The translations under genes and the position numbers were made by a program. A DNA stretch of 64,000 nucleotides. Origin: Alkalidesulfovibrio alkalitolerans DSM 16529 (GTDB taxonomy: Bacteria; Desulfobacterota; Desulfovibrionia; Desulfovibrionales; Desulfovibrionaceae). Location: positions 62,001-126,000 of the forward strand of contig NZ_ATHI01000005.1 of the NCBI RefSeq assembly GCF_000422245.1, read 5' to 3'. This document shows, piece after piece, positions 1-64,000 of the stretch (the first letter of the stretch is position 1; every line of letters begins with the position of its first letter). The notes under the pieces are model-generated. The model was not told where the DNA came from. It ran no database searches and saw only the letters and a list, made by a program, of their open reading frames with translations.

Positions 1-2
1 TT

Positions 3-155
3 CGCTCCAGACCGGGCCGCTCCTTCGGCGAGGAACATCTCGAATGTGGCGCTCGGCTCATGCCGCATCTGACCGACAATCTCCGGAACGTGCTCGCGGA
101 CATAGAAGCCTCCCCCGTCTTCCCTTCAAAAACGCAACGACCGGCCAAGCCATGA
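3..155 (+). CDS. C-terminal fragment of an unrecognised protein (5' end outside window)
   Basis: An open frame of 50 codons enters from the window edge and stops at TGA 153-155. That stop overlaps the ATG of the next gene in an ATGA arrangement, which is typical of translationally coupled genes. The visible tail contains GEEHLECGARLMPHLTDN and a basic, proline-rich end. I do not recognise a family. In E. coli lolB neighbours ispE, so an isoprenoid gene is conceivable, but nothing in this tail shows it. A chance open frame of this length is also possible at this GC content. Confidence 0.4.
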   Translation, partial: RSRPGRSFGEEHLECGARLMPHLTDNLRNVLADIEASPVFPSKTQRPAKP

Positions 156-1885
156 CACGTCCCATCGCCACGCCCACTGCCCCGCGTCCGGCCACGGCCG
201 CCTTGCTGCTCTTTTTTCTGGTAATCGTCGCGGGCTGCGCGGCGCGCGAGACCGCCCCACCCCCCGCCCAGGCGCCCATGCAGCCGGTGACTTGGACGCT
301 GACTCGCGACGCGGCCGCAGCCTACTATTTTCTGCTCTACATGGACGAACTGCGGCAAGGAAACCCCGAGCAAGCCGAACGAGCCCTTTACACCGCGCTC
401 GAAATCGACCCCTCGCCAAGCCTGCACGCCGAGGCCGCGGACCTGCAATGGCGCATGGGACGCCCCGCCAAGACGCGCGAGCACCTGCAAAAAGCCCTGA
501 AGGACTCGCCGGGCGACAGACTTCTGGTCATGCGTCTGGCGGATTCCTATCTCGCAGAGCGGCGCATCGACGACGCTCTGACCACGCTGGAACTGTGGCT
601 GAAGGACAATCCCGGCGACCCGACGGCCATTCTGCGCATGGCCGACATCCAAATCGAAACCAGACGCTTCGCCCAGGCGGCGCAGACGCTCCAGACCCTG
701 CCACGCGAAGCGCGGGGACCGGAATCGCGCTACCTCGAAGCCAAGGCCCAGGCGGGTCTGGGCAACCACCGCCGATCCATCGAGATACTTTCAGCCCTGT
801 CGCGTGAATACCCGGACAATATCCTCTATCTTGCCGAGTTGGCCTACCAGTACGAAATCACCAAGGACTACCCGGCGGCAGAGCGAACCTACATCCGTAT
901 CCTGGAATTTGGCGAGGTGGGCGACGAAATCTGGCTCAGGCTCATCGCCATCAACCTCAAGCTGAACAACGTCGAACGCGCCCTGGATATGGCCAGGGAA
1001 GCTCCTCAGAGCACCGAATTCCTCATGGAGGCAGCGCGCACCTTCATCGCCGAAGGATTCCCGGACGAGGCCGAAAAACTGCTCTCCCCCCTGAGCGACG
1101 CCCCCGGCAGCGACCCACGCGTCCACTTCTACCTTGCCCTGCTCGCCTTCGACGGCCGGGGGGACGCCCAAAAGGCCCTGGAACACTTGGAACGGATTCC
1201 TCCGGATGGCGAGATGGCCTCCCGGGCGACTTCCTTCAAGGCGCACATGCTCTTCCTCCTCAAACGGTTCGACGAAGCCCGCGAACTCGTCGCCACGGGC
1301 AAGCGGGATTTCCCCGAGGTCCGAGATTTCTGGGAGATCGAGTCGTGGCTTCACGAGGAGGCCGGACAATACGACGAGGCAAGGCTCGCCATCGAAGAGG
1401 CGCTGACGCTCTGGCCCGACGACACCCGGCTCATCTACCGGCTCGGCGTATTGCAGCACCTCATGGGCGACGACGATGCGGCCATCGAGACCATGGAGCA
1501 GATCATCGCGATCGAACCCGACAACGCCGAGGCCCTGAACTTTGTCGGCTACCTCCTCGCCGACATGGGCCGCGATCTCGACCGGGCGCTCGTGCTCATC
1601 GAGGAGGCCCTGGAGCAAAAGCCCGACAGCGGTCATATCCTCGATTCCCTGGCCTGGGTGCATTACCGCCGGGGCGATCTCGCCAAGGCTTGGGACGCCA
1701 TCCTGCTGGCCGTGGAAAAAACGCCCGAAGACCCCACCATATGGGAGCACTACGGCGACATCGCGCGGGCCAAGGGCAGGGTTGAATCGGCCCGCAGGGG
1801 CTACCGCAAGGCCCTTGAATTCGGCCACAAGAAACCCGACGAGGTGCGTGCCAAACTTGACGCCCTGAAAAAGGAGGGGCGTTAA
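152..1885 (+). CDS. TPR-repeat lipoprotein
   Basis: A 577-residue protein starting at ATG 152. This start puts a hydrophobic stretch (about residues 16-28) directly before a lipobox ending VAGC at Cys29, so it is an exported lipoprotein. The rest is helical tetratricopeptide repeats; clear 34-residue units include those around PDNAEALNFVGYLLADMG and PDSGHILDSLAWVHYRRGDL near the C-terminus. TPR proteins are scaffolds for protein-protein contacts; the partner is not visible. Its stop overlaps the next start (TAATG), so it is probably co-translated with the LolB-like lipoprotein, which suggests a joint envelope role such as lipoprotein or LPS handling. The specific role is inference. Confidence 0.85.
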   Translation: MTRPIATPTAPRPATAALLLFFLVIVAGCAARETAPPPAQAPMQPVTWTLTRDAAAAYYFLLYMDELRQGNPEQAERALYTALEIDPSPSLHAEAADLQWRMGRPAKTREHLQKALKDSPGDRLLVMRLADSYLAERRIDDALTTLELWLKDNPGDPTAILRMADIQIETRRFAQAAQTLQTLPREARGPESRYLEAKAQAGLGNHRRSIEILSALSREYPDNILYLAELAYQYEITKDYPAAERTYIRILEFGEVGDEIWLRLIAINLKLNNVERALDMAREAPQSTEFLMEAARTFIAEGFPDEAEKLLSPLSDAPGSDPRVHFYLALLAFDGRGDAQKALEHLERIPPDGEMASRATSFKAHMLFLLKRFDEARELVATGKRDFPEVRDFWEIESWLHEEAGQYDEARLAIEEALTLWPDDTRLIYRLGVLQHLMGDDDAAIETMEQIIAIEPDNAEALNFVGYLLADMGRDLDRALVLIEEALEQKPDSGHILDSLAWVHYRRGDLAKAWDAILLAVEKTPEDPTIWEHYGDIARAKGRVESARRGYRKALEFGHKKPDEVRAKLDALKKEGR

Positions 1886-2670
1886 TGCGCCACGCCGCGA
1901 GAGCGGTCGTCCTTTTCGCCGCGTGCCTTGCCCTCACGGCCTGTGCCGCTCGCCAAGTTCCCCATGCACCCGCAAGCGACGTCTGGAAAAACTACCAGAA
2001 CCGCCAGCAGGCCCTGGCCGGGCTGCCCCGGACTGTCGATGCGCGGGCCAGCCTCTACTACACCGCCGATGGCCGCACCAATCGCACCCTGGTCAGCCTG
2101 TGGGGCGACCTCGACCACCCGCTGCGGGCCGAAATCACGGCCTCCATCGGCACACCGCTGGGATTCTTCCGCGAAGACGCCTCGGGCTGGGTCGCCTTCT
2201 ACCCGCAGACCGGCGAGGCCTTCGCCCACAGCGGCGGCAGGGCCGGAGCGAGCGTCCTGGGTATCGGCGCGCCGTTTTCGCTGCGCGACCTGGCCTTGCT
2301 CGTCTTCGGCCAGACCATGCCCCTGACCGGAGCATTCTTCGCCGAATCCGAACCCACGACCGGCGAAGGGGCCACACCACTGACCGCCTTCAGGCTCGAC
2401 GGGAACCCCGCGGCCTCGCGGCTCGTGCTGGACCGCCACGGGCGGCCCGTGGAGATGTCGGGCGGCGACGGCACGCCGTGGACCGTCCGATTCAGGGGCT
2501 ACACGGGGGAAGCCGCGAACACGTCTTCGACCATCGAGGTGGAACTGGCCGACGGCCGGTCCGCACGCCTTTTGCCCCGCTCGCTATCCCGGCCAAAGGC
2601 CCCGTTCACGCCCGACGCCCTGGGGCTGCCCCTGCCCCCGGGCATCGTCCCGCAGTGGGTCGCGCCCTGA
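1885..2670 (+). CDS. LolB-like outer-membrane lipoprotein
   Basis: A 261-residue protein with an N-terminal signal and lipobox LTAC (Cys20). The body has the pattern of the LolB/DUF4292 lipoprotein fold: an early segment on ARASLYYTADGRTNRTLVSLWGDL, then alternating short beta strands with GFFREDASGWVAFYP. LolB receives lipoproteins from LolA and inserts them in the outer membrane; divergent homologues are common outside gammaproteobacteria. It overlaps the TPR lipoprotein by one base. Assignment to LolB itself is tentative because no residue is uniquely diagnostic. Confidence 0.6.
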   Translation: MRHAARAVVLFAACLALTACAARQVPHAPASDVWKNYQNRQQALAGLPRTVDARASLYYTADGRTNRTLVSLWGDLDHPLRAEITASIGTPLGFFREDASGWVAFYPQTGEAFAHSGGRAGASVLGIGAPFSLRDLALLVFGQTMPLTGAFFAESEPTTGEGATPLTAFRLDGNPAASRLVLDRHGRPVEMSGGDGTPWTVRFRGYTGEAANTSSTIEVELADGRSARLLPRSLSRPKAPFTPDALGLPLPPGIVPQWVAP

Positions 2671-2764
2671 TTTCCCCCTGGAAAAACAGTCTTGTTCCGT
2701 GTACACACGGGGGCGTTCGCAACGATGCGCCGCGCCCGCGCGGCCAGGCCCATGGAGACCCCCG

Positions 2765-3064
2765 ATGACCGGCCCCTTTCAAAACCTTCTGCTCGGCCTT
2801 CGCGTGCTCGCGGACGAGTTGTCCTGGGTGGCGATTCGCGCCATGCGCGAAATGGAGATGCGCCAGCTTCGCAAGCGCCTCGCCGAGGAGCGCAGGACGC
2901 TCGAAAAACTGGACGCAACAGGTCCGGAAGACGAGGCCGAACTGTGTCGGCGGCAGATCGACTTCCTCTCGGAAGAGCTTGACTTTCTGGCCTCGGAGAT
3001 GCAGGCCAAGCGGGCCGACATGCTGGCCCGCCGCGCGGCCCGGTTCGGGCTCGACGCCTCGTGA
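2765..3064 (+). CDS. Small coiled-coil protein, unknown function
   Basis: A 99-residue protein from ATG 2765, preceded by GGAG about 8 bases upstream. The sequence is dominated by charged heptads (about residues 28-90: MREMEMRQLRKRLAEERR, then SEELDFLASEMQAKRADM), so it should form a long alpha-helical coiled coil. A more hydrophobic start (FQNLLLGLRVLADELSWVAI) could be an amphipathic or membrane-touching helix. It lies 82 bases before rpiB in the same direction. I do not recognise a family. Confidence 0.65.
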   Translation: MTGPFQNLLLGLRVLADELSWVAIRAMREMEMRQLRKRLAEERRTLEKLDATGPEDEAELCRRQIDFLSEELDFLASEMQAKRADMLARRAARFGLDAS

Positions 3065-3146
3065 TGCCAGGGGCGGCCGCGCCTTTCGCGCCCCTTCGCG
3101 CAAAGGACGCCCGACGCCGCCCATGAGTTCCACAAGGAAGGATTTC

Positions 3147-3596
3147 ATGAACAACACCATCTTCATCGCCTCCGACCACGGCGGATTCGCTCTCAAGGCG
3201 ATCGTGGCCGACCATCTGGCCCAAAAGGGCCTCGCGGTCCACGATCTCGGCCCCGCGAACGCGGCCTCCACGGACTACCCTAACCACGCCGCCGCTCTGT
3301 GCGCCCGCATCCTTGCACAGCCCGGGAGTCTCGGCATCCTCATCTGCGGTACGGGAATCGGCATGTCCATCACCGCCAACCGCTTCCGTGGCATCCGCGC
3401 AGCCTTGTGCCACAACGAATTCTCCGCCCGCATGTCCAGGGCGCACAACGACGCCAACGTGCTCTGCCTTGGCGAGCGCGTGCTTGGCGCAGGCATGACG
3501 CTTGGCATCGTGGACGTCTTCCTGGCCTCGCGCTTCGAGGGCGAACGGCACAAGCGCCGCATCGACCTCATCGATGAATTGGCCGCGAAGCCCTGA
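3147..3596 (+). CDS. rpiB: Ribose-5-phosphate isomerase B
   Basis: A 149-residue cytoplasmic enzyme interconverting ribose 5-phosphate and ribulose 5-phosphate. The RpiB/LacAB signature SDHGG is at residues 9-13, the catalytic cysteine lies in ICGTGIGMSI (Cys67), and the conserved RAHNDAN segment is near residues 98-104. Length fits the family (about 145-150). ATG 3147 was chosen because AAGGAAGG sits just upstream; an in-frame ATG at 3123 would add eight residues. It is followed at 52 bases by transketolase and then glpX, forming a pentose-phosphate and fructose-bisphosphate group. Confidence 0.95.
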   Translation: MNNTIFIASDHGGFALKAIVADHLAQKGLAVHDLGPANAASTDYPNHAAALCARILAQPGSLGILICGTGIGMSITANRFRGIRAALCHNEFSARMSRAHNDANVLCLGERVLGAGMTLGIVDVFLASRFEGERHKRRIDLIDELAAKP

Positions 3597-3648
3597 TGCG
3601 CTACGTGGCGTCACATATCTGTTTCATCTTAATATTTAAGGACTTACC

Positions 3649-5616
3649 ATGAACCCCATGCTCGTCAACGTCGTCAAGGGCCTTATCATGGACGCCACGC
3701 GCGCCGCCAACTCGGGGCATCCCGGCGGGGCCATGTCCTCGGCCGATTACGCCTGCGTCCTGTTCCGCGACTTCCTGAAATACGACCCGAGCGATCCCAA
3801 GTGGTTCGACCGCGACCGCTTCGTGCTCTCGGCCGGGCACGAATCCATGCTGCTCTACAGCCTGCTGCACCTGGCGGGCTTTTTATCCATGGATGAGATC
3901 AAGCGCTTCAGGCAGTGGGGTTCGCTCACGCCAGGCCACCCCGAACACGACCTCACGCCCGGCGTGGAAGCCACCACCGGTCCGCTGGGCCAGGGGCTGG
4001 CCATGGCGGTGGGCATGGCCGCGGCCGAGGCGCACCTGCGCGCCAGGCTCGGCGCGGACGTCTGCGACCACTACACCTACGTCCTGGCCTCGGACGGCGA
4101 CTTCCAGGAAGGCGTGGCCTACGGCGCGGCCACCCTGGCGGGACTGTGGGGCCTTGGCAAGCTTATCGTCTATTACGACTCCAACAAGGTCCAGCTCGCC
4201 GGCCCGACCAGCCGCGTGGACTGCACCGACTACAGAAAGATATACGAAGGCATCTGCTGGCAGGTCATCGACATCGACGGCCACGACCACGAGCAGATCC
4301 GCCGCGCCATCGCCGAAGCCCAGCAAGAGACCGGCCGCCCCACCCTGATCATTGGGCATACGGTCATGGCCAAAGGCTCAGCCAGCCGCGAGGGAGATTT
4401 CGGCACCCACGGCGAACCCCTCTCACCCGAGGAAATCGCGGCCACCAAGAAGCGTCTGGGGCTCCCCGAGGCCGAGGCGTTTTACTGCCCCGCCGAAGTC
4501 GGCGGGGACTTCAGGGGCCGCCAGCCCGCGCTTTCGCGCCTCGCCGAGGCTTGGCGCGGCAACCTCGCAGACAAGAAGGCCCATAACGCCGAGTTCGCCG
4601 CCGCCTGGGAATGGACGACCAAGGACCGTGGGGCCCTGACTTTCGAGTGGCCCGCCTTCGATCCTGCCAAGAAATACGCCACGCGGCAGGCCTGGGGCGC
4701 GTGCCTGAACGCGCTGATCGAGCAACTTCCGCCGCTCGTGGGCGGTTCGGCCGACCTCGACCCTTCCAACCAGACGGCCAAATTCCGCGACACCGTGGGC
4801 AACTTCAACGCCGATACGCCCCTCGGCCGCAATCTGGCCTTCGGCGTGCGCGAGTTCCCCATGGGAGCAATCGCCAATGGCATCGCCCTGCACGGTGGGT
4901 TGATCCCCTTCACGGCCACCTTCCTGACCTTCTCCGACTACATGCGCAACGCCGTGCGCATGTCCGCTCTGCAAAAGCTCCCGGTGCTGCACGTCTACAC
5001 CCACGACTCCTTCCACCTCGGTGAGGACGGCCCCACGCACCAATCCATCGAGCACGTGGCCAGTCTTCGCCTGATCCCGAATCTGCTCGTGCTGCGCCCG
5101 GCCGACGCCATCGAGACGGCGGCCTGCCTTGAAATCGCCCTGCGCCAGGAGGAGACGCCCTCCTGCCTGTGTCTGACCCGCCAAGGACTGCCGACGCTTG
5201 ATCCGGCCGTCTTCCCGCAGGTCGCCGCAGGCGTGGCGCGCGGCGGCTACGTGCTGGCCGACTGCGAAGGAACACCCGACGTGGTGCTCCTCGCCACGGG
5301 CTCGGAAGTCTCCCTGGCCCTGGACACCGTAAAGCTGCTGAAGGACCTCAAAATCCGCGTCGTCTCCATGCCCTGCGTGGAGCTTTTCGAAATGCAGGAC
5401 GAAGCCTACAAGACTTCCGTCATCCCCGAGGGTGCGCGTCTTTACGCTGCGGCCGAGGCCGGACGCCCCGAGGGATGGCACAGGTACGTCGGTCGCAAGG
5501 GCCTCATCCTTGGCATCGACCACTTCGGCCACAGCGCCCCGGCGAACGTTCTTGCCGAAGAATACGGATTCACCCCCGAAAATCTGGCGCGGCTGATCCG
5601 CGAGCGCCTAGTCTAA
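3649..5616 (+). CDS. tkt: Transketolase
   Basis: A 655-residue thiamine-diphosphate enzyme that moves two-carbon units between ketoses and aldoses in the non-oxidative pentose phosphate pathway. Features in order: substrate and cofactor segment SGHPGGAMS near residue 22; TPP/Mg motif SDGDFQEG followed by YYDSN near residues 150-175; the pyrimidine-binding and transketolase core with THDSFHLGEDGPTHQ near 450; and a C-terminal domain with LATGSEVSLAL. Length is normal. AAGGA precedes the start. glpX follows 14 bases later with a strong ribosome site, so the two are surely one transcript. Confidence 0.97.
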   Translation: MNPMLVNVVKGLIMDATRAANSGHPGGAMSSADYACVLFRDFLKYDPSDPKWFDRDRFVLSAGHESMLLYSLLHLAGFLSMDEIKRFRQWGSLTPGHPEHDLTPGVEATTGPLGQGLAMAVGMAAAEAHLRARLGADVCDHYTYVLASDGDFQEGVAYGAATLAGLWGLGKLIVYYDSNKVQLAGPTSRVDCTDYRKIYEGICWQVIDIDGHDHEQIRRAIAEAQQETGRPTLIIGHTVMAKGSASREGDFGTHGEPLSPEEIAATKKRLGLPEAEAFYCPAEVGGDFRGRQPALSRLAEAWRGNLADKKAHNAEFAAAWEWTTKDRGALTFEWPAFDPAKKYATRQAWGACLNALIEQLPPLVGGSADLDPSNQTAKFRDTVGNFNADTPLGRNLAFGVREFPMGAIANGIALHGGLIPFTATFLTFSDYMRNAVRMSALQKLPVLHVYTHDSFHLGEDGPTHQSIEHVASLRLIPNLLVLRPADAIETAACLEIALRQEETPSCLCLTRQGLPTLDPAVFPQVAAGVARGGYVLADCEGTPDVVLLATGSEVSLALDTVKLLKDLKIRVVSMPCVELFEMQDEAYKTSVIPEGARLYAAAEAGRPEGWHRYVGRKGLILGIDHFGHSAPANVLAEEYGFTPENLARLIRERLV

Positions 5617-5630
5617 AAGGAGGCAATGCC

Positions 5631-6614
5631 ATGGAAGCCCCGACAAAGAACCTGGCTCTCGATCTCGTGCGCGTCACCGAGGCAGCGGCCCTGGCTTCGG
5701 CCCGCTGGCTCGGACGCGGCGACAAGGACTCCGGCGACAAGGCCGCCGTGGACGCCATGCGCAAAAGCTTCGCCGCCCTGGACATCCAGGGACGGGTCGT
5801 CATCGGTGAAGGCGAAAAGGACGAAGCCCCCATGCTCTTCAATGGCGAGAAGCTTGGGTCAGGCCAGGGACCGCGCGTGGACGTGGCCGTGGACCCGGTG
5901 GAAGGCACGCGTCTTCTGGCGTACGGCCGTCCCAACGCCATCTCCGTGGTCGGCGTGGCCCCGGCCAACACCATGTTCGATCCGGGCCCGAGTTTCTACA
6001 TGAAAAAGCTCGTGGTGCCCTACGAAGCACGCGCGGCCATCGACATCGAGGCTCCGGTGCGCGACAACCTCATCAAGATATCCAAGGCCCTGGGCAAGGA
6101 TGTGGACGACTTGACCGTCTTTGTCCTCGACAAGCCTCGCCACCAGAAGTTGATCGAGGAGATTCGCTTCGCCGGGGCGCGCATCGCCCTGCACACCGAC
6201 GGCGACATCACCGGCTCGCTCATGGCCATCGACCCGCGCAACGAAGTGGACGTGATGATGGGCACCGGCGGCACGCCCGAAGGCGTGCTCTCGGCCATCG
6301 CCATCCGCATCATGGGCGGAGCCATGCAGGCCAAGCTCGATCCCCAGAAAGCCGACGAGAAAAACGCCCTCATCGCGGCGGGCATAGACACCCGGCCCGT
6401 GTACGGCGAAGCAGAACTGGTGCGCAGTGACGACCTCTATTTCGCGGCCACCGGCATCTCGGGCGGCTCGTTCCTGCGCGGGGTCAAGTTCACGGGACGC
6501 GGCGCGGTGACGTACTCGGTGTCCATGCGCGGCCTGACCGGCACCGTGCGCCACATCGAGGCGGAGCACGTCTTCGAGCGGCTGATGCGTGTAAGCAACG
6601 TCAAATACGATTAG
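5631..6614 (+). CDS. glpX: Class II fructose-1,6-bisphosphatase
   Basis: A 327-residue phosphatase that removes the C1 phosphate of fructose 1,6-bisphosphate (some members also act on sedoheptulose 1,7-bisphosphate). The lithium-sensitive phosphatase motifs are clear: metal-binding IGEGEKDEAPML near residue 63 and DPVEGT near residue 88. The start at 5631 follows AAAAGGAGG at ideal spacing. It ends the rpiB-tkt-glpX group. Its TAG stop is followed with no gap by repeat copy A, and a strong hairpin lies farther downstream. Confidence 0.96.
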   Translation: MEAPTKNLALDLVRVTEAAALASARWLGRGDKDSGDKAAVDAMRKSFAALDIQGRVVIGEGEKDEAPMLFNGEKLGSGQGPRVDVAVDPVEGTRLLAYGRPNAISVVGVAPANTMFDPGPSFYMKKLVVPYEARAAIDIEAPVRDNLIKISKALGKDVDDLTVFVLDKPRHQKLIEEIRFAGARIALHTDGDITGSLMAIDPRNEVDVMMGTGGTPEGVLSAIAIRIMGGAMQAKLDPQKADEKNALIAAGIDTRPVYGEAELVRSDDLYFAATGISGGSFLRGVKFTGRGAVTYSVSMRGLTGTVRHIEAEHVFERLMRVSNVKYD

Positions 6615-6740
6615 CAGACTGTCCCTAAAGCACCATCTGCTGCGTTGCTGCGAAAGCGCCGGATCCTCGCGTATATTCTAATACGCGTCGGCCCCGGCGC
6701 TTTCTTGCGCCTTGCATCTGGCGCTTTTTGAACAGTCTGC
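6615..6740 (+). repeat. Dispersed palindromic element, copy A
   Basis: An imperfect palindrome of about 126 bp beginning on the base after the glpX stop. Ends are inverted repeats (CAGACTGT at 6615-6622, ACAGTCTGC at 6732-6740). Just inside the right end is GGCGCTTTTT. The centre is a hairpin tip, CGCGTAT (6668-6674) against ATACGCG (6681-6687). The first arm carries CATCTGCTGCGTTGCTGCG and the second CTTGCGCCTTGCATCTGG; these arms differ, which gives the element an orientation. See copies B-K. Confidence 0.85.
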
Positions 6741-6785
6741 AAATCCGCGCTTTTCGATGCCCTGCCGAGCGCGAGCCTCTTGGGC

Positions 6786-6840
6786 GGCAAAGGCCCGTAA
6801 CGCCCCCCATCTGGGCATTTCGGGCCTTTGCCGTTTACTT
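6786..6840 (+). terminator. Hairpin terminator downstream of glpX
   Basis: A perfect 12-bp stem, GGCAAAGGCCCG (6786-6797) with CGGGCCTTTGCC (6821-6832), a 23-base loop, then GTTTACTT. The U tract is imperfect. It lies between glpX and the PilZ gene, after repeat A, so the tkt-glpX transcript may have two stop signals. Confidence 0.5.
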
Positions 6841-6916
6841 CCGGATGCCACCAGGTCGCAACACGATTGCTTTTTTCATGTTCATTCAGTACCTTGGCTT
6901 GCACAGGGAGCACTTG

Positions 6917-8074
6917 ATGGACACAGCGGGCACAATTCTGGTGTTTTCCGAAAATCCGGGGACCGGCAAGGCGCTCATGGCCGTGCTGGCCAAGCTCGGG
7001 CTTACCGACGTCGCGGTCGCCACCTCTCCCCAGGAGGCGGCCAAGGTATTGTTCGGGGGAAAGATGCGGCTCGCGGTCATCGACCATGTGCCGGGATCGT
7101 CCCAGACAGTGGCCCTCATCAAGGCTCTGCGCGAGCAGGAACGTACCCGCCTTCTTCCCCTTCTGATCCTTGCCGAGCCAGGCGAGAAGGCCCTGGCGGC
7201 CTTCGCCGCCAAGGACGAGCGAACCACGTGCGTGGCGAAACCCCTGGCCGCCCAAGCCTTCACCGCCGCTCTCAAAAACCTGCTCGCCCAGGCCAAAGCA
7301 CCCGGCGCGCCTGCCAAGGACGCCGCTCCTGGCGCGTCGCCGAGCGATCAGGCCCTGCGCGACTTGGCCCTGCTGCTGCGTGACCGCAAGGGCGCGGAGG
7401 CCGTGATCCTCGCGGAATCACTCATCACGGCCCACGGCACGCGCACCGACCTGCTCATGGCTCTGGCGCTGGCCCGCCATCTACTCGGGGAAACAGACAA
7501 TTACGTCGCAACGCTCTCGCGTATCATCGGCATAGAGCCTGACACGCCCGAACCGGCCCGGCAAGATCAGCCAGCCGCAGCAGCAGCGCCAGCCTCTGGC
7601 CGGGGCAACGCCGCAAGTTCCAAGAGTGGACTCAGGGGCGTCTGGGCAAGCCTCCCACCTCCCGAACGAAGACAAAAGGCCCGGCAACTCTATTCGCCCA
7701 GCCATGCCAAGCGAAACGCCCTTCGCATCTTCACCCCTTTCTGGAGCGCAGGCGCGCCAGGCGGCGAGGGGCGTCTGCAACTCGTGGACCTCTCCTTCGG
7801 CGGCCTGTGCATGGAGGCTCCGCGACCCGCCGTGGCGCGCGGCGCGGAGTTCGTCATCGACCTCTACGTCAAGGACGAGCTTGCCCTGCCGGGCGTGAAG
7901 ATCCGGGTCGTGCGAGTAGAGGACGAAACCGTGGGTTGTACGTTCCGCGAACTCGACCGACAGACCGAATCGCTCTTGAACCAACGGCTGCACGAAGAGC
8001 AGAAAAAAGGCGTGGCCGCGACCGGCGAACCGGGCGTGCCCAGCACCAAGAAAGTCATCAAGCTTTCGTTTTGA
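6917..8074 (+). CDS. PilZ-domain protein with degenerate receiver-like N-terminus
   Basis: A 385-residue protein. The N-terminal 120 residues (TILVFSENPGTGKALMAVL, RLAVIDH, LPLLILAE, CVAKPL) follow the alternating strand/helix order of a CheY-like receiver, with an Asp in AVIDH where a phospho-acceptor could sit. A middle helical, alanine-rich linker follows. The last 110 residues form a PilZ domain: RRQKARQ supplies the RxxxR element and DLSFGG the (D/N)xSxxG element that bind cyclic di-GMP in this family. The start at 6917 follows GGGAG; upstream in-frame codons fall in repeat A and were rejected. It probably links cyclic-di-GMP to a target such as motility; the target is not visible. Confidence 0.8.
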   Translation: MDTAGTILVFSENPGTGKALMAVLAKLGLTDVAVATSPQEAAKVLFGGKMRLAVIDHVPGSSQTVALIKALREQERTRLLPLLILAEPGEKALAAFAAKDERTTCVAKPLAAQAFTAALKNLLAQAKAPGAPAKDAAPGASPSDQALRDLALLLRDRKGAEAVILAESLITAHGTRTDLLMALALARHLLGETDNYVATLSRIIGIEPDTPEPARQDQPAAAAAPASGRGNAASSKSGLRGVWASLPPPERRQKARQLYSPSHAKRNALRIFTPFWSAGAPGGEGRLQLVDLSFGGLCMEAPRPAVARGAEFVIDLYVKDELALPGVKIRVVRVEDETVGCTFRELDRQTESLLNQRLHEEQKKGVAATGEPGVPSTKKVIKLSF

Positions 8075-8127
8075 CGCCTACGCACGCCATATCAGGCCGG
8101 TAAAAAAGCCCCATATGCTAAGAGCGG

Positions 8128-8721
8128 TTAGTTCTCCTGAAGCTTGTCGAGTTCCTTGATCAGCGTTTCCAGATCGGGCTGCTTGTCGATTTCGTGGACC
8201 ATGATGGTGCGGATGATGCCGTTCTTGTCCACGATGATCTCGGCTCGCTCGCTCGTGCCGTCGCCGCGCAAAAGCCCGTAGCGCGCCGCCGTGGCCCCGT
8301 GCGGAAAGAAGTCCGAGACCACGGGGAACCAGACCCCGCCCATCTCCCGGCACCAGGCGAAGAGCGAGGGCACGTTGTCCGTGGTGATGCCGATGACCAC
8401 GGCCCCGCGCGCCTCGATCATCTCCCTGCCCAGATTGTAGGCGGGGAACTGCTCCGAGCACACAGGCGTGAAGGCGGCGGGCACGAAGGAGAGCACCACG
8501 TGCTTTCTGCCCCGAAAGTCGGAAAGCGTGACCTTGCCGCCCAGGATCGAGGGCAGGGTGAAATCCGGAGCTTCCTGGCCCACAGCGACCTTCAGTTCAC
8601 TGTCGATGGGCTTCTTGGCTTCTCCGTAAAACACATTCACCGCCTGAGCCGCGCCGATCACGAACGCCGTCGCGCAAAGCCCCAGGATCACGGCGGAGAG
8701 AAATTTCCTGCCGACACGCAT
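8128..8721 (-). CDS. Exported peroxiredoxin (AhpC/TSA family)
   Basis: A 197-residue thiol peroxidase with an N-terminal signal or anchor (hydrophobic residues about 8-27). The peroxidatic motif is PAAFTPVCSEQ with Cys88, preceded by GQEAPDFTLP and followed by GITTDNVPS and DKNGIIRTIMV, typical of the AhpC/TSA fold. A second cysteine at 124 could resolve the sulfenic acid. Family members reduce peroxides using thioredoxin-like donors. It starts 4 bases after the TlpA-like thioredoxin gene stops, so the two are likely a secreted reductant/peroxidase pair. Confidence 0.88.
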   Translation of the reverse strand: MRVGRKFLSAVILGLCATAFVIGAAQAVNVFYGEAKKPIDSELKVAVGQEAPDFTLPSILGGKVTLSDFRGRKHVVLSFVPAAFTPVCSEQFPAYNLGREMIEARGAVVIGITTDNVPSLFAWCREMGGVWFPVVSDFFPHGATAARYGLLRGDGTSERAEIIVDKNGIIRTIMVHEIDKQPDLETLIKELDKLQEN

Positions 8722-8725
8722 GGCC

Positions 8726-9301
8726 CTACTCCTCCTTCACCTTGGAGCGGACGGTATCGAGAAACTTTTCCCAGGAGACGAAGCGCCCTTCGCCCGAAAA
8801 GAGTACCGTGGCCCTTCCTCCCTTGTCCTTGGGATTTCGCACCAACACGTAGGCGGGCGTGCCGGGCGCGCCCAGGGCCTTGTGGGCCGCGAAGCTCTCG
8901 TCCGTGCTCATGGGCAGGGTCAGACCATACTTCTCGCGGAAGACCCTGATTTCGAAAGCAGTATTGCCCATCGCCACGCTCGTCATCTTGAGCTTTTCCG
9001 CCAGATCGCCGTCGGAAACGGCCGCGAAGAGCTTCTGCACGTCCGGGGCCTCGGCCTGACAGTGCATGCAGTAGACGTTGAAAAACTGCACGAGCACGAA
9101 GGGCGCGTCCACGTCCTCGATGCGGTAGGTCGGCGCGTCCTTGGGCAGCCCCAGGTAGTCGAGGTCCGCCTCCCGGTCGGGAGCGGCCAGATCCAGAGCC
9201 GGAAAGCTCTTGCCCGCCGGAGGCAGGGCCAGAACGAGGGAGGCGGTCAGAAGAACCAGACCGCAGGCCAGGGCCAAGCGAAAGGCGATCATCCTAGACA
9301 T
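8726..9301 (-). CDS. TlpA/ResA-like periplasmic thioredoxin-fold protein
   Basis: A 191-residue protein with an N-terminal signal segment (residues about 4-25) and a thioredoxin fold. The active site is CMHC (Cys78, Cys81) in VQFFNVYCMHCQAEAP, and the cis-proline loop is GAPGTPAYVLV. It should be a periplasmic disulfide reductant. The start at 9301 overlaps the end of korB by 8 bases; an in-frame ATG at 9292 would shorten it by three residues. It lies directly upstream of the peroxiredoxin. Confidence 0.85.
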   Translation of the reverse strand: MSRMIAFRLALACGLVLLTASLVLALPPAGKSFPALDLAAPDREADLDYLGLPKDAPTYRIEDVDAPFVLVQFFNVYCMHCQAEAPDVQKLFAAVSDGDLAEKLKMTSVAMGNTAFEIRVFREKYGLTLPMSTDESFAAHKALGAPGTPAYVLVRNPKDKGGRATVLFSGEGRFVSWEKFLDTVRSKVKEE

Positions 9302-10148
9302 ATGACTCCATCACGCGGCGCAGCGCGCCGTGATCGGGTTTGGCCGACGCCAGGGACCTGCCGCCCGAAGTGGGCAGCATTTCCTCGAAGGGACGGCGCT
9401 CGGTGTTCTTCCAGATGACGCCGATGGGAATCTCCTCCCCGAAGGTCATGGCCGCGCGCAAGGCCGCCTGAGCATCCGTGGGATCGTGCGTGGCGTCGAG
9501 CTTCTTCACGCGCTCCTTGTACCAGGCGTAGGTGTTGACCTTGTTGAAGGAGACGCAGGGCTGGAACACGTCCACCAGGGAGAAGCCCTTGTGGCGCACG
9601 GCCTGCTGGATGAGATCCACGAGATGGTCCATCTCGCCCGCGAATCCCCGGGCCACGAAGGACGCGCCCATGGTCACGGCCACGGCCACGGGGTTGAAGG
9701 CCGCCGATGGCGCGCCGAAGGGCTGGGCCTTGGTCTTCATGCCCTGCATGGTCGTGGGGCTGGCCTGCCCCTTGGTCAGGCCGTAGATCTGGTTGTCGTG
9801 GGCCACCAGGGTGATGTCCACGTTGCGCCGGATGGCCGCCAGAAAATGGTTGCCGCCCTCGCCGTAATTGCAGCCGTCGCCGGACTCGGCGACGACGGTC
9901 AACCCCGGATTAGCCAGCTTGATGGCCTGGGCGGGCGGCAAGGCGCGGCCGTGCAGCCCGTTGAAGACGTTGCACCTGAGGTAGTGCGGGGCCTTGGCCG
10001 CCTGGCCGATGCCCGAAACCAGGCAGACCTGATGCGGCGACAGGCCCAAGCCCGTCAGGGCCTTCTTCATGGAATTGAGAATGGAGAAGTTGCCGCAGCC
10101 CGGACACCAAGCGGTTTCGAATTCGCCATATTCCTCGATGGAAACCAT
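9294..10148 (-). CDS. korB: 2-oxoacid:ferredoxin oxidoreductase, beta subunit
   Basis: A 284-residue TPP-binding subunit. It has WCPGCGNF near the N-terminus (Cys15, Cys18), GIGQAAKAPHY, and the thiamine-diphosphate motif GDGCNYGEGGNHF near residues 90-102, with DNQIYGLTKGQ ASPTT typical of KorB/OorB. The holoenzyme decarboxylates a 2-oxoacid (2-oxoglutarate or a branched-chain or pyruvate analogue) to the acyl-CoA and reduces ferredoxin. It follows korA by 11 bases. The substrate cannot be fixed from sequence inspection. Confidence 0.9.
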   Translation of the reverse strand: MVSIEEYGEFETAWCPGCGNFSILNSMKKALTGLGLSPHQVCLVSGIGQAAKAPHYLRCNVFNGLHGRALPPAQAIKLANPGLTVVAESGDGCNYGEGGNHFLAAIRRNVDITLVAHDNQIYGLTKGQASPTTMQGMKTKAQPFGAPSAAFNPVAVAVTMGASFVARGFAGEMDHLVDLIQQAVRHKGFSLVDVFQPCVSFNKVNTYAWYKERVKKLDATHDPTDAQAALRAAMTFGEEIPIGVIWKNTERRPFEEMLPTSGGRSLASAKPDHGALRRVMESYV

Positions 10149-10159
10149 ACGCTCTCCCC

Positions 10160-11851
10160 TTATTCCAAGCCCGCAAGGCCGGCCAGGATGTATTCCGGCG
10201 TGAAGGGCGCGCCATCGTACCGCAGCACCTTGCGCTCGATGCGGTAGCCGCTTTCGCGGTGCACCAGATCGGCGAACTGCCCGGTCAGGTTGCCCTCCAC
10301 GCAGACCACCCTCCCCGCCTTCTCGAAGCGGTGCAGGAAATCGTTCGGCCGCAGGGGGTAGACCTGACCGAAGTGCAACACTCCGGCCGTCTCTCCCGAG
10401 GCCGAAAGACGCTCCATGGCTTCCAGGGCCGCGCCACGCGTAGACCCCCAGCAGACGAGAAGCGTCTTCGGCTGTTCGTGGCCGAAGTACTCCGGGGCGA
10501 GGGCGTCAGCGCGAAGCCCGTCGAGCTTTTTGGCTCTTTTGTGCACCATGGCCGTACGCACGCCCAAATCCTCGGTGATGTGGCCGTCAGGCGTGTGCTC
10601 GTCCGAATCCACGACCACCAGGGCCTTGGAAAGGCCGGGCAGCGCGCGCGGCGAAACCCCGGTCTCTTCGTTCGGGGCGAAGCGCACGTAGCCCTCCTCG
10701 TCGTCGGGCTTTTGCAGCGGCGCGCTCACCGGCGGCAGGGCGTCCAGGTCAAAGGGCCGCACCGCCGAATAGCAGTCGGCCTGATACTGGTCCGTGAGCA
10801 CGAACGCGGGCCCCTGCCACTTCTCGGCCTGGTCGAAGGCCCGATGCGTGAGCCAGAAGCACTGTTCCGCCGTGCCGGGACTCAAGATGGCTCTGGGGAA
10901 CTCGCCGTGCCCGGAATAAAGCGCCAAGTTCAGGTCGCCCTGCTCGGTGCGCGTGGGCAGGCCCGTAGCCGGGCCCGGCCGCATTGCCAGGACGATGACC
11001 AACGGCTGTTCGATCATGCCCGCGAGCGAGACGCCCTCGCACATCAGGGCGAAGCCGCCGCCCGAGGTGGCCGTGAGCGCCCGCGCGCCCGCGTAGGAAG
11101 CGCCGAGCACCATGTTGATAGCCGCGATCTCATCCTCGGCCTGCTCCACCACCACACCCGTCTCCTGCGCGTGCTGGATTAGGGTGAGGGGCACGGACGT
11201 GGACGGGGTCATGGGGTAGAACGAGACGAAGTTGCAGCCTGCGGCCATCGCGCCGAGCGCGATGGCCTCGTTGCCGTTCAAGGCCATGCGGCCCCGCGTC
11301 CCGGCAGGCGGGGCCGGGCATTCAAAGATGGATTCCTGCCCCTCCTTCCAGGCGAAGGAGCGGCGCAGCACCTCCACGTTGGCCGCGACGATCTTGTCGC
11401 CCTTCTTGCGGAAGGTGTCGTCGAGAAGCTCCTCGAGCACGGCCACGTCCAGACAGATGGTCGAGGCCAGGACGCCAAGGGCCACGGTGTTCTCGTAGAT
11501 GGCCTTGCCCGCGAGATCCTTGAAGGGCACGCGGAAGACGCGCGGCCAGTCCACGGCCATGTCCTCACCGGCCACGACCACCGCCCGCTCGGACAGGGAA
11601 TCCCGAAACAACGGGAAGGTCTCCTTGCCCAGGCAGACGAGCACGTCGATAGCCTCGCACGGCGCGAGCACCGGATCTGGGCCGAAGCGCACGCGGTAGG
11701 TGTTGTGACCGCCGCGAATGCGGGAAAGATAGTCCTGATAGACGTTGATTTCATAGCCGGAGCGCACCAGCGCCTTGGTGATGAGGGCGCCGACCGTGAC
11801 CAGCCCCTGTCCGGCCTCGCCGCCGATGCACACGTTGACCGCCGCCATCAA
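10160..11851 (-). CDS. korA: 2-oxoacid:ferredoxin oxidoreductase, fused gamma-alpha subunit
   Basis: A 563-residue protein. Residues 1 to about 190 form the gamma domain (GGEAGQGLVTVGALITKALVR, QDYLSRIRGGHNTYRV); from about 200 onward is the alpha subunit (GNEAIALGAMAAGCNFVSFYPMTPS, EQAEDEIAAINMVLGASYAGARALTATSGGGFALM). This fused arrangement is common in KorA/VorA types. AAGGAG precedes the start. No ferredoxin-like delta subunit is present, so it should use a free ferredoxin. The ferritin gene lies 45 bases upstream on the same strand. Confidence 0.9.
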   Translation of the reverse strand: MMAAVNVCIGGEAGQGLVTVGALITKALVRSGYEINVYQDYLSRIRGGHNTYRVRFGPDPVLAPCEAIDVLVCLGKETFPLFRDSLSERAVVVAGEDMAVDWPRVFRVPFKDLAGKAIYENTVALGVLASTICLDVAVLEELLDDTFRKKGDKIVAANVEVLRRSFAWKEGQESIFECPAPPAGTRGRMALNGNEAIALGAMAAGCNFVSFYPMTPSTSVPLTLIQHAQETGVVVEQAEDEIAAINMVLGASYAGARALTATSGGGFALMCEGVSLAGMIEQPLVIVLAMRPGPATGLPTRTEQGDLNLALYSGHGEFPRAILSPGTAEQCFWLTHRAFDQAEKWQGPAFVLTDQYQADCYSAVRPFDLDALPPVSAPLQKPDDEEGYVRFAPNEETGVSPRALPGLSKALVVVDSDEHTPDGHITEDLGVRTAMVHKRAKKLDGLRADALAPEYFGHEQPKTLLVCWGSTRGAALEAMERLSASGETAGVLHFGQVYPLRPNDFLHRFEKAGRVVCVEGNLTGQFADLVHRESGYRIERKVLRYDGAPFTPEYILAGLAGLE

Positions 11852-11896
11852 GAGACTCCTTGTCGGTTGGGCGTCGTCAAAACGACCATGAAGGCC

Positions 11897-12406
11897 CTAC
11901 TCGCCGTTTGCGGGCCAGACGAAGGTCCGCGCGCCCAGTTCCTTGTCGAGCATGTAGAGCGCGCCGCCGTCGCCGATCATTTCGAGCTTGGCCACGACAT
12001 CGCCAAAGCTGGCTTCTTCCTCCACCTGCTCGGCCACGAACCACTGCAGGAAGTTGGCGCTGGCGTGATCCTTAAGCGACTGGGCCAGATCGACCAGGGC
12101 GTTGATGCGGCCAGTGACCTCGCCCTCGTGCGTAAGGCCGGAGCGCATGACGTTGAGCGGCGACTCCCACTCGCACTTGGGCGCTTCCACGGTCTGCAAC
12201 ACGGCGCGTCCGCCGCGCTCGATGACGAAATCGAACATCTTCATGGCGTGGAAGAGTTCCTCGGCGGCCTGATTGCGCATCCAGGCGGAAAAGCCGGGAA
12301 GCCCCCTGGAGGCGAACCACGAGCCCATGGAGAGATACAGGTAGCCCGACCAAAGCTCCCACTTGATCTGTTCATTCAGGGCTTGTTCCATCTTTTCGTG
12401 CAGCAT
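11897..12406 (-). CDS. ftnA: Ferritin (non-heme iron storage)
   Basis: A 169-residue four-helix-bundle protein that oxidises Fe2+ and stores Fe3+ in a 24-mer shell. Ferroxidase-centre residues are visible: Glu in NEQIKWELWSGYLYLSM, the pair in AAEELFHAMKMF, and EQVEEEASF in the fourth helix region. Length is normal for bacterial FtnA. AAGGAGCG precedes ATG 12406. It is the first gene of a run with korA and korB; iron storage beside an Fe-S enzyme is plausible but may simply be adjacency. Confidence 0.92.
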   Translation of the reverse strand: MLHEKMEQALNEQIKWELWSGYLYLSMGSWFASRGLPGFSAWMRNQAAEELFHAMKMFDFVIERGGRAVLQTVEAPKCEWESPLNVMRSGLTHEGEVTGRINALVDLAQSLKDHASANFLQWFVAEQVEEEASFGDVVAKLEMIGDGGALYMLDKELGARTFVWPANGE

Positions 12407-12599
12407 GGGAAAGCGCTCCTTTGCTCTTTTCCGGGTTTCGACGCCCCGACCGCGCGAAGGCGTGGCATCACACGGCGAGAAACGATACAGGGGGCGTCAT
12501 CCGATTAGAAACCACTTCCGCCGATTTTTCGCAAGGTCTATTTCCCTGCGGCGACATTGCGCGGACTTTGGAACCGGCACGTCCAAGGCAGGCGTGAGC

Positions 12600-12702
12600 G
12601 GCGAAGCCGCGGGAACGCAAAGGAAAGAGCTTGCGCTCGCGTAATACGCGAGGGTCCGGCGCTTTTCGCGGCAACGCGGCAGATGGTGCTTTTGGGGCAG
12701 CC
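12600..12702 (-). repeat. Dispersed palindromic element, copy B (left arm degraded)
   Basis: Minus-strand copy. The right part is well kept: tip CGCGTA-A-TACGCG (12638-12650), GGTCCGGCGCTTTTCGCGGCAAC and GGCAGATGGTGCTTTT. The left arm is only vaguely similar to the consensus. It lies downstream of the lipoprotein gene ending at 12797, in the same orientation as that gene, but separated from its stop by a hairpin. Confidence 0.7.
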
Positions 12703-12750
12703 TGACGCCCGGCCCCGACGCATCGCACGATGCATCGAAGCCGGGCGTCA
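12703..12750 (-). terminator. Strong hairpin downstream of the 12.8 kb lipoprotein gene
   Basis: A perfect 11-bp stem, TGACGCCCGGC (12703-12713) with GCCGGGCGTCA (12740-12750). The interior GACGCATCG/CGATGCATC can extend the pairing. There is no U tract on either side, so it could be a Rho-independent terminator of weak type or an RNA-stabilising 3' stem. It lies 46 bases past the stop of the lipoprotein gene on the minus strand. Confidence 0.45.
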
Positions 12751-12796
12751 TTGCCCTTGCGGGGAAACCGGAATGCGCGAGGCCCGCGCCAAAGGC

Positions 12797-13369
12797 CTAC
12801 TGGCCCATGCGGCGAAGCGCACTATCCAGGGCTGGTCTCACGATCTCTTTCAGGGTCTCTTCGAGAATGTCGGCAGCGTTGCCGCTGGCCGGAACCTTGG
12901 TGCGCTCCACGCGGCTGGACAGGTTCTCCTCGTAGACTCGTTCCCCGCCCCGCGTGACGCGAACGTTGAGCGTCATCTCGGCGCTCAGTTCGGTGAGGCT
13001 CACCTCACGCAACCACATCTCGCGCACCGTGCCCGTGAGCACGTACTCGGTCTGGGCTCCGAAATCCTGCTGGCTCCAGTTCATGGCGCAGCCAGACTTC
13101 TTGAGCTCCTCGAAGAAGGCCTTGCTTGTCCACTCGCCCACAGGTTGCACGGCGTAAAAGGCCGTGCCGTCCTTTTTCTCCCCGATCTCCTCCTTGCCGC
13201 GCTCGTCGGCGAACTTGACCACGGTGATCGAGGTCGCGCACGGCCGCGACACATCCATGGGCGTGTATTTGAGGTTGATCATGTTGGGCGCGGCGCAGCC
13301 CTGCACGCTCAAAAGCAGCGCAACTGCCAGAAGAATCAGCGAAAAACGCGGAAATACGTTCGAACGCAT
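12797..13369 (-). CDS. Putative lipoprotein, YajG-like, unknown role
   Basis: A 190-residue protein. ATG 13369 is chosen over 13387 because AAGGAG sits five to six bases upstream of it. The signal peptide ends in lipobox VQGC (Cys at about residue 25). The mature part resembles small outer-membrane lipoproteins of the YajG type: an early VVKFADERGKEE, then GEWTSKAFFEELKKSG, TEYVLTGTVREMWL and a long strand AEMTLNVRV. Function unknown. Confidence 0.75.
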   Translation of the reverse strand: MRSNVFPRFSLILLAVALLLSVQGCAAPNMINLKYTPMDVSRPCATSITVVKFADERGKEEIGEKKDGTAFYAVQPVGEWTSKAFFEELKKSGCAMNWSQQDFGAQTEYVLTGTVREMWLREVSLTELSAEMTLNVRVTRGGERVYEENLSSRVERTKVPASGNAADILEETLKEIVRPALDSALRRMGQ

Positions 13370-13415
13370 GGTCGTCTCCTTCGTCATGGCTTGGGTTGTC
13401 TCCCCACTGCCCCTT

Positions 13416-13542
13416 CAAACTGTTTCCCAAAGCGCCATCTGCTGCCGCGCCGCGGAAAATTCAATCCCCGGCGCATATCCTGAGCCATGCTGCGGCCTTG
13501 ACCCTTCCGTACGCCTTGCATCCGGCGCTCTTCGAGCAGCCC
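13416..13542 (+). repeat. Dispersed palindromic element, copy C (diverged)
   Basis: Plus-orientation copy with AAACTGTTTCCCAAAGCGCC and CATCTGCTGC on the left, and ACGCCTTGCATCCGGCGCTC with GAGCAGCCCG on the right. The central tip is lost. Unlike most copies it follows no stop codon: it lies between two divergent gene starts. Confidence 0.6.
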
Positions 13543-13591
13543 GTGGCACGGCTGCTTCTCGACAGCACGCCTATAGCAAAGCCTGGGCGGT

Positions 13592-13620
13592 TTGACAGCC
13601 CCTTTCAACAAGCCTATTTC
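13592..13620 (+). promoter_or_regulatory. Candidate sigma-70 promoter for nifU-nifS-cysK-cysE
   Basis: TTGACA (13592-13597), a 17-bp spacer and TATTTC (13615-13620). The -35 is a perfect match; the -10 matches at three positions. Downstream, TGCTATGAT (13686-13694) could be an alternative extended -10 element. Either leaves a leader that could hold a regulator site, but I see no certain IscR/Rrf2-type box. Confidence 0.4.
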
Positions 13621-13751
13621 AGATCGAAAAGGTATATTTTATCACGAAGGATGTGCCCAAAGCCCTTCCGCCGCCGCCCGAAGCATGCTATGATTTACCT
13701 TCCGCCAGCGGCGGGAAAAATCTGCGACAAGACCCATGGGAGGAACAAGCC

Positions 13752-14591
13752 ATGTGGGAATACACGGACAAGGTCCGCGAACACTTTCTGAATCCGCGCA
13801 ACGCGGGCGACCTGCCCGACGCCAACGCAGTTGGCGAAGTGGGAAGTTTGGCCTGCGGCGATGCGCTGAAGCTTTTCCTGAAGATCAACGACCAGGGAGT
13901 GATCGAGGACGCCCGCTTCCAGACCTTCGGCTGCGCCTCGGCCATCGCGTCAAGCTCCGTGCTCACGGAGATGCTCAAGGGTAAGACCGTTGACGAGGCC
14001 AAGACCATCACCAACAAGGACATCGCCGAGATGCTCGGCGGCCTGCCCAAGGAGAAGATGCACTGCTCGGTGATGGGCCAGGAGGCCCTGGAAGCGGCGC
14101 TCAAGGGCTTTCTGGGCGAGAAGGTCGAAGCCTACGAGCCCGAGGGCGAACTGGTCTGCAAATGCTTCGGCGTCACCGACGTTCAGATCCGCCGCGCCAT
14201 CCGCGAGAACGACCTGAAGAGCGTCGAGGACATCACCAACTTCACCAAGGCCGGAGGCGGCTGCGGCGACTGTCTGGAGCGCCTGGGCGAGATCCTGGAC
14301 GAGGAGCGCGGCAAGCCGAAGGCGGAAAAGTCCGTGACCGAGCCAGCCAGGAAGATGACCAACTTGCAGCGCATGATGCTCGTGACCAAAATCATCGACG
14401 AGGAGATCAGGCCGAGCCTGAAGAAGGACGGCGGCGACATCGAACTCGTGGACATCGAGGGCGTGAACGTGATCGTGGCCCTGCGAGGGGCCTGTGTGGG
14501 TTGTCCGTCCAGCCAGCTGACCCTGAAGAATTTGGTGGAACAGCGGCTGCGCGAGGCCGTGGACCCGGCCATCACCGTGAGCCAGGCATAA
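13752..14591 (+). CDS. nifU: NifU Fe-S cluster scaffold protein (three domains)
   Basis: A 279-residue scaffold that assembles Fe-S clusters with sulfur from NifS. All three NifU domains are present. The IscU-like N-terminus has Cys35, Cys61 and Cys105 plus Asp37. The central [2Fe-2S] BFD-like domain has Cys136, Cys138, Cys171 and Cys174. The C-terminal Nfu-like domain has CVGC (Cys248, Cys251). The start follows GGGAGGA. nifS follows 10 bases later. No nitrogenase gene is in the window, so this is probably the general Fe-S system of an anaerobe rather than a nitrogen-fixation accessory. Confidence 0.96.
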   Translation: MWEYTDKVREHFLNPRNAGDLPDANAVGEVGSLACGDALKLFLKINDQGVIEDARFQTFGCASAIASSSVLTEMLKGKTVDEAKTITNKDIAEMLGGLPKEKMHCSVMGQEALEAALKGFLGEKVEAYEPEGELVCKCFGVTDVQIRRAIRENDLKSVEDITNFTKAGGGCGDCLERLGEILDEERGKPKAEKSVTEPARKMTNLQRMMLVTKIIDEEIRPSLKKDGGDIELVDIEGVNVIVALRGACVGCPSSQLTLKNLVEQRLREAVDPAITVSQA

Positions 14592-14601
14592 GGGGGCGGC
14601 A

Positions 14602-15798
14602 ATGCAGGAAATCTATCTGGACAACAACGCCACGACGCGCGTGGACCCGGCCGTTCTTGACGAGATGATGCCCTTTTTGACCACGCTTTACGGCAACCCC
14701 TCCAGCATGCACTCCTTCGGCGGCCAAGTGGGCAGGCACATGCGCCTCGCGCGCGAGCGGGCGGCTCAATGCCTGGGCTGCACGCCCGAGGAAATCGTCT
14801 TCACCGCCTGCGGCACCGAGAGCGACAACACGGCCATCAACGCCGCGCTCATGGCCGCGCCCGAAAAGCGCCACATCGTGACCACCAAGGTGGAGCACCC
14901 GGCCGTGCTCTCCTACTGCAAGCACCTGGAAAGCCGGGGCTTCGAGGTCGAGTTCCTGTCCGTGGACAAGGAGGGCCATCTCGATCTCGACGAGCTTCGC
15001 GTCTCGCTTCGCGACGACACGGCCGTGGTCTCGGTGATGTACGCCAACAACGAGACCGGCGTGATCTTTCCCATCCCCGAGATCGCGGATATCTGCCGCG
15101 AGCGCGGCGTGCTTTTGCACACCGACGCCGTGCAGGCTGTGGGCAAGATCCCCCTGGACATGAAGACCCTGCCCGTGGATTTCCTGGCCCTCTCCGGCCA
15201 CAAGCTGCACGCGCCCAAGGGCGTGGGCGCGCTTTACGTGCGCCGCGGCGCGCCGTTTCGGCCCTTCCTCATCGGCGGGCACCAGGAGCGCGGCCGCCGC
15301 GCGGGCACCGAGAACACGGCCTCCGTCGTGGCCCTGGGCAAGGCCATGGAACTCGCCGCGCAGGGCGTCGGAGACGAGAACACCCGCGTGCGGGCGCTGC
15401 GCGACCGGCTGGAGAACGGGCTGCTTTCGGCCATCCCCGAGTCGCGCGTGAACGGCGCGCGCGACGAGCGGCTGCCCAACACCTCGAACATCTCCTTCAA
15501 GTACGTCGAGGGCGAGGCCATCCTGCTCATGCTCGACCAGTTCGGCATCTGCGCCTCCTCGGGCTCGGCCTGCACCTCGGGCAGCCTTGAGCCCTCGCAC
15601 GTGCTGCGGGCCATGGGCGTGCCCTTCACCTTCGCCCACGGCTCCATCCGCTTCTCGCTCTCGCGCTTCACCACCGAGGCCGAGATCGACACCGTGCTGC
15701 GCGAGCTGCCGCCGATCATCGAACGGCTGCGCGTGCTCTCGCCCTTCAAGGCGGAAGGGCCGGAGCCGCTCGACGCCAAACCGCCCTGCACCTGCTGA
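14602..15798 (+). CDS. nifS: Cysteine desulfurase, NifS type
   Basis: A 398-residue PLP enzyme that turns cysteine into alanine and a persulfide for NifU. The N-terminus [16 protein letters not shown] is classic. The PLP lysine is Lys201 in [13 protein letters not shown], and the persulfide-carrying cysteine is Cys324 in SSGSACTSG. Histidine and aspartate contacts lie in EHPAV and [11 protein letters not shown] distal CTC tail is at the very C-terminus. It sits between nifU and cysK with 10-base gaps, in one operon. Confidence 0.96.
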
Positions 15799-15808
15799 GG
15801 AGGGCACC

Positions 15809-16732
15809 ATGAAGATCGCACGGAACATGCTGGAACTCGTCGGCGGCACGCCGCTGGTCAGGCTGAACCGGCTCTCGGCCGGGCTTTCGGCCACCGTGGT
15901 CGCCAAGCTCGAATCGAGGAGCCCCTGCTTCTCGGTCAAGGACCGCATCGGCCTGGCCATGATCGAGGCGGCCGAAAAAGACGGCAGCCTCGCGCCGGGC
16001 GGGACCATCGTGGAGCCCACCTCGGGCAACACCGGCATCGCCCTGGCCTTTGCCGCGGCCGTGCGCGGCTACCGGGTCATCCTGACCATGCCCGAGTCCA
16101 TGAGCTTGGAGCGGCGCAAGATGCTCGCGGGGCTTGGCGCCGAACTGGTGCTGACCCCGGCCGCCGAGGGCATGAAAGGGGCCATCGCCCGCGCCCGCGA
16201 ACTGGCGGCCGAGCTTTCCGCCTTCATGCCCATGCAGTTCGAGAACCCGGCCAACCCCGAAATCCACCGCCACACCACGGCCGAGGAGATCTGGGCCGAC
16301 ACGGACGGGGCCGTGGACGTCTTCGTGGCGGGCGTGGGCACGGGCGGCACCATCACCGGCGTGGGCCAGGTGCTCAAGGAGCGCAAGCCCGGCGCGCGCA
16401 TCGTGGCCGTGGAGCCGGAACTAAGCCCCGTGCTCTCGGGCGGCGCGCCAGGGCCGCACCCCATCCAGGGCATCGGCGCGGGCTTCGTGCCGCCGGTGCT
16501 CAAGACCGAGCTCATCGACGAGATCATCACCGTCTCGGGCGACGACGCCTTCGCCACGGCCCGCCGCATGATGCGCGAGGAAGGCATCGTCTGCGGCATC
16601 TCGTCCGGGGCCAACGCCTTCGCGGCGCTCAAGGTGGCGGCGCGGCCCGAGAACGCGGGCAAGCTCGTGGTCTTCGTGGTCTGCGACACCGGCGAGCGCT
16701 ATCTTTCCACTCCACTCTTCGAGACGAACTGA
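15809..16732 (+). CDS. cysK: Cysteine synthase (O-acetylserine sulfhydrylase)
   Basis: A 307-residue PLP enzyme making cysteine from O-acetylserine and sulfide. The PLP lysine is Lys44 in [10 protein letters not shown], the substrate loop is TSGNTGIAL, the phosphate-binding loop is [10 protein letters not shown], and [11 protein letters not shown] and [10 protein letters not shown] match CysK. GAGGAGGG precedes the start. Position after nifS and before the serine acetyltransferase makes a compact unit in which cysteine is made and then used as the sulfur source for clusters. Confidence 0.95.
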
Positions 16733-16733
16733 C

Positions 16734-17675
16734 ATGGCGAACCTGAACAACGGCAACGGCGCATACGGATCGGTCATCGAGCGCGTCACCGGGCAGTTGT
16801 GCGAGCCCGGCTCCTACGAGGGCGTGTACCACCGGCCCAAGCACGAGCAGCCCATGCCCTCGCTTGCGGCCCTGGAAGAGGTCATGGAGCGGCTGAAGGC
16901 CGTGCTCTTCCCCGGCTATTTCGGCAACTCCGAAGTCACGCCCGAGACCATGCGCTTCCACATCGGCGCGAACCTCGACGCCGCCTGCCGCCTGCTCGTG
17001 GAGCAGGTCAAGCGCGGCTTCTGCTTCGTCTGCCCGCGCGACGAGCAGCGCACCTGCGCCGAGTGCGAGGACCGCTCGCAGCGCATCTCCCAGGATTTCC
17101 TCGAACGCCTGCCCGGGATCAGGAGCCTCCTGGCCACGGATGTAGACGCGGCCTTTCGCGGCGACCCTGCCGCCAAGACGCCGGGCGAGACCATCTTCTG
17201 CTACCCCTCCATCATCGCCCTGACGCACTACCGCGTGGCCCACGCCCTGCACCACCTGGGCGTGTCCATCATTCCGCGCATCATCACGGAAATGGCCCAC
17301 TCGCGCACCGGCATCGACATCCACCCCGGCGCGCATATCGACGAAAACTTCTTCATCGACCACGGCACCGGCGTGGTCATCGGCGAAACCTCGGTCATCG
17401 GCCGGGGCGTGCGCCTGTACCAGGGCGTCACGCTCGGGGCCAAAAGCTTCCCCAAGGACGAGGCGGGCATGCTGGTCAAGGGGCAGCCGCGCCACCCCGT
17501 GGTCGAGGACGACGTGACCATCTACTCCGGCGCGACCATTCTCGGCCGCGTGACCATCGGCCGGGGCGCGGTCATCGGCGGCAACGTCTGGCTCACCCGC
17601 TCTGTGCCCGCCGGGGCACGCGTCATGCAGCCGCCGGGGCAGCGCGAGGCGCTGGTGGAGGGCTCGGGGATATAG
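16734..17675 (+). CDS. cysE: Serine O-acetyltransferase (EpsC/CysE family)
   Basis: A 313-residue enzyme that acetylates serine with acetyl-CoA. An N-terminal helical domain of about 180 residues is longer than in E. coli CysE and contains CFVCPRDEQRTCAEC, an unusual four-cysteine stretch near residues 96-110. The catalytic part is a left-handed beta-helix: HPGAHIDENFFIDHGTGVVIGET, RLYQGVTLGAKSF and HPVVEDDVTIYSGATILG. ATG 16734 is one base after the cysK stop, without a clear ribosome site, so coupling to cysK translation is likely. The extended N-terminus is typical of the EpsC-like branch. Confidence 0.93.
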   Translation: MANLNNGNGAYGSVIERVTGQLCEPGSYEGVYHRPKHEQPMPSLAALEEVMERLKAVLFPGYFGNSEVTPETMRFHIGANLDAACRLLVEQVKRGFCFVCPRDEQRTCAECEDRSQRISQDFLERLPGIRSLLATDVDAAFRGDPAAKTPGETIFCYPSIIALTHYRVAHALHHLGVSIIPRIITEMAHSRTGIDIHPGAHIDENFFIDHGTGVVIGETSVIGRGVRLYQGVTLGAKSFPKDEAGMLVKGQPRHPVVEDDVTIYSGATILGRVTIGRGAVIGGNVWLTRSVPAGARVMQPPGQREALVEGSGI

Positions 17676-17847
17676 CAGACGTAGCGGCAGCGTCGGCTCC
17701 GCCCGTCCATTTCAGACCTGTTTCGTCATATTATATTTTATTCCAGATGCTTGCCAGAGCCCCTCGATTTGCTGCATGGTGAATGGCAGGTTCCAGGTCA
17801 GGGTTTCTCCGCCCTGGAGGGACCGGCCGGGGCCGTGGAGGTGAGCC

Positions 17848-18090
17848 ATGTCGGAGTACAAGGAATCCGATCTGCCCGTGGCCATCAATCATGAGGAATT
17901 CGTGACCCTGCCCGGCGGCGCGTGCGTGCGCTTCGAGAGCAACGGCGAGGCCAAGGACGTCTTCATCCGGGGCGAATTCACGCCCGTGGTCCAGCTCTTC
18001 CCGGACTGCGACTACGAGTTCGAGGACGGCGGAAAGAGATATCGCGTCAAGGCGACCTTCGAGGACAAGCTGCTCGTCGATTTCGCCTGA
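17848..18090 (+). CDS. Small conserved-looking protein, unknown function
   Basis: An 80-residue acidic protein preceded by a strong GGAGGTGA at good spacing. It has no signal peptide or membrane segment. Predicted strands dominate (FVTLPGGACVRFES, KDVFIRGEFTPVVQLF, CDYEFEDGGKRYRVKATFEDKLLVDF), suggesting a small beta-barrel domain. Two cysteines are at 26 and 54. I do not recognise the family. It is flanked by cysE and the NADH dehydrogenase, with its own probable terminator downstream. Confidence 0.7.
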   Translation: MSEYKESDLPVAINHEEFVTLPGGACVRFESNGEAKDVFIRGEFTPVVQLFPDCDYEFEDGGKRYRVKATFEDKLLVDFA

Positions 18091-18118
18091 GGCGACGAGC
18101 CTCGCGCCAGACCACGCG

Positions 18119-18149
18119 GCGGCCGTCCACCTGTTTTCCGGACGGCCGC
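18119..18149 (+). terminator. Hairpin after the 80-residue protein
   Basis: A perfect 10-bp stem GCGGCCGTCC (18119-18128) with GGACGGCCGC (18140-18149) and an 11-base loop. There is no U run after it. It lies 29 bases past the stop. Confidence 0.45.
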
Positions 18150-18303
18150 GCCCGTGTCCGTCCCGGCTTCGGCCTGGCCCGCGCCTAGTAGACCCGGACC
18201 GCTCTTATTGTGCGTCTTTCTACAGTTCTTCTTGACGCCGTGCGGCGCGCCTGCGACTTTTCCCATTGCGCAATCCCGGCAATCTCCGCGCAAGGAGGGT
18301 TTC

Positions 18304-19632
18304 GTGCGCGACACCGGCACTCGCCACAAGGTGGTCATACTCGGAGCGGGTTTCAGCGGCCTTTGGGCAGCACGCACCCTTGCGGGCGGCCCCTGCGACG
18401 TGCTCGTGGCGGACCGCAACAATTACCACACCTTCCTGCCCCTGCTCTATCAGGTGGCCGCGGCCGAGCTCGAATCCGAACAGATCGGCTACCCCGTGCG
18501 CGGCATCTTCCGCCGCGCGGAAAACGTCTCCTTCGCCATGGGCGAGGCCACGGCCCTCGACCCCGCCGCCAGGACGCTCATCGTGGACGGCCGGGAGATC
18601 GCCTACGACACGCTCATCGTGGCCCTGGGCAGCGTGACCAACTTTTTCGGCGTGCCCGGAGCCGACACCCACGCCTTCCGTCTGAAGAGCCTGGAGCAGG
18701 CCATCTACCTGCGCAACCACATCATGGGCTGCTTCGAGAAGGCCGTCTCGTCCAAGGACCCGGCCGAGCAGCGCAGGCTTCTGACCTTCACCGTGGTCGG
18801 CGGCGGCCCCACGGGCGTGGAGTATGCCGGAGCCCTGGCCGAGCTGATCCGGGGGCCGCTGGCCAAGGATTTCCCGGCGCTCATCGCGGGCCAGGCGCGC
18901 GTGGTGCTCTTCGAGGCCATGGACGGCGTCCTGTACGGATTCCCGGACCCGTTGCGCAAGGAGGCGCTGCTCGCGCTGCGGCGCAAGGGTGTGCAGGTCT
19001 TTTTGGGCGCGCAGGTGGAGGAGGTGACGCAGCAGTACGTGCGGCTCAAGGACGGCAGCAACTTCCTGACCGAGACCGTGGCCTGGACCGCCGGGGTCAA
19101 GGCGCATCCGCTGCCCGCGCGGCTCGGGCTCACCTGCGCGCCAAACGGCAGGGTGCTCACGGACGAGACGCTACGCGTCAAGGGCATGCCCGACATCATG
19201 GCCGTGGGCGATATCTGCCAGATCGACGGCCGCCCGCCGCTGCCCATGGTGGCCCCGGCGGCCATCCAGCTAGGCCGCCACGCGGGGCAAAACGTGCTGC
19301 GGGCGCTCAAGGGCAAAAAGCAGAAGGCCTTCACCTATCGTGATAAGGGCAGCATGGCGACCATCGGCCGGGGCGCGGCCGTGGTGCGCTTCGCGGGCCG
19401 GTCGTTCACGGGTTTCACGGCCTGGGCGCTGTGGCTCTTCGTGCACCTGATGTATCTGGTGGGCTTTCGCAACAGGCTTTTGGTCATGGTCAACTGGGCC
19501 TGGGACTACTTCCTCTTCGAGCGCGCCGTGCGGCTGATCCTGCCGCGCGAGGGGCTGTGGAACAAGTCCAGCCTGGACCCGGAGGCCTTGAACGGCCAGG
19601 CCGCGCCCAAGACTCCGCCCCAAGCGCCGTAG
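18304..19632 (+). CDS. ndh: Type II NADH dehydrogenase (NDH-2)
   Basis: A 442-residue membrane-associated flavoprotein that passes electrons from NADH to quinone without pumping protons. The GTG start at 18304 is chosen because AAGGAGGG lies 4 bases upstream. FAD motif GAGFSGLWAA is at residues 14-23, YHTFLPLLYQVAAAEL follows, and the NADH-binding GGGPTGVEYAG is mid-protein. The C-terminal region has amphipathic/hydrophobic helices (TAWALWLFVHLMYLVGF) for membrane attachment. In an anaerobe it probably feeds menaquinone or aids redox balance; that is inference. Repeat copy D begins right after its stop. Confidence 0.92.
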   Translation: MRDTGTRHKVVILGAGFSGLWAARTLAGGPCDVLVADRNNYHTFLPLLYQVAAAELESEQIGYPVRGIFRRAENVSFAMGEATALDPAARTLIVDGREIAYDTLIVALGSVTNFFGVPGADTHAFRLKSLEQAIYLRNHIMGCFEKAVSSKDPAEQRRLLTFTVVGGGPTGVEYAGALAELIRGPLAKDFPALIAGQARVVLFEAMDGVLYGFPDPLRKEALLALRRKGVQVFLGAQVEEVTQQYVRLKDGSNFLTETVAWTAGVKAHPLPARLGLTCAPNGRVLTDETLRVKGMPDIMAVGDICQIDGRPPLPMVAPAAIQLGRHAGQNVLRALKGKKQKAFTYRDKGSMATIGRGAAVVRFAGRSFTGFTAWALWLFVHLMYLVGFRNRLLVMVNWAWDYFLFERAVRLILPREGLWNKSSLDPEALNGQAAPKTPPQAP

Positions 19633-19755
19633 CAGGCTGTTGAAAAAGTCCCATCTGCTGCGTTGCTGCGAAAAGCTCAAATCCTCGCGTATGCAAATAC
19701 GCGTCGGCCTTGAACTTTCCTTGCGCCTTGCATCTGGCGCTTTTGAACAGTCTGC
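19633..19755 (+). repeat. Dispersed palindromic element, copy D (near-consensus)
   Basis: It begins with CAGGCTGTTGAAAAAGTCCC on the base after the ndh TAG and ends GCGCTTTTGAACAGTCTGC. The tip is CGCGTAT (19686-19692), GCAA, ATACGCG (19697-19703). Both asymmetric arms are well kept (CATCTGCTGCGTTGCTGCG; TTGCGCCTTGCATCTGGCG). This is one of the best copies for building a consensus. Confidence 0.88.
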
Positions 19756-19844
19756 GGAACCGTGTTTGCCGACGCCCCCTCACGAGGGTTTGCTCCAGCA
19801 TATGCCCCAGGCGCTGCCCCGAGTAAAGTCCCGGCGGCTTCTCC

Positions 19845-19879
19845 CAAACAGAAGGCCCCCGCGAGTCCTCGCGGGGGCC
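19845..19879 (-). terminator. Intrinsic terminator of lon
   Basis: On the minus strand a perfect 12-bp GC-rich stem (19879-19868 with 19865-19854) around a 2-base loop is followed by TTCTGTTTGGG. It lies 55 bases past the lon stop. Confidence 0.75.
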
Positions 19880-19933
19880 GTGATCGTTCTGTGTCTGTGC
19901 GGGTGCGGGCGGCTTATCCGCCCGGCCGCCGGA

Positions 19934-22399
<2,466 letters not shown>

Positions 22400-22440
22400 C
22401 ATCGCTCCTTGGGGGGAAGCTCCCCCGAGAGGGCCAGGCG

Positions 22441-22466
22441 CCCGGCCGGAAGGATATCCGGCCGGG
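22441..22466 (-). other. Hairpin in the lon leader
   Basis: A perfect 10-bp stem CCCGGCCGGA (22441-22450) with TCCGGCCGGG (22457-22466) and a 6-base loop. It lies between the putative lon -10 (22480-22485) and the lon start (22399), so it would be near the 5' end of a lon-only transcript, or downstream of clpX in a read-through transcript. No U tract follows it on the minus strand. Confidence 0.5.
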
Positions 22467-22479
22467 TCCAGGGCATGGC

Positions 22480-22511
22480 GCTATACTTAAGGCAGTTGTC
22501 GGCAAAGTCAA
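22480..22511 (-). promoter_or_regulatory. Weak candidate promoter for lon
   Basis: TTGACT (22511-22506) and TATAGC (22485-22480) on the minus strand, but 20 bp apart, longer than optimal. The stretch is clearly more AT-rich than its surroundings. No sigma-32-type CTTGAA/CCCCAT pair was found. Confidence 0.22.
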
Positions 22512-22598
22512 TGCAAAGCGGCGCGCGGGTCCGCGTTCGGCCCGGCGCGGAAAACGGCGGGAGACGGCGGTTCGCCCCTTGGGCGGCGGCAAAACGCA

Positions 22599-23852
<1,254 letters not shown>

Positions 23853-23885
23853 GTGATGACGGTCCTTTTGCGTTTTGCGGGCGGG

Positions 23886-24503
23886 CTACTCGCCTCCACC
23901 CTTCTTTTGGCTTTCGTTGCGCGAAACGAGGATGCTGTCAATGATGCCGTAGGCCTTGGCCTCGTCGGCGCGCATGAAATAGTCGCGCTCGGTGTCGGCG
24001 GCCACCTTCTCGATGGGCTTGCCGGTGTGGTTGGCCATGATCTGGTTCAACTCTTCCTTCATGCGCAATATCTCGCGGGCGTGAATCTCGATGTCCGTAG
24101 CCTGGCCGGAAAACCCGCCCATGGGCTGGTGGATCATAATCCGCGAATGGGGCAATGCATAGCGCATGCCGGGCGAGCCCGCGGCCAGAAGCAGCGCGGC
24201 CATGCTGGCGGCCTGCCCCAGGCACAGGGTGGCCACGGGGGCGGAAATGTACTGCATGGTGTCGTAGATGGCCATGCCCGCGGTCACGGAGCCGCCGGGG
24301 CTGTTGACGTAGATGTTGATCTCCTTCTCGGGGTTCTCGGATTCGAGGAAGAGAAGCTGAGCGCAGACGAGGCTGGCCACGGCGTCGTTGATGGGCGTTC
24401 CGAGCAGGATGATGCGGTCCTTGAGGAGACGCGAGTAGATGTCGTAGGCGCGCTCGGTGCGGCCCGTGGTTTCTATGACGATGGGAATTTGCGCGTGGGG
24501 CAT
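23886..24503 (-). CDS. clpP: ClpP protease proteolytic subunit
   Basis: A 205-residue serine peptidase forming the double-heptamer chamber. The catalytic triad is Ser100 ([11 protein letters not shown]), His125 (RIMIHQP) and Asp174 (TERDYFM). The N-terminal [21 protein letters not shown] is canonical. ATG 24503 follows AAGGAG; a longer in-frame extension to 24575 has no supporting site. Upstream lies tig, with a strong terminator between, so clpP should have its own promoter or rely on partial read-through. Confidence 0.97.
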
Positions 24504-24670
24504 CGCGTACTCCTTGAAATGTGTCGGGATTTCGTCGCAAGCGGAAAGGGAACGGGAATCGCCGTGTCCGGTCACCCTTCTCGTCTACCGTGATCGGCCT
24601 GCAATCTCAAGCGCGATCATGGAGACCCTCAAAATAATATCCGGACCGCGCGGGTCAAGCACGATCCGGC

Positions 24671-24708
24671 AAAAAACAACCGCCCGGCGTATGCTGCGCC
24701 GGGCGGTT
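24671..24708 (-). terminator. Intrinsic terminator of tig
   Basis: On the minus strand a perfect 12-bp stem (AACCGCCCGGCG with CGCCGGGCGGTT; 24708-24697 and 24689-24678, 7-base loop) is followed by GTTTTTT. It is the clearest intrinsic terminator in the window and separates tig from clpP-clpX. Confidence 0.88.
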
Positions 24709-24727
24709 GGAGTGGTTGCAAACGCCG

Positions 24728-24752
24728 CAGACTGCGCTCTTCCAGCGGCCTG
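24728..24752 (-). repeat. Possible remnant of the dispersed element at the tig stop
   Basis: Read on the minus strand, the bases after the tig TAG run CAGGCCGCTGGAAGAGCGC and then AGTCTGC. These match both ends of the family with the whole middle missing, as if only the tips survived. It may be chance. Confidence 0.3.
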
Positions 24753-26084
24753 CTAGCCTTCGGCGGGCGCGGCTTCCCCGGCTTCGGGAGCCTTGGCCGG
24801 AACCTCCGTGACCTCGGCGGCCTCGTAGATTAGTTCCATGGCCTTGTCTGCCAGGATGCGGTCCTTGACGAGCACATGCATGCCGGTCTGCTCGTAATAC
24901 TGCTTGATGGTCTCGAAATCCTGGCCGGACTGCATGGCCACCTTGCGCATCTCGTTGTCGATCTCCTGCGGAGAGACGGTGAGCCCTTCCTTGGTGGCCA
25001 CAGCCATCAGGAATACCTGCACGCGCGAGGCCTGCTCGGCCGTGGGCTTGTACTCCTCGCGGAGCTGCTCCATGGTCTTGCCCGTGGATTCGAGGCTCTT
25101 GCCCTTGCGCTCCAGACGGTTCACGTGCTCGCCCACCAGGTTGTCGGTGGTGCGCTCCACGAGCGAGGGCGGCAGGGGGATGTCCATGCCCGCGATGATG
25201 TCGTCCAAAAGCTTCTTTTCGGCCACAGAGCGGTGCAGGGCCTTGCGCGAGGACTCGTAGGAGGAGGTGATGGCGTCGCGCAGAGCCTGGAAGGTCTCGT
25301 AGCCGCCGGCCTTCTTGGCCAGGGCGTCGTCGGCCGGGGGCAGAACCTTTTCCTTCACGGCCCGGATGTGGACGTGCATCTCCACGGTCTTGCCCGCCAG
25401 GTCGGGATTCAGGAAGTCCTCGGGGAAGGTGATCTCGCCCTTGCCCTGCTCGCTCGCGCCCAGGGTCTTGACCAGAGCCTCGAAGCTCTCCAGGGCTTGG
25501 CCCTTGCCGAGTTCGAGTTGGAAGTGCTGGGAGCGCAGCCCTTCGAAAGCCTTGTCCTGGCTGATGGCCGCGAAGTCGAGGATGACCACGTCGCCGTCGC
25601 GTGCCTTACGGTGCTCGCCGATGTCGCGCAGTTCGGCCATATTGCCCCGGATGCGCTCGATGACCTGATCGACCTCGGCCGCATCGACGCTCACGGCTTC
25701 CTGCTCGACCTTCAGCCCGCGGTACTCGGGCAGATTCAGGGCGGGCGGAACCTCGAAGCTGAAGGAATAGGTGTAGGGCTCGTCCTTGGCGATCTCGCCC
25801 TTGGAGTCCACGTTGATGCCGGAGACCGGCGAGAGCTTCAGCTCGGACATGATCTCGTTCAACTGGTAGTTGACCATGTCCTGCGTGGCCTCGGCCAGAA
25901 TCTGGCGCTTGAACTTGCCCTGAATGACGCTCATGGGCACCTTGCCCTTGCGGAAGCCCTTGATCTGGGCGGTTCGACCGTAGATGGCGGTGGTCGCGGC
26001 CAGGGAGGCGTTGACCTCTTCCGCAGGCACGGTGACGGTCACTTTCTTTTCGACCGGAGAGATATCTTCGATAGTATAGTCCAT
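24753..26084 (-). CDS. tig: Trigger factor (ribosome-associated chaperone)
   Basis: A 443-residue chaperone and peptidyl-prolyl isomerase that meets nascent chains at the ribosome exit. The N-terminal ribosome-binding domain has the signature-like FRKGKVPMSVIQGKF (G-F-R-x-G-x-x-P) near residues 40-53. The FKBP-like PPIase domain begins around KARDGDVVILDFAA, and the C-terminal helical domain follows. A tail rich in Ala, Glu and Pro is at the end. AAAAGGAG precedes the start. A good sigma-70 promoter lies about 60 bases upstream. Confidence 0.96.
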   Translation of the reverse strand: MDYTIEDISPVEKKVTVTVPAEEVNASLAATTAIYGRTAQIKGFRKGKVPMSVIQGKFKRQILAEATQDMVNYQLNEIMSELKLSPVSGINVDSKGEIAKDEPYTYSFSFEVPPALNLPEYRGLKVEQEAVSVDAAEVDQVIERIRGNMAELRDIGEHRKARDGDVVILDFAAISQDKAFEGLRSQHFQLELGKGQALESFEALVKTLGASEQGKGEITFPEDFLNPDLAGKTVEMHVHIRAVKEKVLPPADDALAKKAGGYETFQALRDAITSSYESSRKALHRSVAEKKLLDDIIAGMDIPLPPSLVERTTDNLVGEHVNRLERKGKSLESTGKTMEQLREEYKPTAEQASRVQVFLMAVATKEGLTVSPQEIDNEMRKVAMQSGQDFETIKQYYEQTGMHVLVKDRILADKAMELIYEAAEVTEVPAKAPEAGEAAPAEG

Positions 26085-26143
26085 GGCACGAGACTCCTTT
26101 TGCTGAAGCCCGGAAACGGGCGAACATTCGGCGGAAGTCCAGG

Positions 26144-26172
26144 GCTATACGTATGGGCGGGGGGGCTGTCAA
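26144..26172 (-). promoter_or_regulatory. Sigma-70 promoter of tig
   Basis: On the minus strand TTGACA (26172-26167), exactly 17 bp, then TATAGC (26149-26144). Transcription would begin near 26137, leaving a leader of about 53 bases before the tig ATG. The spacer is a C-rich run. Confidence 0.65.
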
Positions 26173-26231
26173 TCGTCGACCCCCGCCCCAAGGGGCGAAG
26201 AGGGCCTAAACGGCCCCGAAGAACAGGCTTG

Positions 26232-26315
26232 TGGTGCGAGAGGCGGGACTCGAACCCGCAAGGCCATGCCGCCGGATCCTAAGTCCGGTGCGTCTACCAA
26301 TTCCGCCACTCTCGC
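26232..26315 (-). tRNA. tRNA-Leu (anticodon UAG)
   Basis: An 84-base cloverleaf on the minus strand. The acceptor stem GCGAGAG (26315-26309) pairs with CTCTCGC (26242-26236), followed by A and an encoded CCA. The anticodon arm is CCGGA-CTTAGGA-TCCGG, giving anticodon UAG. The T loop is GGTTCGAGTCC and a long variable arm fits leucine tRNA. Confidence 0.95.
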
Positions 26316-26398
26316 CCGCGTCAAAAGACCGCCGAAGGGGCCTGCGGAGAAGCCGAAAACCCCACGGCAGGCCCGTTTCCCACACCGGGTCAAGGCTG

Positions 26399-27838
26399 TC
26401 AACCAAGCTCGAAGGTGTCCGCGTCCGCCTCAGACACTACGCTCTCCGCTCCCTCGGCCACGGCGTCGAGCTTCTCGGCAAGCTCCAGGGCGTCTCGCGC
26501 CAGCAAAATGACCGTCGGGCCGGGGAAGTCGCCCGAGGTGTCGATCAAGGCATCCACACGCGCACCCTCGGCCACGGCTCGCTGCAAGGTACGCAGGGTG
26601 TCCCAGTCGAAGTCGTCACCCGCGGCGCGCTCCTCGGCCCCCGCTCCGCCGTGATCCACGGAGGCTGTGAGAAGCCCGGCGCGCTCCAGGCCGCGCAAGG
26701 TGGCCTCGGCAAGCCGAAGCGGCATGGCCCAGGCCGCGCCAGAGCCCGAGGCCGAGGCGGCGGCGAGCCTCACGCCCAGTTCGGGCGCGGCACCGAAGCG
26801 TGGGCAGCCCGGAACGAAGATATGTCCGTCTGCCGAAGCCGCAAGGGGCACCTCGAAGGCCGCGACCTGCGCCGGGTCGCTGGCGAACGGCAGCGCGGCC
26901 GCGATGTTGCCGCCGAAACGCGGCAGCAGCCGGGCCAGCCCCGGCAATTTTTCGAGCATGCGGGCCGTCTCGATGAGTTCGTCGAGGATCTCCGCCCTGG
27001 CCCTGGCCTGGGTCAGGACCGCGCCGTGGTGCACGGGCCCCGGTCCCTGCCCGACCGTAAAGGAGGCGCGAAGCCCGAGGTTCACGTAGGCCTGCGCCTT
27101 GGCCACCGCGCGCGCCAGGGGCTCGCCCAGCGCCAAGTTGGCCGCGATGGCCGCAGAAAGCGTGCAACCCGTGCCGTGCACGTTCTTCGTGTCCACCCTG
27201 GGCTGGATCATGGGGATGGGCTCCTGGCCGGGCAGGGCCAGCCAGTCCGTCACGGCCACGGCTTCGTCGAAATGCCCGCCCTTGAGCAGCACCGCGCCCG
27301 GCCCCATTTCCAGGAGCTTGGCGCAGGCCGCGAAGCATTGCTCCCGCGTCTCGACGCGCATGCCCGTGAGCAGTTCGGCCTCGTGGCGGTTGGGGGTCAG
27401 GAGCGCGGCCAGGGGGATGATCTCGGCCACGAGACTTTCCACGGCCTGCGTCTCCAAGAGCCGGTCGCCGCTTGCGGCCACGCAGACCGGATCGACCACC
27501 AGCGCCCCGCCCCATTCGCGCAGGAGCGGGGCCACGGCGGCGATGATGTCGCGCGAGAAGAGCATGCCCGTCTTGGCCGCGCCGATGGAAAGATCGTCCA
27601 GCACGGCGGAAAGCTGCCGGGCCACGAACTGGGGCTCGGGCGCGTGGATGCCGCTCACGCCCCGGCTGTTCTGGGCCGTGAGCGCGGTGATTACGCTCGC
27701 GCCGAATACGCCGTGCATGGCGAAGGTCTTCAGGTCGGCCTGAATCCCCGCGCCCCCGCCGCTGTCCGATCCGGCAACGGTCAGGGCTTGGGGCCGGGGA
27801 GCCATTTTCGCTTCAGCCGAAGGGGGCGTGCTTTCCAT
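26399..27838 (-). CDS. thiD: Bifunctional HMP/HMP-P kinase fused to a ThiN-type domain
   Basis: A 479-residue thiamine-synthesis enzyme. The N-terminal 260 residues are ThiD: GSDSGGGAGIQADLKTF near residues 23-39, ITALTAQNS, KTGMLFS, DPVCVAASGDRLL, LTPNRHEAELLTG and the anion-hole region HGTGCTLSAAIA. It phosphorylates hydroxymethylpyrimidine twice. The C-terminal ~190 residues (RMLEKLPGLARLLPRFGGNIAAALPFA, GHIFVPGCPRFG, AMPLRLAEATLRGLE) match the ThiN domain, a thiamine-phosphate synthase replacing ThiE in archaea and some bacteria. The start 27838 lies 4 bases after the upstream stop. ThiDN fusions are known. Confidence 0.85.
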   Translation of the reverse strand: MESTPPSAEAKMAPRPQALTVAGSDSGGGAGIQADLKTFAMHGVFGASVITALTAQNSRGVSGIHAPEPQFVARQLSAVLDDLSIGAAKTGMLFSRDIIAAVAPLLREWGGALVVDPVCVAASGDRLLETQAVESLVAEIIPLAALLTPNRHEAELLTGMRVETREQCFAACAKLLEMGPGAVLLKGGHFDEAVAVTDWLALPGQEPIPMIQPRVDTKNVHGTGCTLSAAIAANLALGEPLARAVAKAQAYVNLGLRASFTVGQGPGPVHHGAVLTQARARAEILDELIETARMLEKLPGLARLLPRFGGNIAAALPFASDPAQVAAFEVPLAASADGHIFVPGCPRFGAAPELGVRLAAASASGSGAAWAMPLRLAEATLRGLERAGLLTASVDHGGAGAEERAAGDDFDWDTLRTLQRAVAEGARVDALIDTSGDFPGPTVILLARDALELAEKLDAVAEGAESVVSEADADTFELG

Positions 27839-27842
27839 GGCC

Positions 27843-28838
27843 TTACACCTCGCTCTTTCTAAGTTGCCCAAGCCTGAGGTCGCTTGCGGCCAAGACCAGG
27901 GTCCCCGCCAGGGTCACTGGGATAAATTGGGCCATATGCATCACCAGACCGGCAGCCAGTGCGCTTTCCTTGTCCACGCCGAACAGTCCGAGCGCGAAAA
28001 CCACGGCTGCTTCATAGACGCCGATGCCCCCCGGTGTCGAGGGCACGGCCATGCCTAGCGCCGCGACGACGAAGGTCACAAGCACCTCGAAGAGTCCGAG
28101 TTCGAGCCCTGCGACCCAGACCAGACACAGCAGGCAGACCAGAAAATACGAGCCCCAGACGAAAACCGTGGCCAAGCCGAGCTTGACGAAGAATACCGCG
28201 CCCACCCTCTCGCGCAACTGGCCCAGAAAATCCCAGGCGAAGAGGCGCATCCGCTCCACAGGCACGAGACGCAGTGCGGCCCGGGCCAGATCCGGCCAGG
28301 CCGTGAGACCGGCGATGCATAGCCAAGCGGCGACGATGAACGCAAGGCCCGGCCAGATGAGCAGTCCGTCCCGCGAAACACCCACTGACAGGATGGCTAG
28401 ACACAGAACCATGTTCACGTCGAAGAATCGTTCCCAAAAGATGAGCCCAAGGCCCTTCGCCGTGGAGAATCCGCATTTGCGGCTGACGTACACGGTTTTG
28501 GCGATCTCGCCGAGTTTGGCGGGAAAGACGTTGTTCAACCCAAGCGCAAGGGCCGAGGCCTTGCTGCCGCTCCATACGCCAAGGCGGCGGCCGCACAGAA
28601 AGCGCAGCCGAACGCCCGGAAAGACGAGCAAAAGAAGCATGATGACGCATACGACCGCGAACCGGACGGGACTGTACCCCATGATAGCCTGGCCAAGGAG
28701 CGCGAAGTCCACGCCCCACAGGGCATAGGCCAAGCATCCCCCGGCTAGGCCGAGCTTGAGGAGCACAACCAGGATGGCGCGCATCAGGACATCCAAGGCG
28801 CGAGGACGACATGTCCCGACAGGCTTCGACGCGGACAC
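27843..28838 (-). CDS. Flippase-like multi-spanning membrane protein (YbhN/AglD/LPG-synthase TM family)
   Basis: A 331-residue integral membrane protein with about seven or eight hydrophobic segments (the first at RAILVVLLKLGLAGGCLAYAL; others at FAVVCVIMLLLLVFPG, VWGSYFLVCLLCLVWVAG, LVTFVVAALGMAVPS). The stretch NNVFPAKLGEIAKTVYVSRK...WERFFDV and PSTPGGIGVYEAAVV are hallmarks of the lysylphosphatidylglycerol-synthase transmembrane family, thought to flip lipid-linked compounds. The GTG at 28838 lacks a ribosome site; ATG 28784, just before the first membrane segment, is an equally plausible start. It lies downstream of asnB and may act in surface glycan synthesis; that is inference. Confidence 0.82.
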   Translation of the reverse strand: MSASKPVGTCRPRALDVLMRAILVVLLKLGLAGGCLAYALWGVDFALLGQAIMGYSPVRFAVVCVIMLLLLVFPGVRLRFLCGRRLGVWSGSKASALALGLNNVFPAKLGEIAKTVYVSRKCGFSTAKGLGLIFWERFFDVNMVLCLAILSVGVSRDGLLIWPGLAFIVAAWLCIAGLTAWPDLARAALRLVPVERMRLFAWDFLGQLRERVGAVFFVKLGLATVFVWGSYFLVCLLCLVWVAGLELGLFEVLVTFVVAALGMAVPSTPGGIGVYEAAVVFALGLFGVDKESALAAGLVMHMAQFIPVTLAGTLVLAASDLRLGQLRKSEV

Positions 28839-28874
28839 GGTCGGCTTTGAACGCGCCTGGACCGCGTGGTCTCG

Positions 28875-30782
28875 TCAAGCACCGCCCCACTCCGCAAGGT
28901 CGCCCGGATCGACGTCGAAGCGACGCATCCAGGAATCGAGGCAGAGCATCTGCCAGACGCGGTGTGTGAACAGTTCGTCCACAGCGCCGAGACGGCGCAC
29001 CGGAGAATGTGCCTGGCGATCGAGGACGCCGCGCACGGCGTTTGGCGTAAAAATCGAGTGCAGCGGCGTATCTCGAACTGAAAGACGTGATCTGACGAAG
29101 TCAGAAAGGTCGGACCTGAACCACGGGCGAAGAGGCGTGGGAAAACCCCGTTTGGGCATTCCGTAAAGAATCTCGGGCAATCGGGAACGCATGGCCGCCC
29201 TGGGAATAGCCTTGAGTTCGCCGCCATGAAGCTTCAGTTCGAAGGGCACGCGCAGGGATAGATCGACCATGGCGTTGTCGCAAAGCGGCGTACGCGACTC
29301 CAGGGAATGGGCCATGGATATCTTGTCCTCGACCGTGAAGAGCCCGGGCAGATAGCTCTTCATGAAAACCCTGGTCAGCCGCCGCACCGTATCCGGCTCG
29401 TCTCCGATCAGGGCCGTGAGCCCGGCCCGGGGGTCGATCTGTCCAAGCTGCGCCAGGGCCCTGGGTTGCAGCATGCGCATAAGCGCCCTGCGGGTGTTGA
29501 TGAGCGGCAGGAAGGTACGGCGCGCCCTCGTGAGCAGCGGTTGGAGGAGGAAATAGGCGAGATGGGGGATTTCGCGCGGCCGGTGTCCACGCAACAGCCT
29601 GAACGCCCGGCCTGGATCGCCCGGCAGCGAAGCCAGGAAACCGGCAAACTTGAAAACCTGGTATCCGCCGAAAAATTCATCGCCTCCGTGACCGGTGAGG
29701 ATTACTTTGACGGATTTGGAGGCCTCGCGAGCCACCACGTATTGCGAAAAAGAACCGTAGCCCATGCGCGGTTCGTCGAGGTGGTACATAAGATCGTCGA
29801 AGCAAACCGCAAAGTCATCCGGCCCCATGACAACCTCGGAGTGGCGCGAGCCGATGCGCTCGGCCACTGCCCGCGCGCCGCCGCTCTCGTCATACCAGCC
29901 TCCCACGTCGAAACGGCCGTTGAAGGTTGCCACGCCCGTGCCCAGATTTTCCAGGGCCAGGGTGGCCACGCTCGTGGAGTCGATGCCGCCGGAAAGGTAG
30001 GTGGCGATCTCCACGTCGCTCATGAGGTGGCGCGCCACCGACTCCTTGGCGGTAACCAGAAACTCGTCGCAGGCCTCGGCGAAGGTCATGGGTGTCTCGT
30101 CCCGGAAGACCACGTCCCAATAGCGGTGCGCGCGCAGCCTGGCAGCCTCGAAAACGAGCGTCTGGCCCGGTTCGACCATGCGCATGCCGGCGAAAAGCGT
30201 CTGTGCGCCGAAGGTGTTCTCGAAGGTCAGATACTGGGCGAAACCCTCGGGATCGGCCTTGGCGCGGATCAGGCCCGAGGCCAGAATGGCCTTGATCTCC
30301 GAGGCGAAGATAAGTCCGCCCCCGATCTGGGCGTAATACAGCGGCTTGATGCCCAGTCTGTCGCGGCCGAGGATCAGACGGCGGCGGATGCGGTCGAAGA
30401 GGCCGAAGGCGATCATGCCGTTCAGGACCAGCGGCCAGTCTTCGTCGCCTTCTCGAGCCGCGTCCTCGTACAGATGCAGCAGCACCTCGTTGTCGCTGTG
30501 GGAACGAAAGGCGTGGCCCGCATCAAGGAGCCCACGGCGCAATTCCGGGGCGTTGTATATCTCGCCGTTACCCGTGAGGACCACGCCCTCGTCCTCGCTG
30601 AACATGGGCTGGTTGCCCTGCGGCGAGAGGTCCACGATGGACAGTCGGACATGGCCGAGGGAAATATCGCCCTCGGACCACAGACTCGTGTTGTCGGGCC
30701 CACGATGACCAATCACTTCGAGCATGCGCGCCACGATCACGTGGGCTCCGGCAATGCCCACCACTCCGGCTATGCCGCACAT
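28875..30782 (-). CDS. asnB: Asparagine synthetase B-type amidotransferase
   Basis: A 635-residue glutamine-dependent amidotransferase. The N-terminal glutaminase domain begins MCGIAG with the nucleophile Cys2, followed by GHRGPDN, HVRLSIVDLSPQGNQP and NGEIYN. The synthetase domain has the PP-loop SGGIDSTSVA near residue 265. Length fits the asnB subfamily of about 600-640 residues. Such proteins make asparagine, but relatives near glycan genes amidate sugars (the WbpS/exosortase type), and the flippase-like neighbour leaves that option open. Confidence 0.88.
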   Translation of the reverse strand: MCGIAGVVGIAGAHVIVARMLEVIGHRGPDNTSLWSEGDISLGHVRLSIVDLSPQGNQPMFSEDEGVVLTGNGEIYNAPELRRGLLDAGHAFRSHSDNEVLLHLYEDAAREGDEDWPLVLNGMIAFGLFDRIRRRLILGRDRLGIKPLYYAQIGGGLIFASEIKAILASGLIRAKADPEGFAQYLTFENTFGAQTLFAGMRMVEPGQTLVFEAARLRAHRYWDVVFRDETPMTFAEACDEFLVTAKESVARHLMSDVEIATYLSGGIDSTSVATLALENLGTGVATFNGRFDVGGWYDESGGARAVAERIGSRHSEVVMGPDDFAVCFDDLMYHLDEPRMGYGSFSQYVVAREASKSVKVILTGHGGDEFFGGYQVFKFAGFLASLPGDPGRAFRLLRGHRPREIPHLAYFLLQPLLTRARRTFLPLINTRRALMRMLQPRALAQLGQIDPRAGLTALIGDEPDTVRRLTRVFMKSYLPGLFTVEDKISMAHSLESRTPLCDNAMVDLSLRVPFELKLHGGELKAIPRAAMRSRLPEILYGMPKRGFPTPLRPWFRSDLSDFVRSRLSVRDTPLHSIFTPNAVRGVLDRQAHSPVRRLGAVDELFTHRVWQMLCLDSWMRRFDVDPGDLAEWGGA

Positions 30783-30906
30783 TTCTGTCTCGACCTTTCT
30801 TTACCGGTGGGCAGTGAAGTCCGCATGGCGTCACGGGCGACACCATGCGAGGGAAAGCCCTGGATCATGCGGCAAACCTCGTATTCGGCCATGCGCGTTC
30901 GTCCGT

Positions 30907-33126
30907 TCAACCGTTGACCAGTTCCTGGAGCCGGAAGCGAAGGTTGGTATAGCGGCGCTCGGAGCGGTTGTTCTTGACGGCCAGGGCCACGGCGCGGCGG
31001 CTGCCCACGAGCACGACCAGCTTCCTGGCCCTGGTGATGGCGGTGTACAGCAGGTTCCGCTGCAAGAGCACGAAATGCTGCGTGAGCAGCGGGATGACCA
31101 CGGCCGGGTACTCGCTGCCCTGCGATTTGTGCACGCTCACGGCGTAGGCCAGGGAAAGCTCGTCCAGTTCCGTGGCGTCGTAGAGCACGGCGCGGCCGTC
31201 AAAATCCACGAGCAGTTCGCCGCCTTCCTGATCCACCTCGGTGATGAACCCCAGGTCCCCGTTGAAGACGTCCTTCTCGTAGTCGTTGCGAAGCTGGATC
31301 ACGCGGTCGCCCGCGCGAAAGCGCGTCTGGCCGCGCAAGAGTTCACGGCGGCGCGGATTCACGACCTCCTGCACGGCCTCGTTCAGGGCCTTGGTGCCCA
31401 CCTCGCCCTTGTGCATGGGCGTGAGCACCTGGATGTCGCGCAGCGGATCAAGCCCGTAGGCGCGCGGGATGCGCTCGGCCACGCAGTCGATCACCAGGCG
31501 GCGCACGGTGGCGGGATCGTCCTGCACGATCCACCAGAAATCCTTCTTGGGCGGCTGCGCGTCGTCCTCGATGGGGAACTCGCCCTGGTTCACGCGGTGG
31601 GCGTTGCGCACGATGGCGCTCTCCATGGCCTGGCGGTAGATGTGCTCCAGGCGCGAGTGCGGCAGCGCCTCGCTGGTCAGAAGATCGGCCAGCACGTTGC
31701 CCGGCCCCACCGACGGCAACTGGTTCACGTCGCCCACCAGCACCAGGCGGCAGGTCAGGGGCAGGGCCCGCAACAGCGCCTGGAAGAGCTGCGTGTCGAG
31801 CATGCTGGCCTCGTCCACGAGTATGGCGTCGGCCTTGAGCTTGTGCTCCTCGTTCACGGCGAAGCCGCCGTCGGGCTGGTATTGCAGAAGCCGGTGAATG
31901 GTCGAGGCCGCGCTTCCGGCCGCCTCGCTCAGGCGCTTGGCCGCGCGGCCCGTGGGCGCGCAGAGCTTGACCGAGAGCCCGGCCGCGGCCAGAGCGCGCA
32001 CGATCATGCGGGTGATGGTGGTCTTGCCCGTGCCGGGACCGCCGGTGATGATCCAGGCCTTGTTCACGCAGGCTCCGACCACGGCCTCGCGCTGCTCGTT
32101 GGAGAGCGTGATCCCGGCCGCGCGCTCAAGACCCGGCAACAGCCCCTCGACCTTGGAGCGCAACTCGCGCGGGCAGGGGTGGTCGAGCAGGGCCACGAGG
32201 CGAGAGGCCACATCGCGCTCCAGGTTGTAGAAGAGCCTGAGCCAGATCGCCTCTTCCACGCCCTGCACGGAGAGATCCTCGACGACCACGCGCTTCTTGG
32301 CTTCGAGCCCGGCCAGGGCCTCGTCAAAACGGTCGTGATCCAGGCCGCCGAGCAGTTCCTGGCACAGGCCGAAGAGTTCGTCGCGGGGGAAGAAGAGGTG
32401 GCCGCGCTCGCTGACCGTGAAGAGCCCGAAGACGATGGCCGCCTCCACCCGTTCCAGCGCATCCGGGGCGAAGCCAAGCTTGAGGGCCATGGCGTCGGCC
32501 GTTCGAAAGCCCACGCCCCGCACCAGATAGGCCAGCTCGTAGGGATTCTCGCGCAGCTTGGCGATGGCCCCCGCGCCCCACAGCGAGAAGATGCGCGGGG
32601 CGAAGGTCACTGGCGCGCCGTGGGTCTGCAAGAAGAGCATCAGCCCGCGAATCTCGCGCTGCTCGTTCCAGCAGGCCACGATGTCCGCGAGCTTCTTGCG
32701 CCCCACGCCCTCCACCTCGAGCAGGCGCTTGGGCTCGTTGTCCAGGATGTCCAGGACTTCGATCCCGAAACGGTCGGCCATGCGCTCGGCCAGGGCCGGG
32801 CCCACGCCCTTGATGAGCCCCGAGGAGAGGTAACGGACGACCCCGGCCAGGCTCGCGGGATAGGCCTGCACGAAGCGGTTGACCTCGAACTGGCGGCCGA
32901 AGCGCGGGTGCTCCTTCCAGCGGCCCCACATCTCCAGGACCTCGCCCGGCGTGAGCTCGCCCATGACGCCGACCACCGTGGTCTGGCCCGGCTCGCCGCG
33001 CGCGGCCACGCGGGCCACGGTCCAGCCGCTGTCCGGCGCGTGAAAGGCCACGGACCGCACCTCGCCCGTCAGAAAAATCTGATCGTCGCCTTCGGGCAGG
33101 CCGTCGAGAAGGTGTTGGGAACTCAT
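30907..33126 (-). CDS. recD2: RecD2-type SF1B DNA helicase
   Basis: A 739-residue 5'-3' helicase, not part of RecBCD. The N-terminal OB-like domain (FLTGEVRSVAFHAPDSGWTVARV) and a helix-hairpin-helix region (LIKGVGPALAERM, LLEVEGVGRKKLADI) are typical of RecD2. Walker A GGPGTGKTTITRM is near residue 360, Walker B is VDEASMLD, and the C-terminal UvrD-like motif is YAVSVHKSQGSEYPAVVIP with TAITRARK. ATG 33126 is preferred; a GTG at 33174 would overlap recR. Neither has a strong ribosome site. Following recR in the same direction suggests a replication-repair operon. Confidence 0.92.
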   Translation of the reverse strand: MSSQHLLDGLPEGDDQIFLTGEVRSVAFHAPDSGWTVARVAARGEPGQTTVVGVMGELTPGEVLEMWGRWKEHPRFGRQFEVNRFVQAYPASLAGVVRYLSSGLIKGVGPALAERMADRFGIEVLDILDNEPKRLLEVEGVGRKKLADIVACWNEQREIRGLMLFLQTHGAPVTFAPRIFSLWGAGAIAKLRENPYELAYLVRGVGFRTADAMALKLGFAPDALERVEAAIVFGLFTVSERGHLFFPRDELFGLCQELLGGLDHDRFDEALAGLEAKKRVVVEDLSVQGVEEAIWLRLFYNLERDVASRLVALLDHPCPRELRSKVEGLLPGLERAAGITLSNEQREAVVGACVNKAWIITGGPGTGKTTITRMIVRALAAAGLSVKLCAPTGRAAKRLSEAAGSAASTIHRLLQYQPDGGFAVNEEHKLKADAILVDEASMLDTQLFQALLRALPLTCRLVLVGDVNQLPSVGPGNVLADLLTSEALPHSRLEHIYRQAMESAIVRNAHRVNQGEFPIEDDAQPPKKDFWWIVQDDPATVRRLVIDCVAERIPRAYGLDPLRDIQVLTPMHKGEVGTKALNEAVQEVVNPRRRELLRGQTRFRAGDRVIQLRNDYEKDVFNGDLGFITEVDQEGGELLVDFDGRAVLYDATELDELSLAYAVSVHKSQGSEYPAVVIPLLTQHFVLLQRNLLYTAITRARKLVVLVGSRRAVALAVKNNRSERRYTNLRFRLQELVNG

Positions 33127-33155
33127 GTCGTTCAGGCGCTTCGTCTTTGGGCGGC

Positions 33156-33767
33156 CTAGATCTTCTGCCGCCACAGGAGCGATTGGCGCAGGGTCTCGCG
33201 GTCCACGTACTTGACCTCGGAGCCCAGCGGAATGCCCTGGGCCAGCCGGGTCAGGCCGATGTCTGGAAATTCGCGCGCCAACAGGTTCTTGACGTAGGAG
33301 GCCGTGGCCTCGGCTTCGGTGGTGGTGCCCAGCGCCAGGATCAGTTCGCGCACCTCGCCCTCGGCCAGCCGGGCCTTGAGCGCAGCGAAATCGAGGCTCG
33401 CGGCGTCCACGCCGTCCAAGGGGGCGATGAGGCCGCCGAGGACCATGTACTGGCCCCGGTAAAAACCGCCCGCCTCAAGCGCCAACAGGCTGTCCCACTC
33501 GCCCACCAGGCAGAGTTGGTCGCGCTCGCGCCCCGGATCGGCGCACAAGGGACAGGGGCTTTGCTCCGCGATGCTCAGGCAGCGGCGGCAAAAACACAGC
33601 TTCTCGCGCAGGTCCAATACGGCCTGGCCCAGGGCGTCCGCCCGTTCGCGCGGCCATTTGAGCATGGTCAGGGCGATGCGCAGGGCGGACTTGGGGCCCA
33701 GGCCGGGCAACGCGGCCAGCCGCTCCACCAACTCGCGCAAGGGGAGCGGCAGCGTGTTCGCGTCCAT
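33156..33767 (-). CDS. recR: Recombination mediator RecR
   Basis: A 203-residue RecFOR pathway protein that helps load RecA at gaps. Helix-hairpin-helix LPGLGPKSALRIAL is near residues 20-33. A four-cysteine zinc finger is CFCRRC...CPLC (about residues 58-75). The Toprim domain has LVGEWDSLLALE and ILALGTTTEAEATASYV. The family is 195-205 residues. It lies 7 bases after ybaB and follows dnaX, the classic dnaX-ybaB-recR order. Confidence 0.96.
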   Translation of the reverse strand: MDANTLPLPLRELVERLAALPGLGPKSALRIALTMLKWPRERADALGQAVLDLREKLCFCRRCLSIAEQSPCPLCADPGRERDQLCLVGEWDSLLALEAGGFYRGQYMVLGGLIAPLDGVDAASLDFAALKARLAEGEVRELILALGTTTEAEATASYVKNLLAREFPDIGLTRLAQGIPLGSEVKYVDRETLRQSLLWRQKI

Positions 33768-33774
33768 GGACCGC

Positions 33775-34086
33775 CTAGAGGATGCCGGGCAGCTTGATGC
33801 CGCCGGTGATCTTGGTCATTTCGGCCTCGCGCAGTTCGTTGGCCTGCTTGATGGCTTCCTTGATGGCCGCGAGCACCAGATCCTGGAGCATCTCCACGTC
33901 CTGGGGATCGACCACGGACTTGTCGATGCGAATGGCCACGATCTCGCCCGAGCAGTTGGCCGTGACGCTGACCATGCCGCCGCCGCTTTGGGCTTCCACG
34001 GTCCGCTCGGCCAATTCCTTCTGTAAATCGGCCATCTTCTTTTGCATCATCTGGGCCTGGCGAACCAGGTCGTTCATTCCGCGCAT
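33775..34086 (-). CDS. ybaB: YbaB/EbfC nucleoid-associated protein
   Basis: A 103-residue DNA-binding protein, dimeric in the family. MNDLVRQAQMMQKKMADLQKEL is followed by EAQSGGGMVSVTANCSGEIVAIRIDKSVVDPQDVEMLQDLVLAAIKEA, matching YbaB throughout. AAGGAG precedes ATG 34086. It is sandwiched between dnaX and recR with gaps of 27 and 7 bases. Confidence 0.95.
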   Translation of the reverse strand: MRGMNDLVRQAQMMQKKMADLQKELAERTVEAQSGGGMVSVTANCSGEIVAIRIDKSVVDPQDVEMLQDLVLAAIKEAIKQANELREAEMTKITGGIKLPGIL

Positions 34087-34113
34087 GGCGTCTCCTTGCG
34101 ATATTTTCGTTTT

Positions 34114-36030
34114 CTAGTGTTTGGGGCCGAAATCCATGATGACCGCGCCGAATTCGTCCTTCATGCGGCGCACCACGGGGTTGGCCAGTATCTCGTCGAG
34201 CATTTCGCGGCGGCTCTTTTCCGGGGCGCGCCGGACGCTGGAAAAGCCGATCGTCACGTCCGGGCCGAAGAAGTCGCGGGCCGCGGCCGTAATACGGGCG
34301 AGGTTGTCCGCCTGGGTCATCTGGCTGCGATGGCTGTCGTTTTGACAGACGACGGTCAGTCCGCCCCCGGCGTATTCGCCCGTGCACAGGGAAAAGCTCG
34401 GCGGCAGGGCCCGGCCGTTCTCGCGGGTTCCGACGTAGGCCCGAAACGCCTCGAAATCGCGCGGTCCCGGCGGAGGGGGCGGATTGCCGCGCGGTGCGGC
34501 CACTGGTTCGGGACTCGCCTTTTCCTCCGCCTTGGGCGCGGGGGAAGCGGCCTCAGCCGTGCGCGGCGGCTCGGGATCGCGGGGGGCGGTCTCGGCCCAC
34601 GGCGGGGTCGCGTCGGCGCATGGGCCGGGGTCGCCGTCCTCCCAGGGCGGGGCTTCGTCCTGGGAGGCGCGCCTGGCGGGCTCGCGGGACGAAGCGGGCG
34701 CTGGCTCGCGAGGCGCCGCAGGCATGGCCTTGGCGGTCGGCGCTTGGGGCGGGGGGGCGACCTCGCCTCCCTGCTTCGCGCCGCTAGGGCTTTGCGGCGC
34801 GTTGCCCGGCCCGCTGGCCGATGATTTGGGAGGAGCGCTCGCAGCCCCACCCGGCGTATTGCCCGGCGTATTGCCAGACACGTTGCCGGATGCGGGCGTG
34901 ACCGCGCCAGTCGCGCCGGGGCCGTCGAGGTCCAAGAGCCTGGGCAGGCAAGCCATGTTGAAAAGCAAAAGCTCCAGCGCCTGCGCGGGCTCCAGGCTGT
35001 GCAGCACGCGGCGCTGGCCTTCGAGCGTCAATTGCCAGCAGGCGTGGATGTGGGCCAGGCTCAGGCGCGAGGCGAAACCGGCCAGTTCGCGGGCCTCCTC
35101 GGCGGGCATGTCCAGCACCTCCAGGGCCTGCCCCTGCGACTGCGCGAGCAGGAACAGATCGCGCCAGGTTCCGGCCAGCTCGCGCAGGAAAAAGCCCAGG
35201 TCGAGCCCCTGGTCCAACACCTGGCCCAGAAGCCGCGACAATGCAGGGCAATCGCCCGCGGCCACGGCAGAGAGGATTTCGAGCAGCATCTCGCGCCCGG
35301 CCAGCCCCAGCACCTCGCGCACGTCGCTCGCGGTCAGGGTCGCTCCGCCCATGGCCAAGGCCTGGGAGAGCAGCGACATGGAGTCGCGCACGCTGCCCGC
35401 GCCGCGCCGGGCCAGAAGCGTCAGCGCGGCGGGCTCGAAGGGCGCGCCCTCGCGCTCCAAAAGCCCGCGCAGGTGGGCTTCGAGCTCCTTTTGCGGCAGG
35501 CGCTTGAAGACGTAGTGCTGGCAGCGGCTGATGATCGTGGCCGGGAACTTGTGCGGCTCGGTGGTGGCCAGGACGAAGGTGGCGTGCGGCGGCGGCTCCT
35601 CCAGGGTCTTCAGGAGCGCGTTGAAGGCCTCGCGCGTGAGCATGTGGGCCTCGTCCACGATGAAGACCTTGTAGCGGCACTCGATGGGCGCGTAGCCGAT
35701 GTCTTCCTTGAGCCGCCTGGCGTCGTCGATGCCCCGGTTGGAGGCCGCGTCGATCTCCACCACGTCCACGGCGGCCCCGGCCGTGATGGCCCGGCAGTGC
35801 CTGCACTCGTTGCAGGGCTCGGCCGTGGGCGCGGTTTCGCAGTTCACGGCCTTGGCGAAGATGCGGGCCACGGTGGTCTTGCCCACGCCGCGCGTGCCCG
35901 AAAAAAGGTACGCGGGCGCGATGCGGCCCTCCTGGGACGCGCGCGCGAGCACGGCCTTGACGGCTTCCTGCCCGGCCACGTCGGCAAAGCGCTGGGGACG
36001 GTATTTGGCGGTGAGGCTTTGGGTGCTCAT
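34114..36030 (-). CDS. dnaX: DNA polymerase III subunits gamma/tau
   Basis: A 638-residue clamp-loader ATPase. Walker A GTRGVGKTT is at residues 45-53, a zinc module has Cys64, Cys73, Cys76 and Cys79, DEAHMLT gives Walker B, and the arginine-finger region SRCQHYVFKRL follows. Domain III runs to about residue 365. Then comes a long Pro/Ala/Ser-rich linker (about 370-530) and a C-terminal tau-like domain (FEAFRAYVGTRENGRALPPSF). No convincing slippery heptamer for a programmed frameshift was seen. A tight hairpin sits just before the start. Confidence 0.95.
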   Translation of the reverse strand: MSTQSLTAKYRPQRFADVAGQEAVKAVLARASQEGRIAPAYLFSGTRGVGKTTVARIFAKAVNCETAPTAEPCNECRHCRAITAGAAVDVVEIDAASNRGIDDARRLKEDIGYAPIECRYKVFIVDEAHMLTREAFNALLKTLEEPPPHATFVLATTEPHKFPATIISRCQHYVFKRLPQKELEAHLRGLLEREGAPFEPAALTLLARRGAGSVRDSMSLLSQALAMGGATLTASDVREVLGLAGREMLLEILSAVAAGDCPALSRLLGQVLDQGLDLGFFLRELAGTWRDLFLLAQSQGQALEVLDMPAEEARELAGFASRLSLAHIHACWQLTLEGQRRVLHSLEPAQALELLLFNMACLPRLLDLDGPGATGAVTPASGNVSGNTPGNTPGGAASAPPKSSASGPGNAPQSPSGAKQGGEVAPPPQAPTAKAMPAAPREPAPASSREPARRASQDEAPPWEDGDPGPCADATPPWAETAPRDPEPPRTAEAASPAPKAEEKASPEPVAAPRGNPPPPPGPRDFEAFRAYVGTRENGRALPPSFSLCTGEYAGGGLTVVCQNDSHRSQMTQADNLARITAAARDFFGPDVTIGFSSVRRAPEKSRREMLDEILANPVVRRMKDEFGAVIMDFGPKH

Positions 36031-36037
36031 GGTCTTT

Positions 36038-36055
36038 GGGGCCGCAAGCGGCCCC
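36038..36055 (-). other. Hairpin between ilvE stop and dnaX start
   Basis: A perfect 8-bp stem GGGGCCGC-AA-GCGGCCCC lies 7 bases before the dnaX ATG and 25 bases after the ilvE stop on the minus strand. No Shine-Dalgarno-like site is visible between it and the ATG, so it may restrict initiation or act as a weak ilvE terminator. Confidence 0.5.
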
Positions 36056-36080
36056 TTTCCCTCGGGTTCGCCGTCAGCGG

Positions 36081-37004
36081 CTAGACTGTGTAGTAGGTCA
36101 GGTACTTGGCGTAATCCGGGTTGGCCCCGGTCACGACCTTGAAGTACTCCTTCTGCAGATTGAGCGCCACCGGTCCGGCCTCGCCCTTGCCGATGCGGCG
36201 GCGGTCCACCTCGCGGATGGGCGTGAGCTCGGCGGCGGTGCCGGTGAAGAATGCCTCGTCCGCGCTGTACATCTCGTCGCGGGTGAAGCGCTCTTCCACC
36301 ACCTGGTAGCCCAGGGACCGGGCGAGCTCGATGACTGTCTCGCGGGTGATGCCCGCGAGGATCGAGGTCAGGGGCGGGGTCTTGATGATGCCCTTGCGCA
36401 CGATGAAGACGTTCTCGCCCGAGCCTTCGGAGACGTAGCCCGCCGTGTCGAGCATCAGCGCCTCGTCGTAGCCGTCGGCCAGGGCCTCGACCTTGGCCAG
36501 CACGGAGTTGACGTAGTTGCCGCAGACCTTGGCCTTGGTCATCATCACGTTGACGTGGTGGCGGGTGAAGGTGGAGGTCTTGATGCGGATGCCCTTGCGC
36601 AGGGCCTCCTCGCCGAGGTACGCGCCCCAGGCCCAGGTGGCGATGGCCACGCGGATGGGGTTCTTGCCCGGGTGCACGCCCATGGCTCCGTCGCCGATGA
36701 AGATCAGGGGCCGGATGTAGCCCTCGGACAGGCCGTTCACTGTCAAGGTCTCGATGATGGCCTTGTTGACGATGTCCTCGCTGTAGGGGACTTTCATCTC
36801 CATGATCGCGGCGGAGTCGAAGAGCCGCTCCACGTGTTCGGGAAGACGGAAGACGGCGCTTTTGCCGTCAACGGTCTTGTAGGAGCGAATGCCCTCGAAG
36901 ACGCCCACGCCGTAATGCAGCGTGTGGGTGAGCACGTGAACGTTGGCCTCGTCCCAGGGCACGAGTTTGCCGTCGAACCAGATCTTGTCCGTCTTTTGCA
37001 CCAT
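36081..37004 (-). CDS. ilvE: Branched-chain amino acid aminotransferase
   Basis: A 307-residue class IV PLP aminotransferase converting Val/Leu/Ile and their 2-oxoacids. [17 protein letters not shown] near residues 26-43 is the substrate-loop signature, the PLP lysine is Lys159 in KVCGNYVNS, and [20 protein letters not shown] follows. Length is typical. AAAGGGG precedes ATG 37004. Confidence 0.96.
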
Positions 37005-37147
37005 GGCGAACCCCTTTCAGCGAATGTCGGATGAGATGCGGGAAACACGTGGTTACTGCATGGCCGTGAGCGGGTCAAGACGGTCCGGCGATCTGCCCCG
37101 CACGCTCGGCGAGCCGCCCTGTCCGGACCGGACTTTTTCCCCGGCCA

Positions 37148-37176
37148 TTGCCGCGAAGCCGAAAGCCCAGTAGACT
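37148..37176 (+). promoter_or_regulatory. Candidate promoter of the universal stress gene
   Basis: TTGCCG (37148-37153), 17 bp, TAGACT (37171-37176), each matching the sigma-70 consensus at four of six positions. It would give a leader of about 97 bases. Confidence 0.33.
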
Positions 37177-37279
37177 TGTCGTCGATAGACGCATTTTAAA
37201 GCGGACGCCCGAGAGCGCGTCCTTGTTTCGAGAACCCTTCGCCCCCGCCAATGACCGGGGCAATGTCAAGGAGCCGCAC

Positions 37280-37714
37280 ATGCCAGCGAAAATAGACTTC
37301 ACCCGCATCCTTTTGCCCGTGGACGGTTCGGATTACTCCATGCAGGCCGCCCTGGCCGCCGTGGAAATGGCCAGGCTCGCCAAGGGAAGCATCGTGCTGC
37401 TGCACTGCCATCGCCCCGTGCCCACGGCGCTGGGCGAACCCAATTTCCAGGATCTGACCGAGCGCTACGCCCGCGAGGCGGCCGAAATGCTGGCCCCGTT
37501 CCGCGAACTGCTCGTGCGCGCGAACGTGCCCTACACGGACAAGATCGTGGGCGGGCCGACCGCCGAAGTGATCGTCGAGGTGGCCGAGCTTGAGAAGTGC
37601 GGGGTGATCGTCATGGGCACCAAGGGCAAGTCGGGCCTGGAAAGTCTGGTCCTGGGCAGCGTGACGCACAAGGTGCTGCACACCTCGCCCTGCCCGGTTC
37701 TCGTCATCAGGTAG
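37280..37714 (+). CDS. uspA: Universal stress protein (UspA family)
   Basis: A 144-residue single-domain Usp protein. ILLPVDGSDYSMQAALAAVEMA opens it, and the C-terminal ATP-binding loop is complete: MGTKGKSGLESLVLGSVTHKVL then PCPVLVIR (the G-2x-G-9x-G-(S/T) pattern). It is likely cytoplasmic, nucleotide-binding and induced under stress. AAGGAG precedes the start. Confidence 0.93.
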   Translation: MPAKIDFTRILLPVDGSDYSMQAALAAVEMARLAKGSIVLLHCHRPVPTALGEPNFQDLTERYAREAAEMLAPFRELLVRANVPYTDKIVGGPTAEVIVEVAELEKCGVIVMGTKGKSGLESLVLGSVTHKVLHTSPCPVLVIR

Positions 37715-37751
37715 AGGGAATTTTTCACCGACGCCCCTCTCCCTTTGGGCC

Positions 37752-37792
37752 GGTCAAAAAGCGCGAGGGTCCGGACTCTTCGCGGCAACACA
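37752..37792 (-). repeat. Fragment of the dispersed element (E')
   Basis: A short first-arm fragment containing GCGAGGGTCCGGACTCTTCG and CGGCAACAC, minus orientation, 30 bp left of copy E. It looks like the survivor of a second insertion or an aborted tandem duplication. Confidence 0.5.
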
Positions 37793-37822
37793 ACCCGTGG
37801 GCTCGTCATCAAGCCCTTCTTT

Positions 37823-37973
37823 CAGGCCGCTCAAAATACCATGTCGGCCTCAGGCTCAAACTGGCGTCAAATGCAAGGCGCGAGAGCCGGTCAAGACCGA
37901 CGCGTATCAAAAGAATACGCGAGGGTTTGACCGGCTCGAAGCAACGCCGCAGATGGCGCGTTTTCAGCGGCCC
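37823..37973 (-). repeat. Dispersed palindromic element, copy E
   Basis: Minus-orientation copy with tip CGCGTAT...ATACGCG around 37901-37921 (7-base loop), CAAATGCAAGGCGCGAGAG on the left arm and GAAGCAACGCCGCAGATGGC on the right. Its terminal repeat GGGCCGCTGAAAA, read on the minus strand, supplies the last codon region and the TGA stop of the transglycosylase gene, so element and coding sequence overlap here. Confidence 0.8.
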
Positions 37974-39223
37974 AAAAGGGGGCGGACCTTGTCAGCCATA
38001 GCCCAGACAGTGTTCACGTAGGCCTGAGACTGATTGTAGCGATAGATGGCCCGGCGCTGTCGCGCAGAGTTCTGGCCGCCCGGCCGGAAACCGTGGGCCT
38101 TCAGGAAATTGGCCAGGCTGTGCACCGCGTCCTCCTCCACGAAGAGGTCGATCACGCCGTCGCCGTCGGCGTCGATGCCGTAGGCCTGCACGTTCGTGGG
38201 CATGAACTGGCAGATGCCGATGGCCCCGTAGACCGAGCCGGGGATGTCCAGCGGATCGCGGCCGCAGGCCTCGGCCACGTCGAGCAGCGCGGTCAACTCG
38301 GCATAGGCCCAGTCGGCCTTCTCGCCGGTGCGTTTGATGAGCCAGGGCATCTGGTCGGGCAGCACCGCGCGCCCCTCGAAGGAAGGAGCGAGATCGTCCC
38401 ATTCGCGCGTGGCGGCCATGCTGGCCAGGGCCAGGAAGGCGCTGTGCCTGCCCAAGACGGCCCCGAACACGGTCTCCACGTTCAGGATGCCCAGCGCCAC
38501 TTCCGGAGGCACACCGTAGCGCTTCTCGACCTCGCGGAACATGTCCTTCCTGGCCTTGTAGAAACGCACCGCCTCGTCCACGCGCTCGGGGGTGAGCGCG
38601 CTTCGATAGACGAGGTGGGGCGTGGCCGCAGTCGTCTTGGGCGGCGGCGGCACGGTGAAATTCGCGGGAGCCTTATCCTTTGTGCGCTCCAGGACGTCGA
38701 GCAGCGCCCATGACGGCCAGCCCGAAACCTGCAATCCGTGATGGGCCTGGAACGCGCGCACGGAGGCCATGGTCATGTCGCCCGGCTTGCCGTCCACGGG
38801 CCCGGGCTTCCAGCCCAGCGCATCGAGGCGCTTTTGGACCCTGGCGTACATCCAGTCGCGGTACTTGATCTCGTAGAGCGAGCGCATCTTGCGGCCCATG
38901 ACCGCGGCGTCGTAAACCGCATCGGGCCTTGCGAAAAGCCGCGTCAGGTTCTCGCGCGAGAAGCCGTCCCCGGCTAGACGCTCGATGAGCGGCTTCCAGT
39001 GGGGCGCTGGAGCCGCGGGTGCATCGAAAGGCGGAGTCGCCGACTCTTTCTTTTCGGGAGTCGTCTGTCCGGCAGGCGAGGCCAGAACCGGAGCGGCCAA
39101 AATCAGCGCCCCAAGCAGCCAGACGAACAGAAACAATCCAAAACGATGCGTCGCGAAACATTCGCATCGCACAGGGCGATATGCGGCGTTGCATGCCGTC
39201 ACGGCGACTTTCGGAGTGTGCAT
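37964..39223 (-). CDS. MltB-type lytic transglycosylase with internal peptidoglycan-binding domain
   Basis: A 419-residue exported murein hydrolase. A signal anchor follows a basic N-terminus (FLFVWLLGALILAAPVLASPA, about residues 31-51). After a start of the MltB domain (RDWMYARVQKRLD), a peptidoglycan-binding unit (PGPVDGKPGDMTMASVRAFQAHHGLQ) is placed before the catalytic half. The catalytic Glu is near residue 246 in LNVETVFGA, then GAIGICQFMPTN and a calcium-loop-like DADGDGVIDLF. The family cleaves the MurNAc-GlcNAc bond. ATG 39223 follows GGAG. A promoter with TATTAT lies upstream. Confidence 0.88.
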   Translation of the reverse strand: MHTPKVAVTACNAAYRPVRCECFATHRFGLFLFVWLLGALILAAPVLASPAGQTTPEKKESATPPFDAPAAPAPHWKPLIERLAGDGFSRENLTRLFARPDAVYDAAVMGRKMRSLYEIKYRDWMYARVQKRLDALGWKPGPVDGKPGDMTMASVRAFQAHHGLQVSGWPSWALLDVLERTKDKAPANFTVPPPPKTTAATPHLVYRSALTPERVDEAVRFYKARKDMFREVEKRYGVPPEVALGILNVETVFGAVLGRHSAFLALASMAATREWDDLAPSFEGRAVLPDQMPWLIKRTGEKADWAYAELTALLDVAEACGRDPLDIPGSVYGAIGICQFMPTNVQAYGIDADGDGVIDLFVEEDAVHSLANFLKAHGFRPGGQNSARQRRAIYRYNQSQAYVNTVWAMADKVRPLLGR

Positions 39224-39246
39224 GGCGGCTCCAGCTTTTTTGGTGT

Positions 39247-39274
39247 ATAATACAACAAGCCGGGCAAAACACAA
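39247..39274 (-). promoter_or_regulatory. Candidate promoter of the MltB-type gene
   Basis: On the minus strand TTGTGT (39274-39269), 16 bp, TATTAT (39252-39247). The -10 matches five of six positions. It lies in a short AT-rich island. Confidence 0.45.
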
Positions 39275-39375
39275 TACCCCTCACGCTACATCGAGAAAAA
39301 TCGATGCACACGTGACATTATGTAACGATGGCACACCGCAGCGTGCCGGACCGACGCAGCGCGGCGCGCGGCGCA

Positions 39376-40152
39376 TCACTCCACAGCCTCGCCGCAGTCG
39401 TCGCGGCGCTGTGTGCGGCCATTGTCTCTATCCACCGGCATAAAAGCCCCTTCCAGATCGCAGGGAAGGTATTCAAAAGCGCGGCAGTGAGACCGCTCGG
39501 CGTGATCGCGAGAATACGGAAATGAACGGCATTTGAACGGCCGGTGCTCGTAGATGGCGCAGCCGCGTCCCTGCCCGCCCGGCAGGCTGCGCAGCCATGG
39601 GCAGCGTTTGAAGTGCTTGCCGTTCTTCGGATTCTTCCAGGCCGTGTAGAGGGTATAGCCGCCGCGCTCCTCCACGCCCACCAGGCGCAGGATGCGATAA
39701 AGGCCCAGTTCGCGCCAAGCCGCGACCTCCTCGTAGCTCACCCGTCCCCTGAAGGCGTCAGACATGGACTCGCAACACACGCCGCACAGTCGGCAGGCGA
39801 AACCGGCAGGCGGCATGACCGCGATCTGCGCCACCTGCGCGGCCAGCGCCTCGTCCGGAACACCGAGCAGCACGGAGGCCGAGGCGAGCGCGGCCTGAAG
39901 GTCGGCCGCACGGTCGCGCGAGAGATGGTGGTAGTGTGGATTGGGATAGCGCACCTCGCCCGGCAGGCCCTCGCGGCTGCACACTGTCCAGACCACGTTG
40001 TCACGGGGATCGCAGACGTCGCGCACAAAAAAACCGCGTTTGAGCAGGTACTTCTCCAGAAGCGACAGGCTCGGTCCGCTTACGGCGGAAAGCCGAGCCG
40101 AATCAGTGGTAGTGGTGGTCTGGGCCTGCGGCCCCTTTGCATCGAAAATCAT
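39376..40152 (-). CDS. YkgJ-type cysteine-cluster protein (putative Zn/Fe chelation)
   Basis: A 258-residue protein with the CxxCxxCC cluster (CRLCGVCC) near residue 120 and further cysteines (RCPWLR, GCAIYEHRPFKCRSFPYS, HCRAF) that match the CxxCxxCC family thought to bind zinc or iron-sulfur. ATG 40152 follows GGGGAGG; the residues before it were rejected. The C-terminus is acidic. Function of the family is not settled. No membrane segment is seen. Confidence 0.8.
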   Translation of the reverse strand: MIFDAKGPQAQTTTTTDSARLSAVSGPSLSLLEKYLLKRGFFVRDVCDPRDNVVWTVCSREGLPGEVRYPNPHYHHLSRDRAADLQAALASASVLLGVPDEALAAQVAQIAVMPPAGFACRLCGVCCESMSDAFRGRVSYEEVAAWRELGLYRILRLVGVEERGGYTLYTAWKNPKNGKHFKRCPWLRSLPGGQGRGCAIYEHRPFKCRSFPYSRDHAERSHCRAFEYLPCDLEGAFMPVDRDNGRTQRRDDCGEAVE

Positions 40153-40584
40153 GATCGCCTCCCCGGCTGCGCGCATGATGAACATGACAAACGGCGCGCC
40201 ACGCTCCGCGCCGCAAAGGCGGCCCGGTCGTGGACGAATGAAGGGAGGCGGGGAATCAGGGATGTCGCTGGGGTTCGTCTCGCACAGGAATCATGGAGCA
40301 TGCTCCGCACGAACAGGGTTGGGTTTGCCGACGGCCTGAGACGGGATTTGCCGACAACCTCGACCAGGCGAAATGCCCGGCAGGGACGGTAATAGTGCCG
40401 AACGTTCCGGACGGCAAGAGGGGCGGCCTTCTTTTCCGGGCGGCGGGCAGACACGGCCCGACGGTTCACTCTCCAAATTGACAGCGGCCAATTGCAAGGC
40501 TAGGCAGGGACAGTGGAAAACATCCCGCGTTCAGCCGGAACCAGAACCGATCCGCCGCCCGCGCGCGGCGCACAGGGGGAAGCG
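40153..40584. other. 432-bp divergent intergenic region between the cysteine-cluster gene and trpB2
   Basis: No gene was called. It contains a perfect 12-bp palindrome GGAGCATGCTCC (40295-40306), a 9-bp direct repeat TTTGCCGAC at 40324-40332 and 40347-40355 (23 bp apart), and a TTGACA element (40478-40483) near trpB2. No tryptophan-rich leader peptide or T-box stem is visible. Confidence 0.55.
40478..40506 (+). promoter_or_regulatory. Weak candidate promoter of trpB2
   Basis: Perfect TTGACA (40478-40483) with a 17-bp spacer to TAGGCA (40501-40506). The -10 is poor, so an activator might be needed if this is real. Confidence 0.25.
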
Positions 40585-41940
40585 ATGTCAGACGAGACCA
40601 AGATCATCCTGCCCGAGAGCGAACTGCCCACGGCTTGGTACAACGTCTTGCCCGATCTGCCCACGCCCCTGCCGCCGCCCCTGGACCCGCAGACCCACAA
40701 GCCGGTGAGCCCGGACATGCTTTCCGCCATCTTCCCGCCCGCGCTCATCGAGCAGGAGATGTCCCAGGAGCGCTGGATTCCCATTCCCGAGGAAGTGCGC
40801 GAGATATACAAGCTCTGGCGGCCCTCGCCGCTGGTGCGCGCCCATCGCCTGGAGAAGGCGCTGGGCACCAGGGCCCGCATCTACTACAAGAACGAGTCGG
40901 TCTCGCCCGCTGGCTCGCACAAGCCCAACACCTCCGTGCCCCAGGCCTATTACAACATGAAGGCCGGAACGAGGCGCCTAGCCACCGAGACCGGGGCCGG
41001 GCAGTGGGGCACGGCCCTGTCCTTCGCCTGCCAGATGTTCGGCATGGCCTGCACCGTGTACATGGTCCGGGTGAGCTACGACGCCAAGCCCTATCGCGGC
41101 ATCCTCATCCGCACCTACGGGGCCGAGGTCTTCCCCTCGCCTTCCGACAAGACCCAGGCGGGCCGCGCGGCCCTGGTCGAGAATCCGGACAATCCCGGCT
41201 CGCTCGGCCTCGCCATCTCCGAGGCCGTGGAGGACGCGGCCACGCACGCCGACACCAACTATGCGCTGGGCAGCGTGCTCAACCACGTGATCTTGCACCA
41301 GACCGTCACCGGCCTGGAGACGAAGAAACAGCTCGCCATGGTCGGCGAGACGCCGGACGTGCTCATCGGCTGCGTCGGCGGCGGCAGCAACTTCGGCGGC
41401 CTGGTCTGCCCGTTCGTGCCCGACAAGCTGGCGGGCTCGAAGGTGCGTTTCGTGGCGGCCGAGCCGCAGGCCTGCCCGACCCTGACCAGGGGCGAGTATC
41501 GCTACGACTACGGCGACGTGGCCGGGCTTACGCCGCTGCTCAAGATGCACACCCTGGGGCACGGGTTTTATCCTCCGGCCATCCACGCCGGGGGGCTTCG
41601 CTACCACGGCGACGCGCCCATCGTCTGCTCGCTGGCCAAGGACGGGCTGGTGGAGGCCAAGGCCTACTACCAGAAGGAGGTCTTCGAGGCGGGCCGGATA
41701 TTCCTGCAAAGCGAGGGGTTCCTTCCCGCGCCCGAGACCACCCACGCCATCGCGGCGGCCATCGAGGAGGCGCGGGACGCGCCCGAGGGCAAGGTCATCG
41801 TGCTCCTCTACTCGGGGCACGGGATGCTCGACCTGGCGGCCTACGACGCCTACCTGCGCGGCGACCTGGAGAACTACGCCTACCCCGACGCGGCGATCAA
41901 AAAGGCCCTGGAGTCCTGCCCCAAGGTGGATGGATTCTAG
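40585..41940 (+). CDS. trpB: Tryptophan synthase beta-like protein, TrpB2 type
   Basis: A 451-residue PLP enzyme that joins indole and serine. The PLP lysine is Lys113 in [11 protein letters not shown], followed by [15 protein letters not shown] and the phosphate loop [11 protein letters not shown]. The long N-terminal extension with [13 protein letters not shown] and the motif HAGGLRYHG are marks of the TrpB2 branch, which lacks the TrpA-contact region and acts alone. No trpA or other trp gene is near, consistent with TrpB2. ATG 40585 follows GGGGGA. Confidence 0.9.
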
Positions 41941-42045
41941 CGGGCCGCTTGCGCAGCCTCACCTGCGGCGCTGTCGCGAAAACCCATGTCCGGCGCGTAT
42001 CGAAAGCATGCGCACTGGCCTGGGTTTTCGCGCGCATTGTGCCTC
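41941..42045 (+). repeat. Dispersed palindromic element, copy K (diverged)
   Basis: It starts on the base after the trpB2 TAG with CGGGCCGCTTGCGCAGCCTC. The first arm CACCTGCGGCGCTGTCGCGAAAA follows, then a tip-like GCGCGTAT...CATGCGC and a shortened second arm. Right terminal repeat is not recognisable. Confidence 0.5.
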
Positions 42046-42049
42046 CACG

Positions 42050-42070
42050 TGTGTCTCCAGTGGAGACACA
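42050..42070. terminator. Shared hairpin between trpB2 and tRNA-Ser
   Basis: A perfect 9-bp stem TGTGTCTCC (42050-42058) with GGAGACACA (42062-42070) and a 3-base loop. The convergent genes on both sides could both use it. A GGTTTTGCACC follows on the plus strand but it is not a clean U tract. Confidence 0.45.
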
Positions 42071-42122
42071 GCCGCACTGGGCCACGGTTTTGCACCATGA
42101 TTCCGGATGATTAACTAAGACT

Positions 42123-42212
42123 TGGCGGAGGGAGAGGGATTCGAACCCCCGGACCCCTTGCGGAGCCAACGGTTTTCAAGACCGCCGCAATCGACCGCTC
42201 TGCCATCCCTCC
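42123..42212 (-). tRNA. tRNA-Ser (anticodon UGA)
   Basis: A 90-base cloverleaf with a long variable arm on the minus strand. Acceptor GGAGGGA (42212-42206) pairs with TCCCTCC (42133-42127), then G and an encoded CCA. The anticodon loop is CTTGAAA, giving UGA. The T loop is GGTTCGAATCC. Confidence 0.95.
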
Positions 42213-42573
42213 GCGGGAAAGGGGTAAGTTGTTTACGGCAATCCCCCCCGTAAGGCAAGGGCAGCAGGGGAAAGCCCCGGCCGCCCGAACCCGCCAGCGA
42301 CGAAGAGCCCGGCGTCCGGCGCGATGACGGAAAGCCCTGCTCGGACTCGTCCGGCCCCGCCAGCGCCCGACTTTCCGGCAATGCGCCCTTCCGGCAACGC
42401 CGACCGCTTCTCCTGCTGCCTGGCAGGTTCCTTGAACCATACCGCTAGGCAGACTGTTCAAAAAGCATCAGCCGCAAGGCGCAAGCGAATTCGCGTCCGC
42501 CGCGTATCACACGCATGCGCGAAGGCCAGGATTCTTCGCGCCAGCGCCCCGGATGGCGCACTGGGGCGGTCTG
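42213..42573. other. 361-bp intergenic region between tRNA-Ser and mtnA
   Basis: No gene was found. The mtnA-proximal part is repeat copy F (42449-42573). The rest is GC-rich with several short repeats of CCGGCAA/CGCCGG type, and no clear promoter for the tRNA was identified. Confidence 0.5.
42449..42573 (-). repeat. Dispersed palindromic element, copy F
   Basis: Minus copy directly after the mtnA stop (CTA at 42574-42576). The left end is GCAGACTGTTCAAAAAGC and the right end GGCGCACTGGGGCGGTCTG. Tip is CGCGTAT with ATGCGCG. Arms are recognisable (GCAAGGCGCAAGCG; TTCGCGCCAGCGCCCCGGATG) but diverged. Confidence 0.75.
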
Positions 42574-43635
42574 CTACCGCTTTTGCCCGATGACCTTGGC
42601 GATGGACTCCGTGTAGGGCGGGGTCAGCACGCCCTTCTCCGTGATGATGCCCGCGATCAGTTCCGCCGGGGTCACGTCGAAGGCGAAGTTGTAGACCTTC
42701 ACGCCCACCGGGGTGATGGACGACTCGCCCGTGGGGTGCGTGACCTCGCGCGGGGTGCGCTCCTCGATGGGAATCTGCTCGCCCGTTGCGCAGCGCAGGT
42801 CGAAGGTGGACGAGGGCGCGGCCACGTAGAACGGGATGCCGTGCGCCTTGGCCAGCAGCGCCACGCCGTAGGTGCCGATCTTGTTGGCCGCGTCGCCGTT
42901 GGCCGCGATGCGGTCCGCGCCGACCACCACCTTGTCCACCAGCCCTTTCTTCATCAGCAGCGCGCAGGCGTTGTCGCAGGCCACGGTCACGTCCACGCCG
43001 CACTTGTCGAGCTCGTAGGCGGTCAGCCGCGCGCCCTGCAAAAAGGGCCTGGTCTCGTTGGCCACCACCGTGATCTTCTTGCCCTGCTCCACGGCCGAAT
43101 AGATCACGCCCACGGCCGTGCCCCAGCCCGCCGTGGCCAGCGCGCCCGCGTTGCAGTGCGTCATCACCCGGTCGCCGTCGGCGAGCAGGTTCGCGCCGTG
43201 CGCACCCATGGCCTTGTTGGTCTCCTCGTCCTCGCGCTGCATGGCCTTGGCCTTGTCCAGCCAGACAGTGGCCAGCGCGGGCAGGCCGATGCCCGGCCGC
43301 TCCGCCCACATGGATTCGAGCAGTTCCACGGCCCAGCGCAGGTTCACGGCCGTGGGCCGGGCGTTTCGCAGGGTGTCGAGCCTGGCCCGGAGCGATTCCG
43401 CCCAGGGGAGCAGCCCGTCGGTCTCGCGCAGCGTCTCGCGCGCGCAGAAATAGCAGCCGTAGGCGGCCGTGACGCCGATGGCGGGCGCGCCGCGGATGAC
43501 CATCTCCTGCAGCGCGTAGACCGTGGTCGCAAGGTCGCGCACCTCGTACCAGTCCTCGCGGCAGGGCAGGTAGCGCTGGTCCAGGAGCATCAGCCGATCG
43601 GCGTCGTGTTCGAAGCGGATGTGCGTGTTGAGCAT
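42574..43635 (-). CDS. mtnA: S-methyl-5-thioribose-1-phosphate isomerase
   Basis: A 353-residue eIF2B-like isomerase of methionine salvage, converting methylthioribose 1-phosphate to methylthioribulose 1-phosphate. The catalytic Cys is near residue 158 in [12 protein letters not shown] and the Asp near 240 in [36 protein letters not shown] is the N-terminal signature. The other mtn genes are not in the window. AAGGGGA precedes the start. Confidence 0.93.
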
Positions 43636-43678
43636 CGAAGAAATCCCCTTAAGAGGCTGTTGAAAAACTCGTTTTTTG

Positions 43679-43802
43679 CAGGCCGGTCAAAAAGTTTCAG
43701 ATGCAAGGCGCAAGAAAAGTTCAAGGCCGACGCGTAGTTGAAATACGCGAGGGTTTGAGCTTTTCGCGGCAACGCGGCAGATGAGACTTTTTCACCGGCC
43801 TG
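43679..43802 (-). repeat. Dispersed palindromic element, copy G (near-consensus)
   Basis: It has perfect 9-bp ends CAGGCCGGT (43679-43687) and ACCGGCCTG (43794-43802), directly after the stop of the flavoprotein gene. Tip CGCGTA...TACGCG. Arms are intact (CAGATGCAAGGCGCAAGAAAAG; TTTTCGCGGCAACGCGGCAG). A truncated plus-type end, GGCTGTTGAAAAACTCG, lies at 43655-43671, so an older copy may be nested beside it. Confidence 0.88.
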
Positions 43803-44906
43803 TTAGCCCTTGCATCGGGCGGCGATTTCGTCGGCCACGGCCACGCCGTCGCGCACCGCGGTGAAGATGATGTTCGGATGGCGGTTCTCGCTGATGGCTC
43901 CGGCCTCGAAGACGCCCATGTAGACGGGGCTGATGGCTCCGCCGATGGCGAAGACGCCCTTTTGGCTCGTCTCCAGCGACTGGTTCAGAAGGATCAGTTC
44001 CGAGCCCTCCTTGCCGATCTTGCAGATGCCCTCGGTGCAGGTGATCATCTGCAGCCCGAGCTTGCGGAAGACCGGCGCGGGCCCCTGCGAGCCGATGCAG
44101 GCGATGACGTTCTTCATGGGGAAGGACAGGCTTTGCAGGATGTAGACGCCGCCGTCGAGGTGCATCTTCTGGGTCTGCACCACGAGGCGTTCGATGCCGT
44201 CCTCGTCCACCTCGCCGAGCTTGGGCACGGCGTTGTGCAGGATCTTGATGTTGCCGCCGAGCAGGATCTCCTCGCCCATGTCGCGGGCCACGTCCTTTTG
44301 CACGCGCATGGTCGTGCGGCGGTGCCCCCAATAGACCGGCGTGGGGTCGTTGTTGGCGCGCTTGAAGCGCGAGAGCACGGCCACGATGTCGGCCGCGGTG
44401 CTGCCGCCGCCAAGCACCAGGGTGGGCGCGCCAAGAAAATCCTCGGGGTTCTCCAGGTTGCGGGCCACGGTCTTGGCCTCGCCGTACACGCCAAGCTCCA
44501 CCGGGATGTTGCTGCCGAAGGCCAGGACCACGTACCTGGCGTGCACCGCGCCCGAGTCCAGGGTCACGGCGAAGCCGTCCTTCTCGCGCGCAAGTCCCTT
44601 GAACTCATCGCCCAGGCGGATGGGAATGCCCGTCTCGTCCACGAAGGCCTCGATGCGCGCCAGAAACTCCTCCAGGTCTTCCTTTTCGCCCTGAGGGCGC
44701 ATCTGGGGGATGGCGAACTCGTCCTCCGTTCCCTTGGGCGTGGTGGGGTACACCCCCTTGCCCTTGGGATAGGTGTCGCGGATGCCTTGCAAAATCCGCC
44801 TGCCCTTTTCAGCGACAAGGCAGGAAAGGCCATGACGGATTGCCTGCGCGGCGCAGGCCAGTCCGCCCGGACCGGCTCCGATGATGGCGATGTCCACAGT
44901 GTTCAT
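43803..44906 (-). CDS. FAD/NAD(P)-dependent oxidoreductase without CxxC motif
   Basis: A 367-residue flavoprotein of the thioredoxin-reductase fold. FAD motif IIGAGPGGLACAAQA is at residues 7-21 and the NAD(P)-binding LVLGGGSTAADIVAVLSRF near 155-180. FAIGGAISPVYMG matches the C-terminal FAD contact. The redox CxxC of thioredoxin reductase is absent, so it resembles the YpdA/ferredoxin-NADP-reductase-type-2 branch; the substrate is unknown. ATG 44906 follows AAGGAG. The gene ends exactly at repeat copy G, and copy H lies upstream. Confidence 0.85.
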   Translation of the reverse strand: MNTVDIAIIGAGPGGLACAAQAIRHGLSCLVAEKGRRILQGIRDTYPKGKGVYPTTPKGTEDEFAIPQMRPQGEKEDLEEFLARIEAFVDETGIPIRLGDEFKGLAREKDGFAVTLDSGAVHARYVVLAFGSNIPVELGVYGEAKTVARNLENPEDFLGAPTLVLGGGSTAADIVAVLSRFKRANNDPTPVYWGHRRTTMRVQKDVARDMGEEILLGGNIKILHNAVPKLGEVDEDGIERLVVQTQKMHLDGGVYILQSLSFPMKNVIACIGSQGPAPVFRKLGLQMITCTEGICKIGKEGSELILLNQSLETSQKGVFAIGGAISPVYMGVFEAGAISENRHPNIIFTAVRDGVAVADEIAARCKG

Positions 44907-44951
44907 GGCTTTCTCCTTGCCCAGCACGTTGTCAAAACAAACATCGCTGCA

Positions 44952-45075
44952 CAGACCGCTCAAAAAGCGCCAGACGCAAGGCGCAAGAAAAGTTCAAGGC
45001 CGAAGCGGATTCCAAATACGCGAGGGTTTGAACTTTTCGCGGCAACGCAGCAGATGGCGCTTTTTGAGCGGTCTG
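44952..45075 (-). repeat. Dispersed palindromic element, copy H (longest perfect ends)
   Basis: Ends are a perfect 21-bp inverted repeat, 44952-44972 against 45055-45075, which contains CAGACCGCT, AAAAA and GCGCCA. It starts on the base after the gatB stop. Between them are CAAGGCGCAAGAAAAGTTCAA and TTCGCGGCAACGCAG arms; the tip is altered (GCGGATT against AATACGC). The T5 within the 21-bp arm would follow a GC-rich stem on either strand. Confidence 0.9.
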
Positions 45076-46512
45076 CTAGCTTTTGCCGAGCTTCGCGGCC
45101 AACAACTCGTTCACCAGCTTGGGGTTGGCCTGCCCCTTGGTCTTCTTCATGATCTGGCCGACGAAAAAGCCCGTCAGCTTGGTCTCGCCGCCCCTAAAGC
45201 GCTCGGCCTCCTTGGGGTTCTCGGCGATGACCGCGTCCACCACGGCGTCGAGTTCACCCGAGTCCGATATCTGGACCAGCCCCTTCTCGGCTACATACGT
45301 CTCGGGGTCCGCGCCGCCCGTCACGAGATCGCCGAAGATCTGCTTGCCGATCTTGCCGCTGATGGCCCCGGACTCCACGAGCTTGACGAGCTTGGCCAGA
45401 TGCCGCGGCGTGAGCTTGCACCCCTTAAGGCTCTGGTCACAATCCTTGAGCTCGCGCAAAAGCTCGCTGAGCATCCAGTTGGCGATCTTCTTGGGCTCGG
45501 GATAGGTCGCGGCGGCGGCCTCGAAATAGTCGGCCAGGTCTCGCTCGGCCGTGAGCAGGGCCGCGTCGCTCGCGCCAAGGCCGTACTGGGCCATGAAGCG
45601 CTCGCGCTTGGCCTTGGGCAACTCGGGCAGTTCCGAACGCCAACGGTCGAGCACAACCTCGTCCACGAGCACGGGCAGAAGGTCCGGGTCGGGAAAATAG
45701 CGGTAGTCGTGGGCCTCTTCCTTGCCGCGCATGGACTGCGTCACGCCCTTGTTCGCGTCGAACAGCCGCGTTTCCTGCACGATCGACTCGCCGTCCTCGA
45801 TGCAGTCGATGTGCCGACTGATCTCGTAGTCGATGGCCCGTTGCACGTTGCGAAACGAGTTGACGTTCTTGATCTCCGTACGCACGCCGAAAGCGGTCTC
45901 GCCCTTCAGGCGCACCGAGACGTTGGCGTCGCAGCGGAAGGAGCCCTCCTCCATGTTGCCGTCGCAGATCCCCAGGTAGACGAGGATGGCGCGCAGTTCC
46001 TTCAGGTAGGCCACGGCCTCCTCGGAGGAACGCAGGTCCGGCTCGGAAACGATCTCGATGAGCGGCACGCCGCAGCGATTGAGGTCCACGAAGCTTCGGT
46101 TCTCCACGGCGGAGTGGATGTTCTTGCCCGCGTCCTCCTCCATGTGGATGCGCGTCACGCCGATGACCTTGCGCTCGCCGCCCGCCTCGATTTCCACGCG
46201 GCCGCGCTCGCACAGCGGCTGCTCGTACTGGCTGATCTGATAGGCCTTGGGCAGGTCGGGGTAGAAATAGTTCTTGCGCGCGAAGATGCTCTTCAGGTTG
46301 ACCATGGCCTCGATGGCCATGGCCATCTTGCAGGCGTACTCCAGGGCGCGCTCGTTCATCACCGGCAGCACGCCTGGCATGCCCGCGCAGACCGGGCAGA
46401 CGTTGGTGTTGGGCTCGTCGCCGAAGCGCGTGGCGCAGGCGCAGAATAGCTTGGTGTTGGTCGTGAGTTGGGCGTGAACCTCAAGCCCGATGACGGCTTC
46501 GTATTGTGCCAT
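45076..46512 (-). CDS. gatB: Asp-tRNA(Asn)/Glu-tRNA(Gln) amidotransferase subunit B
   Basis: A 478-residue subunit of GatCAB that corrects mischarged Glu-tRNA(Gln) and Asp-tRNA(Asn). The start [16 protein letters not shown] and motif [15 protein letters not shown] (zinc site CxxC) are diagnostic, with [25 protein letters not shown] and [17 protein letters not shown]. The C-terminal YqeY-like tail ([23 protein letters not shown]) is present. ATG 46512 is preferred over an upstream in-frame extension because AAGGATG is just upstream and homologues begin here. gatA and gatC are not in the window. Confidence 0.96.
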
Positions 46513-46640
46513 GCGTGAACATCCTTCTCGGGAAAATGGCGGGACGCACCGGCCCCAAGACGTGACTATAGCCCCACGGCGACGCCGGGGCAAGGCCGCC
46601 TCCCCGGGGCGGCCATCAGCCTGATGAAAAACACCGCGGG

Positions 46641-46711
46641 GCGGACTGTCCGAAAATCTCCAGGGGCGGCGCCTTGGCGGCAACGCCGCAGATGGCGCCT
46701 TTCACAGACTG
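46641..46711 (-). repeat. Dispersed palindromic element, copy I (short)
   Basis: A 71-bp copy lacking most of the second arm. Left end CGGACTGTCCGAAAA, right end GGCGCCTTTCACAGACTG abutting the stop of the DUF4254-like gene. The first arm GGCGGCAACGCCGCAGATGG is kept. Confidence 0.65.
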
Positions 46712-47359
46712 TTACTTTTTCGCCGCGCCGTACAGCGCCGGATTGAGCGCCGGATCGTTGTACATCTTGAACTGGAAGTAGACCTTGGGCCGCTTGGTTC
46801 CGGCTGCGTACTCGGCCACGAGATCCACTATCGCCGCCAGAAGGTCGGCGCGCTGCTCCAAGAGGACGTCGAGCTTGGCCGCGCAGGCCTCGCGGTGCGC
46901 CTGCTCCGCGTCCGCGCGCCGCGTCTGCTCGGCCATGTGGAAGACCTTCAGCGCCAGGATGGAGAGTCGGTCCACGGCCATGCCCACGGTCTCGGTGTTG
47001 CGCCTTTCGGACGCATTCGCCGGAAGCAGCGGGGCCATGAGGCCAATCAGGGCCGCATCCACCTTCTCGATCAGGTCGTTGCGCTCCTGGTTCAGGCGAT
47101 CGATGCGGCGCTTGCAGTCGGCGATGACCTCGGGGCCCACGTCCGTGCGTCTGGCCTCGTCCTCCACGTGCCACAGTCGAAAGTTGGCCAGGTGCTGGGC
47201 CAGAACCAGGGCCGAGAACGCCTCGCGTGGCCCGGCCGGAGAAGAATCCGCAAGGCCCGGCTCGGCCTCGTGCCAGTCGGCCGTGGCCTTCTCCTGGGCG
47301 GCCGCGCACTCCGTGAGCATTTCCCGCACGTCGGCAAGGGTTGCGGCAACGGCGCTCAC
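46712..47359 (-). CDS. DUF4254-like protein, unknown function
   Basis: A 215-residue, mainly helical cytoplasmic protein. The stretch ANFRLWHVEDEARRTD followed by CKRRIDRLNQERNDLIEKVD and the downstream RLSILALKVFHM match the DUF4254 family as I recall it. The GTG start overlaps the mltA stop in a GTGA arrangement, so translation is probably coupled. No catalytic motif is apparent. Neighbouring mltA suggests an envelope-related role, but that is only context. Confidence 0.7.
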   Translation of the reverse strand: MSAVAATLADVREMLTECAAAQEKATADWHEAEPGLADSSPAGPREAFSALVLAQHLANFRLWHVEDEARRTDVGPEVIADCKRRIDRLNQERNDLIEKVDAALIGLMAPLLPANASERRNTETVGMAVDRLSILALKVFHMAEQTRRADAEQAHREACAAKLDVLLEQRADLLAAIVDLVAEYAAGTKRPKVYFQFKMYNDPALNPALYGAAKK

Positions 47360-48591
47360 GGCTGCCCCCCGCCAAGCGCGTCGCGATGCACGAGGATGTG
47401 GACGCGCACCGGGTTCTTGATGCGGAAGGCGATATATTCGCTCTCCTCGCCCGCGCCGCAGTAGTAGTCGATGCGGCCACCCTTGATCACGCCGCCGGTG
47501 TCCTGGGCCAGGCCGATGCCCTGCACCACGCGCCGCGGTTCGCCGGGACCGGTCGGAAGCTCGGCCGAAAACGGCACGATGGAGCCAAGCGGCAATAGCT
47601 TCGGGTCGGTGGCCAGGGAGACGTAGGCCGTGACCGGACGGCCCATGCTGCCCAAGGGCGGGCTGTCCGAAAGCGTAAAGAAGACATAGCTCGGGTTCTC
47701 GGCCAGGATATCATGGCCGCCCGGTCCCATGCGCCTCAATGCCTCGCGGATGCCCTCGCGGTGCATGGCGCCCGGCTCGATGTGACCGCGCGAGAGCAGA
47801 AGCCGCTCCGAGGAGACGAAGGCATGGCCGTTCTTGCCCGCATAGAGCACGGGCTGGATGCGGCCGTCTGGGAAACGCAGATAGCCCGAGCCCTGCACCT
47901 GGAGATGGTAGACGTCCCAAGGGTGGCGCGTCCAGGCGATCTCAAGCCCCCGTCCGGCGAGCGCGCCCTGCATTTCGATTTGGCGGCGATCGAAGTACGG
48001 CACGACGCGGCCGTTTTCGACCCGATAGACGAGCTGCTGCCCCTCCCAACGGGGGTGGAAGAGTCCGAGGTCCACGCTCTGCAGGTCCGAAGGCCTGCCG
48101 TAGAGCGGGTATTCGTAGCCGGGCGCGCGCACCGGGCTCGCGTCGATCATGGGCGCGTAGTAGCCGGTCATGAGCGGGTCGGGGTCGAGCGTGTACCAGA
48201 CGAACTCGCGACCGAGCAGCGCGGGGTCGGCGTCGAGAAGCGGCAGGATGTCCAGAAGGCGGCGCACCGAAAGGGTCAACTGCGCCCAGGTCAGGCGCAG
48301 CTCCGGCCTGTCCAGGGCCAGGGCGTCCTGGGGCCTGGATTCGAGATACGACAGGCTGAGCGAGAGCGGCCCGGTTAGCTCACGCCAAGAATCCAGGCGC
48401 TGTTCGCGGATGTCGATGTGCTCGGCCAGGGCCATGGCCTCGGCCGGGCCTATGCGGCGAAAGCCTTCCTCCGCCACGGGAGGCGGTGGCGGCGGCGCGG
48501 GTTTTGGAGGCGGCACAGGGGCCTTGGGCGCGCAGGCGAAAATGGTCAAGGCCGTCAGGACGAGCAGCAGACCGCGAAGCGTTCGAGTCAT
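47356..48591 (-). CDS. mltA: MltA-type membrane-bound lytic transglycosylase
   Basis: A 411-residue lipoprotein. ATG 48591 gives a signal ending in lipobox IFAC, followed by a Pro-rich tether (KAPVPPPKPAPPPPP). The MltA barrel has GYYAPMIDASP and LQVQGSGYLRFPDGR; the C-terminal 3D domain has GIGLAQDTGGVIKGGRIDYYCG with the catalytic Asp. It cleaves murein to 1,6-anhydro products at the outer membrane. AAGGAT precedes the start. The following DUF4254-like gene overlaps its stop. Confidence 0.92.
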   Translation of the reverse strand: MTRTLRGLLLVLTALTIFACAPKAPVPPPKPAPPPPPPVAEEGFRRIGPAEAMALAEHIDIREQRLDSWRELTGPLSLSLSYLESRPQDALALDRPELRLTWAQLTLSVRRLLDILPLLDADPALLGREFVWYTLDPDPLMTGYYAPMIDASPVRAPGYEYPLYGRPSDLQSVDLGLFHPRWEGQQLVYRVENGRVVPYFDRRQIEMQGALAGRGLEIAWTRHPWDVYHLQVQGSGYLRFPDGRIQPVLYAGKNGHAFVSSERLLLSRGHIEPGAMHREGIREALRRMGPGGHDILAENPSYVFFTLSDSPPLGSMGRPVTAYVSLATDPKLLPLGSIVPFSAELPTGPGEPRRVVQGIGLAQDTGGVIKGGRIDYYCGAGEESEYIAFRIKNPVRVHILVHRDALGGGQP

Positions 48592-48607
48592 GGAGTTATC
48601 CTTGAGG

Positions 48608-50356
48608 TTATCGTACCGGGATCGAGGCGTCGAAGAACTTACCCACGCCATACTCCCGGCGGCGCAGGAACTTTTCCGGCGATGGGCCGGTGATCTGCAT
48701 CTCTGGGTGCTGCTTTTGCACTTCCAGAGCAATGCGCATCTCCTTGGTGCAGCCCGTGGAGAAGGTCGCGTCCTTGCCCGCCCAGAACGGGGGGACTTTC
48801 TGGCCCATCAGCTCAAAACTCTTCTCGATGTCCTCCACGGTCTGGAACCGCCAGACGTCGATGAGACCCGAACGCTGGACCCGCTCCCACATATACATCA
48901 GATCGTCGGCGTCCATGCCCTCGATGAAGTGCTCGCCCGGATTGATGACGAAGGTCTGGTCGAGGCGCTCGCGCAGGTGCTCCACGAACGTCGAAAGGAC
49001 TTTGAGCGCCGTGGCGGTCTGGCCGGGAATGGAGCCCACGATGGCAGAGTAGAACATGACGCTCTTGCCCGCGGCCCTGGCTCTGCGCATGGAGGAGATG
49101 ATGCTGCCCGCGAGCGCCGAGAGGTCGGCCTCGTTGAACTTGCGTATATGGGCGGGCTTTTCGCGGTGGACGATGCCGAAGCGCCCGGATTCGTCGCGCC
49201 AGTAGCAGATGATGTCGCGCGTGTAGTCGTGGTGCGTCTCGATGAGACGGCGCCTGGCCGAGGCTCCCTTGGCGATGATCAGGTCGGCCTCTTTCCAGGC
49301 CCGGGCGAAGGTCACGCTGGTGCGGTAAAGGTTCAGGTCCTCGCGCGTGCCGTCGGAAATGACCAGGAAATGATTCTCGCGCTGCGCCTTGAGCAGGTCG
49401 TTCTTGGCCATGCGCGGCTCGGAAACGAAGAAGGCGTCGCGAAGCTGCCCCGCGAGCACCGAATCATGGTCCCAATCCCAGAAGACCGGCGCCATGAAGT
49501 GCGGGCCCGATTTGACGGCCATTATCACCCGGTGTCCCTGGCGGACCAGGGCGCGGGCCAAAAGAAGGTCCAGGATCAACCCGCCGCTCTCCTCGGGGAT
49601 GAGCAGGATCTTCAGTTCCCTGCCCGCGTCACGGCCGAAGCAGGCTCTCAAGATGTCGTAGCAGCGGGTCTGCGCCTCGCACTCGCGGCGCATGGCCTCG
49701 ATGTCTGGCGGCGCGCCCGTGGTCCACAGCTCGCGGCGCGTGGAAAGGTGCAAAAGCCGTTCGAGTTCGCGTAGATCGAGTTCGAGGCGAACGTCGTCGA
49801 GATGGGCGCAGGTCGAAAGCGTGGGCGGGCACTCGGCCAGAAAACGCTCGGTGTTTTCGTGCTTGAGGGCCTTCCAGGCGCTTTCATTGGCCTCTCGCCT
49901 GCGCTCGCGAAAGGGATCCTCCAGGCCGCTCACCGCCAGAAACATGGTCATGAAGCGCTTCATGAGCCTGGAGGGAATGATGATCGGCGAAGCCTGGACC
50001 ATGCGGAACTTGTAGCGGCACAGGTGCAGGATGCGGCGGCGGTCTTCGGCGTCGTGCACGTGCTCCCGGACAAGGCCGACCAAGGTCCGCCAGCGCGTCA
50101 GGTATTCGCCCTTGAGCTGCGGATCGAGGGCGTTGTTGAGGAGCAGCGTGAGCATGCGATCCGAACAGGGGGCGAAGACCTCGTCGTCGCCCAGGCCGAC
50201 CATGAAGCGCAACTGCTCGGGCGAGGCGTTCTTGTCCGGATCGGTGGCGTGCTCCAGGGTGTTCTCGGTGAGAAAATGCAAAAGCCAGGCGTCCAGTTCC
50301 GCGTCCTGGCCGAAGCGCAGTTCCGGGGGACTGGTGACGGTCGTGAAATCCCTCAT
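48608..50356 (-). CDS. ARMT1/DUF89-like protein (putative)
   Basis: A 582-residue cytoplasmic protein of unknown role. The second half carries AFFVSEPRMAKND, NHFLVISDGTREDLNLYRTSVTFARAWKEADLIIAKGASARRRL, which resembles the conserved core of the DUF89/ARMT1 fold (acidic D and the aDLVIsKG strand). The N-terminal ~200 residues are helical (LRFMVGLGDDEVFAPCSDRM...). DUF89 members act as metal-dependent phosphatases that clear damaged metabolites. It overlaps nadK by ATGA. Assignment is from remembered motif shape only. Confidence 0.55.
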   Translation of the reverse strand: MRDFTTVTSPPELRFGQDAELDAWLLHFLTENTLEHATDPDKNASPEQLRFMVGLGDDEVFAPCSDRMLTLLLNNALDPQLKGEYLTRWRTLVGLVREHVHDAEDRRRILHLCRYKFRMVQASPIIIPSRLMKRFMTMFLAVSGLEDPFRERRREANESAWKALKHENTERFLAECPPTLSTCAHLDDVRLELDLRELERLLHLSTRRELWTTGAPPDIEAMRRECEAQTRCYDILRACFGRDAGRELKILLIPEESGGLILDLLLARALVRQGHRVIMAVKSGPHFMAPVFWDWDHDSVLAGQLRDAFFVSEPRMAKNDLLKAQRENHFLVISDGTREDLNLYRTSVTFARAWKEADLIIAKGASARRRLIETHHDYTRDIICYWRDESGRFGIVHREKPAHIRKFNEADLSALAGSIISSMRRARAAGKSVMFYSAIVGSIPGQTATALKVLSTFVEHLRERLDQTFVINPGEHFIEGMDADDLMYMWERVQRSGLIDVWRFQTVEDIEKSFELMGQKVPPFWAGKDATFSTGCTKEMRIALEVQKQHPEMQITGPSPEKFLRRREYGVGKFFDASIPVR

Positions 50357-51207
50357 ACCGGAAGCTCCGTCAAAAAGCCCTTGTCCACGAGCGTCTGGAA
50401 ATACCCCTGGCGATCCAGGCGCAGAAGCGTCATGCCGCGCGGCGCGCGGCGCACTTCCAGGCGGTCGCCGGGAGCGAGTTGTAGCGAGTCCTGGCCGTCC
50501 TCGGTCAGGAAGACCTCGCAGGAATGATCCTCGTTGACCACGGACAGGGGCTTTTCGGCGGGCAGGACCAGGGCCTTGAAGTAATTTCGGAAAGGACAGA
50601 TGGGAGTGACGCAGAAGGCATCCACGCCCGGATGCACGAGCGGTCCCCCGGCTGACACGGAATAGGCCGTGGACCCCGTGGGGGTAGAGAGAATCAGGCC
50701 ATCGGCGCGAAGCGTGCTTACGTGCTCTCCGCCATAGGTCAGGGAGAGGCGCACGAGCCGGGCCATGCGACCCCGGCCGACGACGAGGTCGTTGACCGCG
50801 CGGCCGCTATGCAGGGTTTTTCCGTCGCGCTCGATGTGATAGACGAAGGCGAGGCGTTCTTCCACGCGGGCAGCGCCGTTGAGCGCCGTGTCCAGAGCCA
50901 TGGGCCAGAATTCCGGCCGCATTTCGGTCAGAAAGCCCACCCGGCCCATGTTCAGGCCGAGCAGCGGCACGCCCGAGCCAAGGGCCGCCCGAGCCACGGA
51001 CAAAAAGGTGCCGTCCCCTCCGAGTACGAGGACAAGCTCGGCTCCGTCGAGGGCCCCGGGCGGAAAGATGAAGCCGGACCTGTCGTGTACGTGCCGGTCG
51101 GCGACAACACCGCGTCCGGCGCACCAGGAGGCGATTTCCTCAGCCAAATCATGGGCTTGGGGCCGGTCCCGGACGACCAGGACGATACGGCGCGTGGCTG
51201 GCGACAT
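50353..51207 (-). CDS. nadK: NAD kinase
   Basis: A 284-residue kinase making NADP from NAD. The GGDGT motif is at about residues 63-67 (VLGGDGTFLSVAR), followed by GLNMGRVGFLTE and the NAD-binding STPTGSTAYSVSAGGPLVHP. C-terminal strands are typical. ATG 51207 is preferred over an in-frame TTG at 51243, though neither has a strong ribosome site. The stop overlaps the downstream gene's start. Confidence 0.94.
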   Translation of the reverse strand: MSPATRRIVLVVRDRPQAHDLAEEIASWCAGRGVVADRHVHDRSGFIFPPGALDGAELVLVLGGDGTFLSVARAALGSGVPLLGLNMGRVGFLTEMRPEFWPMALDTALNGAARVEERLAFVYHIERDGKTLHSGRAVNDLVVGRGRMARLVRLSLTYGGEHVSTLRADGLILSTPTGSTAYSVSAGGPLVHPGVDAFCVTPICPFRNYFKALVLPAEKPLSVVNEDHSCEVFLTEDGQDSLQLAPGDRLEVRRAPRGMTLLRLDRQGYFQTLVDKGFLTELPV

Positions 51208-51289
51208 GGGGCGAGTTGTAGGAGAAAGGAACGAATCATTCAAGCCCGGCGCGACCTGAAAAAAATCGACGAGAGCGGCGGTTCCCCCC

Positions 51290-51317
51290 TAAAGATCGCA
51301 ACCCCTTCAGCCGATAA
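51290..51317 (+). promoter_or_regulatory. Sigma-28 (FliA) promoter of the FlgM-associated gene
   Basis: TAAAGATC (51290-51297), 12 bp, GCCGATAA (51310-51317). The -10 box is a perfect match to the sigma-28 consensus and the -35 keeps TAAA. Counting from TAAA the gap to the -10 box is 16 bp. The following ATG is at 51344. Confidence 0.72.
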
Positions 51318-51343
51318 CGCTGGCGAAAGGGAGTGAATCAACC

Positions 51344-51757
51344 ATGCTCACCAACCCCTACTCCGTCCGCGCCATGCTGCGCACCTACGGCAAGCAGCTC
51401 GTCACGGGCCGCAGGCTGGCGAGGTATTTGCGCGGCGCGCGGGAGCCCGACGCGGCGGACGACGCCGGGCTGCGAAGCGCCAGGCGCCGGGCGCTGGTGG
51501 AGAAGGTGGCGCGGGAGATCATCGACAACCTGCTCGTGGCCGGGGAGGAAAACCCGCTCGTTGAGGAGATCAAGGAGGCCTTGAACGAACGATTCAGGTC
51601 TCGGCTTCTTTTCGAATATCCTTTTCTGGAACAGGAGTTGCAAATTTTTCGCGAGACGCCGGGCGGTGTCCAGGAATTGACGCCTCCTGAAATGAACGAA
51701 GTTCTTGTCGCCTTGTGGGACATCACAACGCAAAAGGTTGACGAGACAATGCTTTAG
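51344..51757 (+). CDS. FlgM-associated protein, DVU0524-like
   Basis: A 137-residue protein encoded just upstream of flgM. It is mostly helical, with the basic RTYGKQLVTGRRLARYLRG early, VEKVAREIIDNLLVAGEENPLVEEIKEAL in the middle and an acidic, hydrophobic FEYPFLEQELQIF near residue 90. It matches, as far as I recall, the DVU0524 family found next to flgM in Desulfovibrio; its biochemical role is not established. It is driven by a sigma-28 promoter, so it should be expressed late in flagellar assembly. Confidence 0.75.
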   Translation: MLTNPYSVRAMLRTYGKQLVTGRRLARYLRGAREPDAADDAGLRSARRRALVEKVAREIIDNLLVAGEENPLVEEIKEALNERFRSRLLFEYPFLEQELQIFRETPGGVQELTPPEMNEVLVALWDITTQKVDETML

Positions 51758-51784
51758 CACGAAGGCTCGATCGGCCCTGAAAAC

Positions 51785-51812
51785 TAAAGAATACCGCGCC
51801 GCCGACCGATAG
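51785..51812 (+). promoter_or_regulatory. Sigma-28 (FliA) promoter of flgM
   Basis: TAAAGAAT (51785-51792), 12 bp, ACCGATAG (51805-51812). The gap between TAAA and the -10 box is 16 bp, identical to the promoter 495 bp upstream. The -10 shares CCGATA with the consensus. It implies autoregulation: FliA would drive its own anti-sigma factor. Confidence 0.6.
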
Positions 51813-51865
51813 AGTTCTTGACAACCTTTCGGGCTGATGTATCCCCGAAAGGAAGGCAGGGAACC

Positions 51866-52174
51866 ATGGAAATCAAAAAGCTGCTGGTAGGGGCCAACCC
51901 TTACGAAAAGACCGTCGAAAAGATCGACCGCGAGCGCGCCGAGGCGGCCGCCAAGGCCCGCAAGGCCGAGGCCACCGGCGACAAGGTCGCCATTTCCGAG
52001 GACGCGGCCCTGCGCAGCGTGGCCGTGCGAGCGGCCACGGTCGAGCCGGACACGCGCGCCGAAAAGATCGCGGCCTTGAAGGCCCAGATCCAAAACGGCA
52101 CCTACGAGCCCGACAACAAGAAGATCGCCGAGGGCATCGTGCGCGAGGACCTGAGCATCTTCCTCCAGTCCTGA
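51866..52174 (+). CDS. flgM: Anti-sigma-28 factor FlgM
   Basis: A 102-residue protein that binds FliA and is exported when the hook is complete. The C-terminal sigma-binding part is recognisable: TRAEKIAALKAQIQNGTYEPDNKKIAEGIVREDLSIFL. The N-terminal half is charged and low-complexity, as expected for a disordered exported tail. AGGAAGG precedes ATG 51866. Confidence 0.93.
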   Translation: MEIKKLLVGANPYEKTVEKIDRERAEAAAKARKAEATGDKVAISEDAALRSVAVRAATVEPDTRAEKIAALKAQIQNGTYEPDNKKIAEGIVREDLSIFLQS

Positions 52175-52206
52175 ACCAACGGGAATCCTTCCTATTGCGC
52201 AATCCT

Positions 52207-52235
52207 GGCCGGAGGCGGAGCCTCCGGCCTTTTTT
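52207..52235 (+). terminator. Intrinsic terminator of flgM
   Basis: A 10-bp stem GGCCGGAGGC (52207-52216) with GCCTCCGGCC (52220-52229), a 3-base loop, then TTTTTT. It lies 32 bases past the flgM stop. Confidence 0.85.
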
Positions 52236-52289
52236 GTTGCCTGCCTCTCCCGTTCCTTGAAATGCCCTTCCATCAAATCCCGCTTCCGG

Positions 52290-52335
52290 CCCTTTTTGCC
52301 GCAACGCTGCGGATGAGGCTTTTTTCAACAGCCCT
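52290..52335 (-). repeat. Fragment of the dispersed element (copy J)
   Basis: Only the first arm and one end survive: TTTTTGCCGCAACGCTGCGG, GATGAGGC and TTTTTTCAACAGCCCTG, minus orientation. It follows flgM and its terminator on the plus strand, so it is one of only two copies that do not point with the preceding gene. Confidence 0.55.
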
Positions 52336-52379
52336 GAACCCCCTTTACGCCCGGCCTCATCCGGGCTAGGTGGACCTTC

Positions 52380-52407
52380 CCAGGTCATCAAGGCCAGGTC
52401 ATCAAGG
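52380..52407 (+). repeat. Perfect 14-bp tandem duplication before the CobW gene
   Basis: CCAGGTCATCAAGG occurs at 52380-52393 and again at 52394-52407. The second unit runs into AAGGAAGGA, the ribosome site of the next gene, so the duplication changes the leader immediately before the start. Confidence 0.7.
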
Positions 52408-52416
52408 AAGGATCCC

Positions 52417-53388
52417 ATGGCAAAAATTCCCGTCACCGTGCTCACCGGCTTTCTCGGCGCAGGCAAGACCACGCTCTTAAACCGCGTGCTGTCCGAGAAC
52501 CACGGCCGCCGCTTCGCGGTCATCGTCAACGAGTTCGGAGAGATAGGCATCGACAACGACCTCGTCGTGGACGCGGACGAAGAGATTTTCACCATGAACA
52601 ACGGCTGCGTCTGCTGCACTGTGCGCGGCGACCTGATCCGCATCCTCTCCGGCCTGCTCAAACGCCGCGACTTCGATGGCATCCTGCTCGAAACCACAGG
52701 CCTGGCCGATCCCTCGCCCATCATCCAGACCTTCTTCATGGACGACGACGTACGCGAGGCCACGGCCCTTGATTCCGTAGTCACCGTCGTGGACGCCCTG
52801 CATTTCCCGGCCCAGGTCGAACGCTCCCGCGAGGCCGTGGAGCAGGTGGTCTACGCCGACCTCGTGGTCCTGAACAAGGCCGACCTCGTGGATGAAAAGA
52901 CGCTGGCCGACATGGAGACGCGCATCCGCCGCCTGAACCCGCAGGTGGAAGTCCTGCGCACGACGCGCTGCGACCTGCCCCTGGACAAGTTGCTCGGCCG
53001 CGACTCCTTCGACCTCAACCGCCTGCTCTTCCTCGCCCCCGGGTTCATGGCCGGGGAAGACAGCCACACTCACGACGACGCGGTGCGAAGCGTCTCCTTG
53101 ACGCTCCCCGGACCGGTGGACGCGGCCTGTTTTCAGAATTTCCTGGGCAGCTACCTGGCCGAGAGGGGCGAGAATGTCTATCGCTGCAAAGGCATCGTCG
53201 AGGCGGCGGGCCAGGCGCAGCGCCTGGTCTTCCAGGGCGTGCACATGCTCCTTGAGATGAGCTGGGGCGTGCCCTGGAAGGACGGCGAGGAGCGGACCAG
53301 CCGGGCGGTCTTCATCGGCCGCGACCTCGACCGCGAGGAATTGTCGGCCGGTCTTCGGGCCTGCCTCGCGGCGGGAGCAAAGGCATGA
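52417..53388 (+). CDS. CobW/YjiA-type G3E GTPase (putative metallochaperone)
   Basis: A 323-residue P-loop GTPase. Walker [10 protein letters not shown] is at residues 11-19, the metal-binding CxCC motif is CVCC at 64-67 within [21 protein letters not shown] gives the switch near 92-99, and NKADLVDE the guanine-specificity motif at 153-160. A small His/Asp patch SHTHDD is near residue 217. COG0523 members deliver Zn, Co or Ni. AAGGAAGGA precedes the start. Its stop overlaps the WD40 gene. Confidence 0.9.
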
Positions 53389-54413
53389 CCTTCTCGCCCG
53401 ACGCCGCCGTGCCCGGTCTGTTCAGGGTCGAGGTAGGAGCCTATGCCACGGCCTGCGCCTTTTCCCCGAACGGAGAAACCCTGGCCCTGGCCACGGGCGA
53501 CGGCAAACTCCTGCTGGTTTCCCCGGCCACGCGCGAGGCGCTGCTCACCAAGCCGCACGAAGGCGCGATTCTGTGCCTGCAAGCCACCGCCGAAGGATTC
53601 GTCAGCGGTGGCGACGACGGCCGGATCATGCGCACGGCCGAGAACGGCGCAAGCGAGGAGATGTATCAGCGAAAGGGCCGCTGGATCGAGCATCTCGCCG
53701 TGTGCGCGGGCGGGCGGTTGGCCGCCGCCATGGGCCGCGAGGTGGCGCTCTTCGAACCGGGAACTGCCCAGCCGCGCCTGCTCGGGCCGCTGCGAAGCAG
53801 CGTGGCAGGGCTGCGCTCCGGCCTTGGCGGCCGTCTGCTCGCGGCCACTCACAACGACGGCCTGACCCTGTGGGACATGCCGCCCTCCTCGCCCGAAGGC
53901 CGTCTTCTGGAGGCACAGGGTTCGCACCTCTCCCTGGCCCTTTCGGCCGACGGCCGCTTTGCGGCCTGCGCCACGCAGGACAAGGCCGTGCGCATCTTCG
54001 ATCTGCGCGAAAACGAAGGTTACGCCCTGGAGGGCTACCCCATCAAGGTGGAGAGCCTGGCCTTCGACGCCGAAAACCGCAGGCTCCTGACTGGCGGCGA
54101 GCAGGCCGTGGTGGCCTGGGATATCCTCGCGCCTGAGGAGGAGCGCGGCAAGGCCATCATCTTCGGGGCCTTCGAGCACGGCTTTTTACGCGTGGTCGCG
54201 CCGCACCCCGCCCTGCCCCTGGTATGCGCGGGCTTCGACGGTGGCGTGGTCTTCCTGGGCGACGTCTCGCGCCGCACGGCCAAGCCGCTCTTCACTCTTC
54301 CGGGCGATCGCGTAACCTGCCTCGCCTGGTCGCACAACGGCCGCCACCTTGCGGGCGGCTCGGATTCGGGCGGCCTGTTCCTGCTCGACCTGGTGGCCCT
54401 GGCCACTGCCTGA
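53385..54413 (+). CDS. WD40-repeat protein paired with the CobW-like GTPase
   Basis: A 342-residue beta-propeller protein. Repeats with the GxxD/WD-like ends are seen: [91 protein letters not shown] and [26 protein letters not shown], giving about six or seven blades. No signal peptide, so it is likely cytoplasmic. It overlaps the CobW gene by four bases (ATGA). It may be a scaffold or metal-target partner of the GTPase; that is inference from coupling. Confidence 0.82.
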
Positions 54414-54417
54414 AACC

Positions 54418-55992
54418 CTACGTCTTGGACATGAGCCCTTCGCCGCTCTCCACGTAGGCAGCAGCGCAGCCCGGACAGACTAGGTCGTCGCCAAGGCGCT
54501 CGCCGCAGGCGCAAACCCAGCCGATGCGCCTGGCCGGGCTGCCCGCGACCAGGGCGTGGTCGGGCACGCTGCGCGTGACCACCGCTCCCGCGCCCACGAA
54601 AGCGTAGCGTCCCACGGTGTTGCCGCAGACGATGGTGCAGTTGGCCCCGAGCGTGGCCCGACGCTTGACCAGGGTGGGCCGCGCCTCGTCCATCTTGCGG
54701 ATGTGGGCGCGCGGATTGTAGACGTTGGTGAAGACCATGGACGGGCCGCAGAAGACCTCGTCCTCCAAGGTGACGTGCTTGTAGACCGAGACGTTGTTCT
54801 GGACCTTGCAACGGTCGCCGATCACCGCGCCGTTGTCCACGAAGACGTTCTGGCCCAGGTTGCAGTCGCGGCCGATCACGGCCTGGCCGCAGACGTGGGC
54901 GAAATGCCAGATGCGCGTGCCCGCGCCGATGCGCGCGCCGGGGTCCACCACGGCCGTCTCGTGAATCTGGCAGTCCGCGGCTTTCGGAGCGCGGCCCAGC
55001 GTGGCCGGGGCCACGGCGCAGGCGTTGTTGTCCATGGAGCGCTGCGCGGCCTTGAGCACCCTGAGCACACGCACGCCCTCCCAGCCATCGGTGCGAGGTC
55101 TCGCGCCGCTCGCGCAGCATTCGAGAAAGTGGCGGCATTCGCACTTCAAGGGCTCGTCCTGGTCCACGGCCGGGGTTTCGGGCTCGGCCTTCACCGGCAC
55201 GGGCGCGCCGTCGCGCCACTCGATGACGTGTGGATAGACCAGGAGTTTCCTGTCCCAGCCTTGAGTGTCGTCGAAGACCGCCATCTTCTTCTCGCCCACC
55301 ACCACGAGCTTTTGCTCCTTGAAAGGATGCAGCCAGGAGACGTAGATGTGGGCGCGCATGCCAGAAGGAAATTTGAGATGGGTGGTGGTCACGTCGGCGA
55401 TCTTCTCATGCAGGTAGTTGCCACCCACGGCCAGCACGGACTCGGGCTCCTCGCCCGCCAGGGAAAGGATCATGGAGACGTCGTGCGGGGCGAAGGACCA
55501 CAGGATGTTCTCCTCGCGCCTGATCTTACCCAGATTCAGGCGGTTGGATTGCACGTAGTCGATCCTGCCCAGATCGCCTGACCGCACGAGCGCCAAAAGC
55601 CGCTCGAAGACCGGATGGTACTGCAAAAGATGACCGACCATGAGTCGAAGGCCCTGCTGATCGGCTAGCCGGGCCAATTCCTCGGCCTCGGCCACTTCAA
55701 GCGCCAGCGGCTTCTCGACATAGACGTGCTTGCCGGCCAAAAGCGCCTCACGGGCGATGGAGAAATGCGTCTCCGCCGGGGTGGCGATGGCCACGGAGGC
55801 GATGGAGGGGTCGCCCAGGATGTCCGAAAGGGCCAGGACGCCCCTGGCTTGGGGGTACAGCCGCGCGAAATCGGCCAGCAGAGCCTCGTTCTTGTCGCAG
55901 ATGGCTCCAAGAGCGCCGAGCGCGTCGAAGTTGCGGGCCAGATTCTTCCCCCAGTAACCACTACCTATCAGAGCCAGGGATCTCGCTTCCAT
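54418..55992 (-). CDS. Fused Gfo/Idh/MocA oxidoreductase and left-handed beta-helix acyltransferase
   Basis: A 524-residue two-enzyme fusion. Residues 1 to about 320 are a Gfo/Idh/MocA NAD-dependent sugar oxidoreductase (GSGYWGKN 10-17, EKPLA 93-97, [10 protein letters not shown]). Residues about 340-490 are hexapeptide repeats of a WbpD/WlbB-like N-acetyltransferase ([58 protein letters not shown]). The last 30 residues hold a zinc ribbon with Cys494, Cys496, Cys506 and Cys509. In WbpB/D pathways these steps give 2,3-diacetamido sugars. ATG 55992 follows AAGGAAA. The aminotransferase partner (WbpE type) is not in the window. Confidence 0.88.
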
Positions 55993-56039
55993 GCGTTTCC
56001 TTGCCTGTCGTAAGTTCTTTGTTGAAGTCCCTGCCCACG

Positions 56040-56058
56040 CGCGGCCTTTTAAGCCGCG
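56040..56058 (-). terminator. Weak hairpin after fliW
   Basis: A 6-bp stem CGCGGC...GCCGCG with an AT-rich 7-base loop lies 14 bases past the fliW stop. It has no U run, so it is only a candidate. Confidence 0.3.
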
Positions 56059-56071
56059 ACGCTCATACAAC

Positions 56072-56527
56072 CTACTGCTCGGGCGCGGGTGCGGGGGTCA
56101 GGGCGTAATGGCTCGGAAAGCGCGGGTCGGTCTGCGGAACCTGAAGCCCGATGCGCGACTTGGAGTTCACGCAGATGGGGCCGGTGAGGTTCAAGACGGC
56201 CTCGCCCGGCTTGCCGGGAGGGATGGTCACGGTGACCAGGATGGCGAGTTGGCGGATGTTCTCGATGCGCAGGATTCGCTGTTCCGCATCGCCGATCTGG
56301 ATCTCATAGTCGTCGAGAAAGGCGAAGGGATCGGTGACCAGCAGACCGAGTTTCGGGTCCTTCAGGCATTGCAAAAGCATGAAGGGCGAGTCCTCGCGAA
56401 TCTTCAGGAGTGCGAAGTCGTGCCGGTTCTCCAGTCCGATCAACCCCTTGGGGAAGTGGATGATCCGGCTCGAGTCCACGGTCCGTTCGCCCAGACGTGA
56501 TTGGATGGTTATTTCTTTCCTGGCCAT
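56072..56527 (-). CDS. fliW: Flagellar assembly factor FliW
   Basis: A 151-residue protein that binds CsrA and flagellin in a partner switch. [20 protein letters not shown] near residue 25, [21 protein letters not shown] and the later [17 protein letters not shown] are the FliW pattern. It overlaps the csrA end by 19 bases. Free CsrA represses flagellin mRNA; FliW relieves this when flagellin is exported. Confidence 0.94.
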
Positions 56528-56742
56528 AGCTCCGCCGCCGCCATCAGGTCGTTTTCGAGGGTTTGCAGGGCCAGACTGTTTTGTTCCTTGACCTTGACGT
56601 ACAGTTCCTCGCGGTACACCGGCACGTCCTCGGGAACCTCGAGTCCGATCTTGATCTGCCTGCCCTTCACGGAGAGGACGGTGATCTTCATTGTATCGCC
56701 CACGTGGATCGACTCCCCAGGGCGACGCGTCAATATGAGCAT
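56509..56742 (-). CDS. csrA: Carbon storage regulator CsrA
   Basis: A 77-residue RNA-binding regulator. MLILTRRPGESIHVGD followed by VKGRQIKIGLEVPEDVPVYREELY is canonical. The C-terminal extension to ~77 residues suits the FliW-binding type found with flagellar genes. ATG 56742 is preferred over an in-frame start at 56763 because homologues begin MLIL. A promoter-like TTGACG/CACAAT lies upstream, between flgL and csrA. Confidence 0.95.
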   Translation of the reverse strand: MLILTRRPGESIHVGDTMKITVLSVKGRQIKIGLEVPEDVPVYREELYVKVKEQNSLALQTLENDLMAAAELWPGKK

Positions 56743-56792
56743 CCGTTTTATCCCGAAGTTCACGGCCGCGCGGGGGTCACGCGACCGTGGGC

Positions 56793-56821
56793 ATTGTGAA
56801 CGCTCACTCCCTCCGCGTCAA
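56793..56821 (-). promoter_or_regulatory. Candidate internal promoter for csrA-fliW
   Basis: On the minus strand TTGACG (56821-56816), 17 bp, CACAAT (56798-56793), matching five and four positions of the sigma-70 consensus. It lies in the 110-bp gap after flgL and would allow csrA-fliW to be made apart from the flagellar transcript. Confidence 0.4.
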
Positions 56822-56852
56822 GCAGCCGCCCGGACGCTTTCAAGGCGGCCCG

Positions 56853-58418
56853 CTAGACGTAGTTCACAAGCGTCATCTTCATGATGAGACTCGACGTCTT
56901 GAGCACGGCCTCGTAGGATATTTGTTGCTGGGCAAGCCTAGTCATGAGTTCCGCCACGTCCACGTCCTCGACCGAAGAGAGCCGCTCGCTCTGGTTCAGA
57001 TAGAGCCCGGTGAGGATGGTTTCCGCGACCTGAAGCCTGTTCTCGCGCCCGGCCACGTTGGCCGTTTTGTTGAGCAATTGATTCTGGCTCTTGGTCAGGT
57101 CCGCGAGCACTTCCTGAATGCCCTGCTGGTTGTTGGTCTCCAAATATCCCACCAGCCTGCCCATGGTGTCGAGCAGATTCTTGCCAGGGTCGTCCCCGAA
57201 GACCAGCCGGGCTTCGGAACTGTACATGTTCTTATAGACACCGCCGAAAATGTCCTTGCCCACGCTGTTCACGGCGATCTCCTCGCTGGCCGAGATGCGC
57301 AACGAGATGTCCGCGGTGTTGGGCCGGATGACGAACTGGTTGCCTGCGGTGAGGATGTTGCCGCCGTTGGAATTCAGCGTCAGGACTCCGCCGGGGACGA
57401 TGAGCCGCGCCTGATCGGGCGAGGCCCCCGAGACGGTGACGTTGCCCGTGACCCAGTTGTTTCCCCCGTCGAGACTGTAGGAATAGGTGATGGGCTCGCC
57501 GAGGTTGGCCCCGGCCGAGTCAATGCGCACGGCAACATTCTTGGCAAAATAGCCTTCGGCCATTCCGGCCACGTCCGTGACCCCAAAGCCGTCCACGCGG
57601 GAGAAGTCCTTGTCGTCGCCGAGATATTCGGCGGTGGGCCGCACCCACATCCAAGTGCCGTTGTTGTCGCCCACGTTGTCGAGCGCCGTGGTCGTGACCG
57701 TGGCGGTCGCGTCCAGGTTCATGCGCACGCCCTGGAAATCCAGCACCGCGCGGCCGCCGGAGATGTTGAGCGGACCATTCACCGTGGTGAAGGAGTCCCC
57801 GCCGTCCATGGAAAAGCGGTAGCCGAGCGTGGCCGGGGCCGAGGCGAGGTCGGTTGTCGTGCCGCCCTCGGGATTGGCGGTGTCCACGAACTGCACCAGG
57901 ATCGTCTTCTCGGCGAATCCTTCGATGGAGAAGGATGCGTTTTGCAGCGCGCCATCGTTGGCCGTGGCCCACAGGCGTTCCTCGAAGGCGTTACCGTCGA
58001 TTTTGTGACCCGCGAAAATGGATTTGTTGTCGTAGGTGGTGTTGCCCAGGGCCACCATCTGCTTGAAGAGTTGCCGTGCCTCGTAGGATATCTGCAACCG
58101 GTTGTCCTTGGTCAGGGTTCCGGTGGCGGCTTGCTCGGCGATCTCCTTGGCGCGGGTGACGATGGTCGAGGCCTGCAGAAGCGTCTCGTCGGCCAGGTTC
58201 AGCCAACCCTTGGCCGTGTCGATGTTTTTCTTGAACCCCTCCATGCCTGCCAGAGAGGTTCGGATGTCGAGCAGGCGCGCCGTGCCCACCGGATCGTCCG
58301 AGGGACGGTTGATGCGCTTCTGGCTGGACGCCTGGAGGTTGGACTCCATCAGGTTGGCCAGGTTGGAGTTCATCCGTACCAGGAAATTCTGGTAGAGCAT
58401 CTGCTGGGTGACGCGCAT
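56853..58418 (-). CDS. flgL: Flagellar hook-associated protein 3, FlgL
   Basis: A 521-residue hook-filament junction protein. The conserved flagellin-like N-terminus is MRVTQQMLYQNFLVRMNSNLANLMESNLQASSQKRINRPSDDPVG and the C-terminus ends in the parallel helix VAELMTRLAQQQISYEAVLKTSSLIMKMTLVNYV. The variable middle is longer than in enterics. CGGGAGAAA precedes the start. flgK is 26 bases upstream. Confidence 0.94.
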   Translation of the reverse strand: MRVTQQMLYQNFLVRMNSNLANLMESNLQASSQKRINRPSDDPVGTARLLDIRTSLAGMEGFKKNIDTAKGWLNLADETLLQASTIVTRAKEIAEQAATGTLTKDNRLQISYEARQLFKQMVALGNTTYDNKSIFAGHKIDGNAFEERLWATANDGALQNASFSIEGFAEKTILVQFVDTANPEGGTTTDLASAPATLGYRFSMDGGDSFTTVNGPLNISGGRAVLDFQGVRMNLDATATVTTTALDNVGDNNGTWMWVRPTAEYLGDDKDFSRVDGFGVTDVAGMAEGYFAKNVAVRIDSAGANLGEPITYSYSLDGGNNWVTGNVTVSGASPDQARLIVPGGVLTLNSNGGNILTAGNQFVIRPNTADISLRISASEEIAVNSVGKDIFGGVYKNMYSSEARLVFGDDPGKNLLDTMGRLVGYLETNNQQGIQEVLADLTKSQNQLLNKTANVAGRENRLQVAETILTGLYLNQSERLSSVEDVDVAELMTRLAQQQISYEAVLKTSSLIMKMTLVNYV

Positions 58419-58444
58419 GGGCTTTCTCCCGGATTATTCCCGCG

Positions 58445-60568
58445 CTACTGCTTCAGACCGAGCAGCGTCTGGATCATCTGGTCCGCGGTTGTGATGAGCT
58501 TGGCCGCGGCCGTGTAAGAATGCTGGAACCGGATGAGATCGCTCATCTCCTGGTCCAGGTTCACGCCGGAAATCTCCTGCTGGCGACGGTCGAGATCGTC
58601 CGCCAGGGCCTTTTGATAGCTGAAGTTGAACTGGGCGATCTTGGTGTCTCCGCCCACCTCTGCCACGAGCGAGTTGTAGAACGAGGACAGGGTCTCGCTG
58701 ATCGTGCCGGAATGGATGGTGGAGATGCTCACCTTCTTGGATTCGAGCTTGGTCATGGTCAGGGCCATGGTGTTGTCGCCCTTGTTGGTCTCACCCGCGC
58801 CGTTGACGTGGCCCGTGTTCACGTGCCCCAGATTCTGTGACAGGGAACTGTTCAGGGAAATGGAGCGCGCATCCGAACCGTCGAAGAATGTGTTGACGCC
58901 AAGGGCGGCCCAAAGGCCGGTGGTGTCCTCGCCGAATTCGAACTGGGTAGTGCCGTCGGCCGAGGTGATGGTCAACTGATGGTTGCTGATCTCGGCCCGC
59001 AGGACCCCAGAGAAGGTACGGTTGATGGCATCGCGCACGTCTTCGAGGCTGTGCAGCGAGGGGTCGAAGTTGAGCTGCCCGGCCCCGCTGGAAAAGTCGA
59101 GGGCCGCGCCAGTCACGTACTCGCCCGAGGTCTTGTCGTAGACGTGGATCATGGTCGATCCGGCGGCCAACTTGTCTGCGAAGGCCAGGCCGGATTCAGG
59201 CGTGCCCAGGGCCATGGAGTCCGAGCGCACGGAATAGGTGCCGACAACGGCGTCGTGATGCACGAGCCCCGCGCCCTGGCTGTGAATACGGTTCACTTCC
59301 CAGATCAGCGATTCGGCGAAGGAGTTCAGCTTGTCGCGGTATTTGCCGATATAATCGTCGCGGAAGTTGAACAAACCGCCCAGGCTGCCCCCCACGATGC
59401 GACGCTCGTTGTCCTTGCCGTCGAGCCCGATCTGGGGAGTGATGTTCTCGGGGTTGGCCGCGGTCTGATACCAGTAGAGCGCCTTTTTGGGCACGATGGT
59501 GAAGGAGTCACCCACACGCAGGTTGTTGGTGGGAGTCGCGCCGGAGTCGTTGCCGGTGCCGAACCAGACGGTCAGGTTGCGCACCGCGACCGCGCCGTCC
59601 TCGGGCCGAGCGCTGACGCGGAGCTCATTGCCGTTGTCATCCCGAAGCCAAGTCTTGCCGCCGTCCAGCGAGACGCGCATCAGGGCCGCGCTGCCGCCGT
59701 TGCTGACCTGGCCTCCGCTCACGACCTCAAAGGTGTACTCGTACTCGTCGCTGCCGGAAAAATAGATCTGCCCGTCGAAATTCGAGGCCGGGGTCAGGTT
59801 CTTGAAGGTCTTGGCGTTCTCGAAGGAGAGTTGGAAATGGGACTCGCGGTCCACCAAGGTCTGTCCGGCCTTGGTGGTGATGGTGATGTTGCCCGCTCCC
59901 TTGTCGATGAAATTGATGTCGATGATCGTGGCCAGCTCGCGGGTCAGGAGATCGCGCTGGTCGTACAGCTCGTTGACGTTGTTGATGCCATCCACTTGCT
60001 GTTCGTTGATCTGCCGGTTGAAGGTCGCGATGGAGCGCAGGATGTCGTTGGCTCTGGTCACGTCCTGCTGGATGTAGTTGTCGGTCTGCCGCTGCAGGGC
60101 CGTCATCTGTTCGTCGGCGCTGTTGAGAAGCGTCAGGATGCTCTTGGTCTGCGAAACCAGGGTCTCGCGGGCCGGATAGCTGGACGGATTCGCTGCCAGA
60201 TCGTTCCAGGCGCCGAAGAAGCTCGACATGGCCGCGTTCATGCCGTCGAGGTTGGCCTCGTTGAAGAGCGAATCGAGGCCGCGCATCTCTTGGTAGATGG
60301 TGCTCCAGCGGCTGCTCGACGAGGACTTGTCGTTGAAGGTGCTCTCGATGAAGCGGTCGAAGCTCCTGACGACCTCGGCGGCGCGCACGCCCGTGCCGAT
60401 CTGGCCCGGAGCGAAATTGATGGACATCGCCTCTTCGAGCCGCACCGTGCGGCGGCGATAGCCCACGGTGTTGACGTTGGCGATGTTGTTGCCGACGGTC
60501 TGGATCGAGCTTTGCGAGGCGAAAAGCCCCGTCTGCCCGAGATTCAGGAGCGAGTTGACGCCGGGCAT
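58445..60568 (-). CDS. flgK: Flagellar hook-associated protein 1, FlgK
   Basis: A 707-residue junction protein. The N-terminus MPGVNSLLNLGQTGLFASQSSIQTVGNNIANVNTVGYRRRTV is the rod/hook family signature, and the C-terminus DQEMSDLIRFQHSYTAAAKLITTADQMIQTLLGLKQ is typical. The start overlaps flgN by one base (TGATG), with GGGAG inside the flgN end. Confidence 0.96.
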   Translation of the reverse strand: MPGVNSLLNLGQTGLFASQSSIQTVGNNIANVNTVGYRRRTVRLEEAMSINFAPGQIGTGVRAAEVVRSFDRFIESTFNDKSSSSSRWSTIYQEMRGLDSLFNEANLDGMNAAMSSFFGAWNDLAANPSSYPARETLVSQTKSILTLLNSADEQMTALQRQTDNYIQQDVTRANDILRSIATFNRQINEQQVDGINNVNELYDQRDLLTRELATIIDINFIDKGAGNITITTKAGQTLVDRESHFQLSFENAKTFKNLTPASNFDGQIYFSGSDEYEYTFEVVSGGQVSNGGSAALMRVSLDGGKTWLRDDNGNELRVSARPEDGAVAVRNLTVWFGTGNDSGATPTNNLRVGDSFTIVPKKALYWYQTAANPENITPQIGLDGKDNERRIVGGSLGGLFNFRDDYIGKYRDKLNSFAESLIWEVNRIHSQGAGLVHHDAVVGTYSVRSDSMALGTPESGLAFADKLAAGSTMIHVYDKTSGEYVTGAALDFSSGAGQLNFDPSLHSLEDVRDAINRTFSGVLRAEISNHQLTITSADGTTQFEFGEDTTGLWAALGVNTFFDGSDARSISLNSSLSQNLGHVNTGHVNGAGETNKGDNTMALTMTKLESKKVSISTIHSGTISETLSSFYNSLVAEVGGDTKIAQFNFSYQKALADDLDRRQQEISGVNLDQEMSDLIRFQHSYTAAAKLITTADQMIQTLLGLKQ

Positions 60569-61047
60569 CAGAGACTCCCGCGCATCAGCGAGGCCTGGGT
60601 CTTGCCAGACACGAAACGACCGTTGCGCGCGTAGACGTCTTGACGCCTGGGCTTGACCTGCTCATGAAGGAATTCGATCATCTCCTTGCTCTGGTCGTAC
60701 AGGGCCAGGGCGAGATGGCTGTTCTTCTCGGCCTGCCGGGCGCACTCCTGCTCCAGGACGTCGATGCCCGCAAGCAGTTCCCGAAAGGCGGGGATATCCT
60801 CGGCGCCGAGCGTCTCGGCCACCTCGGTCATGGGAATCGCCCGACCGTGAGCCTCCACGACCAGTGCCTTGAGCGCGGCGCGCTCCGAGGCCACCTGGCG
60901 GATCAGTTCCTGGATGGCCATTTCGAGTCGGGTCACTTCCTGCGGCTTGCCTTCGCGCAACAGGGAAAATTCTTCCTCCAAAAGCCCGGCCAGAACGCCG
61001 AGCGCTCCGCGCTGCCTGGTCAGATTCTCCCGCATGGTCCGTATCAT
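60568..61047 (-). CDS. flgN: FlgN-type export chaperone for FlgK/FlgL
   Basis: A 159-residue, wholly helical, acidic protein of the right size and position for FlgN. The middle RLEMAIQELIRQVASERAALKALV suits the FlgN family. ATG 61047 follows GGAGAG at good spacing; earlier in-frame starts lack it. It stands between flgJ and flgK and overlaps flgK by one base, which supports a chaperone role for that protein. Confidence 0.8.
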   Translation of the reverse strand: MIRTMRENLTRQRGALGVLAGLLEEEFSLLREGKPQEVTRLEMAIQELIRQVASERAALKALVVEAHGRAIPMTEVAETLGAEDIPAFRELLAGIDVLEQECARQAEKNSHLALALYDQSKEMIEFLHEQVKPRRQDVYARNGRFVSGKTQASLMRGSL

Positions 61048-61130
61048 GGCTGCTCTCCGTTTGTCCGGCACCGGCCGGCCGGCATAGTCAGTATCTCATC
61101 CTTGCGCCGGATTTCAGGCTCGTATCGGCC

Positions 61131-61799
61131 TCACGTCCCCTCGCCCTGCCCCGAGGCGTCGGAGAGGACTATTTTGCCGACCTGCCCGTCTTTGTCCGGT
61201 TTCAGTGCAAAAGACCTGCCGGGCTCGATGCCCGCGATGCGCTCGGCGATAAGCCGGGCACGGCTTACGGCTTCTTCGTCGGAAAGCTCGGCCACGTTCG
61301 AGGCTGAACTGACGCTGACGGAGCCAGACGCGGCTGGTCCGGGACCGGAGACGGCGATCTTCGGCTCAGGTACGGGCGACTGCGACACCCCCGGCAGCCC
61401 GCCGATCTGGTCGCGGGCTTCGAGCGACCGCACCGGGATCTGCTCCGCCTGTCCTTCCTTGGCCTTGAGCGCTGCGGAAAGCTGGGCGTACATCATGTCC
61501 GCTATGCCTATGCCGCCCGCCTGGGCGAACTTCCTGGACAGCTCGTGGTCGAACATGGCCATGTACTGGTCTTCGTAGGGGCTGTGCAGGTAGCCTTCCT
61601 TGGGTATGGAATTGCGCATCTGCTCCCACATCTTGCCCATGAAGATGGCCTCGAAATCCTGGCAGGTTTCGCGCAGCGCCTCGTCAGAATTCTTCTGTTC
61701 GAGACGACGCTTCAGATCCTGCATACGCGCGGTCTGGCGCGCAAGATCGGCCTGATCGGTCAGGCCGCCAGGGATGAGCGGCGAAAAACCGTCTGACAT
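61131..61799 (-). CDS. flgJ: Rod-binding protein FlgJ, N-terminal domain only
   Basis: A 222-residue protein with the rod-binding domain (CQDFEAIFMGKMWEQMRNSIPKEGYLHSPYEDQYMAMFDHELSRKFAQAGGIGIADMMYAQL). It lacks the muramidase domain of enteric FlgJ, so wall cutting must be done elsewhere; the transglycosylases at 37.9-39.2 and 47.3-48.6 kb are possible partners. A strong GGAGGTGA precedes the start, which lies directly after the flgI stop. The C-terminal 100 residues are low-complexity Ser/Ala/Pro. Confidence 0.92.
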   Translation of the reverse strand: MSDGFSPLIPGGLTDQADLARQTARMQDLKRRLEQKNSDEALRETCQDFEAIFMGKMWEQMRNSIPKEGYLHSPYEDQYMAMFDHELSRKFAQAGGIGIADMMYAQLSAALKAKEGQAEQIPVRSLEARDQIGGLPGVSQSPVPEPKIAVSGPGPAASGSVSVSSASNVAELSDEEAVSRARLIAERIAGIEPGRSFALKPDKDGQVGKIVLSDASGQGEGT

Positions 61800-62900
61800 T
61801 TAGATCACCTCCAGATCGGCCATCAGCGCGCCTGCCGAACGCAGCGTCCTGAGGATGGAGATCAGGTCGCGCGGGGTAGCGCCGATGGCGTTCAAGCCGT
61901 CCACCAACTCGCGCAGGGTGGCGCCTTCCATGAGCAACAGCCGCTTGTTCTGTTCCACGATGCCGATTTCGGTTTCGGGCACCACGACCGTCTCACCCGC
62001 CGCGAACGGCGCGGGCTGACTGACCTGGGCCGTCTCGGCGATGACTATCTGCAGGTTGCCATGGGCCACGGCCACCTGCCCCAGGCGCACGTTCTGCCCC
62101 AGAACCACGGTGCCGGTCTTTTCGTCCACCACCACGCGGGCGCGGCTGTCGGGTCTGATCTCGATATTCTCGATGCTGGCCATGAGCGGCACCAAGTTGC
62201 CCTGGAAGCGGGGCGGGATATCCACCTCGATGGTCGCGATGTCGCGCGCCGTGGCAAACTGGCCGCCCAACGAGCGGTTGATGGCCTCCACCGTCTGCAT
62301 GGTGGTGGAGAAGTCCTGGATGGACATGTTCAGTGTGATACTTTCCATCTCATTGAAATTGAAAGGAATACCCCGTTCGACTGTGGCCCCGCCGGGGATG
62401 ATGCCCACGGTGGTGACGTTCTTCTGCGCCTGGGCGGCCGCGCCTTCGGCCAGAAAACCGCCGATGGTCAGCGGCCCCTGGGCCACGGCGTAGATGTTGC
62501 CGTCAAGCCCGCGCAGCGGCGTGACCAGCAAGAGGCCGCCGAAAAGGCTTTTGGAGTCGCCGATGCTCGACACGGTGACGTCCATGCGCGAGCCCGGCGC
62601 GGAGGACACGGGCATGTTCGCCGTGACCATGACCGCGGCCACGTTCTTGGGGCGAAGCTGGGCCTGGTCCACGCGTACGCCCATCTTGTCGAGCATGTTG
62701 ACCATGGACTGGATGGTGAAGTCGCTGCCCCGCTGGTCGCCGGTGCCGTTCAAGCCCACGACGAGGCCGTAGCCCACGAGCTGGTTGGAACGCACTCCCT
62801 TGAACGTGGCCACGTCCTTGATGCGCGCGGCAGAAACCTCGTGCGCGAGGCCCGCAAGGAGCACAAAGATCGTGCAGGCGGCGATGAGCACCCGTTTCAT
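61800..62900 (-). CDS. flgI: Flagellar P-ring protein FlgI
   Basis: A 366-residue periplasmic protein forming the P ring in the peptidoglycan layer. A signal peptide ([23 protein letters not shown]) precedes [32 protein letters not shown], the FlgI signature. ATG 62900 follows GGGAAGGG; an upstream in-frame start at 62942 has no supporting site. Confidence 0.96.
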
Positions 62901-62973
62901 GATTTTTTCCCTTCCCCATAGACGGAGGATACGACGAGGCATGGTTCCCTTCTTCCCCGGTCTCCGGGCGCGT

Positions 62974-63699
62974 CTAGAACGGCCAGATATTGTCCAAAAT
63001 TCTGGCCATCCAGCCGGGCCGCTGCTTGTCGGCCAGAACGCCTTGACCGTAAAATTCGATGGTCGCGTCGGCCAGCTTGTCCGTGGTCACGGAATTGTCC
63101 ACGTCGATGTCTTGCGGCCTGACGAGCCCGCGCACCACCAGGATCTGGGTCTCTTCGTTGATGCGCATCTCGCGCGCTCCCTCGACCTGCATCAGGCCGT
63201 TGGGCAGGATCTGCACCACACGCGCGCCCACGGAAGCCGAAAGATCGGATTCGCGCTTGGTCTCGCCCTTGCCGGTGAGGTCGTTGGTGCTTCCGGCCCT
63301 GACGATGGGTTCGTTGCCCACGGCTCCGCTCATGCCAAAGGATGGCACGAACAAGGGAGTGGCGCGGACGTTGTTCTTGCCGAAGAAGCTGCTTACGCCG
63401 ATGTTGACGTCGGACTCGCGCTGGGCCGTTGTATCGGCTTTGTGCTTGCCCTTGGAGACGTCGTTGACGCGCACCGTGACCACGTCGCCGACGCGGCGGG
63501 CGCGGCTGTCCGCGAAAAGGTTGTCGGCCTGTCCTTGGGCGAAGAGCGAGCCGGGATTCTCCCGGGCCGGAGCCGGGGCGGCGGGCGGCGGCGTCATGAC
63601 AGTGACTTCGCGCGGCGTCTTCTGCTGCGTGGCGCAGCCCGAAGAAAGCACGACCACCAGCAGGGCCGCGAGGGCCAGACGTGAATTGGGGATGTTCAT
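62974..63699 (-). CDS. flgH: Flagellar L-ring lipoprotein FlgH
   Basis: A 241-residue outer-membrane lipoprotein. The signal ends in lipobox SSGC, followed by a Pro/Ala-rich segment and the FlgH core [29 protein letters not shown]. The C-terminal [34 protein letters not shown] is typical. GGAGGA precedes the start. Confidence 0.95.
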
Positions 63700-63710
63700 A
63701 TTGTCCTCCG

Positions 63711-64000
63711 TTATCTGACGGCAACCGTGGAGCGCCCCACGACGCGCGCCCGGATTTCCATGCCTGATTGCACGTTGCGTACCGGAATCGTTTCTCCGAA
63801 GCGGCCGTCGGCCAGCGCCTCGGCTTCGGCCGTGAGGCGCACCGCGCGCCCCTCGTAGACGAGCTGGACGATGTCTCCGCGCGCCACGTCCGGTGTTTCC
63901 TCCACGTCCTCGGCATAGACCGGCAATCCCCGGCCGATGGTTCTTTTGGCGCGCAATCCCGGCCGCATTTCCACGGGCGCGCCCTTGAGAAAGGCCACGT
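63711..64000 (-). CDS. flgA: P-ring assembly chaperone FlgA, C-terminal part (cut by window edge)
   Basis: About 96 residues are visible; the 5' end lies beyond the window. The SAF domain and following strands fit FlgA: KRTIGRGLPVYAEDVEE and DIVQLVYEGRAVRLTAEAEALADGRFGETIPVRNVQSG, ending RVVGRSTVAVR. FlgA escorts FlgI through the periplasm, consistent with its place next to flgH and flgI, 11 bases upstream of flgH. Confidence 0.88.
   Translation of the reverse strand, partial: VAFLKGAPVEMRPGLRAKRTIGRGLPVYAEDVEETPDVARGDIVQLVYEGRAVRLTAEAEALADGRFGETIPVRNVQSGMEIRARVVGRSTVAVR

Follow-up and report, generated by a model that had tools for sequence, protein, structure and literature searches.

The intergenic regions of the window (the whole stretch of 64,000 nucleotides from Alkalidesulfovibrio alkalitolerans that was analysed) contain a recurring imperfect palindrome, which raises the question of what kind of sequence it is, how it came to lie at the ends of genes and what keeps its fold. 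An earlier note, made from the sequence alone, had claimed at least eleven copies, A to K. Scanning with R1, a covariance model trained on the core (124 nt) of 35 copies from the window's genome, G000, recovered seven of them at full length at E<1e-6 (A, C, D, E, F, G and H); A, D, G and H belong to the training set, leaving C, E and F as the only independent matches. B, I and J are right-half copies only and, together with the fragment beside copy E and a right-half-type fragment at about 24721-24752, make up five half copies or fragments in the window (Table 1). Copy K is only a degenerate look-alike: it shows about 60% similarity, adjoins a stop codon and has an architecture visible by eye, its covariance-model score not being significant. 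Outside the window, a BLAST search of G000 (3.2 Mb in 32 contigs) with copy H as the query found at least 40 places, the full-length ones at 79-92% identity, and the window taken with targeted stretches (187 kb) contains 52 matching places, fragments counted. The repeat is thus dispersed and non-coding as described, and the further copies that the earlier note had set beforehand as a test exist in number. Copies are more frequent in the window than across G000 on average: a set of 13 untargeted stretches (247 kb) contains 2. Copy number, identity and folding z exclude a chance origin of the repeat.

Table 1. Copies and fragments of the element in the window, with the parts and flanks of copy G (positions are those of the window).
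Feature	Position	Strand	Evidence and context
Copy A, hairpin core	6615..6739	-	136.2 bits; right end adjoins TAG stop (6612-6614), ORF 5475-6614(+)
Copy B, right-half copy	12643..12704	+	BLAST E 4.6e-16
Copy C, diverged core	13416..13543	-	60.6 bits (covariance model)
Copy D, hairpin core	19633..19754	-	123.4 bits; right end adjoins TAG stop, ORF 18154-19632(+)
Right-arm fragment	24721..24752	+	Adjoins CTAG stop of ORF 24753-26084(-)
Fragment beside copy E	37754..37792	+	BLAST E 4e-4
Copy E, core	37823..37974	+	92.8 bits for 37848-37970; about 26 nt extra after position 14 (alignment)
Copy K, degenerate look-alike	41941..42045	-	Directly 3' of TAG stop, ORF 40513-41940(+); not significant
Copy F, diverged core	42450..42573	+	46.4 bits; right end adjoins stop of gene 42574-43635(-)
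Copy G, left flank TTAA, target duplication	43649..43652	.	One mismatch vs right flank
Copy G, full-length element	43653..43802	+	138.5 bits (covariance model)
Copy G, left terminal repeat GAGGCTGTTGAAAAACTC..	43653-43678	+	Left end and flanks
Copy G, hairpin core	43679-43802	+	Covariance model
Copy G, right flank TTAG	43803..43806	.	Contains stop (TAA, - strand) of gene 43803-44963
Copy H, hairpin core	44952..45075	+	138.4 bits; right end adjoins CTAG, stop of gene 45076-46683(-)
Copy I, right-arm fragment	46667..46702	+	BLAST E 3e-5
Copy J, right-arm fragment	52292..52333	+	BLAST E 9e-6

The repeat is a MITE, a non-autonomous DNA transposon, as the description of it as MITE-like had anticipated: it is short, non-coding and multicopy, with terminal inverted repeats, target duplications, empty sites and ends in common with an autonomous transposon. 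The palindrome of about 125 bp seen initially is indeed the hairpin core (124 bp) but not the whole element, whose true left end lies about 25 nt beyond it; the complete unit of about 150 bp consists of a 25-nt left terminal repeat followed by the 124-nt core, and has no ORF of its own. The terminal repeat occurs again at the start of the core, and this second copy pairs with the right end. Terminal inverted repeats CAGNNTGTTGAAAAA are found at both ends, the element end sequence being CAGNCYGTTGAAAAA; the left repeat reads ..G(T/C)TGAAAAA(G/C)TC and the right one, as complement, CAGNCYGYTGAAAAA, and the separate classes of terminal repeat that had been distinguished reduce to drift of a single 15-nt end. 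G031, a complete genome from the window's order, has many near-identical copies, in which the borders can be read directly: they run CTGAGTGTTGAAAAAGTCCTTATCCG, then GCAGTCCGTTCAAAAA ... TTTTTCAACGGACTG, with the same 4 bp, NTAN, on either side. Most of these near-identical copies have exact NTAN duplications around the 150-bp unit (GTAA three times, ATAA, CTAA and CTAG twice each, and ATAG, ATAT, TTAT and CTAT). Among the G000 copies, copy G of the window, L043, L047 and L050 show the left end most clearly, with CTAG or TTAG adjoining; many copies are missing a recognisable left end.

In a set of 72 copies taken from named public genomes, 45 have YTAR as the 4-mer immediately 3' of the right end, and 18 repeat the right-flank 4-mer at a left offset of 25 or 26, every other offset giving fewer than 4. 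In some copies the duplication instead takes in the entire target palindrome, of 20-31 bp; it measures 25 bp in L045, as against 20 bp in L044, and L007 and L149 are similar. Whole-palindrome duplication has been reported as a habit of the IS1182 family (PMC5678879). When the joined flanks of occupied sites (including those of copies G and H, of L036 and of L016 from G031) were searched against relatives, the empty sites of G, H and L036 were present in G001 and G002, and that of L016 in G042 (91% identity) and G026. The near-identical G031 copies with their duplications, together with the empty sites, show recent mobility.

Which transposase might move such an element? Its ends and target duplications match those of IS1182-like insertion sequences of 1.4-1.5 kb found elsewhere, and insertion sequences with element-like ends occur in G175, G302 and G131. 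The 1.5-kb IS of G302 is bounded on each side by CAGCCCGTTGAAAAA, with ATAG, CTAT and ATAA as duplications; that of G175, also 1.5 kb, has the same ends and the duplication ATAA. Their transposases are of 456-482 aa, and these two IS were located by similarity to the L116-like transposase clade. The elements with the closest ends have a profile score only via L116. When inverted-end pairs flanking a gene were sought in all retrieved loci, the L116 element alone was found; it comes from a genome of the window's own family and has ends CTGACTGTTGAAAAACTC / CTGGCCGTTGAAAAAAAC with the duplication TTAA. Its transposase scores 4e-36 against the IS1182 profile, with 125 bits over 220 aa where the curated cut-off is 270 bits, and an IS5 profile matches it as well. 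G027 contains a bona fide IS1182 (326 bits, above the curated cut-off) with related ends and duplications TTAA, TCAA and CTAA. Sharing with the IS is confined to the terminal 15-18 nt, so the hairpin did not arise by internal deletion of an IS. IS4/IS5/IS1182-type domains are missing from the copy-rich genomes G000 and G031, and neither the IS1182 profile nor the L128 transposase has a match in G000; because both genomes are without an IS1182-like transposase, it has been lost there or another one acts. That an IS1182-like transposase moves the element is suggested by the likeness of ends and duplications. The weakest link is co-residence: none of the genomes analysed was found to contain both an intact IS of this kind and fresh copies with identical ends. 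As a whole, the picture of a MITE with an IS1182-like partner, inserting mainly at YTAR and often on stop codons, is one in which we are fairly confident. The 25-nt left end, the target duplication and the IS1182-like link are absent from the earlier note.

The position of the element relative to genes was assessed from codon scores and by testing for exact abutment of stops. The right end adjoins the last base of an open-frame stop in 32 of 72 copies of the cross-phylum set (offset 0 in nearly all of these) and in 20 of 36 G000 copies, compared with 1.6% of random positions; 12 of the 36 G000 copies lie between convergent genes. The stop codon is located inside the duplicated target, YTAR including TAG or TAA, and because target and stop overlap the element sits harmlessly at gene ends. 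Among the 222 YTAR sites in 247 kb of G000, 34 are stop codons and 97 are intergenic; target choice combined with selection against in-gene insertion predicts about 26% stop abutment, which is only part of the excess. The smaller number of left-end stop abutments may reflect decayed left ends.

The long hairpin with a T tract on both strands is borne out by the A5/T5 tracts and by the folding of single copies at z = -4.3 to -10.7. Base-pair covariation, the other test set in the earlier note, is strong: among 35 copies of one genome, changes on both sides were seen in 23 of 42 pairs, and double-change cells numbered 118 vs 29 when shuffled and 4-21 in slid controls. The unpaired motifs AGATGCAAGGCG and GCAACGCNGCAGATG are nearly invariant. 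We counted wobbles in the four base pairs between A5 and CAGATG, which were placed via flanking motifs and not by folding. Read on the strand starting CAGGCYGYTCAAAAA, the cross-phylum set (32 distinct combinations) gave 83 Watson-Crick, 34 G-U and 2 A-C pairs, the same four pairs in G000 gave 51, 18 and 4, and helix 4 of the G000 alignment gave 23 vs 2, counts which are not of independent events since the copies are related. Of 61 distinct copies in the cross-phylum set, 60 fold more stably on the same strand, the difference being about 9 kcal/mol. The fold thus matters as single-stranded RNA or DNA of one strand, the stem wobbles being strand-specific, and the asymmetry argues against a DNA cruciform, which would be symmetric. 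Transcription from the abutting gene usually yields the less stable of the two strands, and a simple 3'-end hairpin of that gene is therefore not what is selected. Orientation shows no bias relative to GC skew as a proxy of the replication strand, a terminator scan matched a single strand of copy H once and copy G not at all, and a scan found no promoter-like site in the element. An integron attC site was also considered for a strand-specific fold located after stops, and was rejected: target-site duplications, which attC sites lack, are present, and by inspection the R''/R' core sites RYYYAAC...GTTRRRY are absent from the ends.

Within the phylum, R1 places the element in at least 119 of 395 genomes and at least 79 of 246 genera, few candidates per genome having been scored; the matches listed all cover model positions 1-124, a near-constant length of 124 nt over about 80 genera. 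An exact pattern scan of public genomes returned at least 120 stretches, the taxa among the matches listed being Deltaproteobacteria/Syntrophales, Methylomirabilota, Rokubacteria and Omnitrophota; most of these genomes are metagenome-assembled, and several bins and contigs per group concur. The nearest relative of a copy belongs to the same host group in 50 of 50 cases and between-group identity does not exceed 83%, which argues for old residence and not for recent exchange. No match was found in plasmid and phage records or in 2.9 million viral contigs at the sensitivity used, nor in Rfam above the gathering score (the best, 23.5 bits, was to a miRNA model with a cut-off of 100). The literature searched gave no published name for the element, and its sequence strings returned nothing relevant there. 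Exact stop-codon abutment, multi-phylum spread and strand-specific wobble are further features absent from the earlier note.

We propose that an IS1182-like DDE transposase, encoded elsewhere, would recognise both terminal repeats and insert the element mainly at YTAR with a 4-bp duplication, or at stem-loops with the whole palindrome duplicated. In a GC-rich genome YTAR is rare within genes and enriched at stops, leading to frequent landing on TAG or TAA, and the stop retained in the duplicated target leaves the gene unharmed. Once inserted, the element would give transcripts that fold into a long hairpin between A5 and T5, and this hairpin probably terminates or protects transcripts in both directions. 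Compensatory changes keep the hairpin, and the wobble pattern indicates that the CAGGCYGYTCAAAAA-starting strand has to fold. Strand asymmetry counts against this scheme, not being explained by simple bidirectional termination. A more specific version, which we hold to be less likely than not, is that the mobile element has as its cargo a structured nucleic acid under selection for one strand in at least three phyla. One strand of the 124-nt hairpin, whether RNA or single-stranded DNA, would be recognised through the conserved unpaired motifs AGATGCAAGGCG / GCAACGCNGCAGATG by a conserved partner, with an IS1182-like transposase spreading the element to stop-codon YTAR sites.

Other origins would account for part of these observations. 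One option named in the earlier note was a REP/BIME-type repeat, which a Y1 (RAYT) transposase would spread by way of single-stranded hairpins, and extragenic imperfect palindromes near gene 3' ends with a strand-asymmetric fold, as well as the Y1 genes of G031, would agree with it. However, a Y1_Tnp match is absent from the copy-rich genomes G000, G001, G002, G006 and G011, terminal inverted repeats and 4-bp target duplications are not REP features, the unit is 150 bp and its orientation is unbiased relative to GC skew, and we now regard this reading as very improbable. Even less credible is the idea that these are ordinary bidirectional intrinsic terminators that became alike through convergence: an A5/T5 hairpin beside stops, often between convergent genes, has the look of one, but identities of 79-92% over 124 bp, unpaired positions included, and the target duplications and empty sites refute it as a sole account. 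Another transposase family with similar ends, of IS5/IS427 or IS701 type, might instead mobilise the MITE, and the score of the L116 transposase on the IS5 profile speaks for it. Some IS5 and IS701 members use 4-bp YTAR targets, and TA-centred targets have been reported for both the IS5/IS427 and the IS701 type. We nevertheless find it improbable, as DDE_5 (IS701) is absent from G000, G001, G002 and G031, DDE_Tnp_1 is absent from G000 and G031, and all the elements found with the same ends and duplications carry an IS1182-like gene.

A different kind of alternative is that a formerly mobile element has been domesticated as a structured RNA (e.g. a small RNA or an RNA-processing signal) and is kept at gene ends for the benefit of the host. 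Covariation, the length maintained across genera, the conserved unpaired motifs, the strand-specific G-U wobble and the subfamilies that track host groups all speak for such a function. Recent mobility, as seen in the near-identical G031 copies with duplications and in the empty sites, speaks against it, and so do the lack of an orientation preference that would place the stable strand in the mRNA of the abutting gene and the lack of an Rfam relative and of a promoter-like site; we therefore judge domestication rather unlikely, if clearly the most serious of these rivals to a MITE with an IS1182-like partner.

As a rule, MITEs of bacteria are young and limited to a few species. Here length, fold and unpaired motifs are maintained over about 80 genera of a single phylum as well as in other phyla; the within-group likeness and this conservation point to a long residence and raise the question of what maintains the structure. 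The strand-specific wobble renders the choice between selfish DNA and functional RNA testable, and the covariance model can be used to annotate many unnamed intergenic repeats in Desulfobacterota and their relatives.

Compared with IS1182-family insertion sequences (including IS1272) and their MITEs, the element is without a transposase, its 124-nt covarying hairpin has no counterpart within the IS, and its usual target is YTAR with a 4-bp duplication, not a stem-loop that is replaced. In form the element resembles ERIC / IRU sequences, which are MITE-like, intergenic, about 127 bp long and formed of a single long imperfect palindrome in many species (PMC10969869, PMC2759123); size, long palindrome, intergenic location and multi-species range are all shared. 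Judged by the descriptions of ERIC, the sequence and hosts of the element differ, and it has in addition a 4-bp YTAR target, an identified autonomous relative and a multi-phylum spread. The Chunjie MITE of the delta-proteobacterium Geobacter uraniireducens, as summarised in a review (PMC10969869), likewise has conserved ends and duplications and, by that description, differs in size (178-235 bp). In Geobacter metallireducens, multicopy intergenic sequences were read as putative IHF/HU or regulator sites (PMC2700814), and these may include relatives of the element. REPs are 20-40 nt long and tagged GTAG/CGTC (PMC3733652); REP/BIME sequences resemble the element in being extragenic palindromes in many copies, but REPs mobilised by RAYT are without terminal inverted repeats and duplications, and RAYT is absent from G000, G001, G002, G006 and G011. 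What takes the element beyond an ordinary MITE is the conservation of a strand-specific fold across phyla and its exact placement at stop codons.

The complete genome of a member of the same order (G031, loci L013-L031) carries at least 15 nearly identical copies of the MITE, and it is without transposase domains of the IS4, IS5 or IS1182 type. The copies represent a burst of recent date, and the transposase behind it is missing. An IS in another genome (G464; L295, 1275-2838), with ends GGGGGTGTTGAAAAA and GTTGT flanking it on each side, is a distant relative of the partner transposase, the IS1182-like candidate mover of the MITE.

In the relative G002 (L006), the MITE stands in tandem on contigs C62 (25509-25968) and C63 (92506-93217), with periods of ~168 and ~290 bp and three copies in each array; therefore, the MITE is also amplified by way of arrays. 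Copies also occur in head-to-tail pairs, some of which have a common terminal repeat, or a duplicated GGCCTTTGGCC palindrome between the copies. At four loci (L045, L044, L007 and L149), both flanks are the same terminator-like palindrome of 20-31 bp, duplicated whole on insertion.

Head-to-tail MITE pairs, and tRNA genes of the window
Feature	Location	Strand	Remark
MITE pair	L037 1983-2226		
MITE pair	L049 1816-2060		
MITE pair	L043 15221-15508		
tRNA gene	window 26235-26315	-	
tRNA gene	window 42126-42212	-	between degenerate look-alike K and diverged copy F

Within the alignment of G000 copies, the middle stem (A1 helix 4, columns 36-50 paired with 74-89) presents block variants, with arm pairs AAAGTTCAA/TTTGAACTTT, AAAGCGCCGG/CCGGCGCTTT and GAGCCGGTCAA/TTGACCGGCTC. 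It is as if both arms had been replaced jointly, and template switching inside the hairpin could be the source of such replacement.

Follow-up and report, generated by a model that had tools for sequence, protein, structure and literature searches.

The question raised by this locus is whether two sigma-28 type promoter motifs, one preceding a 137-residue protein gene and the other preceding flgM, are equivalent late flagellar promoters, and whether the upstream protein takes part in the FlgM/FliA checkpoint. The window, which is the whole analyzed stretch of 64,000 bp, corresponds to positions 62001-126000 of contig 5 of a 3.2-Mb genome assembled in 32 contigs. Two genes lie on its plus strand, flanked by a divergent NAD kinase gene on one side and a CobW-type gene on the other: the gene for the 137-residue protein and flgM. 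The features of this two-gene unit, in window coordinates, are:

51290-51317, plus strand: P1, putative sigma-28 type promoter TAAAGATC-N12-GCCGATAA; its TAAA starts 54 bp 5' of the ATG of the 137-residue protein gene
51344-51757, plus strand: gene for the 137-residue protein, DVU0524 family (NF041863, 79.2 bits, cut-off 40)
51785-51812, plus strand: P2, putative sigma-28 type promoter TAAAGAAT-N12-ACCGATAG; its TAAA starts 81 bp 5' of the flgM ATG
51866-52174, plus strand: flgM, anti-sigma-28 factor of 102 aa (PF04316, 57.6 bits, cut-off 25; TIGR03824, 47.5 bits)
52207-52229, plus strand: terminator-like hairpin with a T run, 3' of flgM at the end of the two-gene unit (consensus match only)

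A sequence-only reading had proposed two matched sigma-28 promoters at this locus. Both pairs of boxes are present where it had placed them, as TAAA-N16-GCCGATAA (51290-51317) and TAAA-N16-ACCGATAG (51785-51812), and the proposed geometry was borne out, with TAAA starts 495 bp apart and the -10 octamer separated from TAAA by 16 bp at each site. Each site has the TAAA -35 element and the GCCGATAA-like -10 element at 15-16 bp expected of a sigma-28 promoter, and the gene for FliA is found in the same genome (238 bits, cut-off 189.6). P1 and P2 are the sole matches to TAAAG-N16-CCGATA with at most one mismatch on both strands of the 64 kb; 0.18 matches were expected in the window, and two or more occurred in 4 of 100 shuffles.

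Genome-wide, the relaxed pattern TAAAN{14,19}CCGATA yielded 10 matches versus 10 in the reversed control, a number that is not above chance and, because of this equality, is uninformative on its own, the information residing in the positions of the matches. Six of the ten are located directly 5' of family-confirmed flagellar genes, namely the DVU0524 gene, flgM, flaG (PF03646, 56.3 bits), flagellin, flgO (protein score 113.8 bits) and a second flgM-like gene, while two precede unnamed small ORFs and two lie elsewhere. Such a shared FliA site could be used for finding late genes in these bacteria. Two small ORFs of 110 and 164 aa (L004, G000:C5:283471; L005, G000:C26:48597), each preceded by a sigma-28 type site with N16 spacing, fall into no family and are candidate new late flagellar genes.

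The arrangement resembles the class 3 promoter of E. coli flgMN, where a FliA site with TAAAGAT and GCCGATAA boxes likewise lies just 5' of flgM, although the spacing of the E. coli sites, including flgMN, is 15 bp, as counted from the site list in the available part of PMC4183435, versus 16 bp here. Unlike in E. coli flgMN, the main promoter here precedes a gene, DVU0524, that is absent from E. coli. In D. vulgaris, a fliA mutant lacks the flagellum and the predicted FliA regulon comprises 16 genes, according to an excerpt of PMC3944678; among the papers listed by our search on Desulfovibrio FliA and FlgM, no mapped promoter of the DVU0524-flgM operon was noticed.

Conservation separates the two promoters. 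We found 29 relatives that possess the DVU0524 gene, from Desulfovibrionales or from unresolved Proteobacteria records; one of them (L039) was left out of the protein alignments because its gene is incomplete, and is counted among the 29 and 30 loci. In all 30 loci of the order (the window and the 29 relatives), P1 occurs as TAAAG-N15/16-nnCGA at -51 to -56 of the DVU0524 gene, with N16 in 20 loci and N15 in 10. Elsewhere in the same loci this pattern gave 13 matches over 549,674 positions, or 0.0004 per 16-bp window. Twelve further loci of the class include 11 with a strict P1, the exception being L132. Across the phylum, 20 loci were chosen by hand from 79 family matches, mostly among the high-scoring ones outside the class, and all 20 possess P1 at -42 to -73, in strict form in 14 and with a single -35 change (TCAAG or TTAAG) in 6. 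By this comparison, the predicted promoter P1 is ancestral and normally the sole promoter of the two-gene unit DVU0524-flgM. The claim that both genes are late class is therefore well supported at the level of prediction, by the motif, the presence of FliA in the genome, the regulon context and the conservation of P1.

The 137-residue protein scores above the curated cut-off of NF041863, the NCBIfam model of the 'DVU0524 family FlgM-associated protein'. This model, whose name states no more than an association, spans the first 64 residues; the FlaG-like second half discussed below lies outside it. No Pfam family was found in the window protein, and none of the papers available for searching mentions DVU0524. 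The family is present in 244 of 297 genomes of the class, in 79 of 247 genomes of a phylum sample and in none of 14 control genomes. The named association is observed in the window, where the DVU0524 gene ends at 51757 and flgM starts at 51866, and it is highly conserved elsewhere: the gene that follows is flgM in 28 of the 29 loci from the order and in 17 of the 20 phylum-wide loci (45 of 49 together). This flgM neighbor is a plain member of the FlgM family (PF04316), above the curated cut-off. Both P1 and the DVU0524 protein are, judging from these distributions, old and widely shared.

Co-occurrence was analyzed in 40 of the 297 class genomes, 20 with and 20 without the DVU0524 gene. FlgM was found in all 20 genomes with the gene, and 18 of the 20 without it also lack FlgM and flagellin. 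In G198, one of the two others, a contig end truncates the DVU0524 gene, of which the last codons are still visible. The other, G149, is a real exception, having flagellin and flgM with another gene upstream of flgM. At this locus (L135, G149:C41), a TAAAG...ACCGATAA sequence precedes flgM behind the different gene, a natural loss of the adjoining DVU0524 gene.

The two parts of the protein were examined by profile comparison, using a deep DVU0524 alignment (48 proteins) against alignments of FlaG (31 proteins) and FlgM (46 proteins). The deep DVU0524 profile matched FlaG with a probability of 92.7 over its C-terminal 60 columns, with a score of 45.2 versus 13.4 for the best of 100 column shuffles, and matched FlgM with a probability of 69.5 and a score of 32.6, the best of 100 column shuffles reaching 16.5. 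The FlgM-like match is the N-terminal part with the DxVxIS-xEAK motif. The distant members alone gave probabilities of 96.2 against FlaG and 77.7 against FlgM. The Desulfovibrionales-only profile (A1) matched FlaG in the same register with a non-significant probability of 0.6 and the FlgM profile (A2) with only 5.8; given these low values, the links of the window protein to FlaG and FlgM rest on its homology to the distant members. What is new is that the distant members carry a predicted FlaG-like C-terminal half together with a predicted FlgM-like N-terminal segment.

Among 7 distant members, Pfam lists its FlaG model for 3, with scores of 13.8 to 19.8 bits that stay below the cut-off of 23.8, and does not list it for the other 4; in the 137-residue window protein the model has no match at all. 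FlaG (PF03646) resembles the C-terminal half of the distant members with profile probabilities of 92.7 to 96.2, whereas the true flaG sits elsewhere in the window's genome; from FlgM (PF04316) the DVU0524 protein differs in having only a short N-terminal FlgM-like segment without the rest of the domain. Five short distant members (L074, L082, L085, L087 and L088) lack the FlaG-like half partly or wholly. Confidence in the AlphaFold models is low (pLDDT 65.7 and 71.6), and fold searches with them gave no significant match: HpFlaG (6jsx) ranked sixth with an E-value of 0.32 for the first model and was not among the matches listed for the second. VIA-align matches, with Z under 6, were mostly to the coiled-coil heads of Rad50, SMC and PtuA and were taken to reflect a common arrangement. 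When A1 was searched against the PDB sequences, no match fell below an E-value of 0.018.

Taken together, we favor, with a probability of roughly 0.6, the reading that P1 and P2 are FliA promoters of a late unit and that the DVU0524 protein is a FlgM partner made along with it. The use of P1 and P2 by FliA and the existence of a two-gene mRNA are what we infer from the motifs and their context: from P1, one mRNA would encode both the DVU0524 protein and FlgM, an ancestral design across the phylum in which the partner would be produced in step with FlgM. The further claim of the sequence-only reading, that the upstream protein belongs to the FlgM/FliA checkpoint, is plausible. The near-obligate linkage to flgM, the loss together with flagella and the FlgM-like and FlaG-like segments are compatible with it, whereas G149, a flagellated genome whose flgM is preceded by a gene other than DVU0524, counts against it.

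How such a partner could act is suggested by Campylobacter jejuni, where FlaG attaches to the export gate FlhA in competition with FliS-flagellin and is itself secreted, as summarized in the accessible text of PMC12445086 (citing Waller 2024). From this docking, and from the fact that a FlaG-like module is nearly always encoded with FlgM, we infer that the DVU0524 protein escorts or gates the export of FlgM. Its FlaG-like C-terminal part would dock on FlhA and its N-terminal part would handle FlgM, so that binding to FlgM or FlhA would be expected. This is the most likely mechanism, and we propose it tentatively, at a level clearly below even odds.

The alternative that fares best, though it is on the unlikely side, grants the promoters and takes the DVU0524 protein as a late protein that resembles FlaG and controls the filament or export, sharing the operon but having no contact with FlgM or FliA. 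The FlaG-like half of the family fits such a role, as do the sigma-28 type promoter of flaG itself in this genome and the control of filament length by FlaG at FlhA described in the same available text (PMC12445086). However, the flgM neighbor in 45 of 49 loci is a tighter linkage than shared late expression requires, the family has a FlgM-like N-terminal segment, and a true FlaG coexists in the genome. An improbable alternative is that the protein acts in the cytoplasm as an anti-anti-sigma or FliA-binding factor, in which DxVxIS-xEAK copies the start of the sigma-binding domain of FlgM and competes for FliA; the N-terminal match (probabilities 69.5 and 77.7, above 100 shuffles) speaks for it, but the segment reaches no further than the beginning of the FlgM domain, and both the window protein and the Pseudodesulfovibrio loci have it in decayed form.

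In contrast to P1, the second promoter has a narrow distribution. The gap between the DVU0524 gene and flgM is approximately 25-33 bp in most relatives and contains no second site, which means that flgM in these genomes is read from P1 or from something invisible to a motif scan. A TAAAG-type P2 was found in four genomes, the three of the genus (the window's genome, L037 and G061) and G183, all with a gap of more than about 100 bp. In the genus the gap is 108-118 bp, and P2 takes the form TAAAG-N16 with CCGATA at -79 to -91 of flgM in all three genomes. A TAAAG-type P2 is absent from G116 despite a gap of 102 bp, a weaker TAAT site lies in the gap of L027 and of G175, and L035 and L071 (gap of 68 bp) have no second site there. 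A fortuitous P2 motif in the widened gap, with flgM read from P1 only, would agree with its absence from most relatives and with a relaxed motif that is not rare genome-wide, yet chance is a poor explanation for boxes kept in three of three genus genomes at -79 to -91 despite differing inter-box sequence.

The predicted promoter P2 is accordingly placed as a derived, recent extra confined to a few genomes, not as an equal partner of P1. Of the proposed 'two matched promoters', the presence of both motifs stands and their equality does not, P1 being ancestral and P2 restricted to few genomes. Under the favored reading of a late unit with a co-made partner, the intergenic gap would have grown to 108-118 bp in the genus and P2 would have been added. 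As P2 could produce FlgM by itself, the FlgM level could increase independently of the partner, with a stronger brake on FliA. The leader between P2 and flgM (51819-51866) can form a 9-bp hairpin, and the genus relatives pair with different arms. We do not claim this hairpin, since its folding z-scores (-1.5, +0.7 and -1.2 in the genus, -1.7 in G183) are not clearly better than those of shuffles.

A second, short FlgM-like gene was observed in the same genome, at G000:C32:88146-88340 (L069, 1468-1662, minus strand; PF04316, 29.2 bits, positions 20-54). It occurs in all three genus genomes (L069, L122 and L123) with 64-66 codons, comprising the C-terminal sigma-binding half only. It is possible that the short protein serves as an anti-sigma factor and is not exportable.

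It can be speculated that these elements form one scheme, which we regard as doubtful when taken as a whole: a dedicated FlgM partner, used across the phylum, would couple the export of the anti-sigma factor to filament assembly, with its FlgM-like segment and its FlaG-like FlhA-docking module acting at the export gate, in this genus P2 would uncouple FlgM from the partner, and the short FlgM, with its own sigma-28 type promoter and no N-terminal half, would be an extra, perhaps non-exportable, brake. In Salmonella, sigma-28 itself was reportedly described, by Aldridge in 2006, as the export chaperone of FlgM. If an entire phylum instead relies on a dedicated partner that carries an export-gate module, there would be a second solution for the hook-to-filament checkpoint, and a testable job would fall to a protein so far described simply as FlgM-associated.

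The short flgM of the three genus genomes has a sigma-28 type site just 5' of it, with N17 spacing in two and as a TTAA variant with N16 in the third. Second FlgM-like copies also occur in other genera of the family, and among 20 further second copies (L152-L171) a sigma-28 type site with a score of at least 19 precedes 10 and none precedes the other 10.
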